Source: Ulva prolifera
Lineage: Eukaryota; Chlorophyta; Ulvophyceae; Ulvales; Ulvaceae
Length of the DNA stretch: 64,000 nt
NCBI GenBank assembly: GCA_023078555.1
Contig: CM041197.1
Location: 5,353,810 to 5,417,809 of the forward strand
Direction of reading: 5' to 3'
Shown: piece after piece, positions 1-64,000 of the stretch
Layout: every line of letters begins with the position of its first letter
Numbering within the stretch: the first letter of the stretch is position 1
Position numbers and translations under genes: made by a program
The notes under the pieces: model-generated
Databases searched by the model: none
What the model saw: the letters and a program-made list of their open reading frames with translations, nothing else
What the model was told of the DNA's origin: nothing

Positions 1-761
1 CGCGAGACCACACAGGCCATCGTGTAGCACCGAAGGCATTCAAGATGAAGTGTAAAAGTGTTATGAAGGTGTTTCAAAGCGGTTTCTGCAGTCAACCTTA
101 AGGAGCAGTACATATTTGTTGCACTACTAGGGCCGGGGCTGCTTTGCGCTGAGGGACAGTACACATGCTTTAATCACCATCGCCTTCGTGATAGCAAGCC
201 TGCTTAGAAAAGAAGTTCTGCGAGCAAACTCCATCTCATACTGGTGGCGTGTTGCGAATAAGTCAGTTTTGAAAGGCTTGAACGAATGGGGTACTCTCAT
301 GCTGAGGAACAGCCTGCATTCAGAGCTGCTCCTTGTGCCGTCATGAAGCAGTGAATGCGGCGAGTGGGGGCCACGTCAGCACATGAGACCTCCCGGCTGT
401 GGCGCAACAGCGTCATACTGGCGTGGTGTGCAGGAACCACATATAGCGCAGGTATAGCGCAGGTATAGCGCAGCTACTGGCATCCCTGTGTACCTCTGTC
501 GCACATGAAAAGGTAGAGGGACCGCTACAGCTCGCGCACGCGGTGAGAACCTTTCTGAATAGCACGATGCTACTTCCGGCCTAGGCAGTACGGTACATGC
601 AGCCGGTGCCAAGGCAAGGACATATTACATGAATAGCGCTAGCCTCACCAGCCTCAGGGTACAATCCACGGCTTATGAAGCGGCTGCCGGATCAACAGTC
701 CATGGCACAAACTTGCACCGGCTCGCACATACAATCTATCGCCACAGCATCTGCACCATCT
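1..761. other. No gene recognised (left edge)
   Basis: No convincing coding exon or RNA gene was seen. The open frames here are short, without family resemblance or a coherent splice pattern. The 3' flank of the minus-strand GMC oxidoreductase begins at 761, so part of this stretch is probably its 3' UTR. A small direct repeat lies at 442-473. Confidence 0.5.
442..473. repeat. Tandem repeat, 11-bp unit x ~3
   Basis: The unit TATAGCGCAGG occurs twice exactly, followed by a third copy missing its last base match. No function is implied. Confidence 0.9.
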
Positions 762-3548
762 CTACCCGCCTGCATGGGCAGCAGTGATGAGCTCCGCCGC
801 CAGCTCGGTGAGCATGTACACCGTCGCCATCGGCCCTGCGTATGGTGGCAGCTCCGGCAGCACCGACGCGTCCACCACCCGCAGCCCCTCCACCCCCTGC
901 ACCCTGAACTCCGCATCCACCACGCTGCCAACAGCACATCCACCAACAAAGTGGTAAAGGGGGCCAGCCGCATTGCGCACCGACTCCTCCAAAGCAGCAG
1001 CGGAAGCATTGTGGAATGGCACGTCTAGGCTCGGGGCCGCCGACTGGAGGCCCAGCGGCTCCCGCAGCAGCTCATGCACAGCACGCAGCCGCGACGTGGC
1101 CGCAACAGCGTCCCGCACGTCAGCGGTGGTGCCGAGGAAGTTTGTGTTGATGAGGGGTAGCTGCAGGGGGTTCGTGCTCGCAGCGCGTACAAATCCACGA
1201 GCTGTGGGGTTGATGCCGCAGATCGAAAAGATGACATTTTCCGGCTCGCCCGGAAACGCGATGTTGTTGAAGATGGAGTAGGCATTCTCGGCGGTCAGCA
1301 CGGCGTTCGAGGCCCCGGCTGACACTGCGAGGGCGCCGCCGCGGCCGGCATTGAATGCTGCAACGGACTCCGGGGACAATGCTGCAGCTATGCTGGCCTC
1401 GGGCGCCAGAGGAACGGCCGTGTAGAGGTCAACGACTGTGTGGCCGGCCCTTGCCTGCAGCAGCACTGACCGTTCGCTTACGCTCGCACCGTCTCAGTAA
1501 AGTAACGTAGATCTGAATGTGGCGTCTCTGTGGAATGCTTACACATGCCGGCGGACACTGTTGTCCGCAGGCTACCAATGCGTGTCATGCAAGGGTGGAT
1601 GATAGCTGCTTTTCAGGCTGGACATGCTTTGGCACATGATGCCAGGCTGGCCGCCAAAGCCCGGTGCTCATATCAGGTGCAGGTGCTCCTGAGCCATGCA
1701 TATGACGCATTGCATTATAGCATGCAACATACCACGAGGGCACATGTGGCCATGGGTGACACAGACACAGCTGCTCGTGCTTGCTCGTTGCCCTGGCGGT
1801 GCTACTGGCCCCTCCGCCGGCGGCTCTGGCCTTGTAACACACACACAGCTGATGTACATGCATGCAGCTGATGCACATGCATGCAGTGGTGCGCACCACC
1901 GTGTTCTCACCCACCGGCAGGTCCACCAGCTGCGGCACCCCGAGGCCCTGCAGCACCGCCGCCGGGCCCACCCCGCTGAGCTGCAGCAGCTGCGGCGACC
2001 CGTACGGCCCCGCGCTGCTCACCACCTCTCTCAGCGCCGCAATCTCCCGCTCCTGCTCCCCCTCCGGCGCGTCGGTGCGCAGGTACCGCACCCCCACCGC
2101 GCGGCCCCCCTCGATCACAATCTTGGTCACCGTCGCCGCCTGGATCAGCTGAAGGTTTGCTGCGCATGCGCCGCCCTCGGCAATGGCAGGGGAGAGGTAC
2201 CCTGTGCAGGAGTCCACGCGGCGGCCCGCGGCATCCACCGCGACGACGTTTGGCCAGATGCCGTCGGTGGGGGGCCCAGTGCGGGAGAGGGGGTCCGGGT
2301 CGGTCGGGATGCCGGCAGCGGCTGCGGCGGCAAGGTACTCAGGGAGGTAGGTTTGCTGCCGCTCTGGGGGGGGCTGCGCCACCTGCAGCTGCCGCTCAGC
2401 GCGGCGGTAGAGGTCCCCCGCGGTCGCGCCATTGAGCCCTGCAGCGAGTATCAACGATCAGGAGTTGTAGCCGATGTGGTGCACCAACTTGAGTGGCTGT
2501 GGCATGTCGGGTCTGAAGTCGGAAACAGCAGCCGCAGCATGAAGACCCACAGGCGCCGCAGCACACTGCGTATAGTATGACTATGATACATGCACGATCA
2601 TCGACACCTCGATATCGAGGTGAATCGATCGATCGGGTGAATGCGATCATCTGGTTACCGGTATGCGTGCACGGCCCGGCGGGGCAATGGGGATACTGTG
2701 TCTTGGGCTTGAGCACTACCGTGCTGAAGCCGTACTCAGGCCTGTGACACTACAACTGCTGCAAGTCATGCCACGGCATCCAGCCAATGCTTGAGATTGC
2801 CTCCTACAGGTACAAATCATGTGCCTCAAGTGCTGCCAATGGCTCCTCCTCCCGCTCGCCCTTGCCTCCAAAGTTATGGAAACGGCAGTACTAGTAGGAT
2901 CACAGAGTGGGCAGGACTGATCAGTCCATGAAACACGCCGCAGCTGTCGACACGCGGAAACGCAGCAAGCTGTATGGACTCCTTGATGTCAGGGGCGCGC
3001 TTGCGTGGCCATCGCGCCTGATGGCCAGCAGCATGCAAATGGGGCTCGTATTACCGCGCACCAGCAAAGCCCCAAGTGTCACTGTCGAACGTGGCCAGGG
3101 GGGGCTTGGTCCACTGCACGCCGTTGATCGCGCTCGAGCCCCCCAGTGAGCGGCCCGTGAGCTGGGTGATCGTCCGCCCTCCTAGCCCGGGGTTGGGCTC
3201 CGTCTCGATCGCCTCCACCACCCCTCCCGGCATGCCCCAAATTTCAAAGAACAGCCGCGGCGAGCTCACGAGCAGCTCCTCCTCCTCGGTGCGCGGCACG
3301 CTGCGGTCAAGGACCACGATCGAAGCCTCTGGAAGATTCTCGCAAATGCGCGCGGCAAGCGTACAGCCGGCAGTTCCGCCGCCAATGACAACAAAGTCTG
3401 CTGCGGTGGGCGCTGCCGGGCTGCTGGCATCGCCGTACGCGCCCGGCTCCGAGTCTGACTGCTTCAGTGTACGGGCGGCGGCTGTGCACCCCGGATTATG
3501 CATGCGCATGGTGGCCACAAGGGCACACAACACTGCTGCAGAGAGCAT
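762..3548 (-). CDS. GMC-family FAD oxidoreductase (HOTHEAD/choline-dehydrogenase-like)
   Basis: Flavin-dependent oxidation of an alcohol; the substrate cannot be told from sequence. Proposed exons, in phase at both junctions: 3548-3062, 2438-1897, 1454-762 (573 aa). The N-terminus is hydrophobic and may be a signal or transit peptide. Next comes the dinucleotide fold, DFVVIGGGTAGCTLAARI, then GMC signature 1 (LGGSSAINGVQW) and signature 2 (SSAGPYGSPQLLQLSGVGP). The C-terminal domain holds the expected active-site histidine in YHFVGGCAVGSVVD, followed by GLRVVDASVLPEL. The second catalytic position, usually Asn or His, appears to be Gly (PPYAGPMATV). The start is the first ATG in the exon with the FAD motif. 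The length matches the family (550-600 aa). The family call is firm; the exact splice sites are inferred. Confidence 0.88.
2605..2622. repeat. 18-bp perfect palindrome
   Basis: CACCTCGATATCGAGGTG lies in the first intron of the GMC oxidoreductase. It is probably incidental. Confidence 0.8.
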
Positions 3549-4263
3549 TGGCGTCTGGATACCTGTGTGTCAGGTCCACCTGCATGCAGGCGCAGCTTTG
3601 AATGGAAGCTTCGTTTTCAATATCATCAGCTGCTTGCTGCACCACGTCAAATGTGCCATCAAACAAACAATAAATGATTATTACTGTAAGTGATCAACAG
3701 CAGACGAGTGTTGGGACCTAAGCCTAGCCAGGCCTGGGCCTGGCTAGGCTCAAGGCATTGTGGGCCTGTACACGACCAAATGATTCCAAATGATTCTATG
3801 AACGTCATGTTTGCAAAATCATGCAAATTCATGAATGCATTGGTAGACAGGTATTTGACAATGAAGGGGTCACTCTTGATCAGTTTGTTCCTGGTGCCAG
3901 TGGTTTTTGTACCCAGAAATGTAAAGTACTTACCGAGCTCAGTAACGTTAACTGAGCCATATCTGGATTACTGAGCTCAGCTGAGCCATATCCTTTAGTT
4001 GACATTGGCAACTCCGAACGAACATGCAGAGGCGGTGTGGTGGCGTGTGGTTGGGAGCATGGTACCTCGCTGTGTACTGTCGGAGCTACAGGGAGGTGAT
4101 GCTTTGATTTTGTCATATGTCTACGCGTAGCTACGGTCCTGCAGGGTCTTGTCCTGCCCATGCATGGGCATGCATGATCAAGCATGGCCACGGCCGTTGC
4201 GTCATCTGCAGCGGTGCACCGCGATCCGGTGGATGCGCACTTGGAAACAAGGTGAAGAGGTCG

Positions 4264-4289
4264 ATCGGGGGCGCATATGCGCCCCCGAT
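4264..4289. repeat. 26-bp perfect palindrome
   Basis: ATCGGGGGCGCA is followed directly by its reverse complement, with TATG in the centre. It lies 23 bp left of a second, longer inverted repeat (4313-4352). Confidence 0.9.
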
Positions 4290-4312
4290 GCATGTGCCAC
4301 AGCAAAAACAAA

Positions 4313-4352
4313 CAAGCAAAGTGCGTGCTACGTGTAGCACGCACTTTGCTTG
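4313..4352. repeat. Inverted repeat, 19-bp arms with 2-bp spacer
   Basis: The left arm CAAGCAAAGTGCGTGCTAC (4313-4331) and the right arm (4334-4352) are exact reverse complements separated by GT. As RNA this would form a tight hairpin; as DNA, a cruciform. No gene is recognised nearby. Confidence 0.92.
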
Positions 4353-4613
4353 GCCAGATGTAGCCACATCCGACGATGGTGGGTTCGAGATATTACCTGG
4401 ATCGACGGATCGACGCCTTCTGGATTGCGTCTGCGACCTGGCTCGTGCAGTGGCCACAAACTGGCACGCATAAAAACAAAGTGACTGGAGGCTTGTAGCC
4501 GCTGTTGTCTGCTGGGAGTGGCGGTCAGTGCTCGCGATCGGTGTCGGGGGTGGCCGGCAACGGAGCACGTTGTACGCTGCGATGTCGCGCTTTGTCTTCA
4601 ACGTCCGCACGAG

Positions 4614-4651
4614 CACTCGACAGGCGCCACTCGACAGGCGCCACTCGACAG
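4614..4651. repeat. Tandem repeat, 14-bp unit x 2.7
   Basis: The unit CACTCGACAGGCGC is present twice exactly and once in part. It is not a multiple of three and lies in no supported exon. Confidence 0.9.
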
Positions 4652-7288
4652 CTGCAGGCGCCGGCCCCACGCTGGCGGTCACGAGAACCAAAAAAATTCA
4701 AACAGCTCCAACGATCGTCATGAACGCCGCATTGCCCTTCATTCTGTTGGCGATCAGTGTATATGTATGGGACACGCTTGCGAGGATCTGCTGCAGCCCC
4801 CGGCGTCCTGGCCTGTCAGCGTTCGAATTCGCATATGCATGCATGCATAGTGGCGTGTGTGACGATACGTCACACGCATGGAGATGCATGGCTTAGAGTA
4901 TTCTGGAAGCCTCCGGAATGTCCCGTCAGTCCACGTGACCGTGGCTGGCAGTATGGGACTCTGTTAACAGTGGTCGCCAGACTCGTCCTGCTGACGCAGG
5001 CGAGCCATCGAGGCACTGCTCTGGAATTCTCAGAAGCAATGCAAATGTCCGGCGTATAGGCGGACACGATGGGAGCCTCTGGTGTGTACGGGGTCAGTGT
5101 GCTGAGCACAGCGCACTGTGGCAGGTGTCGTACACAGGCTAGCTTACAGTATATAAGCAGCTGGACCTTAAAGGGTAGTCGACAGATCTCACACTCCATG
5201 TCTCTTGACTAACAGTCTTTACAGCGTGCAGGGAGTCTGCCAGGGACACGGATTGTGCGCGATTGCGACTTCTGGAGAGGATCCGCCACTCTTTGCGTGA
5301 GGGGCTTGAGGCTGTCGACAGATCTGCACAGCTTTTGGGTAATATCTGCTCGCTAAAAGTCCAATCAAATAAACTTACACAGTGACTACAGGGGGCAATT
5401 CGGAGCCTGCCCAGAAACATGTCCTTTCTGCTCCTTGCAAGTCCGACAAATAAAATCTGCTACATCTGCCACACGTAAGATCTAAGAACGCAGCAGATAC
5501 GCTCATTGCGAGAGGCAATAATCCCAGTCCCGATAAGCAGCACAGCTACAAAGGTACTGCTGGAACGAATCAGTCAGCAGACACGACTCACATCGAATGC
5601 CAAAAGCCGCACGAATGCGAGTGTGGGAAGTTGAAGGCGCGGCCGCAGAGTAGCTGCAGGGTGCTGCGCACACACATCGCTCTCGCCACCGTGAGCGAAC
5701 CGCTGTTGACATCGACGTGAATCATGAATCACCATCGCAGCAACACCAAAACTGATTGGAGTAACTTGGGAATATGTTAGCTTTTAGCTGACGTCTGACG
5801 TGCATGGGAGACTGTACGCCGGGCCATCGATGTCGATTTGACACAGCTCTGTCGGGGCAGCACAATCGCGCATGCGGTAACATATATAATCTGACTGCAG
5901 CCTCAAACAGCACGCTATCCACTTGAAGATGTCTTCAGACCTAGTGATCGCTTTCATCAATGTAATTTGCGGTGCGTAAGCTACTGCCCGTAAGCCGGTG
6001 CGGCAGTTGCAACAGGCTGCAGTCGTTCTCCGCTCAGCTGTGACAATCACATGATTATCACGGCAATTGCAGAAAGGGGTTTTCGACTCATCTTCGCGCG
6101 CCTCCCCGACCTTGTCCGAACAGGGTCCATGCAAACTGCATGACAGCGTGCACATGCACATTATCTTTGCCCACAGACAAGCAACCCCCTCCTTTTCATG
6201 AGGTCGAGGGTGCGCTGCTGCGTGCGCTTTGGCGAATTGAAACGACCGTGCATGACCACCTTGCGCAGCACAGGAGGAGGCCCTGTGAGTTGCGTATGGT
6301 CGTCTGAGGGGCGCCCGGTGGTGCACTCCTCCGGCAAACTATAGAGTATGTGGACCCAGTGATTCCGAGTTGTCAATGTCCTCTTCACGACGCGCCTCAG
6401 TAAATGCAGATTTACTTTACTTCACTGACAGACGATGTACCTATGCCTCCTGAAATGCGGCGCTCGCGCCAATGCACACGGCCCCAGCTGATGCTCCATG
6501 GGGGGGCGGGGGTTTGGGCGAGTTCTACCGCAGGAGATCTCTGCACGAGGCCGTGTAGCTCGCTCCCGTCACGGTTGCTGTTGGGGAAGAAGTTCTCAAG
6601 CAAGAGCAGCACAGTGGCCCATGGCGCGAGGCATCGGAACAACGGAAGTGCAGCGACGGATGTGCAGCATGTCTACTGTGTGTTCCTACGGTGCTGCATG
6701 CATCTCCGACTTCGCCCTTGCAATTGTAACACAGGCATGCGCCAGCTGTGGTGCTCGTTGCAGCAGCCGGCGCCCGGTGCACATGCATGCTTGCCGCCAT
6801 CCAGCACCGGTCTCCCTCCAGTGCTCGGCTCGCAACATGCACACCTGCTGGTGGCATACACATGATGTGCCATCGCCCCAGCGCTGCGCCCAGTGCAGGC
6901 GAGAGCTCCGATCCATGGCCATGTGTTCTTGATTTTGTAATCACCGAATGGACGTGTGTGCAGTATACAGACAAAGGAGGAGCAGCCAGTTGCAGTGTGA
7001 TGCGCTGTTGGGCCTGGCCGGGGGTATAAAAAAGGGGTGCACAGGCGGGGTATGTCACCCTCACAAGGTGCCAGAGTGATCAGCATTGGCTACATGTGCC
7101 AGCAGTTCTAGACAGTGGATCCCAAGCACTGGGGCACAGCCCAGGTCCCAGTCTCAAGAAGAGCAGGAAGCATATGCCATGTTGAAAGGTGGAGACTCCC
7201 TAGAGCACCATTGTCTGTACTACCTGGAGCGTACACGGCATGACCTTGGGGCATTGCCTGGCAGAGCAAGTGCTGTAATCGTGTAAAC

Positions 7289-7323
7289 AAAGTCGGAGAT
7301 TCTATGTAGAGCTCTCCGACTTT
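7289..7323. repeat. Small hairpin, 11-bp arms
   Basis: AAAGTCGGAGA (7289-7299) pairs with TCTCCGACTTT (7313-7323) across a 13-nt loop. No gene context was recognised. Confidence 0.75.
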
Positions 7324-8266
7324 CAGAGCTACTGCAGTATTGGAGAGGTGCTGCATGCATCAGCCAGGAGACTGTTCGCAGGCTGTTGGCTTGCGGATCG
7401 AAAGCTTGGCTTTGGTATTCGTAGAGCAAGGCTGCAGCAAGCCACCACAACAAAAACAGTTGAAGTGGACGTCGCGACGTTGCAGCAGGCGACGTGACAA
7501 GGAAGAACTCTGGTTGAAATCTGAATACAGCTACAATAACTCAATGCAGCAAGCCCCTGTATCGGAATTCTTCTTGATGTCAAGTGTCTGCAGCTAGTTG
7601 TCGGCAACCTCTACTCCTGTGTGGGTCCAGTCATACCTCACGTCAGAATGCTCGCCCGTCGTTTGTCCCCCTTCCTGGTTTCAAGAGCTCGTAATGGATA
7701 CAAGCACCATCTCCGGCAAGTGATCTACTTACACGAGAGGACACGTCCAGTGGAGCGTCCGTGAATAGGATCAATTTCCAAACTCCAACACGCAGCGGCA
7801 GGAATGCCAGCAATCACAAAGCTCAGTTGAAGATGGTAACATGTAGTCATGTTGTGAGTCGGCGTCAGAAGGTTATTGAGTGTCTTGCTAAGTTCACGCG
7901 AGCTCGCGACACAGCACCTACCCGCCTCCTGAGCCATGCTGCAGATGGCTGTTCCTCGTGCGCGCTGTGAGCATGGGAGAGGTGAATAACATCCCTCTGT
8001 GTGGCCGGGACGCAGCAACGTGTGGCCCGCTGCCTGCGTGCCATGGCATACGCGCCTGTCCTCGCTGTCGCGCCATTTGTCGATCGACATGATGCATGCT
8101 CATTCGCATACAAACTCCGCTGTCCGCAAGCCCTCACTCCCAGGCGCACACTACACCACCGCAGCTCACTGCTAAGGTGATAGAATTGCGACGCAAGTGG
8201 GGTTTGTTCCAGTATACTTTGAGCTGCTTCTGTGCCATCGACTGTGAGTCGGAAGCATCAGGCGAG

Positions 8267-9052
8267 ATGGCGCTTGCTGCTGCCAAGCGTTCCTACACTC
8301 TATTCCCAAAGTACATGATGCCTACGAAGAACATTTTCGACTCGTCTTCAGCTTATCAAGCTCCTGGAGGGCCGTGGAGCTCTGCACAGGATGTTCGAGT
8401 GCACGCGAACATGCGCATGTGGAGAAACGACACGGGCCAGGTAAGCATTCCCCCGAGCATTTCTGCGCACACTTAACAAAGCCTTCCTTTTGAGGAGCTG
8501 CAGGTCGCTGTGGGTGCTTTGCATCATTCGCAACTGGGATGAGTGCCAAGGCCCAGCACTGCGCTCCCGAAGAACCGCTCAGCTCGCAGCTGCAGTTTTC
8601 GCAAACACGCACTCGCCACGCACTGATGTAATGCGCAGCCCCTGCTCCATGGGGCGCCACAAATTTCCATCCATGTCTGCTTTGTCGTCAGCGTGAACAT
8701 TGCGCTCCGTACCTGCACTACTGGCGAGGATCCGCGGTGCAGCTTCTCCGTAAGCCCTCACGCTAGCTCGTTCGCAACACGAGTTCATCAAAGTGCGCGT
8801 GTCGGTCTGACATGTGCTTCGTTGAGCGCATCTCACCACATCCAAACAAGCTCGTTCGAGATCCCGTAGTCTGGTATACTTTGGTCCTGCACCTGCAGTT
8901 GTGCTTACGTTCCTTCGTCGCAGGTATTTCCGTGGCGTGAAGTGCTGCGAGTTGAACACGGCATTCACTCTGCCTTTGCAAGAAAGTGCCGTCAGTCATT
9001 GTCGAATGGGATGCCGCAAACTGTTGCTGTTACAAGCTTTCTATCAGGCTGA
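8267..9052 (+). CDS. Possible small two-exon gene, function unknown
   Basis: Candidate only. Exon 1 (8267-8440, 58 codons) starts at an ATG and ends at an excellent donor, CAG|GTAAGC. Exon 2 (8924-9052) follows a CGTCGCAG acceptor, keeps frame and ends at TGA, giving a basic 100-aa protein. Exon 1 reads MALAAAKRSYTLFPKY and continues with a Pro/Gly/Trp segment; exon 2 begins VFPWREVLRVEHG. No family is recognised. A basic N-terminus without acidic residues would fit an organelle protein, but that is a guess. The phase match has a one-in-three chance of being accidental. The ADK-like gene begins about 400 bp downstream on the same strand, so these could instead be leader exons of that gene. 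Confidence 0.35.
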
Positions 9053-9461
9053 AAAGGTATTTGTGTCTTGCGATGCGGGGCAGTGCTCTCTTCTATCTGT
9101 CGACTCGATCCAGCCGTTCAGAGCTGAAGCTATATGTCTCAGCCCATTTTCTTCTGCTATTCATGCCATATGCAAGTCTCAGCTCCCGCCGCGGGCGCTG
9201 TAGTATCCAGTGTGAACGCAGAAGTTCTGTCTCGTCACAAAGTACAGGGCACACGATGACGGAAACTCACTTGTGTCTAATGCAGACTGAGTAGACGATC
9301 ATGTGGATTGATGTATTTCACGCGTTGCGCACGGAGCTGCAGAGTGATATCCAACAACCCATACCGATCCCATATGGGGTGCAGGCCACACCACAGGGTG
9401 GTCTTTGCAGTCTTGTCATGCCGCAACATCCTTGCAGTCTGACTCGGCTGTGTACATACAG

Positions 9462-11120
9462 GCAAGGCAGGATCTACAGCCTGCTGCTTGTGGCATCCAT
9501 GATCGACTTGCTCCTCCGCGGAAAGCTGTCACTCTTCTGGTTGGAGCCCCGGGTTCAGGAAAGGGCACAATCGGCTTAGACATCGCACGCGAGCTCGGCT
9601 GTACTGACTGCGTCGCAATGTCAGACGTCCTGCGGCAGCAGGGAGCCGCAGCAGGGCCAGCTGAGCCTGCACACGGCGGTGATGCTCTCACATCCTCTGC
9701 ACAGCTGGTCGGCGATGCACTCGCCTGCAGCGCATTCGAAGCACTGCTGACAAGCAGCTGCTGTGGAGTGGGAGGCGGCATCATGGTGGACGGATTTCCA
9801 CGTTCGCAAGCACAGGTATGGCCCCCTCCCATACCGGACATGCTCTCAGCATCACATTACCCTCCTTTTCAGAGGCACCACTTGCACCCCAATCTAGCAG
9901 TTGCAGGGCTGAACATCGTGCTCAACCCAAGCTGCCTACGCGTGTATCTATACATCTCTGGGGTGTGTTGCGCACTCGGCCTGCAGCAAGCACCGGACGG
10001 TACTGGTGTGTCTCGTACACACAGATGAATGCATGTGAGTCGAGCCACGCACCTGAGGCCCAAGTTCAGGCGCCAGCTGGTGGACCTACTGAAGTATGCG
10101 CCTGCTCAACTCTTGTCAGAGAGGTGGGTGTTAAGCACGTGTGTCTGTTTCCTCCACAACTGCCCTGTGGTGCAGGTCGACTTCGTGATGCGCATGGCAT
10201 CAACGACAGCCGACTGCCAGTCCCGACGTACTCCCATGCCACACACCCCCTTCTCCAGCCATTCCACCTATCACACCACCGCTGTGCGCGACCCCCTCTC
10301 CGCCGATGGTGACGGCGCGCTGTGGCCAGGGGTGGCGGGGGCCGCATGCAGCGCGCTGGGGCTGCGCGGGTCCGTCGACGTCACGATGGTCATCCTGCAC
10401 GTGTCCGAGGAGACGTCCGTCGCGCGGCAGCTGCAGCGCGCACAGGCCGCGGCCGCGCACAATGCGAAAGTCGCCGCCTGCGGCCACGGGGAGTTCATGT
10501 GCGCTACAGGTCTTCCTGGAACACACGTGCATATCCAGCAGAAAGTAGGGTGCAGTGCACCGCAGCGCTCACAGACACCAGTGCACAGATGCGGCAGCGC
10601 AGAGCATGGGCGCTGATATCGAGCCGTCCGATCACAGACGTCAAACATGGCCAGCGAGTGACTGAACGCACACACCTCTGAACTGCTTGCGATACGGGGC
10701 CTGCACGTGCCACTGATGGTGTCGCGCAGGTCCAGTTCGGCATAGCACGTACCCTGTAGCCACCTTTGCAGCGGTGATGCCACGTGGCCCGTCAGCATGC
10801 CCAGGTTGCATATGCATGCCCGCCCGACACAGCCAGCTCAACGCATCAGCACGCACGGAACAACAGCACATGTCAACAAAAACGGAAAGAAATGGTCGTC
10901 AGCACCGGTGCTTGCGTGCAGGCCGGTGAGGGAAACGGACGCGTGTGAGGCGCTGTGCCGGGAGCGGTACGCGGTGCACGCGGCCACGCTGCCGCACGTG
11001 CTGCGCCTCGCCGCAGCGCTCCCCGCCGTCCACATCGACGCCGACGGCCCGCTCGCGCACACGCGGGTGCACGCCCGCGCGGCGCTGGCGCAGCACCACG
11101 CCGAGCGCCGCGCCCACGGC
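9462..11120 (+). CDS. Adenylate-kinase-like nucleoside monophosphate kinase (plant ADK5-like)
   Basis: Predicted transfer of phosphate from ATP to a nucleoside monophosphate; the relatives I recognise are plant chloroplast ADK5-type proteins. Exons: about 9462-9815, 10176-10498, and 10922 to about 11120. Exon 1 carries the P-loop LLVGAPGSGKGT and the NMP-binding motif GGIMVDGFPRSQAQ. Exon 2 continues VDFVM and holds the strand VTMVILHVSEETSVARQLQRA. Exon 3 gives VRETDACEALCRERYAV and then HIDADGPLAHTR, the usual end of the kinase core. Both junctions keep phase, and the 10498/10922 join restores the family order GHGEFM-PVRETD. The start is not fixed: the frame is open to 9405 and an upstream exon is possible. 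The 3' end is also uncertain. A C-terminal DUF1995-like domain, present in plant ADK5, was not found. Confidence 0.78.
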
Positions 11121-12382
11121 GTGCGGCGGGAGATCTTCTCGGCGCGTGCCGCAGCAGGGAGGGATGGAGCGGCCTGTGGGTGGGGGTCTGCGGATAGACG
11201 TGCTGGCGGTGAGCTGTGGGGTGTAGATCGACGCGCACCTGCCGCATGATGAGCGAGCCTGCTGTGCACACACGCATGGGTACATGCATGTGGCGCTGCA
11301 ACAGTGGCGTTGGGCACACCCACACATGCAGGGGCTTGCGCTGGCTAGCGTTTGCCTGTCCTCCATGTTGCCATTTCACCGCAGCAGAGTAAGCCTGCAT
11401 CTGCAGGCGTGGGACGGGCACGCCGCTGCCGCCGTGTGGCTGGAGGGGAGTGGCTACGTGCGACCGGCATCCCAGAGCGATACATGTGGCTGTAGGCTGC
11501 GTCGCTGGGTGGTCGTGTTGTGAGGGCTCGTGAAGAGTCGGCAGGCACGGTGGGCGCTGGTGGCGCTGGACAAGACACGGAAGATGGACGATGGGCATAG
11601 TGTAGAGACTCAGTGGCATGGCGATGGGAAATTGTAATGTGAGAGGGGTCGATGCTGGTGCCTCAATGCATCCCATGAGGCTGTCCCACATCTCACCACA
11701 CCAGCCTGCACGATCATGGTTGCGATTGTATTCAGCAATATGCAAGCAGAAGTGAACGTGATGCTTTGCATGTCGGCCGACAGCAACAGCAGCGCTGTCC
11801 AGTGCTGTGGCCAGCAGCTGTGAGACGAGAGACAGGTGACATAGTGCGCTGCCGTTGATGCTGTCCAGACACCATGCGTGCGTGGTGTGGCACCTCCGCC
11901 GCAATTGGACTGACGCAGAGCTGAAAACGTGACTCCATAACTCCACAGCAGGTCCCTCTCATTGCAATCATTGCCACTGCTGCCCCTTGGCACAACCACC
12001 ATTCGTCCTCGTAAATCGGAGGCGCTAGCCACATCCTTGTCAGACCTTGCATGTCCTGTGCCACCTGCCTTCATCGAATTGACTCATTTGAAATGACTGC
12101 ATTCTCACTAAACTTTAACAACTGGCAAGCCAAGCTGCGTCAGATGAGTGGCCACGCTCCGATCTGGCCAAAAAAAAACACATCTAACAGCTGCCGATCA
12201 AGCAAGGGCCCGGCGCGCCCAGGCATGCTGCTGAGGTACTCACATGTTCCCTCGATCAGCACCAGGCATGCCTTCATGATGCGGCGCATTTGCACCGACT
12301 ATGGCCGAGTGCGATAGCCAAAAGGGTGATGACTGACAGCAAGCGACGCATACACCGCCAGTCCCAACTCCAGACGCATCAC

Positions 12383-12425
<43 letters not shown>

Positions 12426-13169
12426 CCCCTCTGGGTCCACCCCGCAGCTGATGTAATCTGGTGCCGCCCTTCTTTCTAGCGCAGCTGCCCCGCACCTCCC
12501 TGAGCTGGCAGCGTCCGATGCTGGCAGAAAAATAGCATCATTTCACAAAAAACTGTCCTAGCCGTGTCTGAGCCGCAACGCTAGACTGAGACGCGCAACC
12601 TGGTCCTGCGCCAACTTGCCACAACGTACTGCCTGACAGTCCAGATGCCTACGGCTTTCATAAACAGATCTACATGGCTGCAGTCTGGCTCGGAGCGTTG
12701 TTCGAGGTCTGACCACCTCCACAAGAGTGCGTAGCTGCTTACAGCATCCTACCACCCCCGGCCGCACAGACGGCATAAGCGCAGTGCAGTGGTGATTGGT
12801 ACGCGACAGACGCCTGGTGTGGCCTGCCGCTACTGCCAGGCTCATGTGAGGAACGGGCAGAGGCATCAGATGTGATGCAGAGCTGCATTGCAGCACCAGG
12901 CGCTCGAGAGCAGACACATAGCGCGGCAGATGTGACTTCTGTGGATCCTGGAGGCTGTGGAAGTATGGGGTGCTGCTGCTGCTCCCATTCACTCTGTTGC
13001 ACACTCCATGGGGTGCTGCTGCTGCTCCAGGCGAGACTACCCAGCGCAAGCGCTGCTCTGCTGTAGCCATGCCACGGCGTGAGCATCTGAGTGACAGCTG
13101 TGTGTGAGCTGGCATCGCTGCTGTCAAAGCCGGCAGCAGCTCCTTGGGGGATGCACTGCAGCTGTTGAA
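11121..13169. other. No further gene recognised; poly-C tract inside
   Basis: About 2 kb. The first part may hold further exons or the 3' UTR of the adenylate-kinase-like gene, but no domain was recognised. The long minus-strand frame across 10.9-11.9 kb is the antisense of GC-rich kinase exon 3. A 41-nt poly-C run is at 12384-12424. Confidence 0.45.
12384..12424. repeat. Poly-C homopolymer, 41 nt
   Basis: An uninterrupted run of C on the + strand, preceded by ATCACA. Unlike the other homopolymers in the window, no 5' splice site of a recognised gene lies within 10 nt. The nearest + strand GT is about 24 nt upstream. Confidence 0.95.
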
Positions 13170-14674
13170 TCACTGGTTTGGAGGCACATATCGGCGGCCA
13201 TCGATGGAGCCAGATGTTGGACCCATCTGTGAAGTCGAGACGACCTCGTTGCGAGAAGTGCCGTAGTGCTTGGCCAGGTATCGTGCCCCGTCTGCTTCAC
13301 CAGCAACGCCACCCTTTGAGCCCAGCTTCCTTCTGACATACCAGAGGAGGTAACTGGCCAGACACAGCACTACGATGGCTGCAAGCGTACACCATAGAGT
13401 GAGACGCACACATGGAAAACTCTTGCTGATCACGGGGCTAGTGAGGCAGGGCGGGCACAGCGCGCAAAGTGCGGTGCAGTGAGCGAGGGAGCAAAGCCAG
13501 TGTTTCGCAGCTCGCATTCGCGTCTGGGTGCGTTTCATGTACGCCACCCCAGAAAACGAATGATGCCACCGCAGAACATAATTGGCACTTGAGCAATGTC
13601 CGTCGAGCTTTTGCAGGCCTCTTGATTGACGCATAGAGCCCGGCATTCAGTACCGCCACTGTGCAAGGCATTCAGGCAAAAAGACGATGCGGAACGCACC
13701 AACGCCTGCGACAACGCCAAACGCCCATAATTTGCTGTCGGAGCCCTCGTCGCCTCCGGCCTCAAGTACCCCAGGAGCCACTGGCGCATCTGCGGCAGTG
13801 GACGCTGCAGCCGAATACATCCTCACTTCCGGTCCGAACTGCTCCGCAGCTACAATTGCGTCGGGGACCGCAGCTTCCATGGACTTGCAATACATCGTGC
13901 TGTCTGTGAACTCAAATCGAATTTGTGGTCCAGAAAGCGAGTCAAAGGCCAACAGAAACACGTAGACAGCTGTGCCGTTCGCGTTGTCAACTAACTTGCC
14001 GGTCTCGAAGCTAGCATTTGCCTGTCTCTGGGTCATCAGAGGCGCGAATTGGTCACTTACACCCCTCACAAACTGCATAGACTGATGGATATTGCTTTGA
14101 AGTTCTCGCGGTTGCGGCGCTTGCACCAAGTCAGAGCCACCTCATTGACGCACCGTGCATGTTTGCATCCCAATTGTCGAGCTAGATATCTTGTGCAGAG
14201 TACCATATACTCTGTTGGTCTCCGGGAAGTCGTAATTCACAAGGCTGCAATTGTGATAGTGGAGAGTCGATCCCTGACCCATAGTCAATTCGCCTCGGCT
14301 GCTGTGGTAGTTAAAGTACTTGCCCCCGCAGTCGATGACAACTTGCTGATTCTCAAGTATGTCCAGGGCCGGCGAATCGTCCAGCGACCAAACCCTGCAA
14401 AACAGCCTTAGACTCCGCGACCTGCCGGCACGCACGCCCGGGTGTGTAGCCTGTGACACTCAGCTAGCTCAAACATCGAAGCAGCGTACTGTCCGTCGTC
14501 TTCACCAATAAACTTTATACATGACGATTGCTTAGCTGCATCTGCATATATGACTTCTTGGAGAGTGTCCACTGATGATATCCCTGTGCAGAAATGAGAC
14601 GTGCTGATACCGCCTTGCCCCAACGCAGATCGCAGTGACGCTAACAGTACGACAAACACGGTAAAGGTCTTCAT
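13170..14674 (-). CDS. Secreted-domain, single-pass membrane protein, function unknown
   Basis: Proposed four exons, all in phase: 14674-14436, 14394-14154, 14072-13700, 13378-13170 (353 aa). The protein begins MKTFTVFVVLLASLRSALGQ, a classic signal peptide. The ectodomain is about 270 residues with several cysteines (HFCTGIS, SSCIKFIG, VIDCGGKYF, YHNCSLVNY, TMYCKS). Its phrases LDILENQQVVIDCGG and LTMGQGSTLHYHNC resemble strands of parallel beta-helix or pectate-lyase-like folds; this is an impression, not a match. A single membrane helix spans the last junction (VVAGVAIVVLCLASYLLWYV), followed by RRKLGSKGG and a cytoplasmic tail of about 50 residues. Topology is therefore type I. No family was recognised, so it may be a lineage-specific surface protein. 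Confidence 0.75.
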
Positions 14675-15590
14675 GAGACGGGGCACAGGTGCTCCACGTA
14701 CAAGAATTGCTGGGACCTAAGGAAACGGCCGGTGCGCAGGACGCGCGCTGTTTCAGATTGGCACGATAGCTGTGATTTGAATGTAGGACCGCTTTGCAAC
14801 CACTTTTACATAACAGTGTAGAATATTTTCAAGCCAATTAACAGGCCAAGCGCTCCTACGCAATGATTCGTACGTCACCGATTGTTCTATCGCTCAAGCA
14901 TCTGTGGGATGCAGTTCGAACCGCCACACAATCTCAAGATGCTTAGTAACTTCGGTGGTTGAGCGGCGTAACTTGGTTCAGCATAGGTGTGTGAATGCAG
15001 TGCCTGACATCATCTGGGCGCGCGCTGCTGCTCCTTCATGCCAGTCTCGAGCATACAGCACGCTGCACACTGTGGAGCTCAGCCGATTTGGAGCAGAAGA
15101 CACACAACGGCCCGGGCACGTTGAGGAAGCCCGGAGTTGAGCCCTTCTGCAGTGTCCCTTCGTGTAGCTTTGATCACATTCGATGCCCTGACGTTATGCA
15201 GCATCACACACACTAACGTGACCAGCATGATGTCACGTACCCCAGTCAAACACCTGCGAGGTGCTGTGACTCACCGGCGATCGCTGTCGAGCCTGTGAAC
15301 ATCACCAATGTCGAGCCCTGGCCAAAGATCCCGATTCGTTATACACATAGATACCTCGCGCAGCTGGCAATTTGGAGGACGCCGCTAGTGAGCAGGCCTG
15401 CGCGAGCTGCATTCAGCCCTGTACTTCACGCGAGCCAGGCTTGCGTACGTGGCGAGCGAACATGCACCGTCACATAGAGTAGAAACCTCACCGTTGACAG
15501 CGACCCCAGCCGAGCGCGAACCATCACATGTGGGCCATGCAAAATCGGTTGACAATTGGCACTGCGACGAGCTTCCCCTCAGTAGTCTCG

Positions 15591-15658
15591 AGTACTTTCG
15601 TGTGCATGCAGTAATTATAATGCTAGTACTTTCGTGTGCATGCAGTAATTATACTGCT
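15591..15658. repeat. Direct tandem repeat, 34-bp unit x 2
   Basis: The two copies, 15591-15624 and 15625-15658, start AGTACTTTCGTGTGCATGCA and differ at one base near the end (ATAATGCT versus ATACTGCT). Confidence 0.92.
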
Positions 15659-16071
15659 GTAGCAGTATGTACGTGACGCATGACTACATGCATCTTCGCA
15701 TACGGCAATTCATGACGGTCTGAAGGTTGTCAGCAACGCATTGCAGTGCGCAAGTAATGCCGGCCTTGGTACCAGCAATGCCCACTGTGGACCTTCTGGG
15801 TAGAGGCCGCCAAGTCCGACCGTCCCACTCCACTATAGCGCTGCATGATACCTACCTCACAGACGACCTCCTGAACTACCAAAATTGGCCTGAACAACAT
15901 CGTGACAAACATACTACACATGCGACAGGCCCAGGACAGCACCACTCCAGACAGGCACACTCTACACCTCAAGTGATACTTGAGCTGTTACAAAGGTTTC
16001 TCGCATTTGTATGATCAGTGTTGGGTTCCCACCCGGTAGCGCCGTGCCCTGGTCTGCATGGACTGCAGCGC

Positions 16072-16161
16072 TTCATGCTGTGCTTCATGCTGTGCTTCAT
16101 GCTGTGCTTCATGCTGTGCTTCATCTTCATGCTGTGCTTCATGCTGTGCTTCATGCTGTGC
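16072..16161. repeat. Minisatellite, 12-bp unit TTCATGCTGTGC x 7
   Basis: Four exact units (16072-16119), a 6-bp partial unit (TTCATC), then three exact units (16126-16161). Because 12 is a multiple of 3, all frames stay open through it and give repetitive short peptides on both strands. These are not taken as genes. Confidence 0.95.
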
Positions 16162-16727
16162 GACAGCCCTTCAAACGACACAGCGCCAGAGCAGTGTTTG
16201 TTTTACACAAAGACACAGCTTGGAACAGTGGTCGTCAACACACTCCAACTCTGGCACACAAGGCATGATCCGCACTGCTTCTCCACAGAGCCATGGCGGC
16301 ACGCGAAGCCACCCGGCCAGTGCCGCGTCGGTCCCAAACTGCACACCAGCAGCACCCGACGCACACTAGACGCCGGCACAGTGCAGGCCGAACGCAACGG
16401 TGCTACGGGAGAAGTGGTCGGCGGCGAGGCGGCGAGGCGTCAGACGCCCTCGTCAGGCGGGGTCCCCCACAGCCGCTGCCGTGCCATCGCAGCAACCGCC
16501 GCGCCTCCACAACCACGGCGCTAGCCCAACGTCACACAGGAACACGATGCTCATGCCGCAGACACCCCCTCGAAGGCAGATCTGATCTGCAGTGCATGCG
16601 GCCGAGCAGCACAGGGCCGCAGCAGTTTGCGGCCCCCCTGCAGACACATGCGCTCCTGCGCAAGCCCGCCCAACCGCAGGCTGAGGAGCTCCCCACGCGC
16701 CGCCGCCGCACCACAGCAGCCCCCTCC

Positions 16728-18273
16728 TCAGGGCGCGAGCCCCTCACCCTCCGACTCGCCCTCCGACGCCGACTCGGGCCGCATCACCGCGTCGATCAGC
16801 GTGCGCAGCATGTCCTTGCTCAGCGTCGACTCGAGCGCCATCTCCTGGATCGTGCTGCCGGAGCGCGCGACCATGTCGTAGCGGCCGGGGGACTGCTCGC
16901 CGCCGAGCCAGAGCTCGAGCTCCTGCGACACGATGCCGGCCGTCGTCGCCTGGCGGCCGTACGCGACGCTGCCGACGCCCTCCGCCGACTTGAGCCGCGC
17001 GACCGTCGCCTCGAGGCCCGGCAGCGGCGCCGTCGCCTCCACCCACTCCACCTGCACCGGCACCCACCGCCGTCACGCGCCACACGGGTGAAGAACGCAC
17101 GACTCGGCGGCGGCTGTACCCCGCATGTGCCAGAGCCGGTGCGCCGTGCACAAGTTCTGGGCGCGCGCGATCTCTACATGCTGCAGCGGCCATGCATCAT
17201 GGCGCGTCAGAAAGTCGTGTATGTCGCCAAGGACAAGTGTCCGTGACTGCGTCGAGGAGCAAGGGTTTCCATCGTGCCACATGGGCAGCACATGAGAAGG
17301 AAGGTGCGCGCGCAGACACAGCAGCGCGGCAGGGGGCACCCGAAGCAGGACTGCTGCCCCCCCATGCATTGTGGCGCGTCTTGAGCGTCACGCGCGCGGC
17401 AGCGGGAGGCGCACCTCGGTGGAGCCCTTCTCGGGGGGCGCGATGATCGTGGCGAACGACTGCTTCAGGGGGTCGGGCTTGGTCTGCCGCAGCGACAGCG
17501 AGATGCGGCCGCGCGGCGGGTCCACGTCTGTCACCTTGCACTTGACCCACTCCCCTGCACCCCGGCGCACACCGTCACCACCCACTTGCCGCGCACGCTG
17601 CCTCACAGCTGCACGATGTGTGCTCAACCCGAGTACATGGACAGCGTGGGGGCGGGGGGTCTGCGTTCGCCGGAGGCGTGCAATGCGCCCTTCGCAGCAC
17701 GTGGAGTGATCTGTGCGCGTGCACCAGCACGTGATCTGGTCGGGCGCTGGGGCTGCGCCACGGGCACGCCGATGCTAGGCAAGGGTGCTGCTGCGCTGTG
17801 GCAGATGGGCAGCCGGGTGCGTTTGGCAGGGCAGACGAATGCGGTATACAATGCATGCACTGTACTTGCCGCATACACCATGACATCAACGCTGCGTGTG
17901 AGACCGACTCGCAGCCAGAGCAAGCAGTGACCAAGGCTACGACAGGGTCCGGGGCTGTGCGGGCGGCGCGGGGCTCAGAAGGATCCATTGGTTGTATCAT
18001 CAGCTCGCCCGGAGGCGATCATGATGAAGTGTAAACGTAGAGAACTCATCATCGCCCGCGCTGTGCATCACACGGCGCCCACCGGAACACACGGCACCTG
18101 CCTCCACCCCACAGGCACGGCAGCGGCCGCGACTGCACGCTGCGCACCCATTCACCCCGTTGCAACAACGGCACGGCGTATGCTGCTATTGGACAGTGTC
18201 ACCAGGCGGGTGGGACACAACCCAGGACAACAGGCATGGAACTCACAAACGCGCAGGGGCGGGCAGGAGAGAA

Positions 18274-18311
<38 letters not shown>

Positions 18312-18965
18312 TGCACACCGACGGACACGACGGCCTCGGGCACGGCGACGACGCCCCAGCTGAGCTCGGACTTGTGGATCAGCCCGCTCGCGGTGCGGCC
18401 GTCAGCGAGCGCGACATCAACAAACACCCCGTACCCCTCGATCCACGACACCTTGCCCTGCACACAGCCGGCGCGGTCCCTGTTATAGCAGGCATATGCC
18501 CCCTGACAGTATCGCCGGGTCAGCATGTAGCCAGCAATTCGCAGCCGCTCTATGTTGCCCGGTACGGTGCGTTTCGGGCGCGGCTGTTCAGAGGTACAGC
18601 TGGCCACATGTGCGCAGGTGTGTAGGCATGCATGATTATATAGCAGTACCCACTAGAACACAGACAGTTTTGCATTCGGGACATGTGAATTGGGGGAGTG
18701 ATACGAGTGCTCAGCGATGACCCCCATGTGCAGTACCAGATGAACAGCGCGCACCGGCGCGTAGCGATGAGGGGAGGGGGGGGAGGGGGGGGCACCTCGA
18801 CGACGGAGCCGACTTGGATGGTCTTGAGGAGCTCGGCCTGCAGCAGCTGCCGCTGCGACAGGATCATGCGGTTCTGCAGCTCGTCGACCTCCACAAACAG
18901 CGCGCGCACCTTCATGCCCTCCTCAGGCCGTCCTGACGGCGACACCATGCTGTTCGGGATGAATC
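16728..18965 (-). CDS. S1-domain RNA-binding protein (RLSB/PDE338/SRRP1-like), 5' part not found
   Basis: Likely a chloroplast protein that binds RNA through S1 (OB-fold) domains; the land-plant relatives act on plastid transcripts. Exons seen, all in phase: 18965-18796, 18457-18319, 17554-17415, 17051-16728. The first holds the end of one S1 domain (FIPNSMV, then VRALFVEVDELQNRMILS). A second S1 domain is built across three exons: GSVVE-GKVSWIEGYGVFVDV, GLIHKSELSW, then VSVG-EWVKCKVTDVDPPRGRISLSL. The C-terminal exon matches the family tail: VSQELELWLGG, then YDMVARSGSTIQEMALE. The frame enters exon 18965 in phase 1 from an upstream exon that should end in Gly. I could not find that exon, any N-terminal S1 repeat or a transit peptide between 18.97 and 20.3 kb. 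Two of the introns open with C-rich tracts. Confidence 0.8.
18274..18310. repeat. Poly-G (poly-C in sense of S1 gene), 37 nt, at intron start
   Basis: On the coding (minus) strand the exon ends at 18319 and the intron reads GTGTGCAT followed by 37 C. The tract thus begins at intron position 9. Confidence 0.93.
18771..18792. repeat. Impure poly-G (poly-C in sense) at intron start
   Basis: On the minus strand the exon ends GTCGAG at 18796 and the intron reads GTGCCCCCCCTCCCCCCCCT. The tract is C-rich with two interruptions and begins at intron position 4. It looks like an interrupted version of the pure runs. Confidence 0.9.
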
Positions 18966-20484
18966 CTGCACACCGCCGCGCAGTCATGCCGAGATGACGT
19001 GGCGCATGATCGCGGTTGCGAGGAGGGAGGTGTAAGTGGCTTTGGGGGCCGCAGGGTGAGTGCGGCGTGGCACACAGCAGGGTGCTTAGGGTCCACCCAT
19101 TTCGCCTTCTGAAGGGATACAAAGACGATGTGAGCGGCTACTTGTGAAGACGATGCGAGCGGCCTGTGGTTTAATGCCCAGCGGAGCGCAGTGGCAAATA
19201 GAAGGTGTGGGCTTGGATGAAGAGCTGTTGCCAGGCGTGGCCAGATCCGCACATGGCCGGCTGCAAGTGTGTGCACTTGCAGCAATCAGATGGAGATTTC
19301 AATACATAAAAGTGCTGAGCACATGTCCTGGCGATTAACCATACGCAACTGCTACGTTTGTTGTGCTGGAGGTGGCACGAGCGGCTGCTGCACAAAAGCC
19401 AGAAGGCCACAATGCGCAATCAGATCATTGGAATTTGTGGCACCCACGACAAACCCTTTTACCAGTGTAGTGAGTTGATATGGCGAATCGTGGAGCTTGC
19501 CGCCTGCACGTATCTGGAGGATCTATGATGATTGCGCACCGCTCGTACCCCAGCAATCTACGAGAACTCCACCCCGGTTCACCCCGCGAACCACGCCTTC
19601 AAATACTTCCCCAGATTCATACAGTGTCCTTGCTCGTTGCCAGGCATCTACGGACTGGCCCGCACTGGACGCACAGCATGAAACATGCCTTGTGGTCAGC
19701 GGACGGATAGATGGGCTACACTCCAGTTTCGGCCATCTGCACGCTCATTGTAGCTGCGTTTATACATTTTTGAGTCAGTTAGTGCACATGACTTGCGCCC
19801 AGGCGTCGCCAGCTCGAGCGTACCTGTTGTGTGCTTGGCAGCCACGCATCATCGAGGTTTGACGACCATGAGCCTGAACACATCGGCATGTCATCGACAG
19901 TCAGCGCATGAGCATAATCTTGCAGCCAAAACAATCTTGAACGCACCTTGCAGCATGGAAGCTGCGCAGAGCGCAGGTTAGATGCAGCTCTCATCCACGC
20001 CCGGTCGCAGATCAGGAGCAAGTGAGCACAGTGATGCGTAGGCCTTCAAAATATCGTGAACGGGTGTTTTGTACCTTCTTGATCAGGTCCGCCCGCACGT
20101 GGTTGGGCCGGACATTTGTGTTGCACACTGCACAGGGGATAGCGGAAGAAATGTGAAAATTGTAGCACTTGGTGGTCAGCTGCATGAAATGGCGACGCCA
20201 TCTGTTGATACATGTTTACACTGGTGCTTGCAAGCATCCAGAAGGCACGCACGCTGCGCGAAGCCGGCTGTACGTTGACCTGGCGCTCCTCTGACACCTG
20301 TGGCCACTAATGCACTGTCACCACATCTTCGCCGTTTACGGTGCATTTAACTCCGAGCTCGTCCACTGCCGTGCCAGATCCTGGTGTGGGAGCATGAAGG
20401 AATACCTTCCTTACCACATCATACCTGACACACGCTTGACTCATGCAGCAGCTCCACCATCAGCTGACTGCGACCGTTCCTTGA

Positions 20485-20545
20485 CATCATTCGGCGTATT
20501 TCCTGGTGCACTGTGCACATCATTCGGCGTATTTCCTGGTGCACT
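20485..20545. repeat. Direct tandem repeat, 33-bp period, ~1.85 copies
   Basis: CATCATTCGGCGTATTTCCT begins at 20485 and again at 20518; the match ends at 20545. Confidence 0.88.
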
Positions 20546-22284
20546 CCATGGAGCTAGCTATGGCAACATGCCAGGCCACTCCAAGCACACGATCAGCCCC
20601 GCAGGAACTCTTGCAGCGATTTGTGGATAAGCTCTTTTTCAGATGGGCGGGACAGGTTCAGGCCACGGCCCAGGATTCATGATAGTGAGCCATCATGATG
20701 ATCTATCAACTCACAGCAGAGGATGCCCATGGCACCTGCTCTCAGCTGCTTACAAGCTGTGGATTCGACCCCAACCTGTCCGACAATGACAAACACAGCT
20801 AGGTACGTTGCACTGTAGGTTGCTCAGACTTGCCGACAGCACAACACTTACACTTACACTGCCAAGCACAATACCACTACAAACCAGGAGTCCTGCCCCA
20901 TGCCATGCACCTCAGCAGAACTAGGTGCCACAGCTGCACTACGTGTGCTGCAGCTGTCTTGGCATCTGTGCAGCTCAGGAGGCCCCCCCAAGTGCCACAC
21001 CTGTCCATCTGAGCTGCTCTGGAATCGTGTACAAAACCGACATGCCCGCTTCCGGGGCACACAGGGCTAAACCGCCGGGTGTCTCAAACCACACCATCGC
21101 CCACTCTATCGGCGATGTACCATTGATTCTACGCTATTCCTGCGGCAACAGTGGCGAATCTGCAGGGGCACCGAGCAGTGCCGCGTGATAGTACTGCGAG
21201 TGTGGTGACTGCCATGGGGCGCTGCCTGCTGTTGTCCTAGGCCTAAGCTCTCATGAACACACAGCAGCCACCGCCAGCATCCAGAAGCACCACCTGCCAA
21301 GCCCATGGCATTGGGCTGTTGTTGATGGCAACGTGCTGTAGTTTCTGCTGGTGCTCTGCCAGCCAATGGTCCGAGCGTTTGAAATATGCTTACCACCCGC
21401 CAACCCCATGTGGAGAGCCCCGACCTGGTTCAGCTGCTCTGGTCCTGCCTGGCCTAGGATGATCACCTCAAGATGATGGCAGGCATGTAGCCTCGGGTCA
21501 TCAGCAAGCATGCTGTCCTCGACGCGATCTCGCCCCGCATGCCCCACATTGATATGAGTGCACAAACGCGAGATGCTGTCCAGCCAGAGCGGGATGGCAT
21601 GCGTAACAATGCGAGATCATGTGTGTGAATGGCTGGCCAACGTTCCATGTCAACTCAGACGACGATCATCATGCGGCTAAGCGAGGCACTGGTCCTGAAA
21701 TCCAGTGAAACGGCCCAATGTCTCAACATCTGGGATTCTTCCTGGTGACCGGGGCAGACTCCAAACGGCGACCAACGGTCTAACAGGCATACTTACACCA
21801 GTGGTCACACGTGTCTGTTCTGCTGTTACGAATATATTTGCCCGAATATCCTGTGCCAGGTGTGTACGCAAGTGGTCAGGCCCACCTGCTGTGCTCTTTG
21901 ACTGACATCGATCCGCCGCTCACCTGTGCACCGCAGCTGCAGCCCTACCAGCCCCAACACCTGCGCAAATTGGAACCGAAAACTGCTGCAGTCATGCTTG
22001 CGCCAGAGCTCCAGTGGAGCAGATACTGCATGTGCATGGACTTGCTGCAACACTCCGACAATGTGAAGACCCAGTTGGCCTTCCTGTCCTACCGCCGCTG
22101 GACCCTGCATCCAATGACAACACGTCCTAGATTCCAGCATGCCATCGTCCGTCGGCATGGTCTCTCGAGGACAGGTTGAGAAGGCTGGGATGCTGCGACC
22201 AGGGATCTCACAGCATGAAGGGATCAACACCTGGAACTCACCAGTCTGCGAAACTCGAGATTTTGCTGACACGATGTGCTTCTG

Positions 22285-22376
22285 AGTTGGGGAACCTGAG
22301 GAGTCCAGAGCTACAACTCAAATCACAGGCCATCAAAATGGCCAACACAGCTCTAGACTCCTCAAGTTCCCCAACT
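22285..22376. repeat. Foldback hairpin: 28-bp arms, 36-nt loop
   Basis: The left arm (22285-22312, starts AGTTGGGGAACCTGAGGAGT) and the right arm (22349-22376) pair over 28 bp with two mismatches. The loop contains its own small hairpin, GGCCAT-CAAA-ATGGCC. No terminal direct repeats or transposase were seen. It could be a miniature inverted-repeat element or a small-RNA precursor. Confidence 0.85.
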
Positions 22377-24865
22377 AGTGGCCCAACATGTGTTGGGGTG
22401 TGACGATCAGCAAGTGAGAGATATACGACTGGGAAAAGCTTTGCTGATATCGTTGAAGGTATATGTGCGCTGCTGAGCGTAGCGTCACCTTGTTTTCATG
22501 GTTTTGCAAGGATCGGGCTGGCAGGCACGGCACTCGGGTCTGCATCTCAATCTACCGACTGCGCACAGGCAGCCAGAATGGCCGTATCAGCATGTATGGG
22601 CTCGACGAGGATTGGCTTTTCCATCACAAGATTTGTCTGGAGCCATCCAGATGTAAACAAATTCGGGCGATACCCATCCAGCGCTGCTTTGCCGTTTACA
22701 TGCCAGTCCCAGCTGACAAGTTTATCCACTGTAAAGAAGAAGAAGACTCAAGAGCATGTTATGTTCAATGGTCTATGCTCAACGATCTGCTTCACGTAGC
22801 CATGTACGTGAAACTGCAGACAGGCGACCGTTCTCAGCAGCAACCTTAGAAACCCACATTTCGTCGTGTCCAGGACTGTCGTCCCTCATGGCGTACGCGT
22901 TCGGCTAGAAAGGCCGGCCTTGACCACTGCGGCTCGATGTGAGTCGACCGACCGCTCCAATACGTAAGAACGTAGAATCGTGCATAGCACACATATCTGA
23001 ATTGGATGCAACGTGGACGTTGTGAAAGTACTTTGTGTTCGCATTGTGAATGGTGAGGATGAGTGTGCAGTGTGCACTGGTGCAGGATAAGAAGGAAGGG
23101 GGGAACATGCAACGAATACTTCACCTGCTTGACCTGTCATCAATGCATGGGCAAACAGCTCCAAGCATGCATCTTACGCTGCTGTATACTTGTATGACCC
23201 GATGTGGGTCACGTTTCCCGCGACCCCATCTTTTGTAGCGACCTGACCTGCAAGCTGGGGCTGCATCCCCACGCAAACATGCAGACATGATTTGCCAGCA
23301 ACCTTCCCTTTACCCTTTGCCAGAATTAAACGCCGTCCTGTGGCGGTGAACATACACGACGCAACTTTCCGATGCACTTGTCATCGGCAGCAGCCAGCGT
23401 CAGGCTGACTGTGCCCTGACGTCGGATCAGACAAGCGCTCAAACCCTTGCAGCGCGCTGCTATACAGACTGCATGTAAGGACGTGCAACACAAGTTGCTG
23501 CATGGGTCACGCCATGGTGCACCATCGGCTCCGCCACGGCGCGCGTGGGAATGGGTGGCGCGCTGTACGCAAACCATCAGCTGACTGGTCAGTGCTTACT
23601 TGCCCACTCGTTGTTCAAGCAGCATCCCTATTTGTCGGAGCAGTGCCATGTATCATGTGTCTGAGACAAGATAGCAACGGGCACATCGCGGTGTCCACTT
23701 CCTGAATTGGGTGGCTGCACGAGGAAACGAGACACCCAACGCATATGGTTGACGGGCCAAGGCTGCCAGTGACCGCAGCTTGTGAGAACGACCACCGCAA
23801 GGGCTTCCGCGCGGTCTTCTGCCTTCAAGTCGGCAGCTTTTTTTGCCTAGCTTCCTGTGATCAGATTAGTTGCGTTGCAAGGCTGCTGCACAATTCCATG
23901 TAAAAAGTGCCTCAGACGCTGGACTTCGTAGTATCCATCCTCCGCGCTGCGACGCATCAATGAAATCGGCACATATTGTGTCACCACAGGACGAACTGCT
24001 AAGGTTTGACCGGAAATGCACGTCCCAGGGCAACAGCGCGGCATTAGACCCGGCATACAGGGGTCTTGTAGTACACAACTCGGACCTGGCCAGGTATGGC
24101 TTAGAACTTGCTTATTTGCCTCGGAATGTGCTCGTATCTGATGCAGTGTTGCAGACGTAAAGGTGCAGGTCGGGAACGTACCTTTTCACACACTTCGGGA
24201 GGCAGTACTGCCCGAGCTGAGGCCATGTCGGCAGTGCCAACGACGCTGTCGAAGCATTTGCAAAGTATCGGCAGCTCTAGAAGAGAATCTTTCTCTGCAG
24301 CATCCAGTGCTCACAAAGTGCGTAACTGGCTGTACTTCTGACGTGGCAATGGCGTGGCGCGCATTCGGTGGTGCTGACGTGACCCGCTCATTGTCTGCAA
24401 AGACTGCTGTATGTCCGAGTAGCCGACGGCGTGTGTAATATGTCACTTTGTGTTGCTGTCGGGCGGTCTTGAGTGCAGTAGTGACAGCCGGCCTGCCTGG
24501 GATCGTCCACCTGCGTCCCAAGGCCAGCTCCCGGTAGCACTCCGTGATGTCATAAACGCCAACTGATATTTGGTGTGCAATTCTCGCTGGGCTGTAGTTG
24601 CGTTGTTGCGCGATCGATTGTGCCCAGGCTCCAGGTGTATTCCTGACGTTGTGTTCGCGGTCCGCGACTGAAACTTTGCAGCGTGTGTATCACAATAACT
24701 CCCTACGTGAGTCGTTAACGTGTCAAACTTGGCTATCAAGTGAAGAGGTGTAGGTTATTGCTTGCCAAACGTTCCGGCAGTCACGAGCGCCGATCAATTC
24801 GAAGTGCTGCGATTGAAGAACATCAGCTTCTTCTTTTCCACCCATGAGTGGTGCCGGGACTTTCG

Positions 24866-27767
24866 ATGAGCACACGCCCGACCTTGTGGTGCAGGCATAA
24901 GGATGCACTGAAGCAAATCAAGGAATCCAGCCCCAGGCAAAATACCAAAGCATGGAATCTCCTTGACTTGCAACAACAGAATGAAGAGAGTCTTTGTAAG
25001 AGTTCATCGGCATCAGATCTGTCTCAGCAAGGCCGCAGGAATGCAGACTGTCCCGTTTTTGTCATGCTCCCATTGGGCACCGTCCTTGGCATGAGGCATG
25101 ATGAAGTGTTCGTATGTGATGCTCAGAAAGGTCAAGAAGAGGCCTTAGCGTTGGCTTTGGACAAGCTCGCGTCGGCAAAGGTGAAGGTGTGAAACCCCCT
25201 GCTGTTGTTGTTTTTCAGGTCTCTCTCTGACCAGGACTTTTCCATGGTTCTCTCTAAAACCACCTGTTATCAGATATTATCAACTCACCACATGCAGATC
25301 GCTAATGATGGCGTTGTGCAGCCTGCCCAACACCAGGCCACATGTAGCACGTAGGCTAGCAGATCCAGTGGGTACCGTCGTATAGTTATCAGTAGTTAGT
25401 TTGCTCGACCGGACGAGGCAAGCACCAAGCATGCAAATCTGCATCGATGTTCACTTGACTTGTGCAACCGATTCAGTCTCGCATGCGTGTTGCAGGGAGT
25501 CATGGTGGACGTATGGTGGGGGATTGCAGAAAGAGATGCTCCTGGCGAATACGATTTCCGCGGCTACCGCACCCTGTTCAACCGGGTTCGGGAGGCAGGC
25601 CTAGAGGTCCAGGCAGTCATGTCATTCCACGCAGCGGGCACGAATGTCGGAGACACCTGCACGATATCCCTGCCGCAGTGGGTGCTTGCTGCTGGAGAGC
25701 ACGACCCCGACATATTCTACACGGACGCTGGCGACCCAGCTGCAGGCACTCCCGCGTATCGAAATCGAGAGTGCCTCAGTGCCGGATGCCTACAGGAGCC
25801 GGTGCTGTGCGGGCGCTCCCCGTTGCAGGTGCTACCCCGTGCCGACAATCTCTCACCGCTGCACGCTCACAATGTCATCACACTGTAAATCAATCGCCAC
25901 CTCACGCTATGTACCGCCCCAACGCAAGCCTGCTTCTTCAGCTGTGGCACCTCAGTGTAGCTGTCCGCATTCGTCAGGTGCTGCATGATTGGGTGTTCAA
26001 TGTGCCAGCTGGAAGGAAGTCGCGGAGAGTGCAGGCGTACACCGACTTCGTGTCTGCGTTCTTAGACTCGTTTGATGACATGGTGGGCGATGTCATCTCG
26101 GAAATCACACTCGGCTGCGGCCCGGCAGGGGAGCTCCGGTACCCTGCGTACCCAGAGGGCGACGGCCGGTGGCGCTTCCCGGGCACCGGCGCGTTCCAGT
26201 GCTACGACAAATACATGCTCGCGTCGCTGCGGCAGGCGGCCCTCGACCACGGCAAGCCCGCATGGTACGCACACCTCCGGCCACGTTGGTTGCTCTGTTG
26301 CTGCGATCGGTGTGCTCCTGAACGGTTGCCCAAGCTCCACATTGGGTCTACCCACCTGCTGTTTTCGTTGCGCCAATGCATGGCGTGTATGGCTTCCTGA
26401 CACGTACAGAATCTGATGCGGGAGTGCAGGGGGGAGTGGGGTCCGCACGACGCGCCGCGCTACAACGACCGCCACTGGGACACCGTCTTTTTCAACAACA
26501 ACGGCCGCTGGCGGGAGCCGTACGGCGAGTTTTTCCTTGCGTGGTACTCGCAGCTGCTGATCGACCACGCCGACGCGATCCTGTCAAGCGTCGGCCCGAT
26601 GATCCGCCGCCGCTGCACCGGCATCGTCCTTGACTCCGTCGACTCGGTGCGGACCCCATACGCCAGACCCCGCACCTGCCCTGCCCCTCCGGCGTTCCCC
26701 GCTGCTGCGCCCCGGCATCATGTGCAGTGTGCAGACGGTGTGTGCAAGGTTGCTATGACGAGGGGCGATAATGTCTATTTTTTTTTCCTTCGAGATGTGC
26801 CTGCACTAATGCGGCCACTGTGATCGGCACCCTGGGCGGCGACACCGTTCCTGCCATCCTGCGAGCTTATGGAACGGCCGACTGTTTGGAGACGCGCGCC
26901 ACATGCATCCCCCACGTGTGCTGAGAGGTGGATGTGCGGTCCAGGCGGTGGCGGAGGGCGCGCAGGCACCCGGCGGCGCCGGCGAGGAGCGGCTGTACCG
27001 CTTTGCCCCACGGCACGCCAAGGTCAAGCTCGGCATCAAGCTCGCAGGCGTGCACTGGTGCAGCAAGAGCCTCGGGCACGCCGCGGAGAACACGGCGGGG
27101 TACTACCACACCGCGAAGCACAACGGCTACGCGCCGATCATGGCGATGCTGGCGCGGCACGGCGCGCACGCGAGCTTCACGTGTGTCGAGATGCGCGACT
27201 GCGAGCACCCGAACGAGGGCGCCTGCGGCCCGGAGGACCTCCTGGAGCTCGTGCTCGACACCGCGGCGCAGCACGGGGTGCCCGTCACCGGCGAGAACGC
27301 GCTGCAGCGGTGCGCCCCCGCCCCAGTTCTGTCTGCAGCGCCGCGTGACCGATCCGGTCTGCGGGGCACTGCCGACAGGCGTGCTGTTGAGGGTGACTTG
27401 ACGGGCTGCGGTGCCTGCATGCATTGATGCCGCGATGTCCTGTGCTGCTGTACCCTGGCCGATTTCTGCGTTCGAGCGCATTGTAGGAAATTGGCATGCA
27501 GCGCGCTCTGTTGTACACTACTTTGAATTGTGCTTTGACTCACGTTTCGCTGATTCCTGCTGGTGTGGCACGCTCTTGCTGACGCAGGCAGGCCCGTGTA
27601 GGTACGACAAGTACGCATTTGACCGCATGTACCAAAGCGCTGTGGGTGCGAGCGCTGCCAGGGGCAAACTAGCGCAGCTCACCTTCCTACGTATGGGAAA
27701 CCGCTTCCTGGACAACTGGGATGCGTTCAACGCATTCATGGCACGCATGCGCGGTGACGAGGCCTGA
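24866..27767 (+). CDS. BAM: Beta-amylase (EC 3.2.1.2)
   Basis: Glycoside hydrolase family 14; releases maltose from the non-reducing ends of starch glucans, in algae and plants usually in the plastid. Exons: 24866-25186, 25496-25828, 26035-26264, 26430 to about 26645, 26945-27309, 27602-27767. Junctions 1-3 and 5 are phase-checked; the fourth donor is the least sure. Landmarks in order: CPVFVMLPLGTV, GVMVDVWWGIAERD, the flexible loop FHAAGTNVGD (usually HQCGGNVGD), LPQWVL, GPAGELRYPAYP with the acid catalyst (soybean Glu186), WGPHDAPRYN, LGIKLAGVHWCSKS, and TGENALQRYD with the base catalyst (Glu380). Both catalytic Glu are present, so the enzyme should be active. The about 60 residues before CPVFVML are rich in Lys, Gln and Ser and may be a plastid transit peptide. 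The first in-frame ATG was taken. Confidence 0.93.
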
Positions 27768-29516
27768 GTATTCGTCAGGCAGGCGTGGTGTGTGACAGAG
27801 GCGGGAGTGGCATTTGCAGGGGGCGGGTGTGGTGCAGGGCTATTGTGCCCTGAACTGGGGAATCATGAGCGGAGATGACTTCTTGAATCAGGCATCGGCG
27901 CCGTTGGGTTGTGTGTGTATGTGTGCGAGTGTGTGCGTGTGTGAGGTCGCGGGTATGAGACATGTCGCCCCGTGGGTTTGGTTCAGTGACGCTCCGTTGC
28001 CAGGGCAACACTGTCGGGGGCAATGCTTGCGGTTATGTAGGGGGCCTCTCGGTCCGTGTGGCGCCTGGGGTAGCAATCTGGGCTGCACGGCGTGACTGTG
28101 CGTGCAGAGTGTCGCCCAGCTGGTAGCAGCCGCCTTAATTTCCCCTGTGCGCGGGCATGAATTTCCTGTGCGCGGGCTGTGCTCTGCTGCAGTCCTGGGC
28201 GTCGCGGGGTGGGACGGGCGGAAGGGTCGAGGTGTATCGACCATCTAGATGTTTGTGGAGAGACGGAGTGTGCATGTGAGGAATCGTTCGGCCTAAAGTT
28301 GCCATTGTGCCGGCAGCTACGTCAAGTGCGCCTACCCAGTAGAGTGTGCATCAATTTGCTCCACGAATGAGCCTGCTTGTTTTCATCAAGGTATGATGCA
28401 ACAGCTCGGGATAATTGTAAGCTCAGAGAGTACAGACAGCAGCCTTGGTGACTACAGAAAATTCCACCCAGGTTGTCCCATGTGTATTGTTGAGGTGTGC
28501 ATGTTGCTGTCCGTGTTCTCAGATTCACAGTTTGCCATCATTGTGAGTGTTGCAAATGAACCTCTGGTATGTCTAGGCAAGCACTGCCCTGGTCGATGCT
28601 GTTCACGTCGGGAGGTGGTCAGACGGTTCCATTCAAGGTTGTAACGAGTGTGAAACTGAAGTCGACTGTGCAGAGCCATTGGGTGTTGGCAGCAGGTGTG
28701 AACTAGAATGTGATGGCACGAGGTTGAGCTCTGGTGGACGGGATCAACGGCGGTGACAATGTAGTTCCGCTGGGTGGATGCTGCTGATGGGCTTGGTGAT
28801 CGCGAATTCGGAAAGTTGGTTTGTCTGCACGCGGAAAGAATCGGCGTTCCCATGTTCACAGCAAACCATCAAAAACGTACCTACTTCCGTCAGTGTCGTG
28901 TTGAAGCGCCGCGATGCATGTTTCCGCCTGTGCACCTTGTACTATCGGGTGGTGTCATGGTCAGGATGTTAAGGCGCACTGGCACTGCACCTGCGACACT
29001 TGCACGGCGGTGCTGCACCCAAGTAGTCCAAGCCTGGGAGTACTCGGACTCATACGAATTGGGACATGATCACCGTTCAGACATGATCACAAGCAAGAGC
29101 AGGACGGCTGCCTTTGATCGCCCTGCGCAGTTCAGTAGTCCCAGTAGCCCTGTCGCCCACTGCATCCTGCGCGGGCTTGCTGGCAGTGCGTTGCGGCGTA
29201 CGTTGTGGGTGCACTGTGACACATTCACGACAGCATTTACTTGCACTTGACATGATTGCGTGTTCTCGGCTACGATTGTCTTTGGCGTTTCAGAATCCGG
29301 GCAAGGCAGCATTTCCCGGACGATCCATCGGCCCGGGGCTGTGCACGGACTCCTACCGAACGGTAAAGTCCGCATCTTCCTCCAACCCTGAGAGCATGAT
29401 ACTCAACGCTCTGTCTACGAGTATGCGGATTTCGTGATGGCTCTTGAACATCAGAAGGGCATTGCCTGCAGAGGCTGCCTCACAATAGCAGTTTCAGGGG
29501 ACAGTCAAGGCGAAAC
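27768..29516. other. Intergenic, no gene recognised
   Basis: About 1.7 kb between two + strand genes. It starts with a GT-rich stretch (27.9-28.0 kb) that fits a 3' UTR of the beta-amylase gene. Nothing else is recognisable. Confidence 0.5.
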
Positions 29517-30039
29517 ATGAGCGAGGCTGTCCAAGCCACATCCTCAGGAGACGCGGGAACTGATCCAATTGTACAGTATATCGTCTTGCGCAGAGACTTG
29601 TGGGCAGAGCAAGGCTGGCCATTGGGCCCCCTCATCGCACAAGCATGCCACGCCAGCGTAGCCGCTCTGTGGCTGTCGAAGAACGACCCAGACTCGCAGC
29701 AGTATGTGTCAGAGGATCAACTTGACAGCATGCACAAGGTCTGACGCCGTCACTCGACTTTGAGCTCCGGCATTGGAATCCACAGGCCTGGACCTGCATC
29801 ATCAAGTGTACATCTCGACATCACTCTAGTCGCACGCTGTGCAGGTAGTACTGGAGTGCAAGGGAGAGACCCAGCTCCGGAATCTTGCCGCAAAGCTGAC
29901 GGATGCTGGCGTGCCGCATAAGATGTGGGTTGAGCAGCCTGAGGGCTACCCAACAGCCCTTGCCACGAAGCCATGCCGGAAGTCAACAGTAGCAAATTAT
30001 TTCAAGAAATTGAAGCTCTGCAAAGGGAACCTGTCATAG
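29517..30039 (+). CDS. PTRHD1: PTRHD1-type peptidyl-tRNA hydrolase (PTH2 superfamily)
   Basis: Two exons in phase, 29517-29738 and 29845-30039, encode 138 aa, the usual size of PTRHD1 proteins. After a 17-residue leader comes PIVQYIVLRRDLWAEQGWPL, then the PTH2 hallmark GPLIAQACHASVAALW, and in exon 2 VVLECKGETQLRNLAAKL followed by GVPHKMWVEQPEGYPTAL and TKPCRKS near the end. PTH2 enzymes release peptides from peptidyl-tRNA in the cytosol; whether PTRHD1 members do so is uncertain. The intron is 106 nt with donor AAG|GTCTGA and acceptor GTGCAG. The basic tail FKKLKLCKGNLS ends at TAG. Start: the only ATG before the conserved region. Confidence 0.92.
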
Positions 30040-31521
30040 AGTCAGATCGAAGCTGTGGCTTTCATGCTCCAGCTGTGCTTGCCTGCGCGAGAGGGCGCTG
30101 AGAATGATCTGAGGCAATGTCCGTCGGATAAAAATATGTTGCTGCGGACAGACCGTGACTAGGCCATGATGTTGATGACATCGAGCATGTTCCGGGGGTT
30201 GACATGCCACGGCACGGCATCTCCACGGCACATGGCGCATCGAGGCACAGCCATTGATAGGGAAGGTGCCTGCAGAGCACAGCAGTGATGCAGGCCTCTG
30301 ATACACGATTCCCATGGCAAAATGCCTACAAGGTGCTCCTTGTTGATGGATGCTAACCAACGAATTGCGGAACATAGCATCAGGGAGCAGCATTGCCTAC
30401 GCTTGCCAATGTACGCATGGACGTGACTATGCATTCAAGTTCCCCGAGGTCCCACACAATCATACCCACTGCACGAGCAGCAACACAGGCAGTGCGTGCT
30501 GATGTGCGCTTCCACTTTAGCCCTGCCGATGTACGTCTGCGCTCGCTGTGTTTCAAGAATACTACTGGTAGGGGGTAGCCCACTGCGCACTGTGCTTCAC
30601 AGCAGCGACGGGGCCTTGGAGTGAGTACATCTGGCTTCTCGCTCTCCAGTCCGACCGAATACCTCGGCCAACGCTTGACTGGCTCGGTGCCCATGCACTT
30701 GCATGTTACCGCTTAGCAACTGGGCTCTTAGTAGCCTGAGACACATGCTGAGGGGAAGCGATGGCGCCGGCACGACCACAAGTGGACGGGGCCAACAGCA
30801 TCATAGATGTACCATACCGACAGTGAATGGTGCATTGCAAGGATGGATGTCCTTCCAAGGCCTCTCGGATACTATGTTGACAGTACACTTGATTGAACCA
30901 AACGCACGTGTCATACTCAAACTTTCCACATTATGTCACACTCCAGGGATCAGTCGTAACTTTTAGGTCCCAGGCCCAGTCAGCACCCATGCAAAGTCGT
31001 GCCAAGTGTTGCATCGCCGTTTAGATTCACCAGAAGCCGGCCAGCGTGCTGTTGGATGGGGATCGTGGTTGGGGGACAGCCTGCTCTGGCTTAGCAGCTT
31101 GCGCTCCCAGATTCAGTGTCCTTCAGTGGTGGCGGTGCGACATCACTGCTCTGCACAACTGCATTCAATATTCATGCACCTGGTCGTGTTGTGAGATGCT
31201 CGTGTTCAGTGCTGAAACTTCCGCGGACAGACCTTGGGATGGAGGCGCAGTGGCCATTGGAGGTGTTGGTATGCATGGACATGAGCCACGTCGACGTGCC
31301 TGTTGCAAGCGTGCAGGTAGCGACGAGCCGCTATCTCGAGATAGTGCCAAACATGGCTGTCCATCCATCTGGTACAGGGGCCGGTGCATTAGTAGCAGCT
31401 CCGGTTACGTCTAGTCGACTTCGTTGCTGATGGTGCGCTTCGCCTATGTTAACCAGAGTGACCGTTTACCCCAGGCCCACGCTGTCAATTAACAGTCAAG
31501 GAGCGGGAAGCAGGCTATAAC
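30040..31521. other. Intergenic, no gene recognised
   Basis: About 1.5 kb. Likely holds the 3' UTR of the PTRHD1 gene and the upstream region of the PC4-repeat gene. No exon, repeat array or RNA gene was recognised. Confidence 0.5.
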
Positions 31522-33947
31522 ATGGTCCAGATGTGTGCGTCGATCGCGAAGGAGGCCGTGATCGGATACTTGGGCCTGCTTTTGAAAGGGTCCGACCTGG
31601 AGAGCACCACCGAGGAACTCCTGCATCGCAAGCTTTCAGATCATTTCCAGCAGGACATGAGGCCGTTCACCGCAGAAATACAGGCGTGCTCAATCTCCAT
31701 CTAGGTGTCTGGTTCCAAGCAGACGTCGCATGCGATGTGCCGATGTCTCTGGTGCAGGGCATTGCGTCTGTGCGTCGTGACACCGGCTTGGACACAGCCA
31801 CATGATGGTCCAACCCGTGAACTAAGTTTTCTGTAGGCTGCAATTGAAGACTTTGTGATCTCGTCTGCAAAGACTGTCGCTGGACAAGCCAGCAAACGCG
31901 GTAGACAGGATTGTGATTCCAAAGTAAGCGCAGCCAAATCAGCCAAGATAGGCGATGCTGCTGAAGCCACAAGAGAGTTTGTGCTTTCGGATGATGGGCT
32001 GATTCGCTGCAGCATCAAGGAGTTCAAGGGCAGAACGTATGTTGACATCCGGACGCACTACAAGGTACGTGGCCTGAACGCGATCATTGACTGTTCGCAT
32101 CAGCGCACACAGGATTGTAATCGACCTCTGATATGACGATGATGATGGATTCATGTGTTCTCGTTTCTGGAACATCCGCCTTGTGATGCTTCCCGCAATG
32201 CTGTGCAGTGGCGGAATGATCGATCACACCAACCTCGGCGAATTGTCGGTGTTTGCAGAAAGGGGACGAAATTCTCCCCACCAAAAAAGGATTGATGATG
32301 TCAGCTGAAGATTGGGGCACATTGGCATCGTCCATGCCGGGTTTGTGCACTGCCGTGGAGAACAAAGACTTGACACACACAGTTGCGCTTACGGCCAAGC
32401 GGAGAGTGACTGTCAGCGACTTCATCAAGGGCACAATCTCTGTGGACATCAGGGAGTACTATGGTCAAGACAGCGATCCTAAGCCTTCACCCAAAGGCGT
32501 GCTCCTCAGAGAGCCTGTGTTTAAGGTGCTTCCCAATACCGCTGGGTGCCTGGCTGCAGTGGAGAAAGATGGCATGTGGCTGCTACAGTCTTCACCATCG
32601 CACGTTTCAAGGCGACAACAGCACTGGATGATTCTGCTTTTGAAGCTGATGCCATTTTAGACAGTCGGCCCCTCTGCCACGTTCCGGCATTTACAATCAC
32701 AACTCTTGACGGCTGAAGCCGCATTCGTGCCTGCATGACTTAGGCAAGAACTGCTGATTATACTGTTGCGTGAGTTGATGAAGAGCAGCGAAATTAAGCG
32801 GGCGCAGAAGCAGGTCATGGTGCTCACATACTCGCTCATGTTGCCCTCTCGTGGTCGCCATTGAGCTCAGTTCTGTAGGGACTCACTGTGATGTGCAACA
32901 CAAGCACCATGTAGGTGCTCTGCGGGCACGTCGAGGCCATCACCGCCGCCCTGGCACAAGCCCCAGCTCCTGCTGTAGCCACTGAAAAGCCCCCTCCCGC
33001 AGCTGCAGCTGCGCCAGTGAAGACTGAGACGGCACCTGCCCCTGGCCCAACTGCAGCCAGTTCCACTGGAGGCGCAGACGTGCCTGGAGCATCTACAGTG
33101 ACAACAAAGTCTGGCGAGACGATGTGGTGGCTGGGAGGCAGCCTCGAGAGGAACGTGAAGCTGGCTGGGGTCAGCCACTTTCAAGGGAAGTGCACGGTGT
33201 CGGTGAGGGAGCACTACCAGAAGGACGGTGCTTGGATGCCGGGCAAGAAGGGGCTCAATCTCACGCCAGAGCAGTTTGGCACCCTCTGTAGCAATCAGCA
33301 GGTGTGACAACACCTGCTTCGGTCTGTGCCTGCCCCTACTCCTCAGGGGCACTGCATGAACTGCGCTCATGGTGGCCCACTGGCAATGCTGAATTGACAT
33401 GCCGGTCAAACAAGTACGCCCGGCCCAGGACCTGCACAGGCCAGGCGGCGTCAAGTGGCTTGGCTGGCGATTCACCTTCTGGAAACCTGTGCGTTGGTGC
33501 CTGTCTCCAGTTCTTTGGATGCGATATGCCACAAAATCGATATCACGTTGTCTGCGCTCTCATCGTCTCTGACAGTACGTCCAGCAACAGCTTCGCGGGC
33601 AACGGTGATGCCAGGTTGGGCAGTCTGCTTGAGTGAAGCTTACATCTCAGCCTCCCAGTCCTTCTGCCAGGGACGGCAATGGCAGACAGTGCCAAAAGCT
33701 TATGGTTTGTGTGCAGGGCATTTCCCAAGCAGTGGCCGCGAAGGACTTGACGATGCAGGTTGCGCTGTCTGACACACGCACTGTTGCCCTGAACGAGTTC
33801 AGGAGCAAGGTCTACGTTCATTTGCGCGAACGCTCCGGGGCAGGAGACCAACAAGACGCCTGCCGCGGGAAGGGCATCGGCCTGTCTGCAGATGAATGGG
33901 GGAAGTTGGCGGCTGTGCTGCCTGCAATTCAGGCCAGCCTGGATTGA
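31522..33947 (+). CDS. DEK_C plus four PC4 (SUB1) domains, putative transcription coactivator
   Basis: PC4 domains bind single-stranded DNA and act in transcription and repair in the nucleus. Five exons, each a whole number of codons: 31522-31683, 31837-32064, 32259-32558, 32915-33301, 33717-33947 (435 aa). Residues about 5-65 resemble the DEK_C helix bundle of plant KELP (EELLHRKLSDHFQ, AEIQ-AAIEDFV). PC4 unit 1 is at about 96-160 (FVLSDDGLIRCSIKEFKG, YVDIRTHYK, KKGLMMSAEDWGTL); unit 2 at about 170-228 (RRVTVSDFIKGTISVDIREY); then an Ala/Pro linker at about 238-285; unit 3 at about 293-357 (GKCTVSVREHYQKDG, KGLNLTPEQFGTL); unit 4 at about 367-433 (TVALNEFRSKVYVHLRE, GIGLSADEWGKL). Intron 1 appears to be a GC-AG intron (CAG|GCGTGC). 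A ruined copy of exons 4-5 is at 40.8-41.9 kb. One PC4 unit per protein is usual, so four is odd. Confidence 0.85.
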
Positions 33948-35560
33948 GAGCAGTCAGCGTTGCATATTGAGTAGATGTCTGTGTCAGTAGATGAATGTAT
34001 GCCATACTGTGGAGTTGGAGGCACTGCAGGAGCTGCGTGTGGCAGATGGCTACTCCAGTTCTGTTTGTACAGAGTAGGCCACGTCCATAGTTGTAGACAA
34101 ATCGCATGTACAGAGGATTGTGAAAATGCTAGAATGCTTGAGTGAAGCGCTACAATAGGTATCTGCTGTCAGATAGGATGCATCTGCTGTCAGATGGGTC
34201 GACTCGTGGCATTGCAAGGACACAGATGACTCTGAGATGAGGCAACTGTTCTGCGCGCGAAGCCAGTCAGCCACACATCTCAGCAATGTACAGAAGTGTG
34301 CCACCGAAAGTTAATTGGTAATCTACACTTGATGAAGGATGTCGTCAGTTCACTGGGGGCTGGGGGAGACCAATGGTGCCATGATGTCATCTCGTGCGGA
34401 ATCACCTGCCCCTCCTGTGTCTCATACCTCGTGTTGGCATCCCGGATTTCTGCTGCAAAACCCTCTAGCAACCCGAAACGACACCCTCTGCCCCGATGCG
34501 GCATACCACAAAGTTTCTGCTGGAACAATGGAAATCCTCTTGTCTCTGCAGTCCCAATGCCACTGTAGTTCAGAACACCAGCGACAAGGGCACCGGGTGG
34601 CCATGAGTCACTGCTAGACGCGGCGCCGGTCGCCCGGCACGCACCATGGTGCACTCTCTGCCACACCTGGTCCGCCGCCTTCACATACGCAGCATGCCTC
34701 CTTGCTCCACTGCAGGACATCGACCAATTTCATGCCACGATGTGCTGCCATGTAACGGAAACAAATACTTAAGCTCAGGCCAGCCCAGCGGTGGCGGGGG
34801 CTCATCGAGCGAATTCACGGGACTGCAGCCAGTGCTGTTGACAGGCAGGTGATGTGAGGGCTGCGGGAGACCCACGAGGATTTCACCACACGTGCAGCCT
34901 CCCCCACACAGCTCCCTGCGCAGCTCTCGGTTGCTGGCCAATCTGGCCTCGTGTGGGGGCTGCTGGTGCCGTCACCGCCCGGTGTTGGGACCTCGTGGCC
35001 ATCCGCCCGGCGTGGCGAGCCACTATGCAGCAGCCCTGCGAATTGAACTGGACAGATATCTGGTTGCATTGCATGCGCGGGCCCGTGATGGCCACGGCCG
35101 CATCGGGGTGCCAGGGCAGGTGTCTTAAGCACCACAGGCGAAGGAACGCTGTAGAGGTTCGAAGTCAAATACCAGCAGACGTGTCGGAATGCATGAGTAG
35201 CTACTGCGAATCAGCATGGATGAGTCATGCATGGCCGGGCAGGCAGCATGGCCAACACATGGTATGAGAAATCAGCGTACGGCATGTGCTTTCGCTCGAT
35301 CGGAGTGTATGTAGAGTCAGGTAAGTTGCTGGCCGGACGAGGCATCTGGGGGCCAGGGGAGGCAAAGGCGGGCCTGGGCGCAGGCATCACCCTTTCACTA
35401 GCCGTCCTCTTTGCCCCGGTTGAGAGTCGGCTCAAACACGCACTTGCTCTACTGCACGCGAGTGACTGGCTTGCACCTTGCACCGCACCAGCTTGGACAG
35501 CGCGGCGCAGTGCACAGGCGCTCGTGATGACTGGCCTTGTCGTCTGCACATCATGCACTT
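32800..35560. repeat. Segmental duplication, left copy (A)
   Basis: Direct copy of the block at 40780-43770. It starts just before PC4 exon 4 and runs past the PC4 stop, through non-coding DNA, to a glyoxalase exon fragment on the minus strand. By eye the match is patchy but clear: the Ala/Pro-rich exon, the end of PC4, a shared stretch at 34.5/42.3 kb (CCAGTGACAGCAGCACTGGG in B), GACCTCGTGGCCA at 35.0/43.2 kb, GAGTCATGCATGGCC at 35.2/43.4 kb, and the glyoxalase fragment. The stretch with the last glyoxalase exon is missing from this copy. Borders are approximate. Confidence 0.82.
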
Positions 35561-36882
35561 GTGCCGGCTCGCCGAGGCAGTGTGCCAACAGCCATTGCCT
35601 TGGCAGTTGGAAGCGGGTACCAACATAGTGCTAGACCGCATTTACATGAGTTGATGATCTCCTTGATTGTGCGATTTTACTTGCCTCCGCAGATACCAAC
35701 TGTGGAAACGCAAGGTCACGCCAACTGGCTGTGACCAACTACAAACAGTTGAGGGTATAATCTCGCTCTGGTTTAGCGTGCGGTCAAGCTCTGTGCTGTG
35801 CAATTAGCACCCCTACAGCAGTACTGGCGTTACATTCCCAAGCGGACGTGTGGGTGGTCTTGGGTGTCTCCGCCCGGATCATCGTGACAGACCCTGCGAT
35901 TAGCAGAGCGCTGGACGTCGGGCCGGTGTTCCTCGGTCAGTGACGACGCATTAACAGGCAGCGACCTGTGCGTTCATTCACACATGTAGACGCAGATTTG
36001 TGCTGCTTCGTGGCATCGCCGCTGCATCACGAGCACACTTCCACAGTGGCAATCGTTCGACCTGAGTCTGCTGACGGCCCTCTGTTATTGGAGAAGTACA
36101 TGCGAGCCTAAGGTGCGTTTACAACTGCTCCTCTGTTCCACGATCGGCGGTAATGTTCTGTGATAGCTTGCCAGGCTGAAGCTTGGCTTGGACTGGCGCT
36201 CGGATGTCTTTGCGTGTCCACGACGTCGTGATTTCATTGCCAATGTGACCCGTAATTCCACCTTTATGTTGACGGCATTATTGTATGTCCGATACACAAT
36301 CTCGGGCTTTGTGTCACGACAGAGTCAGCTGTACCTCCACGTCGCTGCTCAGAATCGGCGAACGCTGTCTGTCGGGAACGGATCTCTGGTTTTATTTGCG
36401 AAGAGTGTCTGCATAGATCTAGCAAATAGCCTATGCCCGGATCTAACGTGGTGATAATTTGACGCAACGGAGTTACAGAGAGACAGCACACACAAGTCCT
36501 TCCCAGCGAAGCAATCTCATGTACTGATGGACTGATTCAACTTTCGCGCCCTGCCGCTGATTCCATTGTTGACGATGCTGCTTACGAAACGTTTGGCTGC
36601 TCTCAAGTCAATGAGTGGATTTTTTGCTAGTTGGTTGCAACAGTGATGATGTTGCGTCTGCAACGTCACGAGAGTGCACGCGCCACCTCGCGGTGCTCAT
36701 AAGTTGTGATGTCCGTAGCATGTGAGCGATTCGTGATTGTCTGTAATCGTTTACAGGGGCAATAATAGTGATGTCATGACTGAGCCGCACTGAGCTGGGT
36801 TACAGCATAGCCATGCAGCAGGATGCCCTTGCAGTTTCTGACCTTGCAGTCTCTGTGATAGGTGCCATGTCTGCAGCTCTTC
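33948..36882. other. Intergenic: duplicated DNA, then unique DNA
   Basis: The first 1.6 kb belongs to duplication copy A and contains a glyoxalase pseudo-exon (35374-35451). From about 35.6 kb to the nuclease/kinase gene no coding exon was recognised. Confidence 0.5.
35374..35451 (-). pseudogene. Decayed glyoxalase I exon 6 (duplication copy A)
   Basis: Corresponds base for base in length (78 nt) to exon 6 of the working glyoxalase gene (43557-43634). Read on the minus strand after a kept GTGCAG acceptor, its first codon is TAG where the working gene has GAG. The Trp codon of the TYNWG motif is CGG, and the Tyr codon of EDGY is TAG. The donor has changed from CAG|GTCCGG to CAG|GCCCGC. The final coding exon, present in copy B, is absent from copy A, and exon 5 and earlier exons lie outside the duplicated block. 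It cannot encode a working enzyme. Confidence 0.88.
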
Positions 36883-39800
36883 ATGGCGTCGTCAGAGCAG
36901 CTGTTTTCTCAGACAGATGCATGCCGAATCAGAGCCATCGAAGACAGGATACACAAACACTTCAAAGATCCAAGTGAACGACGCCGGATGATCGAATTGT
37001 TTACCGAGATGCCATGTGCGGAATATACTCGTCTGCTGATGGCAAGTGATGCAGCATTTGAGGATGTGCTCCTGGCAGGTGGGTCATCGTTCTTCCTAGC
37101 TTCCCCAATCGCAATTGACTACTTCACAGACACTTGCGCAGTGAGAGCACACATGTGTGTACTGTAGGTTCCGTCGAACGCTTCAAACCACAGCTCAAAA
37201 GCGTCTGCAGCGATGTGGATTACATCGACATGATCACTTTGCTTGCTGAGATGTCACGCCAAGATCGCAAACAGCTGCAGCACGGAACAGGTGAGGAGGT
37301 CAAGCAAATTCTCGGCAAGCGGCTTCGAGATGGATCGTCAGGTATGTTTTCATGTCCTGGCCGTGCGACAAGCCACTGACTGTTCCAGAAATCACTGCTG
37401 CAACGGCAGCCACAATCTAACATCACATGCCCTTGCCATATCCAGCGTAGCAGCATACAAGGGCCACTCCAGCATCCTTGCCGCTTTCTTGGATCGGTAC
37501 CCGCACAGCGAGTGAGTACGTTGCCATTCAAGTTCACACAACATATGTTGCGACATTATGCGCATGATAGCACATTGCAAATTCCAACACCCATGCTTCG
37601 CCCAAGCAGCCGAATGCCTGTGTCTGCTTTCATCACCTATGAAGGCATGGCGCGGTCGCGTGTGTGCTTGCAGCGTACGTCTCTGTCCTTGTCCATGTCT
37701 GCATGAAGGCAGAGTGGCCCTCTCGAATAATGCTGTGCTGTGCCACTGTGTGCACCTGCGCCACCGCAGACCCATCACACATTTCTGGGGGCAGTTTTGG
37801 CCATCTTCGGTCTCACTGCATGTCAACAGCATATGCTCACGCCGCAAGCCTTATGGTAGCATGTGCTCTGGCGCAGGCCCTGCTCAGGATACACTTTGTC
37901 AGGTGCATGGATTTGAGGTAACGCTGGTTGTGGCATGTGTTGAGTGCTGAGCAGCCTTCATGCGCAGGGGCAAGAGCTGCAGTCGAGCGAGACATGCATC
38001 TGTTTGAAGCCTTAACACTCCTCCAGATGGAGACTGTCAATGCGGCAGACCCGCACTGGCATGCCGACAAGGACTTCCAAACATGGTTCAATGATGTCTC
38101 TCAGGCTTGCATTCCCGTGTCGCATGCGTTCTACAACCAGCTTCAAAATCCTGCACTGAAGCGGAGCCTGCAAGCTGTCAAGTGTCTGGATATCACAGTA
38201 ATTACAGACGGCATGCTCCTACAAGGTGGCTTTCTGGCACGTGAGGGAGACACAGAGGTGGGTGTCACTGTCATTATGCAACAGCTGTTCCACAAGTGGT
38301 TTCGACTTTTAGATGATGCTGATCCCAATCGTCGACCGCTCAATGTCAGGGCTAATGGGCGGGAGACGATTATAAGCGGTACCAGCAGCCAGCTGTCTAC
38401 ATTTCGTGACCGCCCTGACACCATTTATCAAGATCGATCTACCATGGCTGTGATTGGCTTGGGTGAAGAGAAGTCAGCTTCTTTGGCCGGCGACGAGTGC
38501 CGGCGGCAGCTGCAGCGTTATTCTGGGCAGATGACAAAAGCTCGCCATGGCAGCGCCGGCTTCCGCATGGCCTACGCTGCAGCAGATCACAATATCGAGT
38601 TCTTGAAGCTTCCTACTGGGGCACGCTCCTGGCTGGGCACAGTTTTTGCTCTCGTGAAGTATCATCACAAGTCTTTCTGCCGTGCGTCATGAACACGTTA
38701 CCTTTGGCGCGTCTCATCATCACGCCACGTCACACCTCATGCCGATTTGCACAATACGGCCTGTGTCACTCGTTATGTCCGCTCTCCTGTGTGCCAGAAG
38801 CAAGCCGCTGTTATGTTTGTTGAAACCTCTCTCGTTTGATTTGACCAGGGTAGACATATCATTGCAGTGGTCCTGGACCCGTTCACTATGTCGCAGGGAG
38901 CTCCTGCTGTCCCGTTGACACGTGTGCTGGACCTCGAGCAACTTCAGGACAGAATACAAGCTATGCTGTTGGTGACCAAGTTTTTGACAGCTCTTCGGTA
39001 TCTGCAAATGACAGCAGAAGAGGGCTCAGAGTATGTGCGGCTTGGAACGGAGTACGAACGCCCACATCACACCAAGCTGGAGGTCGAAGATGTCACTATG
39101 AAGAAGACCATCAAGCTTTTTTCTGGTACGTTGCTGATCCTTTGGGTCTGAGGCATGTCTGCCTGCGGATGCCACTGCAGCATTGATGCAAGTGCTGACC
39201 ATATATGTTGCGCTAACACATGTTGCGTCTCGTTGTTCAGCCCGCACAGAAGCGCCGCAGGTCCCTGGCCTGGCACAAACATAAGTATGTCAAGTATTTT
39301 TGGTGGGGACTGACATTGCAGCCCGGTCACACAATCAATTTGGCAGGTTTGAGTGTTTTGTCTTGAAGTCATTGTACATCTCTGTGCCATGAAGCCAGAA
39401 AGCTGTGTGCAGTGTGTTGATGTCGGGCATGTGATTTATGCAACTGTGTCATTTCTTTCCCAGCTTTAAGCAGTTGCACGCTATTTAAGTGCTGACTCTG
39501 TGCTGTTCTAGTCATCTCACAGTATGCTTGCAGAGTTTCAGAACCATCACTGTGTGAAGTTCGACAATGTCAAGGCCGCCTACAAAGTTGCTCAGAAGCC
39601 CCACAACCGGTATCACCTCGTGCCAGCTGCAGGCGGCCCGAGTCTCCAGTCTGACAATTATGTAGTCCACACAGTTCTAGGGCGTCCAGTTCAGTGGGAC
39701 ACAGAGTACATCAGCCCCAAGGTGTGATGGCCGGCGACTCTAGAACACGATCGACAGCCCCTGTGCGGCAGAGCTGTCACAATGGCGAGCAGCACACTGT

Positions 39801-40397
39801 CGTGTGGACTTGTCATGCCGTAGTGCACAAGGAAGTCTGTGTGTGCTTGGCTTTGATGCTTGCACATGTAGGTCACCAGTCAGGCTTGCAGTGCTTGCGT
39901 CGTTGCTTCCAAGCTCTACTTCCGTGCGGCTGCAGGTGGTGCGGGCTGTTGCACATGATGTGGCGCTGGCCTGCAGCCTCCTTGAGGCTGCAGAACTTGC
40001 ACATACCGATGTCCGGCTGGAAAACATCGTGCACGCTCCAAAGCACACCCAAGAAAAGCCAAAGTTCATGCTGGTGGACTTGGAAACGGTTCGCCGCGTG
40101 GGCGACACCCTGGCGACAGAATATGTTGATGGCCATAAGGCCCTAGGCGTAGTGAAGGGCGTTGGTTTACAGCAAAGGGATGGCGAAGGTATACTCAGCT
40201 GGGTGGTGAAGAAAAATGTCGACAGCGCTCAGCTGGTGGTGGTGTTGCGCACACTTCTGGACCGGATGGCTAACGATGACGGCGAGCTGGCAAAGGCCTT
40301 GAGGGACCTGCTGAATGCAGATGACAGTATGCATCAGATTTCGGCAATCAGTCCTCAGCAGGTCGTGAAATGCATCGAACGCTTGCCTCAGCGCTAG
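36883..40397 (+). CDS. PD-(D/E)XK nuclease-like plus protein-kinase-like fusion (Crinkler/CR-type architecture)
   Basis: Multi-exon gene. Well-supported exons: 36883-37078, 37168-37341, 37968-38653, 38849-39125, 39534-39721, 39936-40397. Phases agree for exons 1-2 and for the last four; one or more small exons between 37.34 and 37.97 kb are unresolved. The N-terminus is a charged helical region (EDRIHKHFKDPSERRRMIEL, LLAEMSRQDRKQLQ). The 686-nt exon holds a restriction-endonuclease-like motif: RPD at about 38412, then GLGEEK about 15 residues on, fitting PD...ExK. The last four exons form a kinase-like domain: GRHIIAVVLDP, then HTDVRLENIV (HxD...N catalytic loop, His codon 40002-40004) and FMLVDLE in place of DFG. 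REase-kinase fusions of this type are known from Crinkler (CRN)/CR effector-like proteins; membership is inferred from architecture. Cell location and target are unknown. Confidence 0.65.
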
Positions 40398-40779
40398 ATC
40401 CTTTTGGTGGAGGTGCGGCTGCTTGAGGCATATCGTGTGATCTGGAAAAGACGATGTGCATTCCATTCCAACGTTATCTGGACTCTCACACAAAATCTCT
40501 TCGTTGTTCCCATATTCTACGCCAGCAGTGTCTAGCACCTTGCACTGAGAATGTCTTCTGGTTGACAGTCTGCAGCAGACTGTCTGCCATCATGTGTAGT
40601 CATGCAGATGACCATGAAGCCCTTCCTGAACTGCATGTACAATCACAACATGTTCACAGCCATGGCTGCAGTCGTGTCTGCCTGACTGGAGCAGCAACTG
40701 CTGGGTTGGGTGTTGTGTGCTGTGATTAGGAGCAACGTTGCGAACAGGCAGAGGCGGGTTGTGACACAGGCGTTCAACC

Positions 40780-43770
40780 CGCCCTCTCATTCATGACCAT
40801 CTAGTCGCCATTGACCTCAGCCCAGCAGGTGCTTGCTAAGATGTGTGACACAAGATGTCATGTAGGTGCACTCGTGTAGGCACTCGTGTAGGCGCCGCCG
40901 CCCTGGCACAAGACCCTGCTCCTATTGTAGCCACGCAGTTAGCGGCTCCCGCAGCCGAAGCTGTGCCAGTAGAGACGGCAGCAGTACCTCCTCCTGATGC
41001 AACTGCAGCCAGCTCGCTCGGACGTGCCTGGGGCGTATACGGTAACAACCAAGAATCTGGCGAGACGATGTGCTGCCGGGGGTCAGCCACTTTCAAGGCA
41101 AGTGCACGGTGTCGGTGAGGGAGCACTACCAGGAGGATGGTGCTTGGACGCTGGATATGAAGAGATTCAGTCTGACGCCAGAGCAATTCAGCACTCTCTG
41201 TAGCAAACAGCAGGTTTGAAATTGGCTGCCGCAGTTGCCTGCCTCCGCAGTGCATGTACTGCCCACATGGCTCACTTGGCAGATGCTGAACTGCCACGTG
41301 TCTTGATTGGCGTTCCAGCATTCTGGGAATGCTGTGTCGCTGCCTGTTGCTTATTCTGTTCAACAGGTATGCGATGGACTCGATTTCTGTTTCTCTGCGT
41401 GGCCATCGTCCCTGACAGCACACCTGTCATTGGATGTCACTGGCAAAGCTGGGGCCATGCTTGGCAGTCTGGCTGAACGGGGCTTACATCTCAACTTGCA
41501 GGTCCTTGTGCCCGCGCAGTGCAAGTCAGTGCTACACATGTGACATGCGTGTGCAGGAAGTTTGCCAAAGCAGTGGCTGCGAAGGACTTCGCCATGGAAA
41601 TTTGACATGGTTTCAGGAGCAAGGTTTGTTCAGCCACGAATGATTGGGGGCAGGGGACCAGCAAGACGCCATGGGAACGGCATCAGGCTGTCTGCAGATG
41701 AATGGGGAAAGCTAGCGGCTGTGCTGCCTGCGATTCAGTCCGGCCTCAACTTTCAGCAGGTGGCTGTGCAACGTTTGTCGACTGCGAAGTCAATTGAAGA
41801 ATTTGCCGTACTGGAGCCACTGCTAGAGCTGTGTGTGGCAGGTGCCCGGTAAATTTTCGGTTACATGGAGCAGGCCACCTCCACATCCCTAGACAGTGGC
41901 ATGTACAGAGTTAAGGATCGTGCCAATGCTTGAAGCGCTGTGACAGGCGTAGCTGATGTAATATGCACCGACTTTCATGGTGCAAGGACTCAGGCTGTCA
42001 GAAAGCGAAGCTGGCCGCCCATGCATGTTCCTTGCCATAAAGTGTGCTCCTGGATGCGACCCTGACACTTGCGCTCAGAAGATACAGTCATCAAATGAAC
42101 AGGCGAGACAGATCGTGCTATGATACAATTCCTAGCTGGCGAGCTGCCACACTGTCGTTGAGTACGTCGAGACTGCTCCGAAAAGCATGCGGCAACCCAG
42201 ATATCACCCTGTACCTTGACTCCAGTGCTAGGACACATGTCATGAAGATGGACAAGTTCTTGCTTCTGCCATCGCGAGGCCCTTGTAGAGATGTATTTCA
42301 GGCCACCAGTGACAGCAGCACTGGGCGGCCGTGTGCCAGTGCTAGATGTGGCGTGGGTAGCCTGGCGACTTCCACTCGACTGTCCTCCACACATGGCCTG
42401 CCGCCTTGACCCCTTGATCCGCAGTTTGCCGCCATGCCCCCCACTGCAGGACAACGTGTATGTTGAGTCCAGTCACCCATAGTAACAGCCTCCCCTGCAC
42501 ATCCACGCAAACAGGCTGGGTCGGCACCAGAGGGTGGGTTTCGATCGTGCCTGAGAACCAAACAAACAAAGGGGCGGGCAAGCGGCTGGAGCAGAAGGAC
42601 GCAGAGGGCGGGCGCACGTGGAGGCGCCGGGGAACACAGCGTCTGCCGCTCTACTTGAGTTCATTGGCAAAGTCAGCGTTGTCGACAAAGACGATCTTGT
42701 AGCCGTCGGGGTCGGTGGTGGCGCAGATCTTGGTGCCGATGCCGGGCACCTCGAAGGCCTCCTTCGTGATCGTGCCCCCCGCGGCCTTGATTGCGTCGCA
42801 CGTCTTGTACACGTCCTCCGTGCCAATCGCGACCTGCATCTGAGGAGGCGTCTGGGTCCTATTGCGGGACGGAGGCACATCTCACTCTTTTGAGATTCAG
42901 AGTCTGCCGTCAGGGAAATGTATGTGCCGCCATGCAGTGCAAGTAGAGTGAAGGGCTTGGGCCTGCCATGCATTGGCATGGGCCCATGTGCTGAGTTCAA
43001 AGATGCTGTTGCTAATGGTCAGAGTTGTGAGGGCATGGCGGGTGGCGTGGAAGGGCCTGATGCCATGTACGGCCTCGCAGCGAGACCTCATAGCCAGGGG
43101 ACCGGGGCCTCGATGGTTCTCGCCAGCACGGTCACACATCTGGAAGGCGGCTGGTCCTGTCGCCGCCTGGGACTGCGACCTCGTGGCCACCTACCCCAGG
43201 TGGCCAGGGACCAGACAGCAGCAGGCTGGACTTGGCAGGTCTGGCTGCACGGAACGCAGGGGCCAGAGGTGGCCAAAGCCGCTCCAGCGTGCGAGGACAA
43301 CCGCTTGTTGCAACGACCCCCAAGACATGCGCTGCAGAACATCGCAGCCGAACGGTGATAGTCGTGTTGGCGTGCAGGCGTGGCTTGGTGTCATCGCAGC
43401 TGAGTCATGCATGGCCCATCAGGCAGAATGCCCGCAACACGGGCTGGGCAATCCGAACCCGCAGATGCGCTTGAGGGTACTCGGAGTGCGTGCAGCGTCA
43501 GGCAGGCGGCTGTCTGAATGGGGCAGCTTCGGCGGCACGTCGGGCGGGGGCCGGACCTGGGCATAGGCGTCACCCTTCGAGTACCCGTCCTCCTTGCCCC
43601 AGTTGTACGTCAGCTCAAACACACAGTTGTCCTCCTGCACGCCACCGCCTGGCTCACACTCTGCACGCCACCGGCTCGCACTGTGCAAAGCTGTGCACGG
43701 CCGCTCACCAACCTCGCTGTTGTAAAGCGGCGCTGCCGGCACAACAGCGTCGCAGGCACACGGGCGATTG
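40780..43770. repeat. Segmental duplication, right copy (B)
   Basis: Direct copy of 32800-35560. The left border falls near the shared TCGCCATTGA-CTCAG stretch (40814 here, 32857 in copy A). The right border is past glyoxalase exon 6, before exon 5. Divergence is enough to leave many substitutions and indels, so the event is not recent. Confidence 0.82.
40836..41852 (+). pseudogene. Decayed copy of the PC4-repeat gene (exons 4-5)
   Basis: The start matches the Ala/Pro-rich exon 4 of the intact gene (AAALAQDPAPIVATQLAAPA against ITAALAQAPAPAVATEKPPP). The frame then breaks: the block equal to the GETMWWLGGSLE region is short by a few tens of bases and frameshifted, so the PC4 unit reads only in another frame and soon stops. 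The exon-5 equivalent (about 41.56-41.76 kb) has lost its frame by indel and meets a TGA near GAAATTTGAC, although GIRLSADEWGKLAAVLPAI is still legible. DEK_C and PC4 units 1-2 are absent. Not expected to make a PC4 protein. Confidence 0.85.
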
Positions 43771-44074
43771 CACCCCGGTGGTTTACAAGGGGGGGGTCCG
43801 TCAGCGGAGCGGCGCGGGCGCACCTCGGGGCCGTAGCTCATGAACGCCAGCGTGTACTTGTACTCTGCAGCCGCACCACTCGTATCTGAGCTTCTGACGA
43901 TGCGATAGACAATGACCGCGGACTGGATGCGGACATCAAACTCAGATGATCAAGCAGGAGCACGTGAGTCGATGCGAGCGCTGCCACTGTGGGAGGCTCA
44001 GATGTGCCTTTCCGGGGGTTGGAGCCTATGCTATTTGAGGGGGGCCAGGGGTAGTTCCGGCGCGTGTTGCTTGT

Positions 44075-44111
<37 letters not shown>

Positions 44112-44889
44112 CGCACCGGGGTTCTCGCGCTTGCGGAGGAGCTGCATGCCGATGCAGTCCTCGTAGTACTTGATCGACTTCTCGAGATCGCTCACCCGCA
44201 GCATCACCTGCACAACAACAGCATGCGCTTGCCCAGGCTGCCAGCAGCAGTCGGTCACGGAGCGCCTGCGCCGCTAAAGTCGGCGGGCGATGGCGGGTCG
44301 TGCTCTCACTGGTCTGCAGCAGCGCGGCAGGATCCGCGTGAACACCAACAACAGGACGAGTTGAGCCTGTTACGGACACAGCAAGGTACGAGACGTTTGG
44401 TTTTTATCCAGCCATCGATGGCGGAGGCGAGCTCGGGCGCCTTTGGCAAATCGCACTTCTGGTAAACTCGTGCTGCACCGTCGACAGCGGCTCGTGCCGC
44501 GATGTAGTACGTATGCATGTTTGTATGCATACTACATTGCGCATACTACATCGCGTATAGTATGCATACGTATGCATGTGTGTACGTAGTGCATTAGTAT
44601 TATAGGTAGAGCTGTGTCCAAGCGTGACAGGCCGCAAGGCCTGGTGTATAACAGGGTACGCCGATCGAACGGATATGCGAGTCGTTCGGGTTTGCAACAC
44701 GGGTGGCCCCGCAGGCCAGAGCGGCCCGCCAAGTGGTGACGCACGCCATCGCGCAATGGATCTCCCACAGCCACAGGTCTTCACGAGCACTCAGGCTTGT
44801 GGCAGCGCTGAAAGGCTGATCATTAAGCAGAACAGCGGGAGAAGGAATCTGTGGCACATCAGCAATCAGGTGCGGGCGCGCAGCCGCCG

Positions 44890-44925
<36 letters not shown>

Positions 44926-45212
44926 CTGCGCAAACGGCTCGGACGACTCTTTCTCACGCTGGATGAGCTCAAACTTGTACCCGGTGGGGTCCTCCACAAA
45001 CGCGATGTGCGTCTTGCCACCCTTCACCGGCCCCGGCTCCCTTGACACCTGTAGACACCAGCACGCACATGATTTTCCGCACCTGCCCTCGGTGCAGAGT
45101 TGCGGTGGTGGCCAACCCAAGCCGGAGCTCCGACGCACCACGAGCGACGACGAATCTGGGCGTCCGGGCCCACTGCTACACAAAATTGAATATACCAGTC
45201 GCAGCTATTGTA

Positions 45213-45248
<36 letters not shown>

Positions 45249-46839
45249 CTTGCCGCCGGCGGCGCGGACGCGGTCAACCATTGCGTACACGTCCGTCGTC
45301 GCGATGCCGAAGTGGCCGAAGCCCTCGCCGATGTCGTACGAGGAGACGCCATAGTTGTACGTCAGCTCGACGGCGAACTGCGAGTCCTCAGGGCCGTAGC
45401 CGAGGAAGACGTTGGTGTACTTGTCCTCCGGGATGTCGCGCCGCCGCGTCTCCTGCACGCCTGGACCGTTTTCACAGAAGTGCAAGAGGAAGGAGCCTCT
45501 CTGCCTACGAAAGCAGGCAAGATGTCCCTGTTTCTGACGAAGAATACGGAACAACACATGGACAGTGTATGACTCTACTACTGGAAGTGTGTAGGCAGAG
45601 GGGTTGCTGTTTCAGGGCAGCCCCCCTGACTAGATGTATGCTGAATTCTGTGAGCAACCCCTGCTTGCCACCGACTCTGTTGACCTGTACACAAGGCTAG
45701 GCTTGTGATCTGTCAAGCACGTGCCGGTGACGGACAGCCTGTGACAGTCTCTGCTAAGGTCACAGGTTGCGAGAGTGCCTCGTTGCAGGGTTGCAGGCCT
45801 AGGACTGCGGTGCCTGGGGCTGCCATGCATCCTGCTGGCCTGTGCATGTGTGCATGCATGACCACGCGTATGTTTCCCCACGACGCTGCTCTTTGATATG
45901 GGAACCTGTGATCGTGTCCAGATGTCGTAGTGCAGGGTGTTGTGGAGGAATTCTGTCAAGGGCACATGTGCGACTGTGAGCCGCCCAATTTGGTGTAAAT
46001 CAAGTCGACGACTTGTGGACTGGCCTGGTCGTTCGAGTGCCCTCCGCTTGAGAAGTGGCATCGCGGTCTCTACTTGCAGGTGCACCCCATGGGATCTACC
46101 TGCTCGCGTGTCAACGAGGGTATCACCAAGTAGGATGCTTTCAAGCAAGACAAGACGGCGCGGAATTCGTGCAAAAATGGGGCGTCATGAGGCTATCAGA
46201 GAGGAAGCTGCAGCAGCACTGGACGATGTCGAGGCTGAGCGCGGAGGATATTGAGTAGGTGTTGAAGAGGGTACACGGTGAAGCGGTGGAGGCCGGGGGA
46301 GATGATGCTGACCGGCAGACATGGTGCAGCTGCAAAATGCTCACACCTGTACTCTTATCTCTGAGACAGGCTGAACATGGCAACATCACTGGGTGATGAG
46401 AGTGGACTGGGGAGTTTTGGGGGAGACCTCTGCTTGTGTGATGTATGTCCATGAGAACGTGCCCCCTGGCTAGTGCTGGAGTTCAAGTGAACATGCGCAA
46501 CACGGAAAAATTACCGACTTGAGAGCTGCAAGGGACTGGTATACCATTGACCCCTCAGCTGCGAGTGGAGCCAGAGCAGCAGCAGGCAGCATGCAGGGTG
46601 GCTGCAACGCTTTCTGCACAGACCAGACAGAACAGAAACAAGTATATTTACACTGCAGTATTACAGTTTTTGTCCAGCGGCAGGATCGTGCAAGACTCGA
46701 GAGATGGTCACACCTTCATGCCAAGACACTTCGTGTAGAAATCCACCGTCGCGTCGAGATCACCGACGCGGTACACAGCATGCAGCATTCGACGTTTGTC
46801 CGCCTTCGTCCAGTCAGAAAGGTCGGCTGCCGCTGCCAT
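42651..46839 (-). CDS. GLX1: Glyoxalase I (lactoylglutathione lyase, EC 4.4.1.5), plant two-domain type
   Basis: Isomerises the methylglyoxal-glutathione hemithioacetal to S-lactoylglutathione. Seven exons, all junctions in phase: 46839-46714, 45452-45249, 45048-44926, 44207-44117, 43864-43824, 43634-43557, 42833-42651 (281 aa, normal for plant GLX1). Domain 1 keeps all four metal ligands known from E. coli GlxA: His in [12 protein letters not shown], Glu in [10 protein letters not shown], His in [14 protein letters not shown], Glu in [10 protein letters not shown]. Domain 2 repeats the fold ([46 protein letters not shown]) with weaker ligand conservation, as is usual. An in-frame ATG at 46899 would add 20 Arg-rich residues (RSRLRLDLVRGRARS) that could be an organelle targeting signal. 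Introns 2, 3 and 4 start with GTGC and 32-35 C. Exons 6-7 lie in duplication copy B. Confidence 0.96.
44077..44111. repeat. Poly-G (poly-C in sense), 35 nt, start of glyoxalase intron 4
   Basis: On the minus strand exon 4 ends AACCCCG at 44117 and the intron reads GTGCG followed by 35 C. The run starts at intron position 6. Confidence 0.95.
44523..44569. repeat. Inverted repeat, 12-bp arms, in glyoxalase intron 3
   Basis: GTATGCATACTA (44523-44534) pairs with TAGTATGCATAC (44558-44569), and the flanks are rich in further ATGCAT/TACGTA palindromes. A local AT-rich foldback. Confidence 0.8.
44891..44922. repeat. Poly-G (poly-C in sense), 32 nt, start of glyoxalase intron 3
   Basis: On the minus strand exon 3 ends TTTGCGCAG at 44926 and the intron reads GTG followed by 32 C. 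The run starts at intron position 4. Confidence 0.95.
45213..45245. repeat. Poly-G (poly-C in sense), 33 nt, start of glyoxalase intron 2
   Basis: On the minus strand exon 2 ends GGCGGCAAG at 45249 and the intron reads GTG followed by 33 C. The run starts at intron position 4. Confidence 0.95.
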
Positions 46840-48879
46840 GGCTCTAACGCTTCGCGCCCTGCCTCGCACGAGATCGAGCCTGAGCCGTGACCGGTGCATC
46901 GCACTTTGACTACTCAGCAATGCATGCAGCAGCCTTGAACACAGAAGCTCGAGCGTGCTCACCTCTGTACAGCTGTGGACCGGGTGACGAATCTGCGGAG
47001 GCCCTTTGAGGTTGCCGAGAGCAATCTGCAAACAATGTCGACCAAGGATCAGAGGAGCGACGGCTGAACGCCGTCTCACAGGTTCATCGACACAATTCCA
47101 ACACGAATGATGCTCCTGATCAAGGCGGACCTGGTCATCTGTCGAGAACTTTGTTCGGGCCTGTACACAACGCCCCGAGACACAGGAAATTCACAATATT
47201 CGACAAGATACCCCGAGGCGAGACGACGTAGTACAGCATCCAGGTATCGCTGACTCAATGATCGCAGCCGCACAAGTCACGGCCGGGTGTCAAGCACGCA
47301 ATGTGGTCCTCGCTGCACCGCCACAAGTGTGATGTCTACAGGTGTGCTTGAAACCGTTGTCAGCGAGCACCCCCGCACCTCTGCTGAAGGTGCCAAACCC
47401 AAGAGATCATGCCGACCACGGACCAACCTGCAGGTGATGGTCCCATATTGAAAATCTGAGTTTGACGGAAAGGAGGACATGTGGCCTTTGTAGAGTATCG
47501 CAGTGTCATCTGGCCAGGCTCAACACAACCCCTAGCTTTGCAGCCGCAGGCACTGACGCATTTGTGGTTGACACAATGTGCACCGGTAGCACAAAAATAC
47601 AAACTTCTAAAGCATGTTTGTGGAATCGGACTCAGGTGAATGCAAATTTACAAATCGAAACGTCTGTGCAGCACACGCGCACAGCTACTTGAAAAGGCAT
47701 TGGCTCTGCTCCCAGCACCTGGCGAAACACAGACCACAGCAGGAAACAACGTGCCAGGCGGTGGACAATGAGATCCACTGAGCAGCCATGCCGTTGCAGC
47801 ACATGCACACCTCCTGCACATACCCACGTACATGGCTGCCAAATGTTGCAGACATGCAGCCGGGAAGTAAATGCATTTTGGCCGGTCTGAACGCCTCTGA
47901 CCACAGTGGGTCAGACTCCTGCACTGTCAGGAGGTTGCGTGCAGGCAGCACTGCACGCTGTCACATCAGGCTGCATGCTCCATTACATGCGTGCAGGCCT
48001 GCACAAGATGGCGCTGGCACGAGCGACAGACCACGCAGGTGGGGTCGGGCCGCCCCTATTGCAAAGGCACAGTGCCAGGGACGGGGCTGGCTTGGTTTGC
48101 AGGCCTCGCGGCTTGCGCCTTGGAGGTCGTCGGGGACCACGGTCGCCCACGCGAGCGCTTCTCAGCCACACAGGCACTCCAGAGGAGCCTCCGGCCGGCG
48201 GTCATCAGGGCTTCGTTCCGCTGGGCCTCGGTCCTGCATGACCACCGAGGGCGTCAGCAGCACGGCCCCAAGCCAGGCTTGCACAGCCTGATGGATGTGG
48301 CTGTGCATCGATGCACAAGAACAGGCCCGGGCTCTACGACCGACTGGTGTGCTGCCGTTTTCGCGAAAAAAAACGGCACAATACCGACGGTGATCGGAGC
48401 GAGCCGTCGGTTTCCCCTCCAGGCCACAAACTGAGTGTAGAGTGCTGGTACAGACACTCCGCGTCTCGAGGATGATCTGCGATGACCCTGGTGCCGCCCA
48501 GGTGCAAGTCAGTACATACCAGAGCTGCCGATGCTAGACGGTGTGGGTGCCGCTGGCGTGTTGACAGGTCGAGGCGGCCCATGTGTGCGTGGCTGTGGGG
48601 CCGCAGCCACCCGAGCAGCCACCTGGGGCCACAGGTCGCACAGGATGCAGCATGGTGCACACACACAACTCGCGGCATGCTGACACCGCAGCACCCACAT
48701 TCACGGATAAATATGCGGATGCAGCCGCTGGGGTGACCGTGCTGTGCTATGCCACCATGAAGTGCATGTGTTCCTGTCCGCCTCTTTCACTTTGCCCCTG
48801 TGGCACATGCATGCACTTGCCTACTCTCAATGTTGAATCAGCAAGTGCCGAGACCTCATGCCAGCGACCCGCTCGCACA
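46840..48879. other. Intergenic, no gene recognised
   Basis: About 2 kb between the 5' end of the glyoxalase gene and the 3' end of the MBD gene, both on the minus strand. It should contain the glyoxalase promoter. Two small adjacent hairpins lie at about 48353-48411 (TGCCGTTTT/AAAACGGCA and ACCGACGG/CCGTCGGT). No exon was recognised. Confidence 0.45.
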
Positions 48880-51800
48880 TCACCGGCTCAGGCCTCCACA
48901 ACAACGAGGCAGCTCTGGCGCGTGACAAGCACACGGCGGAAAAGGCACACATTCGGTGGCCTGCATGCACCACTTCTGGCCAGAGCCCTGCAGCGAGGCC
49001 AGCGGGGGTGGGGCGCACAGTTGCAGCGGCCGCGTCGGCGCCGCCGGCTCCGCCCTCGGCGGCGCCAGCGAGGGATTCTTGCCCGCAAACTTCCCCGGGA
49101 TGCCCTTCGCGCTGAACAAGTAGTTGTACGCTTCCGCGACCGGCACCTGCTTGCCGGGGGCCGCCCACAGCGTGCCGTCCTCACGCGCACACACCCGCGG
49201 GTTGCCAAGGCGCCCAACTATGTGCCCCCGCGGCGCCAGCAACGTCACCTCCGGCGCGTGCTCAAACACCTCGTGCCCATGCACTGGGCGCGCGTTCAGC
49301 TTCGCCGCCGTGCCTGGAGCATGCGCCCCGTTGCTGGGGCCCTGGTGGCCCGGAGGCTTCTCAGCAGCGGCCGTGTCGGCGCCGTCCTGCTGAGCAAACG
49401 AGGTCGCCGGCATCGGCGGCAGCGGTGCGTTTGCGGCCGAGAGGGTCGTGTGGTGCTGCGCCCCCTGCGCCCGCATGACTCCGGCGGCCGTCGGCGCCCC
49501 GGACATCGCTGCTGCGGCGGAATGGCTGGCCTGGGCGCGCGCGGCGGCCTCGTTGACGCGTGCGGCGGCAGACCCGATCGCGGGAGTCGGGCGCCGCCCA
49601 GTCCGAGACGCGATCGTCGCGGCGGCGGCCGCGGCGGCGGATACAGCACTCAGTGTATTGACGGCCGGCCGCGTCTCCGCGGGGACCGCGGCGGCGGCCG
49701 CGACGGCGGCTGCGGCGGCGGCTGCATGTGCCTCGGCGCCTGGCGGGCGCGGCCGCGGCGGGGCCTCCGCCTTCCCAGAGCCCTCACTTATGCCTGCAGA
49801 GCAAGAGCACAGTGATGGAGCGAGAAGCCCATCCAGACACATGTATGTATGCACATAGCCGCAGCCATTGTGGCATCGAAAATGACACATGCACTCCCAC
49901 ACCACCTCTCGTGAGAGCACATGCATTCCCGCGCCACCTGTCTCGTGCTTTCACACAGGAGGTGCCTCTGATCTGATGAACCAGCGCACGCCGTGCACGG
50001 GACCGCCAGCAGCTCAGGAGCGCCGCGCCGCGCCCAGCCTCTGCGCGGGCGAGATCGGCGTGGCCACAGAGGGCCGGCGGGCCCGCGGGGCTGCGAGCAG
50101 CGCACGCCGACTCAAACGCTGCCTGCCGCGGGACCGGCTGCAGGCAGCGGGGCGCACCGGTGGAGATGCGGGAGACCTCCTCCGAGAGGCGCGACTGCAC
50201 CGTCGCCGCCTCGACGCTCTGCCGCTGCGCTGCCGTCGCGAAGGCCTCGTGGCGGCTGCGCATCTTCGCCGCGGCCTCCTTCGCCTCCGCCGTCGGCACG
50301 CCCGCCGCCTCGCACGCCGCGAGCAGCTGCGTCACGAGCGGGAACACGCTCTCGTCGAGGAACTGGAAGTGCTGCTCGAGCTTCACCGCGTGTGCCTGTA
50401 CGCACATGCATGCTGCTGTGATGCCCCACGGCATGTGCACAGCACCCTCCCGCAGTGTCAGTCGATGTGCATGCGGACTGAGCGAAGCGGCGGCCACCTG
50501 GGGTCCCGGTCCTGTGCATCTAAGTTTGAGCACGTGTAGCACTGCCGCTGGGCACAGAACCCCCCCAACCAAGCAGCAGAAGAAGCAGCGGAGCAGCCGT
50601 CTTCGTTGCACAAACTGCGCCGGTCAGATCACGCTGGTGGGGGAGTTCACCCAAGGGCAGCAGCACATTCTCTGCAGCTGCCGCCACCTGTTGCATCATC
50701 CTGGCGAGCAGACACAAAACGCAGGCACGACTCATGCAGAACCCTCTCTGCTGCTCAAGCTGTGGGCGCCGCACCTGCATGCCCTGCTGCGACTCCTTCA
50801 GCTGCGCGGACATGCGGTCCGCGAGCGTGCGCACGTCCGCGCTGTGGCCGGCACGCCACGCCGCGGCGCATGACTGCCGCAGGCTGACCTCGTACGCGTC
50901 CGCGCTGGCGCGCGACCGCGCGTCTACCGGGAACAGCGCCTCCTTCCACCGCTCGGGGTCCTCCACGGCGAGCCGGACCTCCGCGTCGAGGTACGGCCGC
51001 GCCTCGCCGGGGCCGCTGATCGTGCCGAGCCGCGCACGCTTGGCCGTCAGCGGCACCGGTGTCTGCTGGATGGGGTACGGGTTTGCGACTGACGCTGCAC
51101 ACCAGCCCGGCCTCAGCTGACGTGGCAAAGCCTCATGCAGCGCGGTGGATGTTGTGGCATCGAGTGCCGGGGGCGGGAACTTAGGGCGGGGGGGCGGCGG
51201 GGCCGGGTGCGCTCGGCGCAGGTGGAGCAGGGCGGGCCTGTGGCAGCCTCCGCCGAGGACGGGGTCGTGCAGGGCTGGGACAAGTTTAGGGGGTCCGGGC
51301 TTACAGAGTGGTGTTTGTGCGTGCTTCCACATCTCTCGGTGGCAACAGCTGCAGCTACCACTGGCGATGCTCTGCCGTGGTTGACACTGCACTCATGCAG
51401 CGCCACCTGGGTCCAGCTGCAGTGCAGGCCGCGCGCACGCCCCTCTGTACGACACGAGTTGAAAGCATGAATCGCTGGCTGCGAAAGCGCACCAGAGATT
51501 GCCGCAGTGGCATAAATCTTGGCCTCCCGGGAGGACCGGGGTGCGTCGAGCATCTGCGGGCTGATCACGGGCTTTGACGACTTGGGCGCGGGAGCCGTGA
51601 GGCCGAGGTACTGGTACACCTCGGACATGCTGCGCATGCGCTTGCCATCAGGAGCGATGTAATACATGTCGAGACGGCCGCTGTTGACGCCTGCTGCACG
51701 GGGCACGCCATCGACAACCCAGCGCTCATCCCACAGTCCTCCTGCACACTACATGCACTGAGACACTGGCGCTGGCGTGACACGCTCTCTTGAAATCCGC

Positions 51801-53204
51801 CATTAAAAGGTGAGGTGGTGCATGCAAGAAGCACAGCTGACATGTGAGGCCTTGGCGTGCCTCTCCGTAGGTAGTTGTGTGACACTGCATGAATAGTGTG
51901 GAGCCCTGACATTGGGAATTGCGGTCTGTGAGGGCAGAACCAGTCCCACACAGACTACTGCAGCAGAGAGTGCGGCAGACGGTTGCAATTGTGGAATATG
52001 CTGCTGCACGCACCAGGTTTGTGGTGATGAAGGCCTGGACCAGGTAACCAAGGAGCACAATTGCCCCATTAGTGAGACGTATGTTCAGTGCCGAGATACA
52101 GTGATACTTGCGCAGATGAAGCAGATTTGCAGATTCTTAGCCAAAGGTGTGCAGTGAGTTGATGAAGAGCTGACATACGGGACCAGAGCTGATTGTGGTG
52201 TACGGCGCTGGTTGGGGCCAAGCTGGACGATGGACTATCACACGCCCGATCGCAGACATGAACACTCAAACTGCGTAAACATTTCAAGAACCAGCTTGCA
52301 AAACACTAGATCATTGTTGCCTGGGTGTAAAACAGCAGCGAAGGTTGACCGGTTCAGCGGCCCCCCTCGCAACCGTACACCCTCACCTCCCCCACCCTCT
52401 TCCGCCACATCTCAAAGCAGGGTCACCAGCATATTATTGCAAGCATTCTCTGTCTGCACGTGACAGCTTCTGTGTTGAGGCTGGCTGTACTGTCCATACT
52501 TAGTCAGCCATGCATACATGCCTCACGGCGTGGGACACTGACGGCCATGCTGACAGAGAATCCTATTGACCCAAGAACAAATGCTGATGCCCAAAGCTGG
52601 CACAGAGAGTCAATGAACGGGCATTTGTTCCCTCAATGGAGCTTACATGAAGCCATACACATGGGGGTCGCGGCAGGCTCCGCCGTGCAAGTTTCAGCAC
52701 TCACTGCGGCGATGAAGCCTTCATCACACAGCATCCAGTACCCCCAGAAACATGACACCATGACAATCTCTTTCAGATGTAAATTTTATGTGTCAAAGCT
52801 GCTGCCCTCTCGCTCGTCCAGTGGGCACCTCTGGAGTCACATAGACAGGTCATCCCTCGGCCGGCATACATGAAGGTGCTGACCTCATGTCAATTTGGGT
52901 GAGAGGAGTAGCAATAATCGGCTGCGATGGGTGGGTGTGGCGAAATAACATCGGCGGGAGCACTCGCGAAGCGATCGAAACGGACACGACCTCCAAAGTG
53001 CAAGCAGTGCAGGGCAGGAGGCGGAAAATATTATTGTAGGGGGGATGTAGCGTGCATGTGGACGTGATGCGCATGCGTCGACAGTGTTAATTTCATTTAC
53101 GATGGCAACGCACCCCTTTCCTCGATGCTGCGCTTCAGCGCCTGACGGCGCTCCTCGACCTTCTTCTGCGAATCAGAAGACAGCCTTACCGTTGGTTTAA
53201 TCAT
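48880..53204 (-). CDS. Methyl-CpG-binding-domain (MBD) protein with helical and Ala-rich regions
   Basis: Probable nuclear chromatin protein. Five exons with every junction in phase: 53204-53114, 51741-51439, 51094-50775, 50395-50158, 49793-48880 (621 aa if the last exon reads to its stop). It starts MIKPTVRLSSDSQ followed by a charged helix (KKVEERRQALKRSIEERG). The MBD spans about residues 31-80: GLWDERWVVDGVPRAAG, then RLDMYYIAPDGKRMRSMSEV and YQYLGL, matching the plant MBD pattern D-YY-sP-GkkfRS-yL. Exons 3 and 4 encode long helices with coiled-coil character (VEDPERWKEALF, EQHFQFLDESVFPLVTQLL, EAKEAAAKMRSRHEA). The final exon is a low-complexity Ala/Pro region ending in a second, looser MBD-like motif (EDGTLWAAPGKQVPVAEAYN). 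Exon 2's donor and the last exon's end are less certain. Intron 1 is long (1.37 kb). Confidence 0.72.
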
Positions 53205-56200
53205 GTTCCATTTACCGACCAGTAAGAGGTGCAATGCAGACTAACCTACTGCCGCATGCCTATGTGAACACGAGACAACAGTGTACAATGGTCGGACAAC
53301 GTGTGAACAAAATCCAAACTATTACATAGCCTGATGCATTCATCCTGGTCATCTGCGCATACAAGAGCCTTCGTGAAAGTGAGCGCGCTGTTCCTCTCTG
53401 GCATCCACCACGCCCCGTCGCCACCGTCACCGTGCGCGACGTCCATCATGCAACGTATAATGCTTCGGTTTCTTCCTCTCCATGTAAGAACATGCACAAA
53501 TGTGGACTGTTCCGTGGCCGTTTCAGACAGAAGCACGCAGCGTCTCGCCGTATTTGTGTTTCGGCAGCGTTTGCCTCGCCATAGTGCGCATCGCGTGCAT
53601 TATCGTGAGTGCACGCTTGCTGCTGCTGCAAGCCACGGCTTCTGCCCGTGGGAGTCAGGTCTGTCATGTCCCGCACGCAGAAGCGTTGAAGCTGTTGTTT
53701 GCCGATGTGCAAGATGGGCCAATCGTGTTTGACCCAGGTAACACGATTGGCCCCTTTGCACGCCTTCCACCAGTCGGAGGCTGCATCGCTCCCTTTAGAA
53801 AGCTGTCAGGAACCCATTCTGCATATTTGGGTGACGCCACGTCAAGATGGTGTGGCCTTATGTATGTCTGACGACAGCGAAACAGCAAAGGTGCGACAAT
53901 TATCCGTGCATCAAGTTGTGCATCAGCCTTTGTAGATCAGAACGTAGACACTGCGGCAGCAGCGATCTTTCCTGCTCAGAGGTCACTGTGGTTGTATGAT
54001 CTGAACAGCACGTTGCGCCTGTGCTGGAGTGCCACATTAAAGCTGGGTGCAAGCCGGATGCAGGTGAGGTAAACTGTGCACAGCGCTCCCTGTTGCTGCA
54101 CTGCTCCTACGTCAGTAACATGCTTGCCACATGACGTACAAAACAACAAATCATTGTGGCATATGCCCATCCAGCGACTCGCATCCTTTCACAGCAGCTG
54201 CTCATGAATCTCACAACTGGAAGGTTCTGTCGACGGCTGCCAGGCTGAGGCACTTTCGAGAGGCACTGTTGAAATCAAACGCACAGATATGGATACGAGC
54301 CTGGTGCCCCGAACTGCACTGCAGCCACACCAGCACCATCAATTCTGTCATATCAGGATGCGTGAAAAACATCAGAAGTGCTCTGTGCATTGGGTTCTCA
54401 GTGCAAGCCTGGCTGCCTCCGCATGCAGCAGCTTCATGCCTTGGCACAACTGCAGGTGGCCATGGCGTGCCAGTGTGTGGAGCTGTGTGCTATCGGTGAG
54501 AAGTGGGGACCCGATTGCTGGTGTTGACTGTGACAGTGCTGCCAGTACAGGCCTCATACATGTACCGCATGTGCAGCGGACCGAAGCATTGCAACGTGTG
54601 TCCTGCACGCTCTGATGTTTGATGATTGGTTCATGTAGTCTGGACGCAGCTCTGATGTTTGAGAAAGATCATGGGACCTGGAGGGCAAATTGAGTGTGGC
54701 CGGATGCATAGCATCAGCCTCGACTGCTCGCGAACATCCGAGTCCTTGCTGCAGCATGCTGCAGGATGTCACAGGGTGAATGATGTAGCTGCCGCTGGGC
54801 TAGCCGAGTACGATTATCAGGCTTTCTCGGTGGACACATCACCTGTACTCTCCGGGCTAGGGCAGTCTTCAGCTGCAATCGCAACACTCGTGCTGGAGCT
54901 CACATGTCCCAGCCATGCCCTGAGCCCAAGCAACAATTCCTAGCTGTGTTTGGGGCTCTTAAGCCATGAACTATAATCACTGCACAGCTGGTCTCCTGGT
55001 GGTGCAGATTATTTTCGCACATGTTGGGACTTGGCTGCATACCTCACCGCCAACATGTGGGCGCGAGCTCGAGGTGGTAGCTGTAAGCGGCGCTTGCAAA
55101 AAGAACGCATTTTTCTCACCTGTGAAGCGTTGGAGGAGCTGCATTACAAGAGGGCTGACATGTCAAATCCGATGTCCTGCGAAGGGCGTGCATTGTCACA
55201 CCGTACCCGTTGTCCAGCTGAGCGTTGCGTGCGCTGGCCGGCATGCGACCATGGGTGCATCTCAGCTTCGACTAGCGAGATCATAACATTCAAAAGCATC
55301 AAACGATATGATTCCCGATTCAGGCCCACGCAAGCCCAGTCCATGACCGCAGTGGGACGTGCTGACCACGTCGGAGGTGATGCGGCTGGATCCTTGCCTG
55401 GTCCGAAAGAGGACACATTCATGCAGTAATGAGTGCATTCATTTTCAGCAGTTTGTGACAATTGTTGCAATCAGCTCTGCGTTGCCTGGCGCGCAAGGTT
55501 GTGTACTCCCCCTTGATCTCGAGCTCACGCTGGTAGCAGGGGTGGTGGAGCCCCATGGGTGCCCGAAGCAAGCCTTTCACTGTGTGGCAGCAGTTACGTT
55601 GAAGACTTTCCATGAGTGAGACCTGTCGCTTGCGTAGATTTTGATGCTGATATCCAATGTTCCTCATTCGCGCGCTGAGAACCAGTAAACGAGTCATCAG
55701 GTGGGTCTGCCTGGCCCAGCTCCGATGCGGCTGTGTGCCACAGACAACATAGCCTTTTCAGCACCTTCACTATGAAAGGGGATATATGTCGATGACGTCG
55801 AAGCTGCATCGTGTGTAGCTGCGTACTTCTGGTACTGCTGCAGACGCTCTGCGCACTGCGAATTATTCCGACTGCAAACTGCAAGGCAGCATGAGGCATA
55901 CAGGCAAAGCTTAGACATATCGGAGATCTATTGATGCCGTTCAGTGATTCCGACTCATTTGAGAACTGTGTCTCTGCTCGATCATCATTCTCGCAACAAT
56001 GCTCACTGCCTGGGTCTGTTCTGCTCACAGATCCAGTAGTGGGCAAAGCAGAAGCTCATGAATCAGAAGGAACCGCTCTTATATCATCTGACGTGTGTGG
56101 TCCGTTAGATGGTCGCCATCCTGGTATTTCGGAAACACATTATGCGCCTCGGCACGCTTGCGGGAAGCACAGCGGCAGTGATGGCGCGCCGGAAACAGCC

Positions 56201-57559
56201 AGTCCCGTCGAAAAAACATCATCGGCAAGCGTAGGTGTGCTCGACATGCTCTGTGTGTACCCATATTCATGCTTGACATTGGAGCATAGAGCGAAGACGT
56301 GCGTCAAGTGCAGAGACGATAGAGCTATGCCTGCGTACTTTAATCCAATGTGACGCGCCATTTAGATAGATTATTGCTTTCGGCCATGGTTTGCGGCTGT
56401 TACATCCGCCACACCGTACCGGAAGGCCGCGAGAGCCCGTGCACTCCTTCGAACACATCGACGTGCAAATTCGTCAAGGAACTCGCAGAGATGTGAATTT
56501 GGCATTCCAAGCACCCTGCACCTGCAGGAGAATATTCAGCTCTGTCTGCCGCCCGACTGCTAAGCCCAAAGTCTCCCAACGCAACGTTGCGACCATGCAC
56601 ATCATCTTTCGCCCGCACTCTTAAGCACCAGGAACAACTCTTCGGCCAGGAGACTTCCCATGGCAGACGTGACTACGCAGATATCGTTTGTCCAGTATTC
56701 GCCAATTCATCTAGTGCCATGCCGCAGCTTCCTGGTTCAGCCGCTCTGTTGAGTACAGCAGCCTCGATCCACTCCACCAGCACGTCCAACACCATTCAGG
56801 AGGCACTGTCCATGAATCCAGGCTGCATATGCATGCCACTCACCCGTAACACTCTCGAAGTCCGAGCAGGCCAGACCGACAAAAACGATCGGGGGACAAT
56901 GAGGTGTTCGGATGACGAAACGCTCCTCCAGGCATCTACCTATGCTACCGATGCCACCACAGATCCACTTCAGAAGCACGACGTGTCTGGAGCTGACTGT
57001 AGCGCGAGTGCTTGCCCCAATGGATCAAGCGAGGTAGGACCTGGTGCGCTGGTGAAGCTATGTTTCACCGGTCAGGCCGAGCCCGATGACACTGTGGGTA
57101 CCGCTCTCTCGCAATGTAAGACACATAGTCCTCCACATTGCAGCTGCATGGGACCTAGTGACTGTATGTTCTAGCCAGGTGTGTTGTACAACGTCACAGC
57201 ATGCCACGGTACAGTATTCCCCTGCGCAGTGGCATACGTACATACAGCTTTGCAACATGTGATGAACAGTATCCGCCAAGCATTATGTCTAGGGGGCACA
57301 GGTTCTGGCATTGTCCCGCTATGTGGTTTTCTGTGGCAGAGGACGCCGCTGTACAGGGCGTGACTGTACAAATCGGTGTTGACGCAAAACGTAGTGATTG
57401 CTTGTTGTGGACTGCCCCCAAGCAGACGGCCGTGCGCCCACTATCATCCTTCGGTCCACAACATCGGCCATGCAGCTAACTATGCAGGCAGCGCTGATTG
57501 CTCTCCCACAGCAGTACAGCAGAACAGCCCATGCAGAGCTGCCCCGCCCGATGTCTGTC
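53205..57559. other. No confident gene; possible unrecognised + strand exons
   Basis: About 4.3 kb. The first part is the upstream region of the MBD gene. Two long + strand open frames (about 55.93-56.35 kb and 56.59-57.17 kb) are Ser/Thr-rich, without recognisable domains, and could be exons of the large helical-repeat gene that follows. This could not be shown from splice phase. A 14-bp inverted repeat is at 53716. Confidence 0.4.
53716..53753. repeat. Inverted repeat, 14-bp arms, 10-nt loop
   Basis: GGGCCAATCGTGTT (53716-53729) and AACACGATTGGCCC (53740-53753) are exact reverse complements. The arms include CCAAT/ATTGG, so each strand carries a CCAAT box. No gene start was identified beside it. 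Confidence 0.88.
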
Positions 57560-58048
57560 GCTTCCAGGCAGCCCCGCATCCGACTCCGTTTCCTGCTGCG
57601 CAAGTGTCACCGCAACCCGAGGCGGTGGCGCTGCCATCGCTGCGCGTGCATGTGCCGCGGCGCGGGGAGCTGACCGTCCGGACGGAGGAGTTTGTGTCGT
57701 CAGCGCTGGGATCCACCGCGAGGCTACAGGGGGCACGCATGCGCCTCTGCCAGAGCCTCCTGTCGGTCTGTCCTCCCCACAGCTTGGAACTCGTGCATAT
57801 TTGATCCATGGTGCAGATGGTGCTGTGCCTGCCGTGTCTGTGCAGAGCATGGGTATTATGACTATCACGTGGAAGTCATGCGCGGTGCATTTGATCTGAC
57901 GTCACACCCGGCGACTGCCTGTGATTTCTTCGCCGGCGCTTTCCAAGGTGCCGCCACGCCTGCGCGTGATGCACAGCCGATGCTGCCGATCAGCACCGGC
58001 TGGATCAGCCACCAGACCCAACATCCTGCAATCTCAAGTGGAGTATAG
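57560..58048 (+). other. Candidate upstream exons of the helical-repeat gene
   Basis: Two stretches look coding but could not be joined in phase. One is around 57.6-57.75 kb (ALPSLRVHVPRRGELTVRTE). The other begins after a GTGCAG acceptor at 57846 (EHGYYDYHVEVMRGAFDLTS). Both are on the same strand as, and just before, the large gene. They are given as candidates only. Confidence 0.35.
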
Positions 58049-58198
58049 CCTGCACAGCTGGTTGGTCTACGTCAGTGTTGAGTCATGGCAGTGACCGCAC
58101 ACAACAACTCCAACTATACAGGTCCAACATCTGGATGGCAGCCCTGCACATGTGGCAAGGCAGCCCCGCACTGGTCACTAGGATTGATTCTCATGCAG

Positions 58199-61100
58199 GC
58201 GATCAATACGTGTGCGAAGCTGCCTGTGCGCCGCGGTGCCTCGAGCAGCCCCCCCACCGCCGACCGCGACAACCCCCACGTTGCCGACCTCCTCTACCAC
58301 GCCGCCGTCGCGCTGCTGTCGCTGCTCGCGGCCTCGGACGACCTCGCGAGCATCGGGCTCGCGTTCTACGGCGCCGCGCCGACGCTCGCGCGCGTGCTGC
58401 GGGCGCCGCGCACGCTGCGCGACTGGGGCGCGCGCGTCGTCGTGCTCGCGGTGGCGGCGCGGCTCAGCACGGTGGACGACGATGCGGCGCGGCAGCTGCT
58501 ACGGGAGGGCATGCTGGCCGCCGTCGAGCTCGCCCTGCACGTGCGCTCCCTGCACACCACGGACTGTCGCTCCTGGTTGCATTATCTGGAACTGTTCTTT
58601 GGTGGTCTGCGTGGCAATGGGTGGTGATTTCACTCAAACTGCACCACCCGGCACACCACAAGAAACACGTTTCAAATGACCGGGCCGCTGCATGGCAGAG
58701 CACCGAAGCACACTCTATGTCATTGCCATCAGCAGCATCCGTCTGTAGATCACGCTGTGGTCCCGGCTACATGTGTTCACAGGGAGTTGCGGCTCTGCGG
58801 CTAGCGTGGTTCGCTTCGTGATGGGCCACACAACTCACGTGAGGCAGCGACGCTGGTGATTGTGCATTTCGCACACCCCACACAATCTTGGTCTCCTTCT
58901 TCAAGGCGTTAATGACAGAGTGGTATTCGGAGGCTGCTGACGCACAGATGCGGCAACGTCTGACAGTGTGTGCCTGGGATTTGCAACTCCTGAATGGGTG
59001 CGCCGTGCCATTGCCTGAGCCGCTGCAGTGCTGCGTGCAGGTGGCGATGGAGAGTGCCGACTGGCTCTCAGTGCACCTCTGCCTCGACCTCCTGCTGCGC
59101 TTTCTCTCCTGCAGCGCCGACGCCGCCGCGCAGGCCCTCGCCTGCCCCCTGCTCGAAACGCTCGTCCGCCTGCTGCGCCACGCTGCGCGCGCTCTCCACG
59201 CTGCCGCCGCCAAGGAGCCGCCCCTGCGCCACGGCGGCCCACCCCCAATCGACCTCTCAGGCAACGCTCCGCCTCCGCGCGACGCGCCGACCCCAAGCAT
59301 GATCGGCGCCGCGGCCCCGAGCCCCCTCGCCGCGGCCTCCGCCGGCAGCGCGGAGAGCTCCCCCGTCATGCACCCCCCTGGCGGCCCCCTACGCATCTCG
59401 ACATCCCCGGAGACCGGTGGGCGCAGTTCCGCCACGGGTGAGGCGAGCGCCGCGGAGGGCTGCGTTGGGGAGCCGTCTCTCGCGCACCTCGCGAATGCCC
59501 CCTCCCCCCTCTCATCGCCGCCGCCAGGCCCCTGCCGGCTGCATGTTGCTGGGGCGGCAGTGCGGAGCACGCCGCAACCGCCACAGCTCCCACTGTCCCC
59601 CGTGGCCTCTCCGCAGACCCCAGAGGCATCGTCCGCGCAGACTCCTCCACCACAGGACACCACTTCTGAAGCATCACCGGAGGCCGCTGTAGCAGCGCCA
59701 GCAGAAGATGGATCAGGTGGTCTCAGGACTCCTGTGGCTACGGGAGGCCCATCTGCTTGCGGGAGCGACCGCGGCGCCTCCGCAGCGAAGGCAGCCCCCG
59801 GCGCTCCGGCGGGTGCTGGCGGTGAGATGCCGTTTGCGGTGGAGCCGGACATCGGCAAGCAGCCGGACCTGCAGCTGATCAAGAAGGCGCTGCGGCTGCT
59901 GTCAGCACTCGCCTCACAGTCTCCGGCGCACCAGCTCGCGCTGCAGCAGCTCGGCACCGTGCGGCTGCTCATGGCGGTCGTGCATGCGTGCGAGCATGAC
60001 GCCGTGCGGCTCGTAGCGGTGCCTGGACCGTTCGCGGAGGCGGGGGTGGGCGCTCGCGGCGGTGGCGACGGCATCGCGGCGGCGCATGACGTGCTGGTGC
60101 ATGCGGTGTGGGCGCTGACCGAGGTGGTGGATGGCTGCGGGGAAGCGCAGCGAGACTTCCTGGAGAGCAACAGCATGCCGACCGTCAGCGGGTGCGCACA
60201 AAGCGCCATCGTCAGTCACCTGTTGTGTAGTCCTCCGTGTTACGCATGACCATGTCTGTTCTCATGCATAGATCACGCTCTGCACGGTGTCTTCTTTGTG
60301 GTGATCTTCCTGAACGTTGCTCTGACTGTGTGTCGCAGCTACACGCATCGCTTGCAGAGGAGCTGACATTTCGCGGTGCTGCTCGCAGGATGTTGACGCG
60401 GGTGCTGCAGTGCCCTGCCCTCGCCCGCAGCAGCCAGCGCGCGGGCGCAGCACACGTCACGTCGGCGCTGCAGCGCCGCGCCGCGGAGCTCCGGCATGCG
60501 TACGCGACGCACATGGAGGTCGAGCGCATGGCCGCGCTTGCCGTCGCGACGCCGCGGAGCCCCCTGCTGGACACCCTCTTCTCGCGCGCCGATTCCATTG
60601 TGCAGGACCGGAACCCTGCTCTCGCAGGCACACCCGGAGGCAGGCCCTCGGCGCCGCAGTCGCTGGGCGAGCACGCCAGTGCCGTGTCGCCACAGCCGCT
60701 GTGGTCGCCGCTCTCGGCCGGGACGCCTGCGTACCTGAAGAACCCGTTTGCGCACGCCGAGACGACGCTGCAGCTGCTGGGCTGCCCTGGCGCGAGGGCG
60801 GGGGCGCCCGGCCACATCGGCGCCGCTGCGGCCACGCCGCGGGAGGCACCGACGCTGCTGGCACTCCTGAGCCAGGAGCAGGCTGTGGAGTCCCTCGGAA
60901 CCCTGGGCAGGTGTGGTTTCTGCAATTCATGCTAGCTGTCCATGCAGTTGTAGGTATGTCGCGCTTGGTAGGCACATGCACCGTCTGATACGCTGCCGTC
61001 TGTTGTGAATGTCACACCGGCACGACATGCCTGTCGAGTGCACAGCAGGAGACTCAAACTGCGTTGACGTGCCGTGCAGGCTGGTCAGGGCGCTCGCTCT

Positions 61101-63996
61101 GAACAGTGGCCGCTGCAAGCAGGCTCTGCAGGACACCGCCACTCCCCTCCTCTTCCTCCAGGCGCTACGCGTGCTCAACACCCCCGCCGTGCGCGCGTCG
61201 CTGCGCGGCTCGTCAGACGGGCACCTGCGCCCCTCTGCAGGCGGGGATGCTGCCTCGGAGCGCCACCTGGAGCCGAGGGTGCGGGCACGCCACATCCACT
61301 CCGGTGCCTGCTACGCCGGCGCAGACTTGCGGAGCATGCGTTATGCTGCGGTCGGGGCTGCGGCGATCGTGGCATGCCGGCACGTGAAGAGTCGCAGCGC
61401 GTCACGGACGTTCAAGAACTACGGCCGTCTCTGCCGTGCGCCCTTCCCTGCGATATCTCGGCATTCGGTGGCTTAGCCCTCGGCAGCTGCTACGCAGCCG
61501 TCCTCGTGTCGAGCCATGATCTGTGGTCTTACAGACGTGGCCTCTGCTTCTCGCTCTGTACACATGGCGGCCTGTCGTCGCGCCGCCAATGGGCATTCCC
61601 TTCAGATGATGGTAATGCCTGGGCATCTGCCCCCGGTGCACTGATGCCTGCCTCACACAGTTGTGCCGATGCAACAAGATCATGTTGCCCGTGCTGGGTC
61701 TTGAAACGGAGCGGCTGCTGCCAGTCCGAGGCATGTTCAAACTGGCATGAATGCTGGTGGGCTAGCCGACGTATGGCGCCCCTGGTCACGTACATGAAAT
61801 ACGATACGTGATGCAAATTGAATGGCGTGACGCAGCAAGCTCACAGGATCTGCATGCACAGGCTTTACGCGGTTCATCGCGCGCTGGCTGGAGTTTGACC
61901 ACGCCGAGCGGCAGTGGGTCTCGCTGCGCGGCTGGATCTCCGCGGCGGTCCTGCTGCTGGACCCCCCCTCACGCGCCCCGCGGCAGCCGTGCCCTCTCGA
62001 GGCCGACCGGGGCAGCCCCGCTGGCGCCGCCCGGTGGCCGCATGCATGCGGCCGCATTCCCGCGGAGCTCGGCGCGCCGCCGCCGCTTGTGCCGCTGGAG
62101 GAGGTCGCGTCGGCGCTGGCCCTGATCGGGTTCACTGAGGCCGTGCAGGCCCCCGACGTGATGGACAACACCCTCTCTGGCGTCGTTCAGGTACGCGCCG
62201 CCGCAGTGCCGAGCGGCAGTATCCGTGCATATCATCCTGGCAGCCCAGATGTCACCTCAGACACAATGGCCCCTGCCGTAAGTGGGTCTGTCTTGCATCC
62301 TGGTGGTGTGTTGGCGTGAGGGGGCTGCACAGTCTCACCATGTCGCTCGGCCGGTGACCCAGGGCAGCCTTACAGCAGCTCCCCGGCCTGTGCCGACACG
62401 GGTGTGAGGTTCATGCAGCAGAAATGACTGATCTGGTGCGCCGCGCCTGCTGTTGCCATGCAGCCAGGGCCCTTGCATGTATCGGCGGCTGTCGGCAGTG
62501 CAGCTCCAGCCACTACGCACGGTGCGCGCTGACGCCACGAGCTTCAAACGCCGTGTACACGTTGAGCTGACAAGCACATCAGCGTGTGGTGTAGACGCAC
62601 GACCCGGCCTGCGGGGGACGCGGCGCATGACCGCTTGGTGTTGAGCTGCAGATGCTGTCGGAGGGCCCGGCGTCCGGCCTCACACTGGGGGCATGCGAGG
62701 TTCTGCAGCAGATGGCCCGCCTCACGCCCGGCATCGCCTCCGGCATTCTCTCCGAGGGTGGCCTGTGGAAGCTCGTGCAGCTCCTCATCTCGTTTCAGAA
62801 CCTCCTACTCCAGCCCCCGGAACTCGCGATCAAGCCGCAGCGGTCGACCCTCCTCACAGAGTCGCCGGCCCACTACAGTGCGGACGGCGCGCCGCGCTCC
62901 TCAGCGGACGGCCGCCGCATGTCGCGGTGCGCGTCGCTGACGGTGGCCGCGGCGGTGGCGGCGCTGGAGCGCGAGCAGGAGGCGCGGCCCGCGCTGCCGC
63001 CGCTGCCTCCGCGCGCGATGGCGGTCGTGCAGGCGGTTACGCGCACTTGCTGCGTGCTGCTGGAGCAGCAGCCGGGCGCGGCGGCGGCGTTCCTCTCGCT
63101 GGGCGGCATGCACGTGCTGGTGCAGCTGCTGCGTGAGCTCAAGGTGTGGGCCACCATAGCCACAGAAGGGATGGTCAGTGACTGGTCACCACTGGTCAGC
63201 ACTGGTCACCTACAAAGGGTAGTACCGGTCACCGAGGGCAGCCGTCCATGGTGGTGTCACCGGATATCGTTTGTATACTGTACTTGCGTTTGGGTCAAGT
63301 TTTTTTTGGGTGCCACGCTCTGTGACCTGCGTTGATGCTGTACCATGCAATGGCCCGAGCTGTTGTCATTGCTAAGGTGACCGCACTCGCTGCCGTGGCT
63401 GTTGTCCGGTGGCTTCGCCCCGTTGTACGTGTGCCGCATAGCGCATGCTGCTGAGCGATAGCGGAGGCGTTGAGTTGCGTACAGGCCACTGCTGTCAAGT
63501 CCTGATGTGATGCAGATTCGGCGCCCTGTTGTGCAGCGAATGCCCAGCCTGTGTGTTGGAGTTCTGTTGCAGCGATTTCGCTTGGTCTGATCGTCAACAC
63601 AGCACTGCCGCTTTCTCTGAGTTTCCAATTGGTCAGGTGTCACACGCGAGGCAGCTTCAGCTCATGCACTGCATGCGAGACAACAACAAAGTCTGTCAGT
63701 GCCTTGACAGCAAGCAGCTGCCCTCGGCATGGACCCAGCTGGATATCTAGATATGTGGCGGCTGAATGCAGGGGATGGGGGCACCGGTGCAGCCGCAGCT
63801 GCTGCTCCTGCTGGCGCTGGCCGCCCACGGGCAGCCGGCGGCGCAGGCGGCCGCCGTGGCTGAGGGGGCGCCGCTCCTTGTCGCGCGCCTCCTCGACTCG
63901 GCCGCTGACGAGGCCCGCAGCTCGGACGTCGTCGAGCTGCAGCGCTGCTGCTGCCTCGCCCTCGAGGCACTGCTGCAGGGCTGCCCCCGCGCTCAG
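58199..63996 (+). CDS. Large ARM/HEAT-like helical-repeat protein (partial, continues off right edge)
   Basis: Seven exons, every junction in phase: 58199-58540, 59041-60191, 60389-60910, 61080-61303, 61862-62190, 62652-63143, 63772-63996, giving 1,095 codons with both ends open. The last exon stops at CAG|GTGC, so the gene runs on beyond 64000; a start was not found. The product is Leu/Ala-rich helices in tandem: LLYHAAVALLSLLAASDDLA, LIKKALRLLSALASQSPAHQ, LVRALALNSGRCKQALQ, FIARWLEFDHAERQWVSLRG, MHVLVQLLRELK, LLLLLALAAHGQP. A Pro/Ser/Ala-rich low-complexity insert fills the middle of exon 2 (about 59.2-59.8 kb). The family is not identified. A virilizer-like m6A-writer scaffold is one possibility by general appearance, and other large scaffolds (BEACH, UPL, RME-8 types) are not excluded. 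Confidence 0.7.
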
Positions 63997-64000
63997 GTGC

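What the first reader, a model, noticed from the sequence alone, without database searches (positions are those of the whole stretch)
18274..45452. Long C tracts start 4-9 nt inside five introns of two genes
Read on the coding strand, introns of the S1 gene (donors at 18318 and 18795) and of the glyoxalase gene (donors at 45248, 44925 and 44116) open with GTG, GTGC, GTGCG or GTGTGCAT and run straight into C tracts: 37 pure, about 20 with two T interruptions, 33, 32 and 35 pure. Only one further long homopolymer was noticed in the window (12384-12424), and it sits by no recognised donor. Other introns of the same genes lack the tract. The splice sites were set by protein continuity and phase, not by the tracts, so the link is not circular. 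The tracts may be slippage expansions of a C-rich donor context (GTGCC), a mark of how these introns were gained, or binding sites for poly(C)-binding KH proteins. DNA of this kind can form G-quadruplex or i-motif structures, with poly-G on the template strand.
Basis: partly seen in the sequence, partly recalled or inferred. Interest (0 to 1): 0.78.

Follow-up and report, generated by a model that had tools for sequence, protein, structure and literature searches.

The report
Poly-C tracts at algal intron starts
In what looks like a green-alga genome, long runs of the base C begin right after the signal that marks the start of an intron far more often than chance, probably because these introns begin C-rich and some of the runs then grow by DNA slippage.

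Summary
All five tracts lie where stated; three glyoxalase and two S1-gene donors are fixed by protein continuity. The link is genome-wide: AGGTG followed by 18 or more C occurs 57 times against 1 for the reversed pattern, GGTGCG plus 16 C 34 against 1, while AGGT plus 18 G is not enriched (27 against 24). The genome is rich in poly-C: 2741 tracts of 20 or more C against 29 of poly-A. Of 30 tracts taken without regard to donors, 6 follow coding sequence and a donor within about 40 nt, roughly 25 times expectation; the other 24 do not. Introns without tracts also begin C-rich (C runs 4 to 6 times denser in the first 40 nt, G runs not), and intermediate runs of 8, 11 and 14 C occur at donors. 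Most likely the tracts are slippage expansions of a C-rich intron head, kept where poly-C, not poly-G, enters RNA. No shared insert was found. A splicing-enhancer role is open; no RNA data were available. Caenorhabditis G/C tracts are the nearest precedent, but without donor anchoring.

The parts
45213..45245 (-). C33 tract, starts at nt 4 of glyoxalase intron (donor at 45248, AAG|GTG)
   Evidence: junction fixed
45049..45248 (-). glyoxalase intron with tract; donor 45248, next exon starts 45048 (phase 0)
44891..44922 (-). C32 tract, starts at nt 4 of next glyoxalase intron (donor 44925, CAG|GTG)
44208..44925 (-). glyoxalase intron with tract; next exon starts 44207 (phase 0)
44077..44111 (-). 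C35 tract, starts at nt 6 of third tract intron (donor 44116, CCCCG|GTGCG)
43865..44116 (-). glyoxalase intron with tract, 252 nt; next exon starts 43864 (phase 1)
44117..45458 (-). glyoxalase (two-domain lactoylglutathione lyase) exons used here: 45458-45249, 45048-44926, 44207-44117
18274..18310 (-). C37 tract, starts at nt 9 of S1-gene intron (donor 18318, TCG|GTGTGCAT)
17555..18318 (-). S1-gene intron with tract (764 nt in the model)
18771..18792 (-). impure tract C8 T C8 T C4, starts at nt 4 of S1-gene intron (donor 18795, GAG|GTG)
   Evidence: junction by homology; the model chose another donor
18458..18795 (-). S1-gene intron with impure tract; next exon starts 18457 (GGC AAG)
   Evidence: read by eye; spliced peptide
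12384..12424 (+). C41 tract with no strong coding signal beside it on either strand
   Evidence: scores 1.9, 1.9, 5.2, 3.3

Best explanation
The genome carries a strong, base-specific tendency for C/G homopolymers to grow by replication slippage once they pass roughly a dozen bases. Its introns begin with a C-rich head (consensus AG|GTGCGC, then C over G for some 40 nt), so the first bases after the donor hold a dense supply of sense-strand C-run seeds. Some seeds, above all GTGCCC donors, passed the threshold and ran to 18-44 C. They persist there because the tract lies outside the coding frame, leaves GT and the exon end intact, and puts poly-C, not poly-G, into RNA. Shown: placement, strand, base and length pattern, C-rich heads, intermediate lengths. 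Inferred: slippage as the process, the threshold, and tolerance as the reason for persistence. Why the heads are C-rich (splicing selection or mutation) is not settled.
For: Poly-C of 20 or more 2741 times against poly-A 29. Exact-length counts C8 3470, C14 204, C26 174: three points that fall and then flatten, as for runs that enter a slippage regime. In 73 introns without a head tract, C runs of 4 or more are 17.8 per kb at +3..+40 against 4.3 deeper in; 6 or more, 3.33 against 0.69 and 0.54 (9, 4 and 11 runs); G runs are not enriched there. C minus G skew +0.25 at +6..+20 (86 introns). Intermediate runs at donors: C8 20 cases against 2 reversed, C11 and C14 in loci chosen by coordinate alone. 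Donor plus poly-G not enriched. One pair of copies, 97% identical over about 1.2 kb, carries 32 and 22 C at the same place (not at a donor). U1 (5 hits, below Rfam's cut-off) and U6 (3 hits, above it) keep the usual 5' splice-site pairing parts, so no altered machinery is needed.
Against: The share of runs preceded by AGGTG rises from 20 of 3470 (C8) to about 53 of 2741 (C20 or more; 53 is scaled from 57 by 26 of 28 fetched loci), 3.4-fold, P 1e-6: donors do more than supply seeds, or other C8 runs are held short. Tract donors are more often GTGCC (5 of 16, listed by hand and including runs of 11, 14 and the impure one, against 5 of 97, P 0.005), losing the +5 G, which fits a compensating signal as well as a seed effect. 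Slippage was not observed directly; no second species or strain was available.
Confidence: 0.6

Rival explanations
1. The tract is a positive splicing signal: an intronic enhancer at the 5' splice site, bound by poly(C)-binding KH proteins, that lets weak donors lacking +5 G be used.
For: Donor anchoring and strand choice; AGGTG share rising with run length; GTGCC donors over-represented among tract introns, 5 of 16 against 5 of 97; predicted introns lack a polypyrimidine tract at the 3' end; C-rich enhancers act in two human introns with weak polypyrimidine tracts, and an hnRNP K site near a chicken 5' splice site is cited (PMC2481429, passages).
Against: Only some 1.6% of introns (range 0.6-3%) would carry a long tract by rough scaling; tract and non-tract introns sit in the same genes; 24 of 30 unselected tracts are elsewhere; no conservation or RNA data.
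Confidence: 0.2
2. The tract acts at DNA level: poly-G on the template strand forms G-quadruplexes that slow RNA polymerase or shape chromatin near exon ends, aiding co-transcriptional splicing.
For: C on the sense strand at donors; the same strand bias, 84 to 47, in Caenorhabditis genes (PMC2211496, passages).
Against: No structure or polymerase data; tracts of equal length lie where no coding signal was found.
Confidence: 0.1
3. The tracts came with intron gain: introner-like elements or repair inserts with a poly-C end.
For: Sharp start of the tract at the donor.
Against: No shared sequence in 600 nt on either side among 28 fetched donor tracts, 4 window donor tracts and the C41 tract, apart from two overlapping window stretches; 20 tract introns have ordinary lengths and acceptors; tracts of the same kind lie away from coding signal.
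Confidence: 0.04
4. Assembly artefact or mis-set donors.
For: Homopolymer lengths are error-prone in long-read assemblies (general knowledge); no RNA-seq was used.
Against: Eight tract donors in five conserved genes give alignments unbroken at the junctions; the donor link does not depend on exact lengths.
Confidence: 0.03

Closest known systems
Poly-G/poly-C tracts of Caenorhabditis (maintained by DOG-1), PMC2211496
   Same: Many mono-C/G tracts of 18 or more, almost all outside exons; C preferred on the coding strand within genes (G on non-coding strand 84 against 47).
   Different: There 396 tracts in about 100 Mb, location within introns reported as unbiased; here 2741 of 20 or more in 88.9 Mb and strong anchoring right after donors.
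C-rich intronic splicing enhancers (LCAT intron 4, GNPTG intron 2; hnRNP K site in chicken beta-tropomyosin), PMC2481429
   Same: C-rich intron elements in introns with weak polypyrimidine tracts; one cited case near the 5' splice site.
   Different: Those are runs of three to four C, shown by mutation; here 18-44 C, untested.
Tandem repeats in green-alga introns (Chlamydomonas, Volvox), PMC3887541
   Same: Repeats dense in introns and towards intron ends.
   Different: There mononucleotide repeats are very rare (0.94%) and Chlamydomonas favours GT/AC; here poly-C.

Membership tests
Caenorhabditis-type G/C tracts | Over-representation of long C/G runs | tested here: met
   2741 of 20 or more; poly-A 29
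Caenorhabditis-type G/C tracts | C on the coding strand preferred in genes | tested here: met
   donor + poly-C 57 against 1; donor + poly-G 27 against 24; coding scores
Caenorhabditis-type G/C tracts | No positional bias within introns | tested here: not met
   about 25-fold excess within 40 nt after donors, 6 of 30
Caenorhabditis-type G/C tracts | Dependence on a DOG-1/FANCJ-type helicase | not tested
   no search was made
C-rich intronic splicing enhancer | C-rich element near a splice site | tested here: met
C-rich intronic splicing enhancer | Loss of splicing on mutation | not testable with these tools
   needs minigenes
Introner elements | Sequence family shared among introns | tested here: not met
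   no non-self match apart from overlapping window stretches, 33 sequences
Introner elements | Target-site duplication | not tested
   not looked for
Homopolymer microsatellite | Length differs between close copies | tested here: met
   32 against 22 C in one 97%-identical pair; a single pair
Polypyrimidine tract | Pyrimidine run just before the acceptor | tested here: not met
   the tracts studied follow donors; predicted acceptors have G-rich upstream sequence

The most novel reading that the evidence does not exclude
This lineage marks intron starts with C: a C-rich head, in the extreme a pure poly-C tract of 18-44 nt, is read by poly(C)-binding proteins as part of the 5' splice site and substitutes for lost U1 pairing (the +5 G), with G-rich sequence marking the 3' end in place of a polypyrimidine tract. 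That would be a mirror image of the vertebrate G-run enhancers next to donors (the vertebrate part is recalled, from no call).
Probability: 0.2. Interest if true: 0.8.

Novelty: new variant of a known kind. Interest (0 to 1): 0.55.

Why it matters
It ties a mutational oddity (very long poly-C) to one fixed point of gene anatomy, the intron start, in conserved genes such as alanyl- and threonyl-tRNA synthetase and methionine synthase. It makes testable whether intron-head composition is a splicing signal or a mutational footprint, and warns that poly-C at donors can mislead gene prediction, since it reads as proline codons (as happened to the model here).

Tried and rejected
Intron-end pairing: introns start C-rich and end G-rich, so head-tail duplexes were tested. 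Against randomly swapped introns the native pairs were slightly stronger (mean -26.1 against -24.2, sd 0.8; reversed tails -24.5; 65 introns), but against introns of the same neighbourhood there was no difference (55 introns, P 0.82), and 20 tract introns have no more G in their tails than 65 others (0.32 against 0.35). Rejected as a specific mechanism.

Introner origin: rejected on lack of shared sequence. Altered U1 or U6: rejected, 5 U1 and 3 U6 hits look canonical (the U1 hits are below Rfam's cut-off).

A first count of neighbouring tracts used 26 loci; the right number is 28, redone with the same outcome.

Literature searches: (two were malformed and not run). No report of poly-C tracts anchored at donors appeared among the papers listed; the lists are capped (for example 20 of 307) and the library lacks most subscription papers. 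One paper search was left unused, and one genome search.

Host identity: assembly size 88.887 Mb matches the 88.9 Mb listed for Ulva prolifera ASM2307855v1 in PMC12526767 (table passage). Size alone; a lead, not an identification. The green-alga reading itself is an impression from composition and splice sites, not a test.
Full report
What was checked. The window holds five pure C/G tracts of 32-41 nt and one impure one; no other homopolymer exceeds 9 nt. Five of the six lie on the coding strand just inside introns of two genes. For glyoxalase, splicing at 45248, 44925 and 44116 gives a peptide that aligns to lactoylglutathione lyase chains at E 1.2e-89 with no gap at the junctions (one single-residue gap lies a few residues before the second). 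For the S1 gene, splicing at 18795 and 18318 gives S1-domain junctions unbroken in the best-scoring stretch (gaps lie elsewhere). The sixth, C41 at 12384, has no strong coding signal beside it.

The genome. The window lies in an 88.9 Mb, 44-contig genome. C runs of 20 or more number 2741 over both strands, A runs 29. Exact lengths: C8 3470, C14 204, C26 174, so over these three points the spectrum falls and then flattens.

Donor link. AGGTG + C18: 57 against 1 for the pattern read backwards. GGTGCG + C16: 34 against 1. AGGTG + exactly C8: 20 against 2. AGGT + G18: 27 against 24. The strand and the base are therefore specific. A search allowing 0-30 bases between donor and tract did not complete.

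Coding context. A codon model was started from 16 typed peptides (941 codons) and retrained on its own predictions; at donors it uses only GT and, after retraining, the last three exon bases. Scoring the 300 nt beside each tract: of 28 AGGTG tracts (the first 30 of 57; two lie in the window and were dropped), 19 have strong coding sense upstream, 4 antisense (each weaker than its own sense score), 1 sense downstream, 0 antisense downstream. Of 31 tract pieces in 30 loci taken as the first 30 of the 2741 without regard to donors, 6 have strong sense coding upstream (L036, L038, L040, L048, L050, L051), 1 antisense (weaker than its sense score), 5 sense downstream (in one of these, L041, the antisense score is far higher), 1 antisense downstream. 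Random window places: 32 of 400 upstream. The model itself calls a donor at five of these six; at L036 the donor rests on the coding score and a GTGCG motif. With 0.39 supported donors per kb, 0.8% of tracts would fall within 40 nt after a sense donor by chance; 6 of 30 is 25-fold (95% interval of the share 8-39%). The donor density comes partly from loci chosen for tracts, so it is rough. The other 24 loci show no such donor.

Homology outside the window. Alanyl-tRNA synthetase (L026), methionine synthase (L013) and threonyl-tRNA synthetase (L023) read through their tract introns with no gap at the junction. For L013 the model had set another donor and the junction is mine, from homology. That makes eight tract donors in five genes. 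The other fetched tract donors were not tested in this way.

Ordinary introns. Donor consensus is AG|GTGCG then C-rich; acceptor TGCAG|G with G-rich, not pyrimidine-rich, sequence before it. In 73 introns without a head tract, C runs of 4 or more are 17.8 per kb at +3..+40 against 4.3 deeper in; G runs 3.7 against 3.5-4.1. Skew (C-G)/(C+G): +0.25 at +6..+20, -0.11 at -20..-6 before the acceptor, 95% intervals excluding zero (86 introns). The skew reaches into exons: at fourfold sites C/(C+G) is 0.64 in the last ten codons before a donor and 0.40 in the first ten after an acceptor (tract and non-tract introns together, no interval computed). In 80 kb of places chosen by coordinate alone, 2 of 7 C/G runs of 9 or more sit at predicted donors, C11 in L071 and C14 in L074.

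Reading. Tracts look like the far tail of a C-rich intron head, lengthened by slippage. Against a purely passive account: the AGGTG share rises 3.4-fold from C8 to C20 or more (the 53 used there is scaled from 57), tract donors more often lack +5 G (5 of 16 against 5 of 97 are GTGCC; the 16 were listed by hand from earlier calls), and tracts gather around donor tracts (9 further runs of 15 or more in the flanks of 28 AGGTG loci against 1 in the flanks of 30 other loci, P 0.009; 9 against 2, P 0.03, if the second piece of L057 is counted). A splicing role is thus possible, not shown.

Prior knowledge. Caenorhabditis elegans has 396 tracts of 18 or more, mostly intergenic or intronic, unbiased within introns, G mostly on the non-coding strand (PMC2211496: abstract, passages and one section). 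C-rich enhancers are shown in two human introns (PMC2481429, passages). Mononucleotide repeats were reported very rare in two green algae (PMC3887541, passages). Daphnia has the highest poly-C repeat density among 12 genomes compared there (PMC3152781, passages).

Limits. No RNA data, no second species, no function test. Host: not identified; green-alga-like by impression and the size of Ulva prolifera.

Noticed in passing
introns and exons of window and loci L001-L076: C-skew peaks at donors and G-skew at acceptors, and reaches about 60 nt into exons at fourfold sites. Cause unknown; may be mutational, nucleosomal or splicing-related.
   Followed up: partly
acceptors of predicted introns: No polypyrimidine tract before TGCAG; the region is G-rich.
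   Followed up: no
L031 and L032: A duplicated, repeat-rich stretch (97% identical over about 1.2 kb) carries the same C tract at 32 and 22 nt.
   Followed up: partly
L057, centre: Two C runs, 19 and 32, separated by AA only.
   Followed up: no
L075, L076: Two 10-kb stretches chosen by coordinate have no coding signal in the model, so the genome may have gene-poor regions.
   Followed up: no
G000 C1, about 770950-771580: Several exact C8 runs spaced about 231 nt apart suggest a tandem repeat (listing).
   Followed up: no
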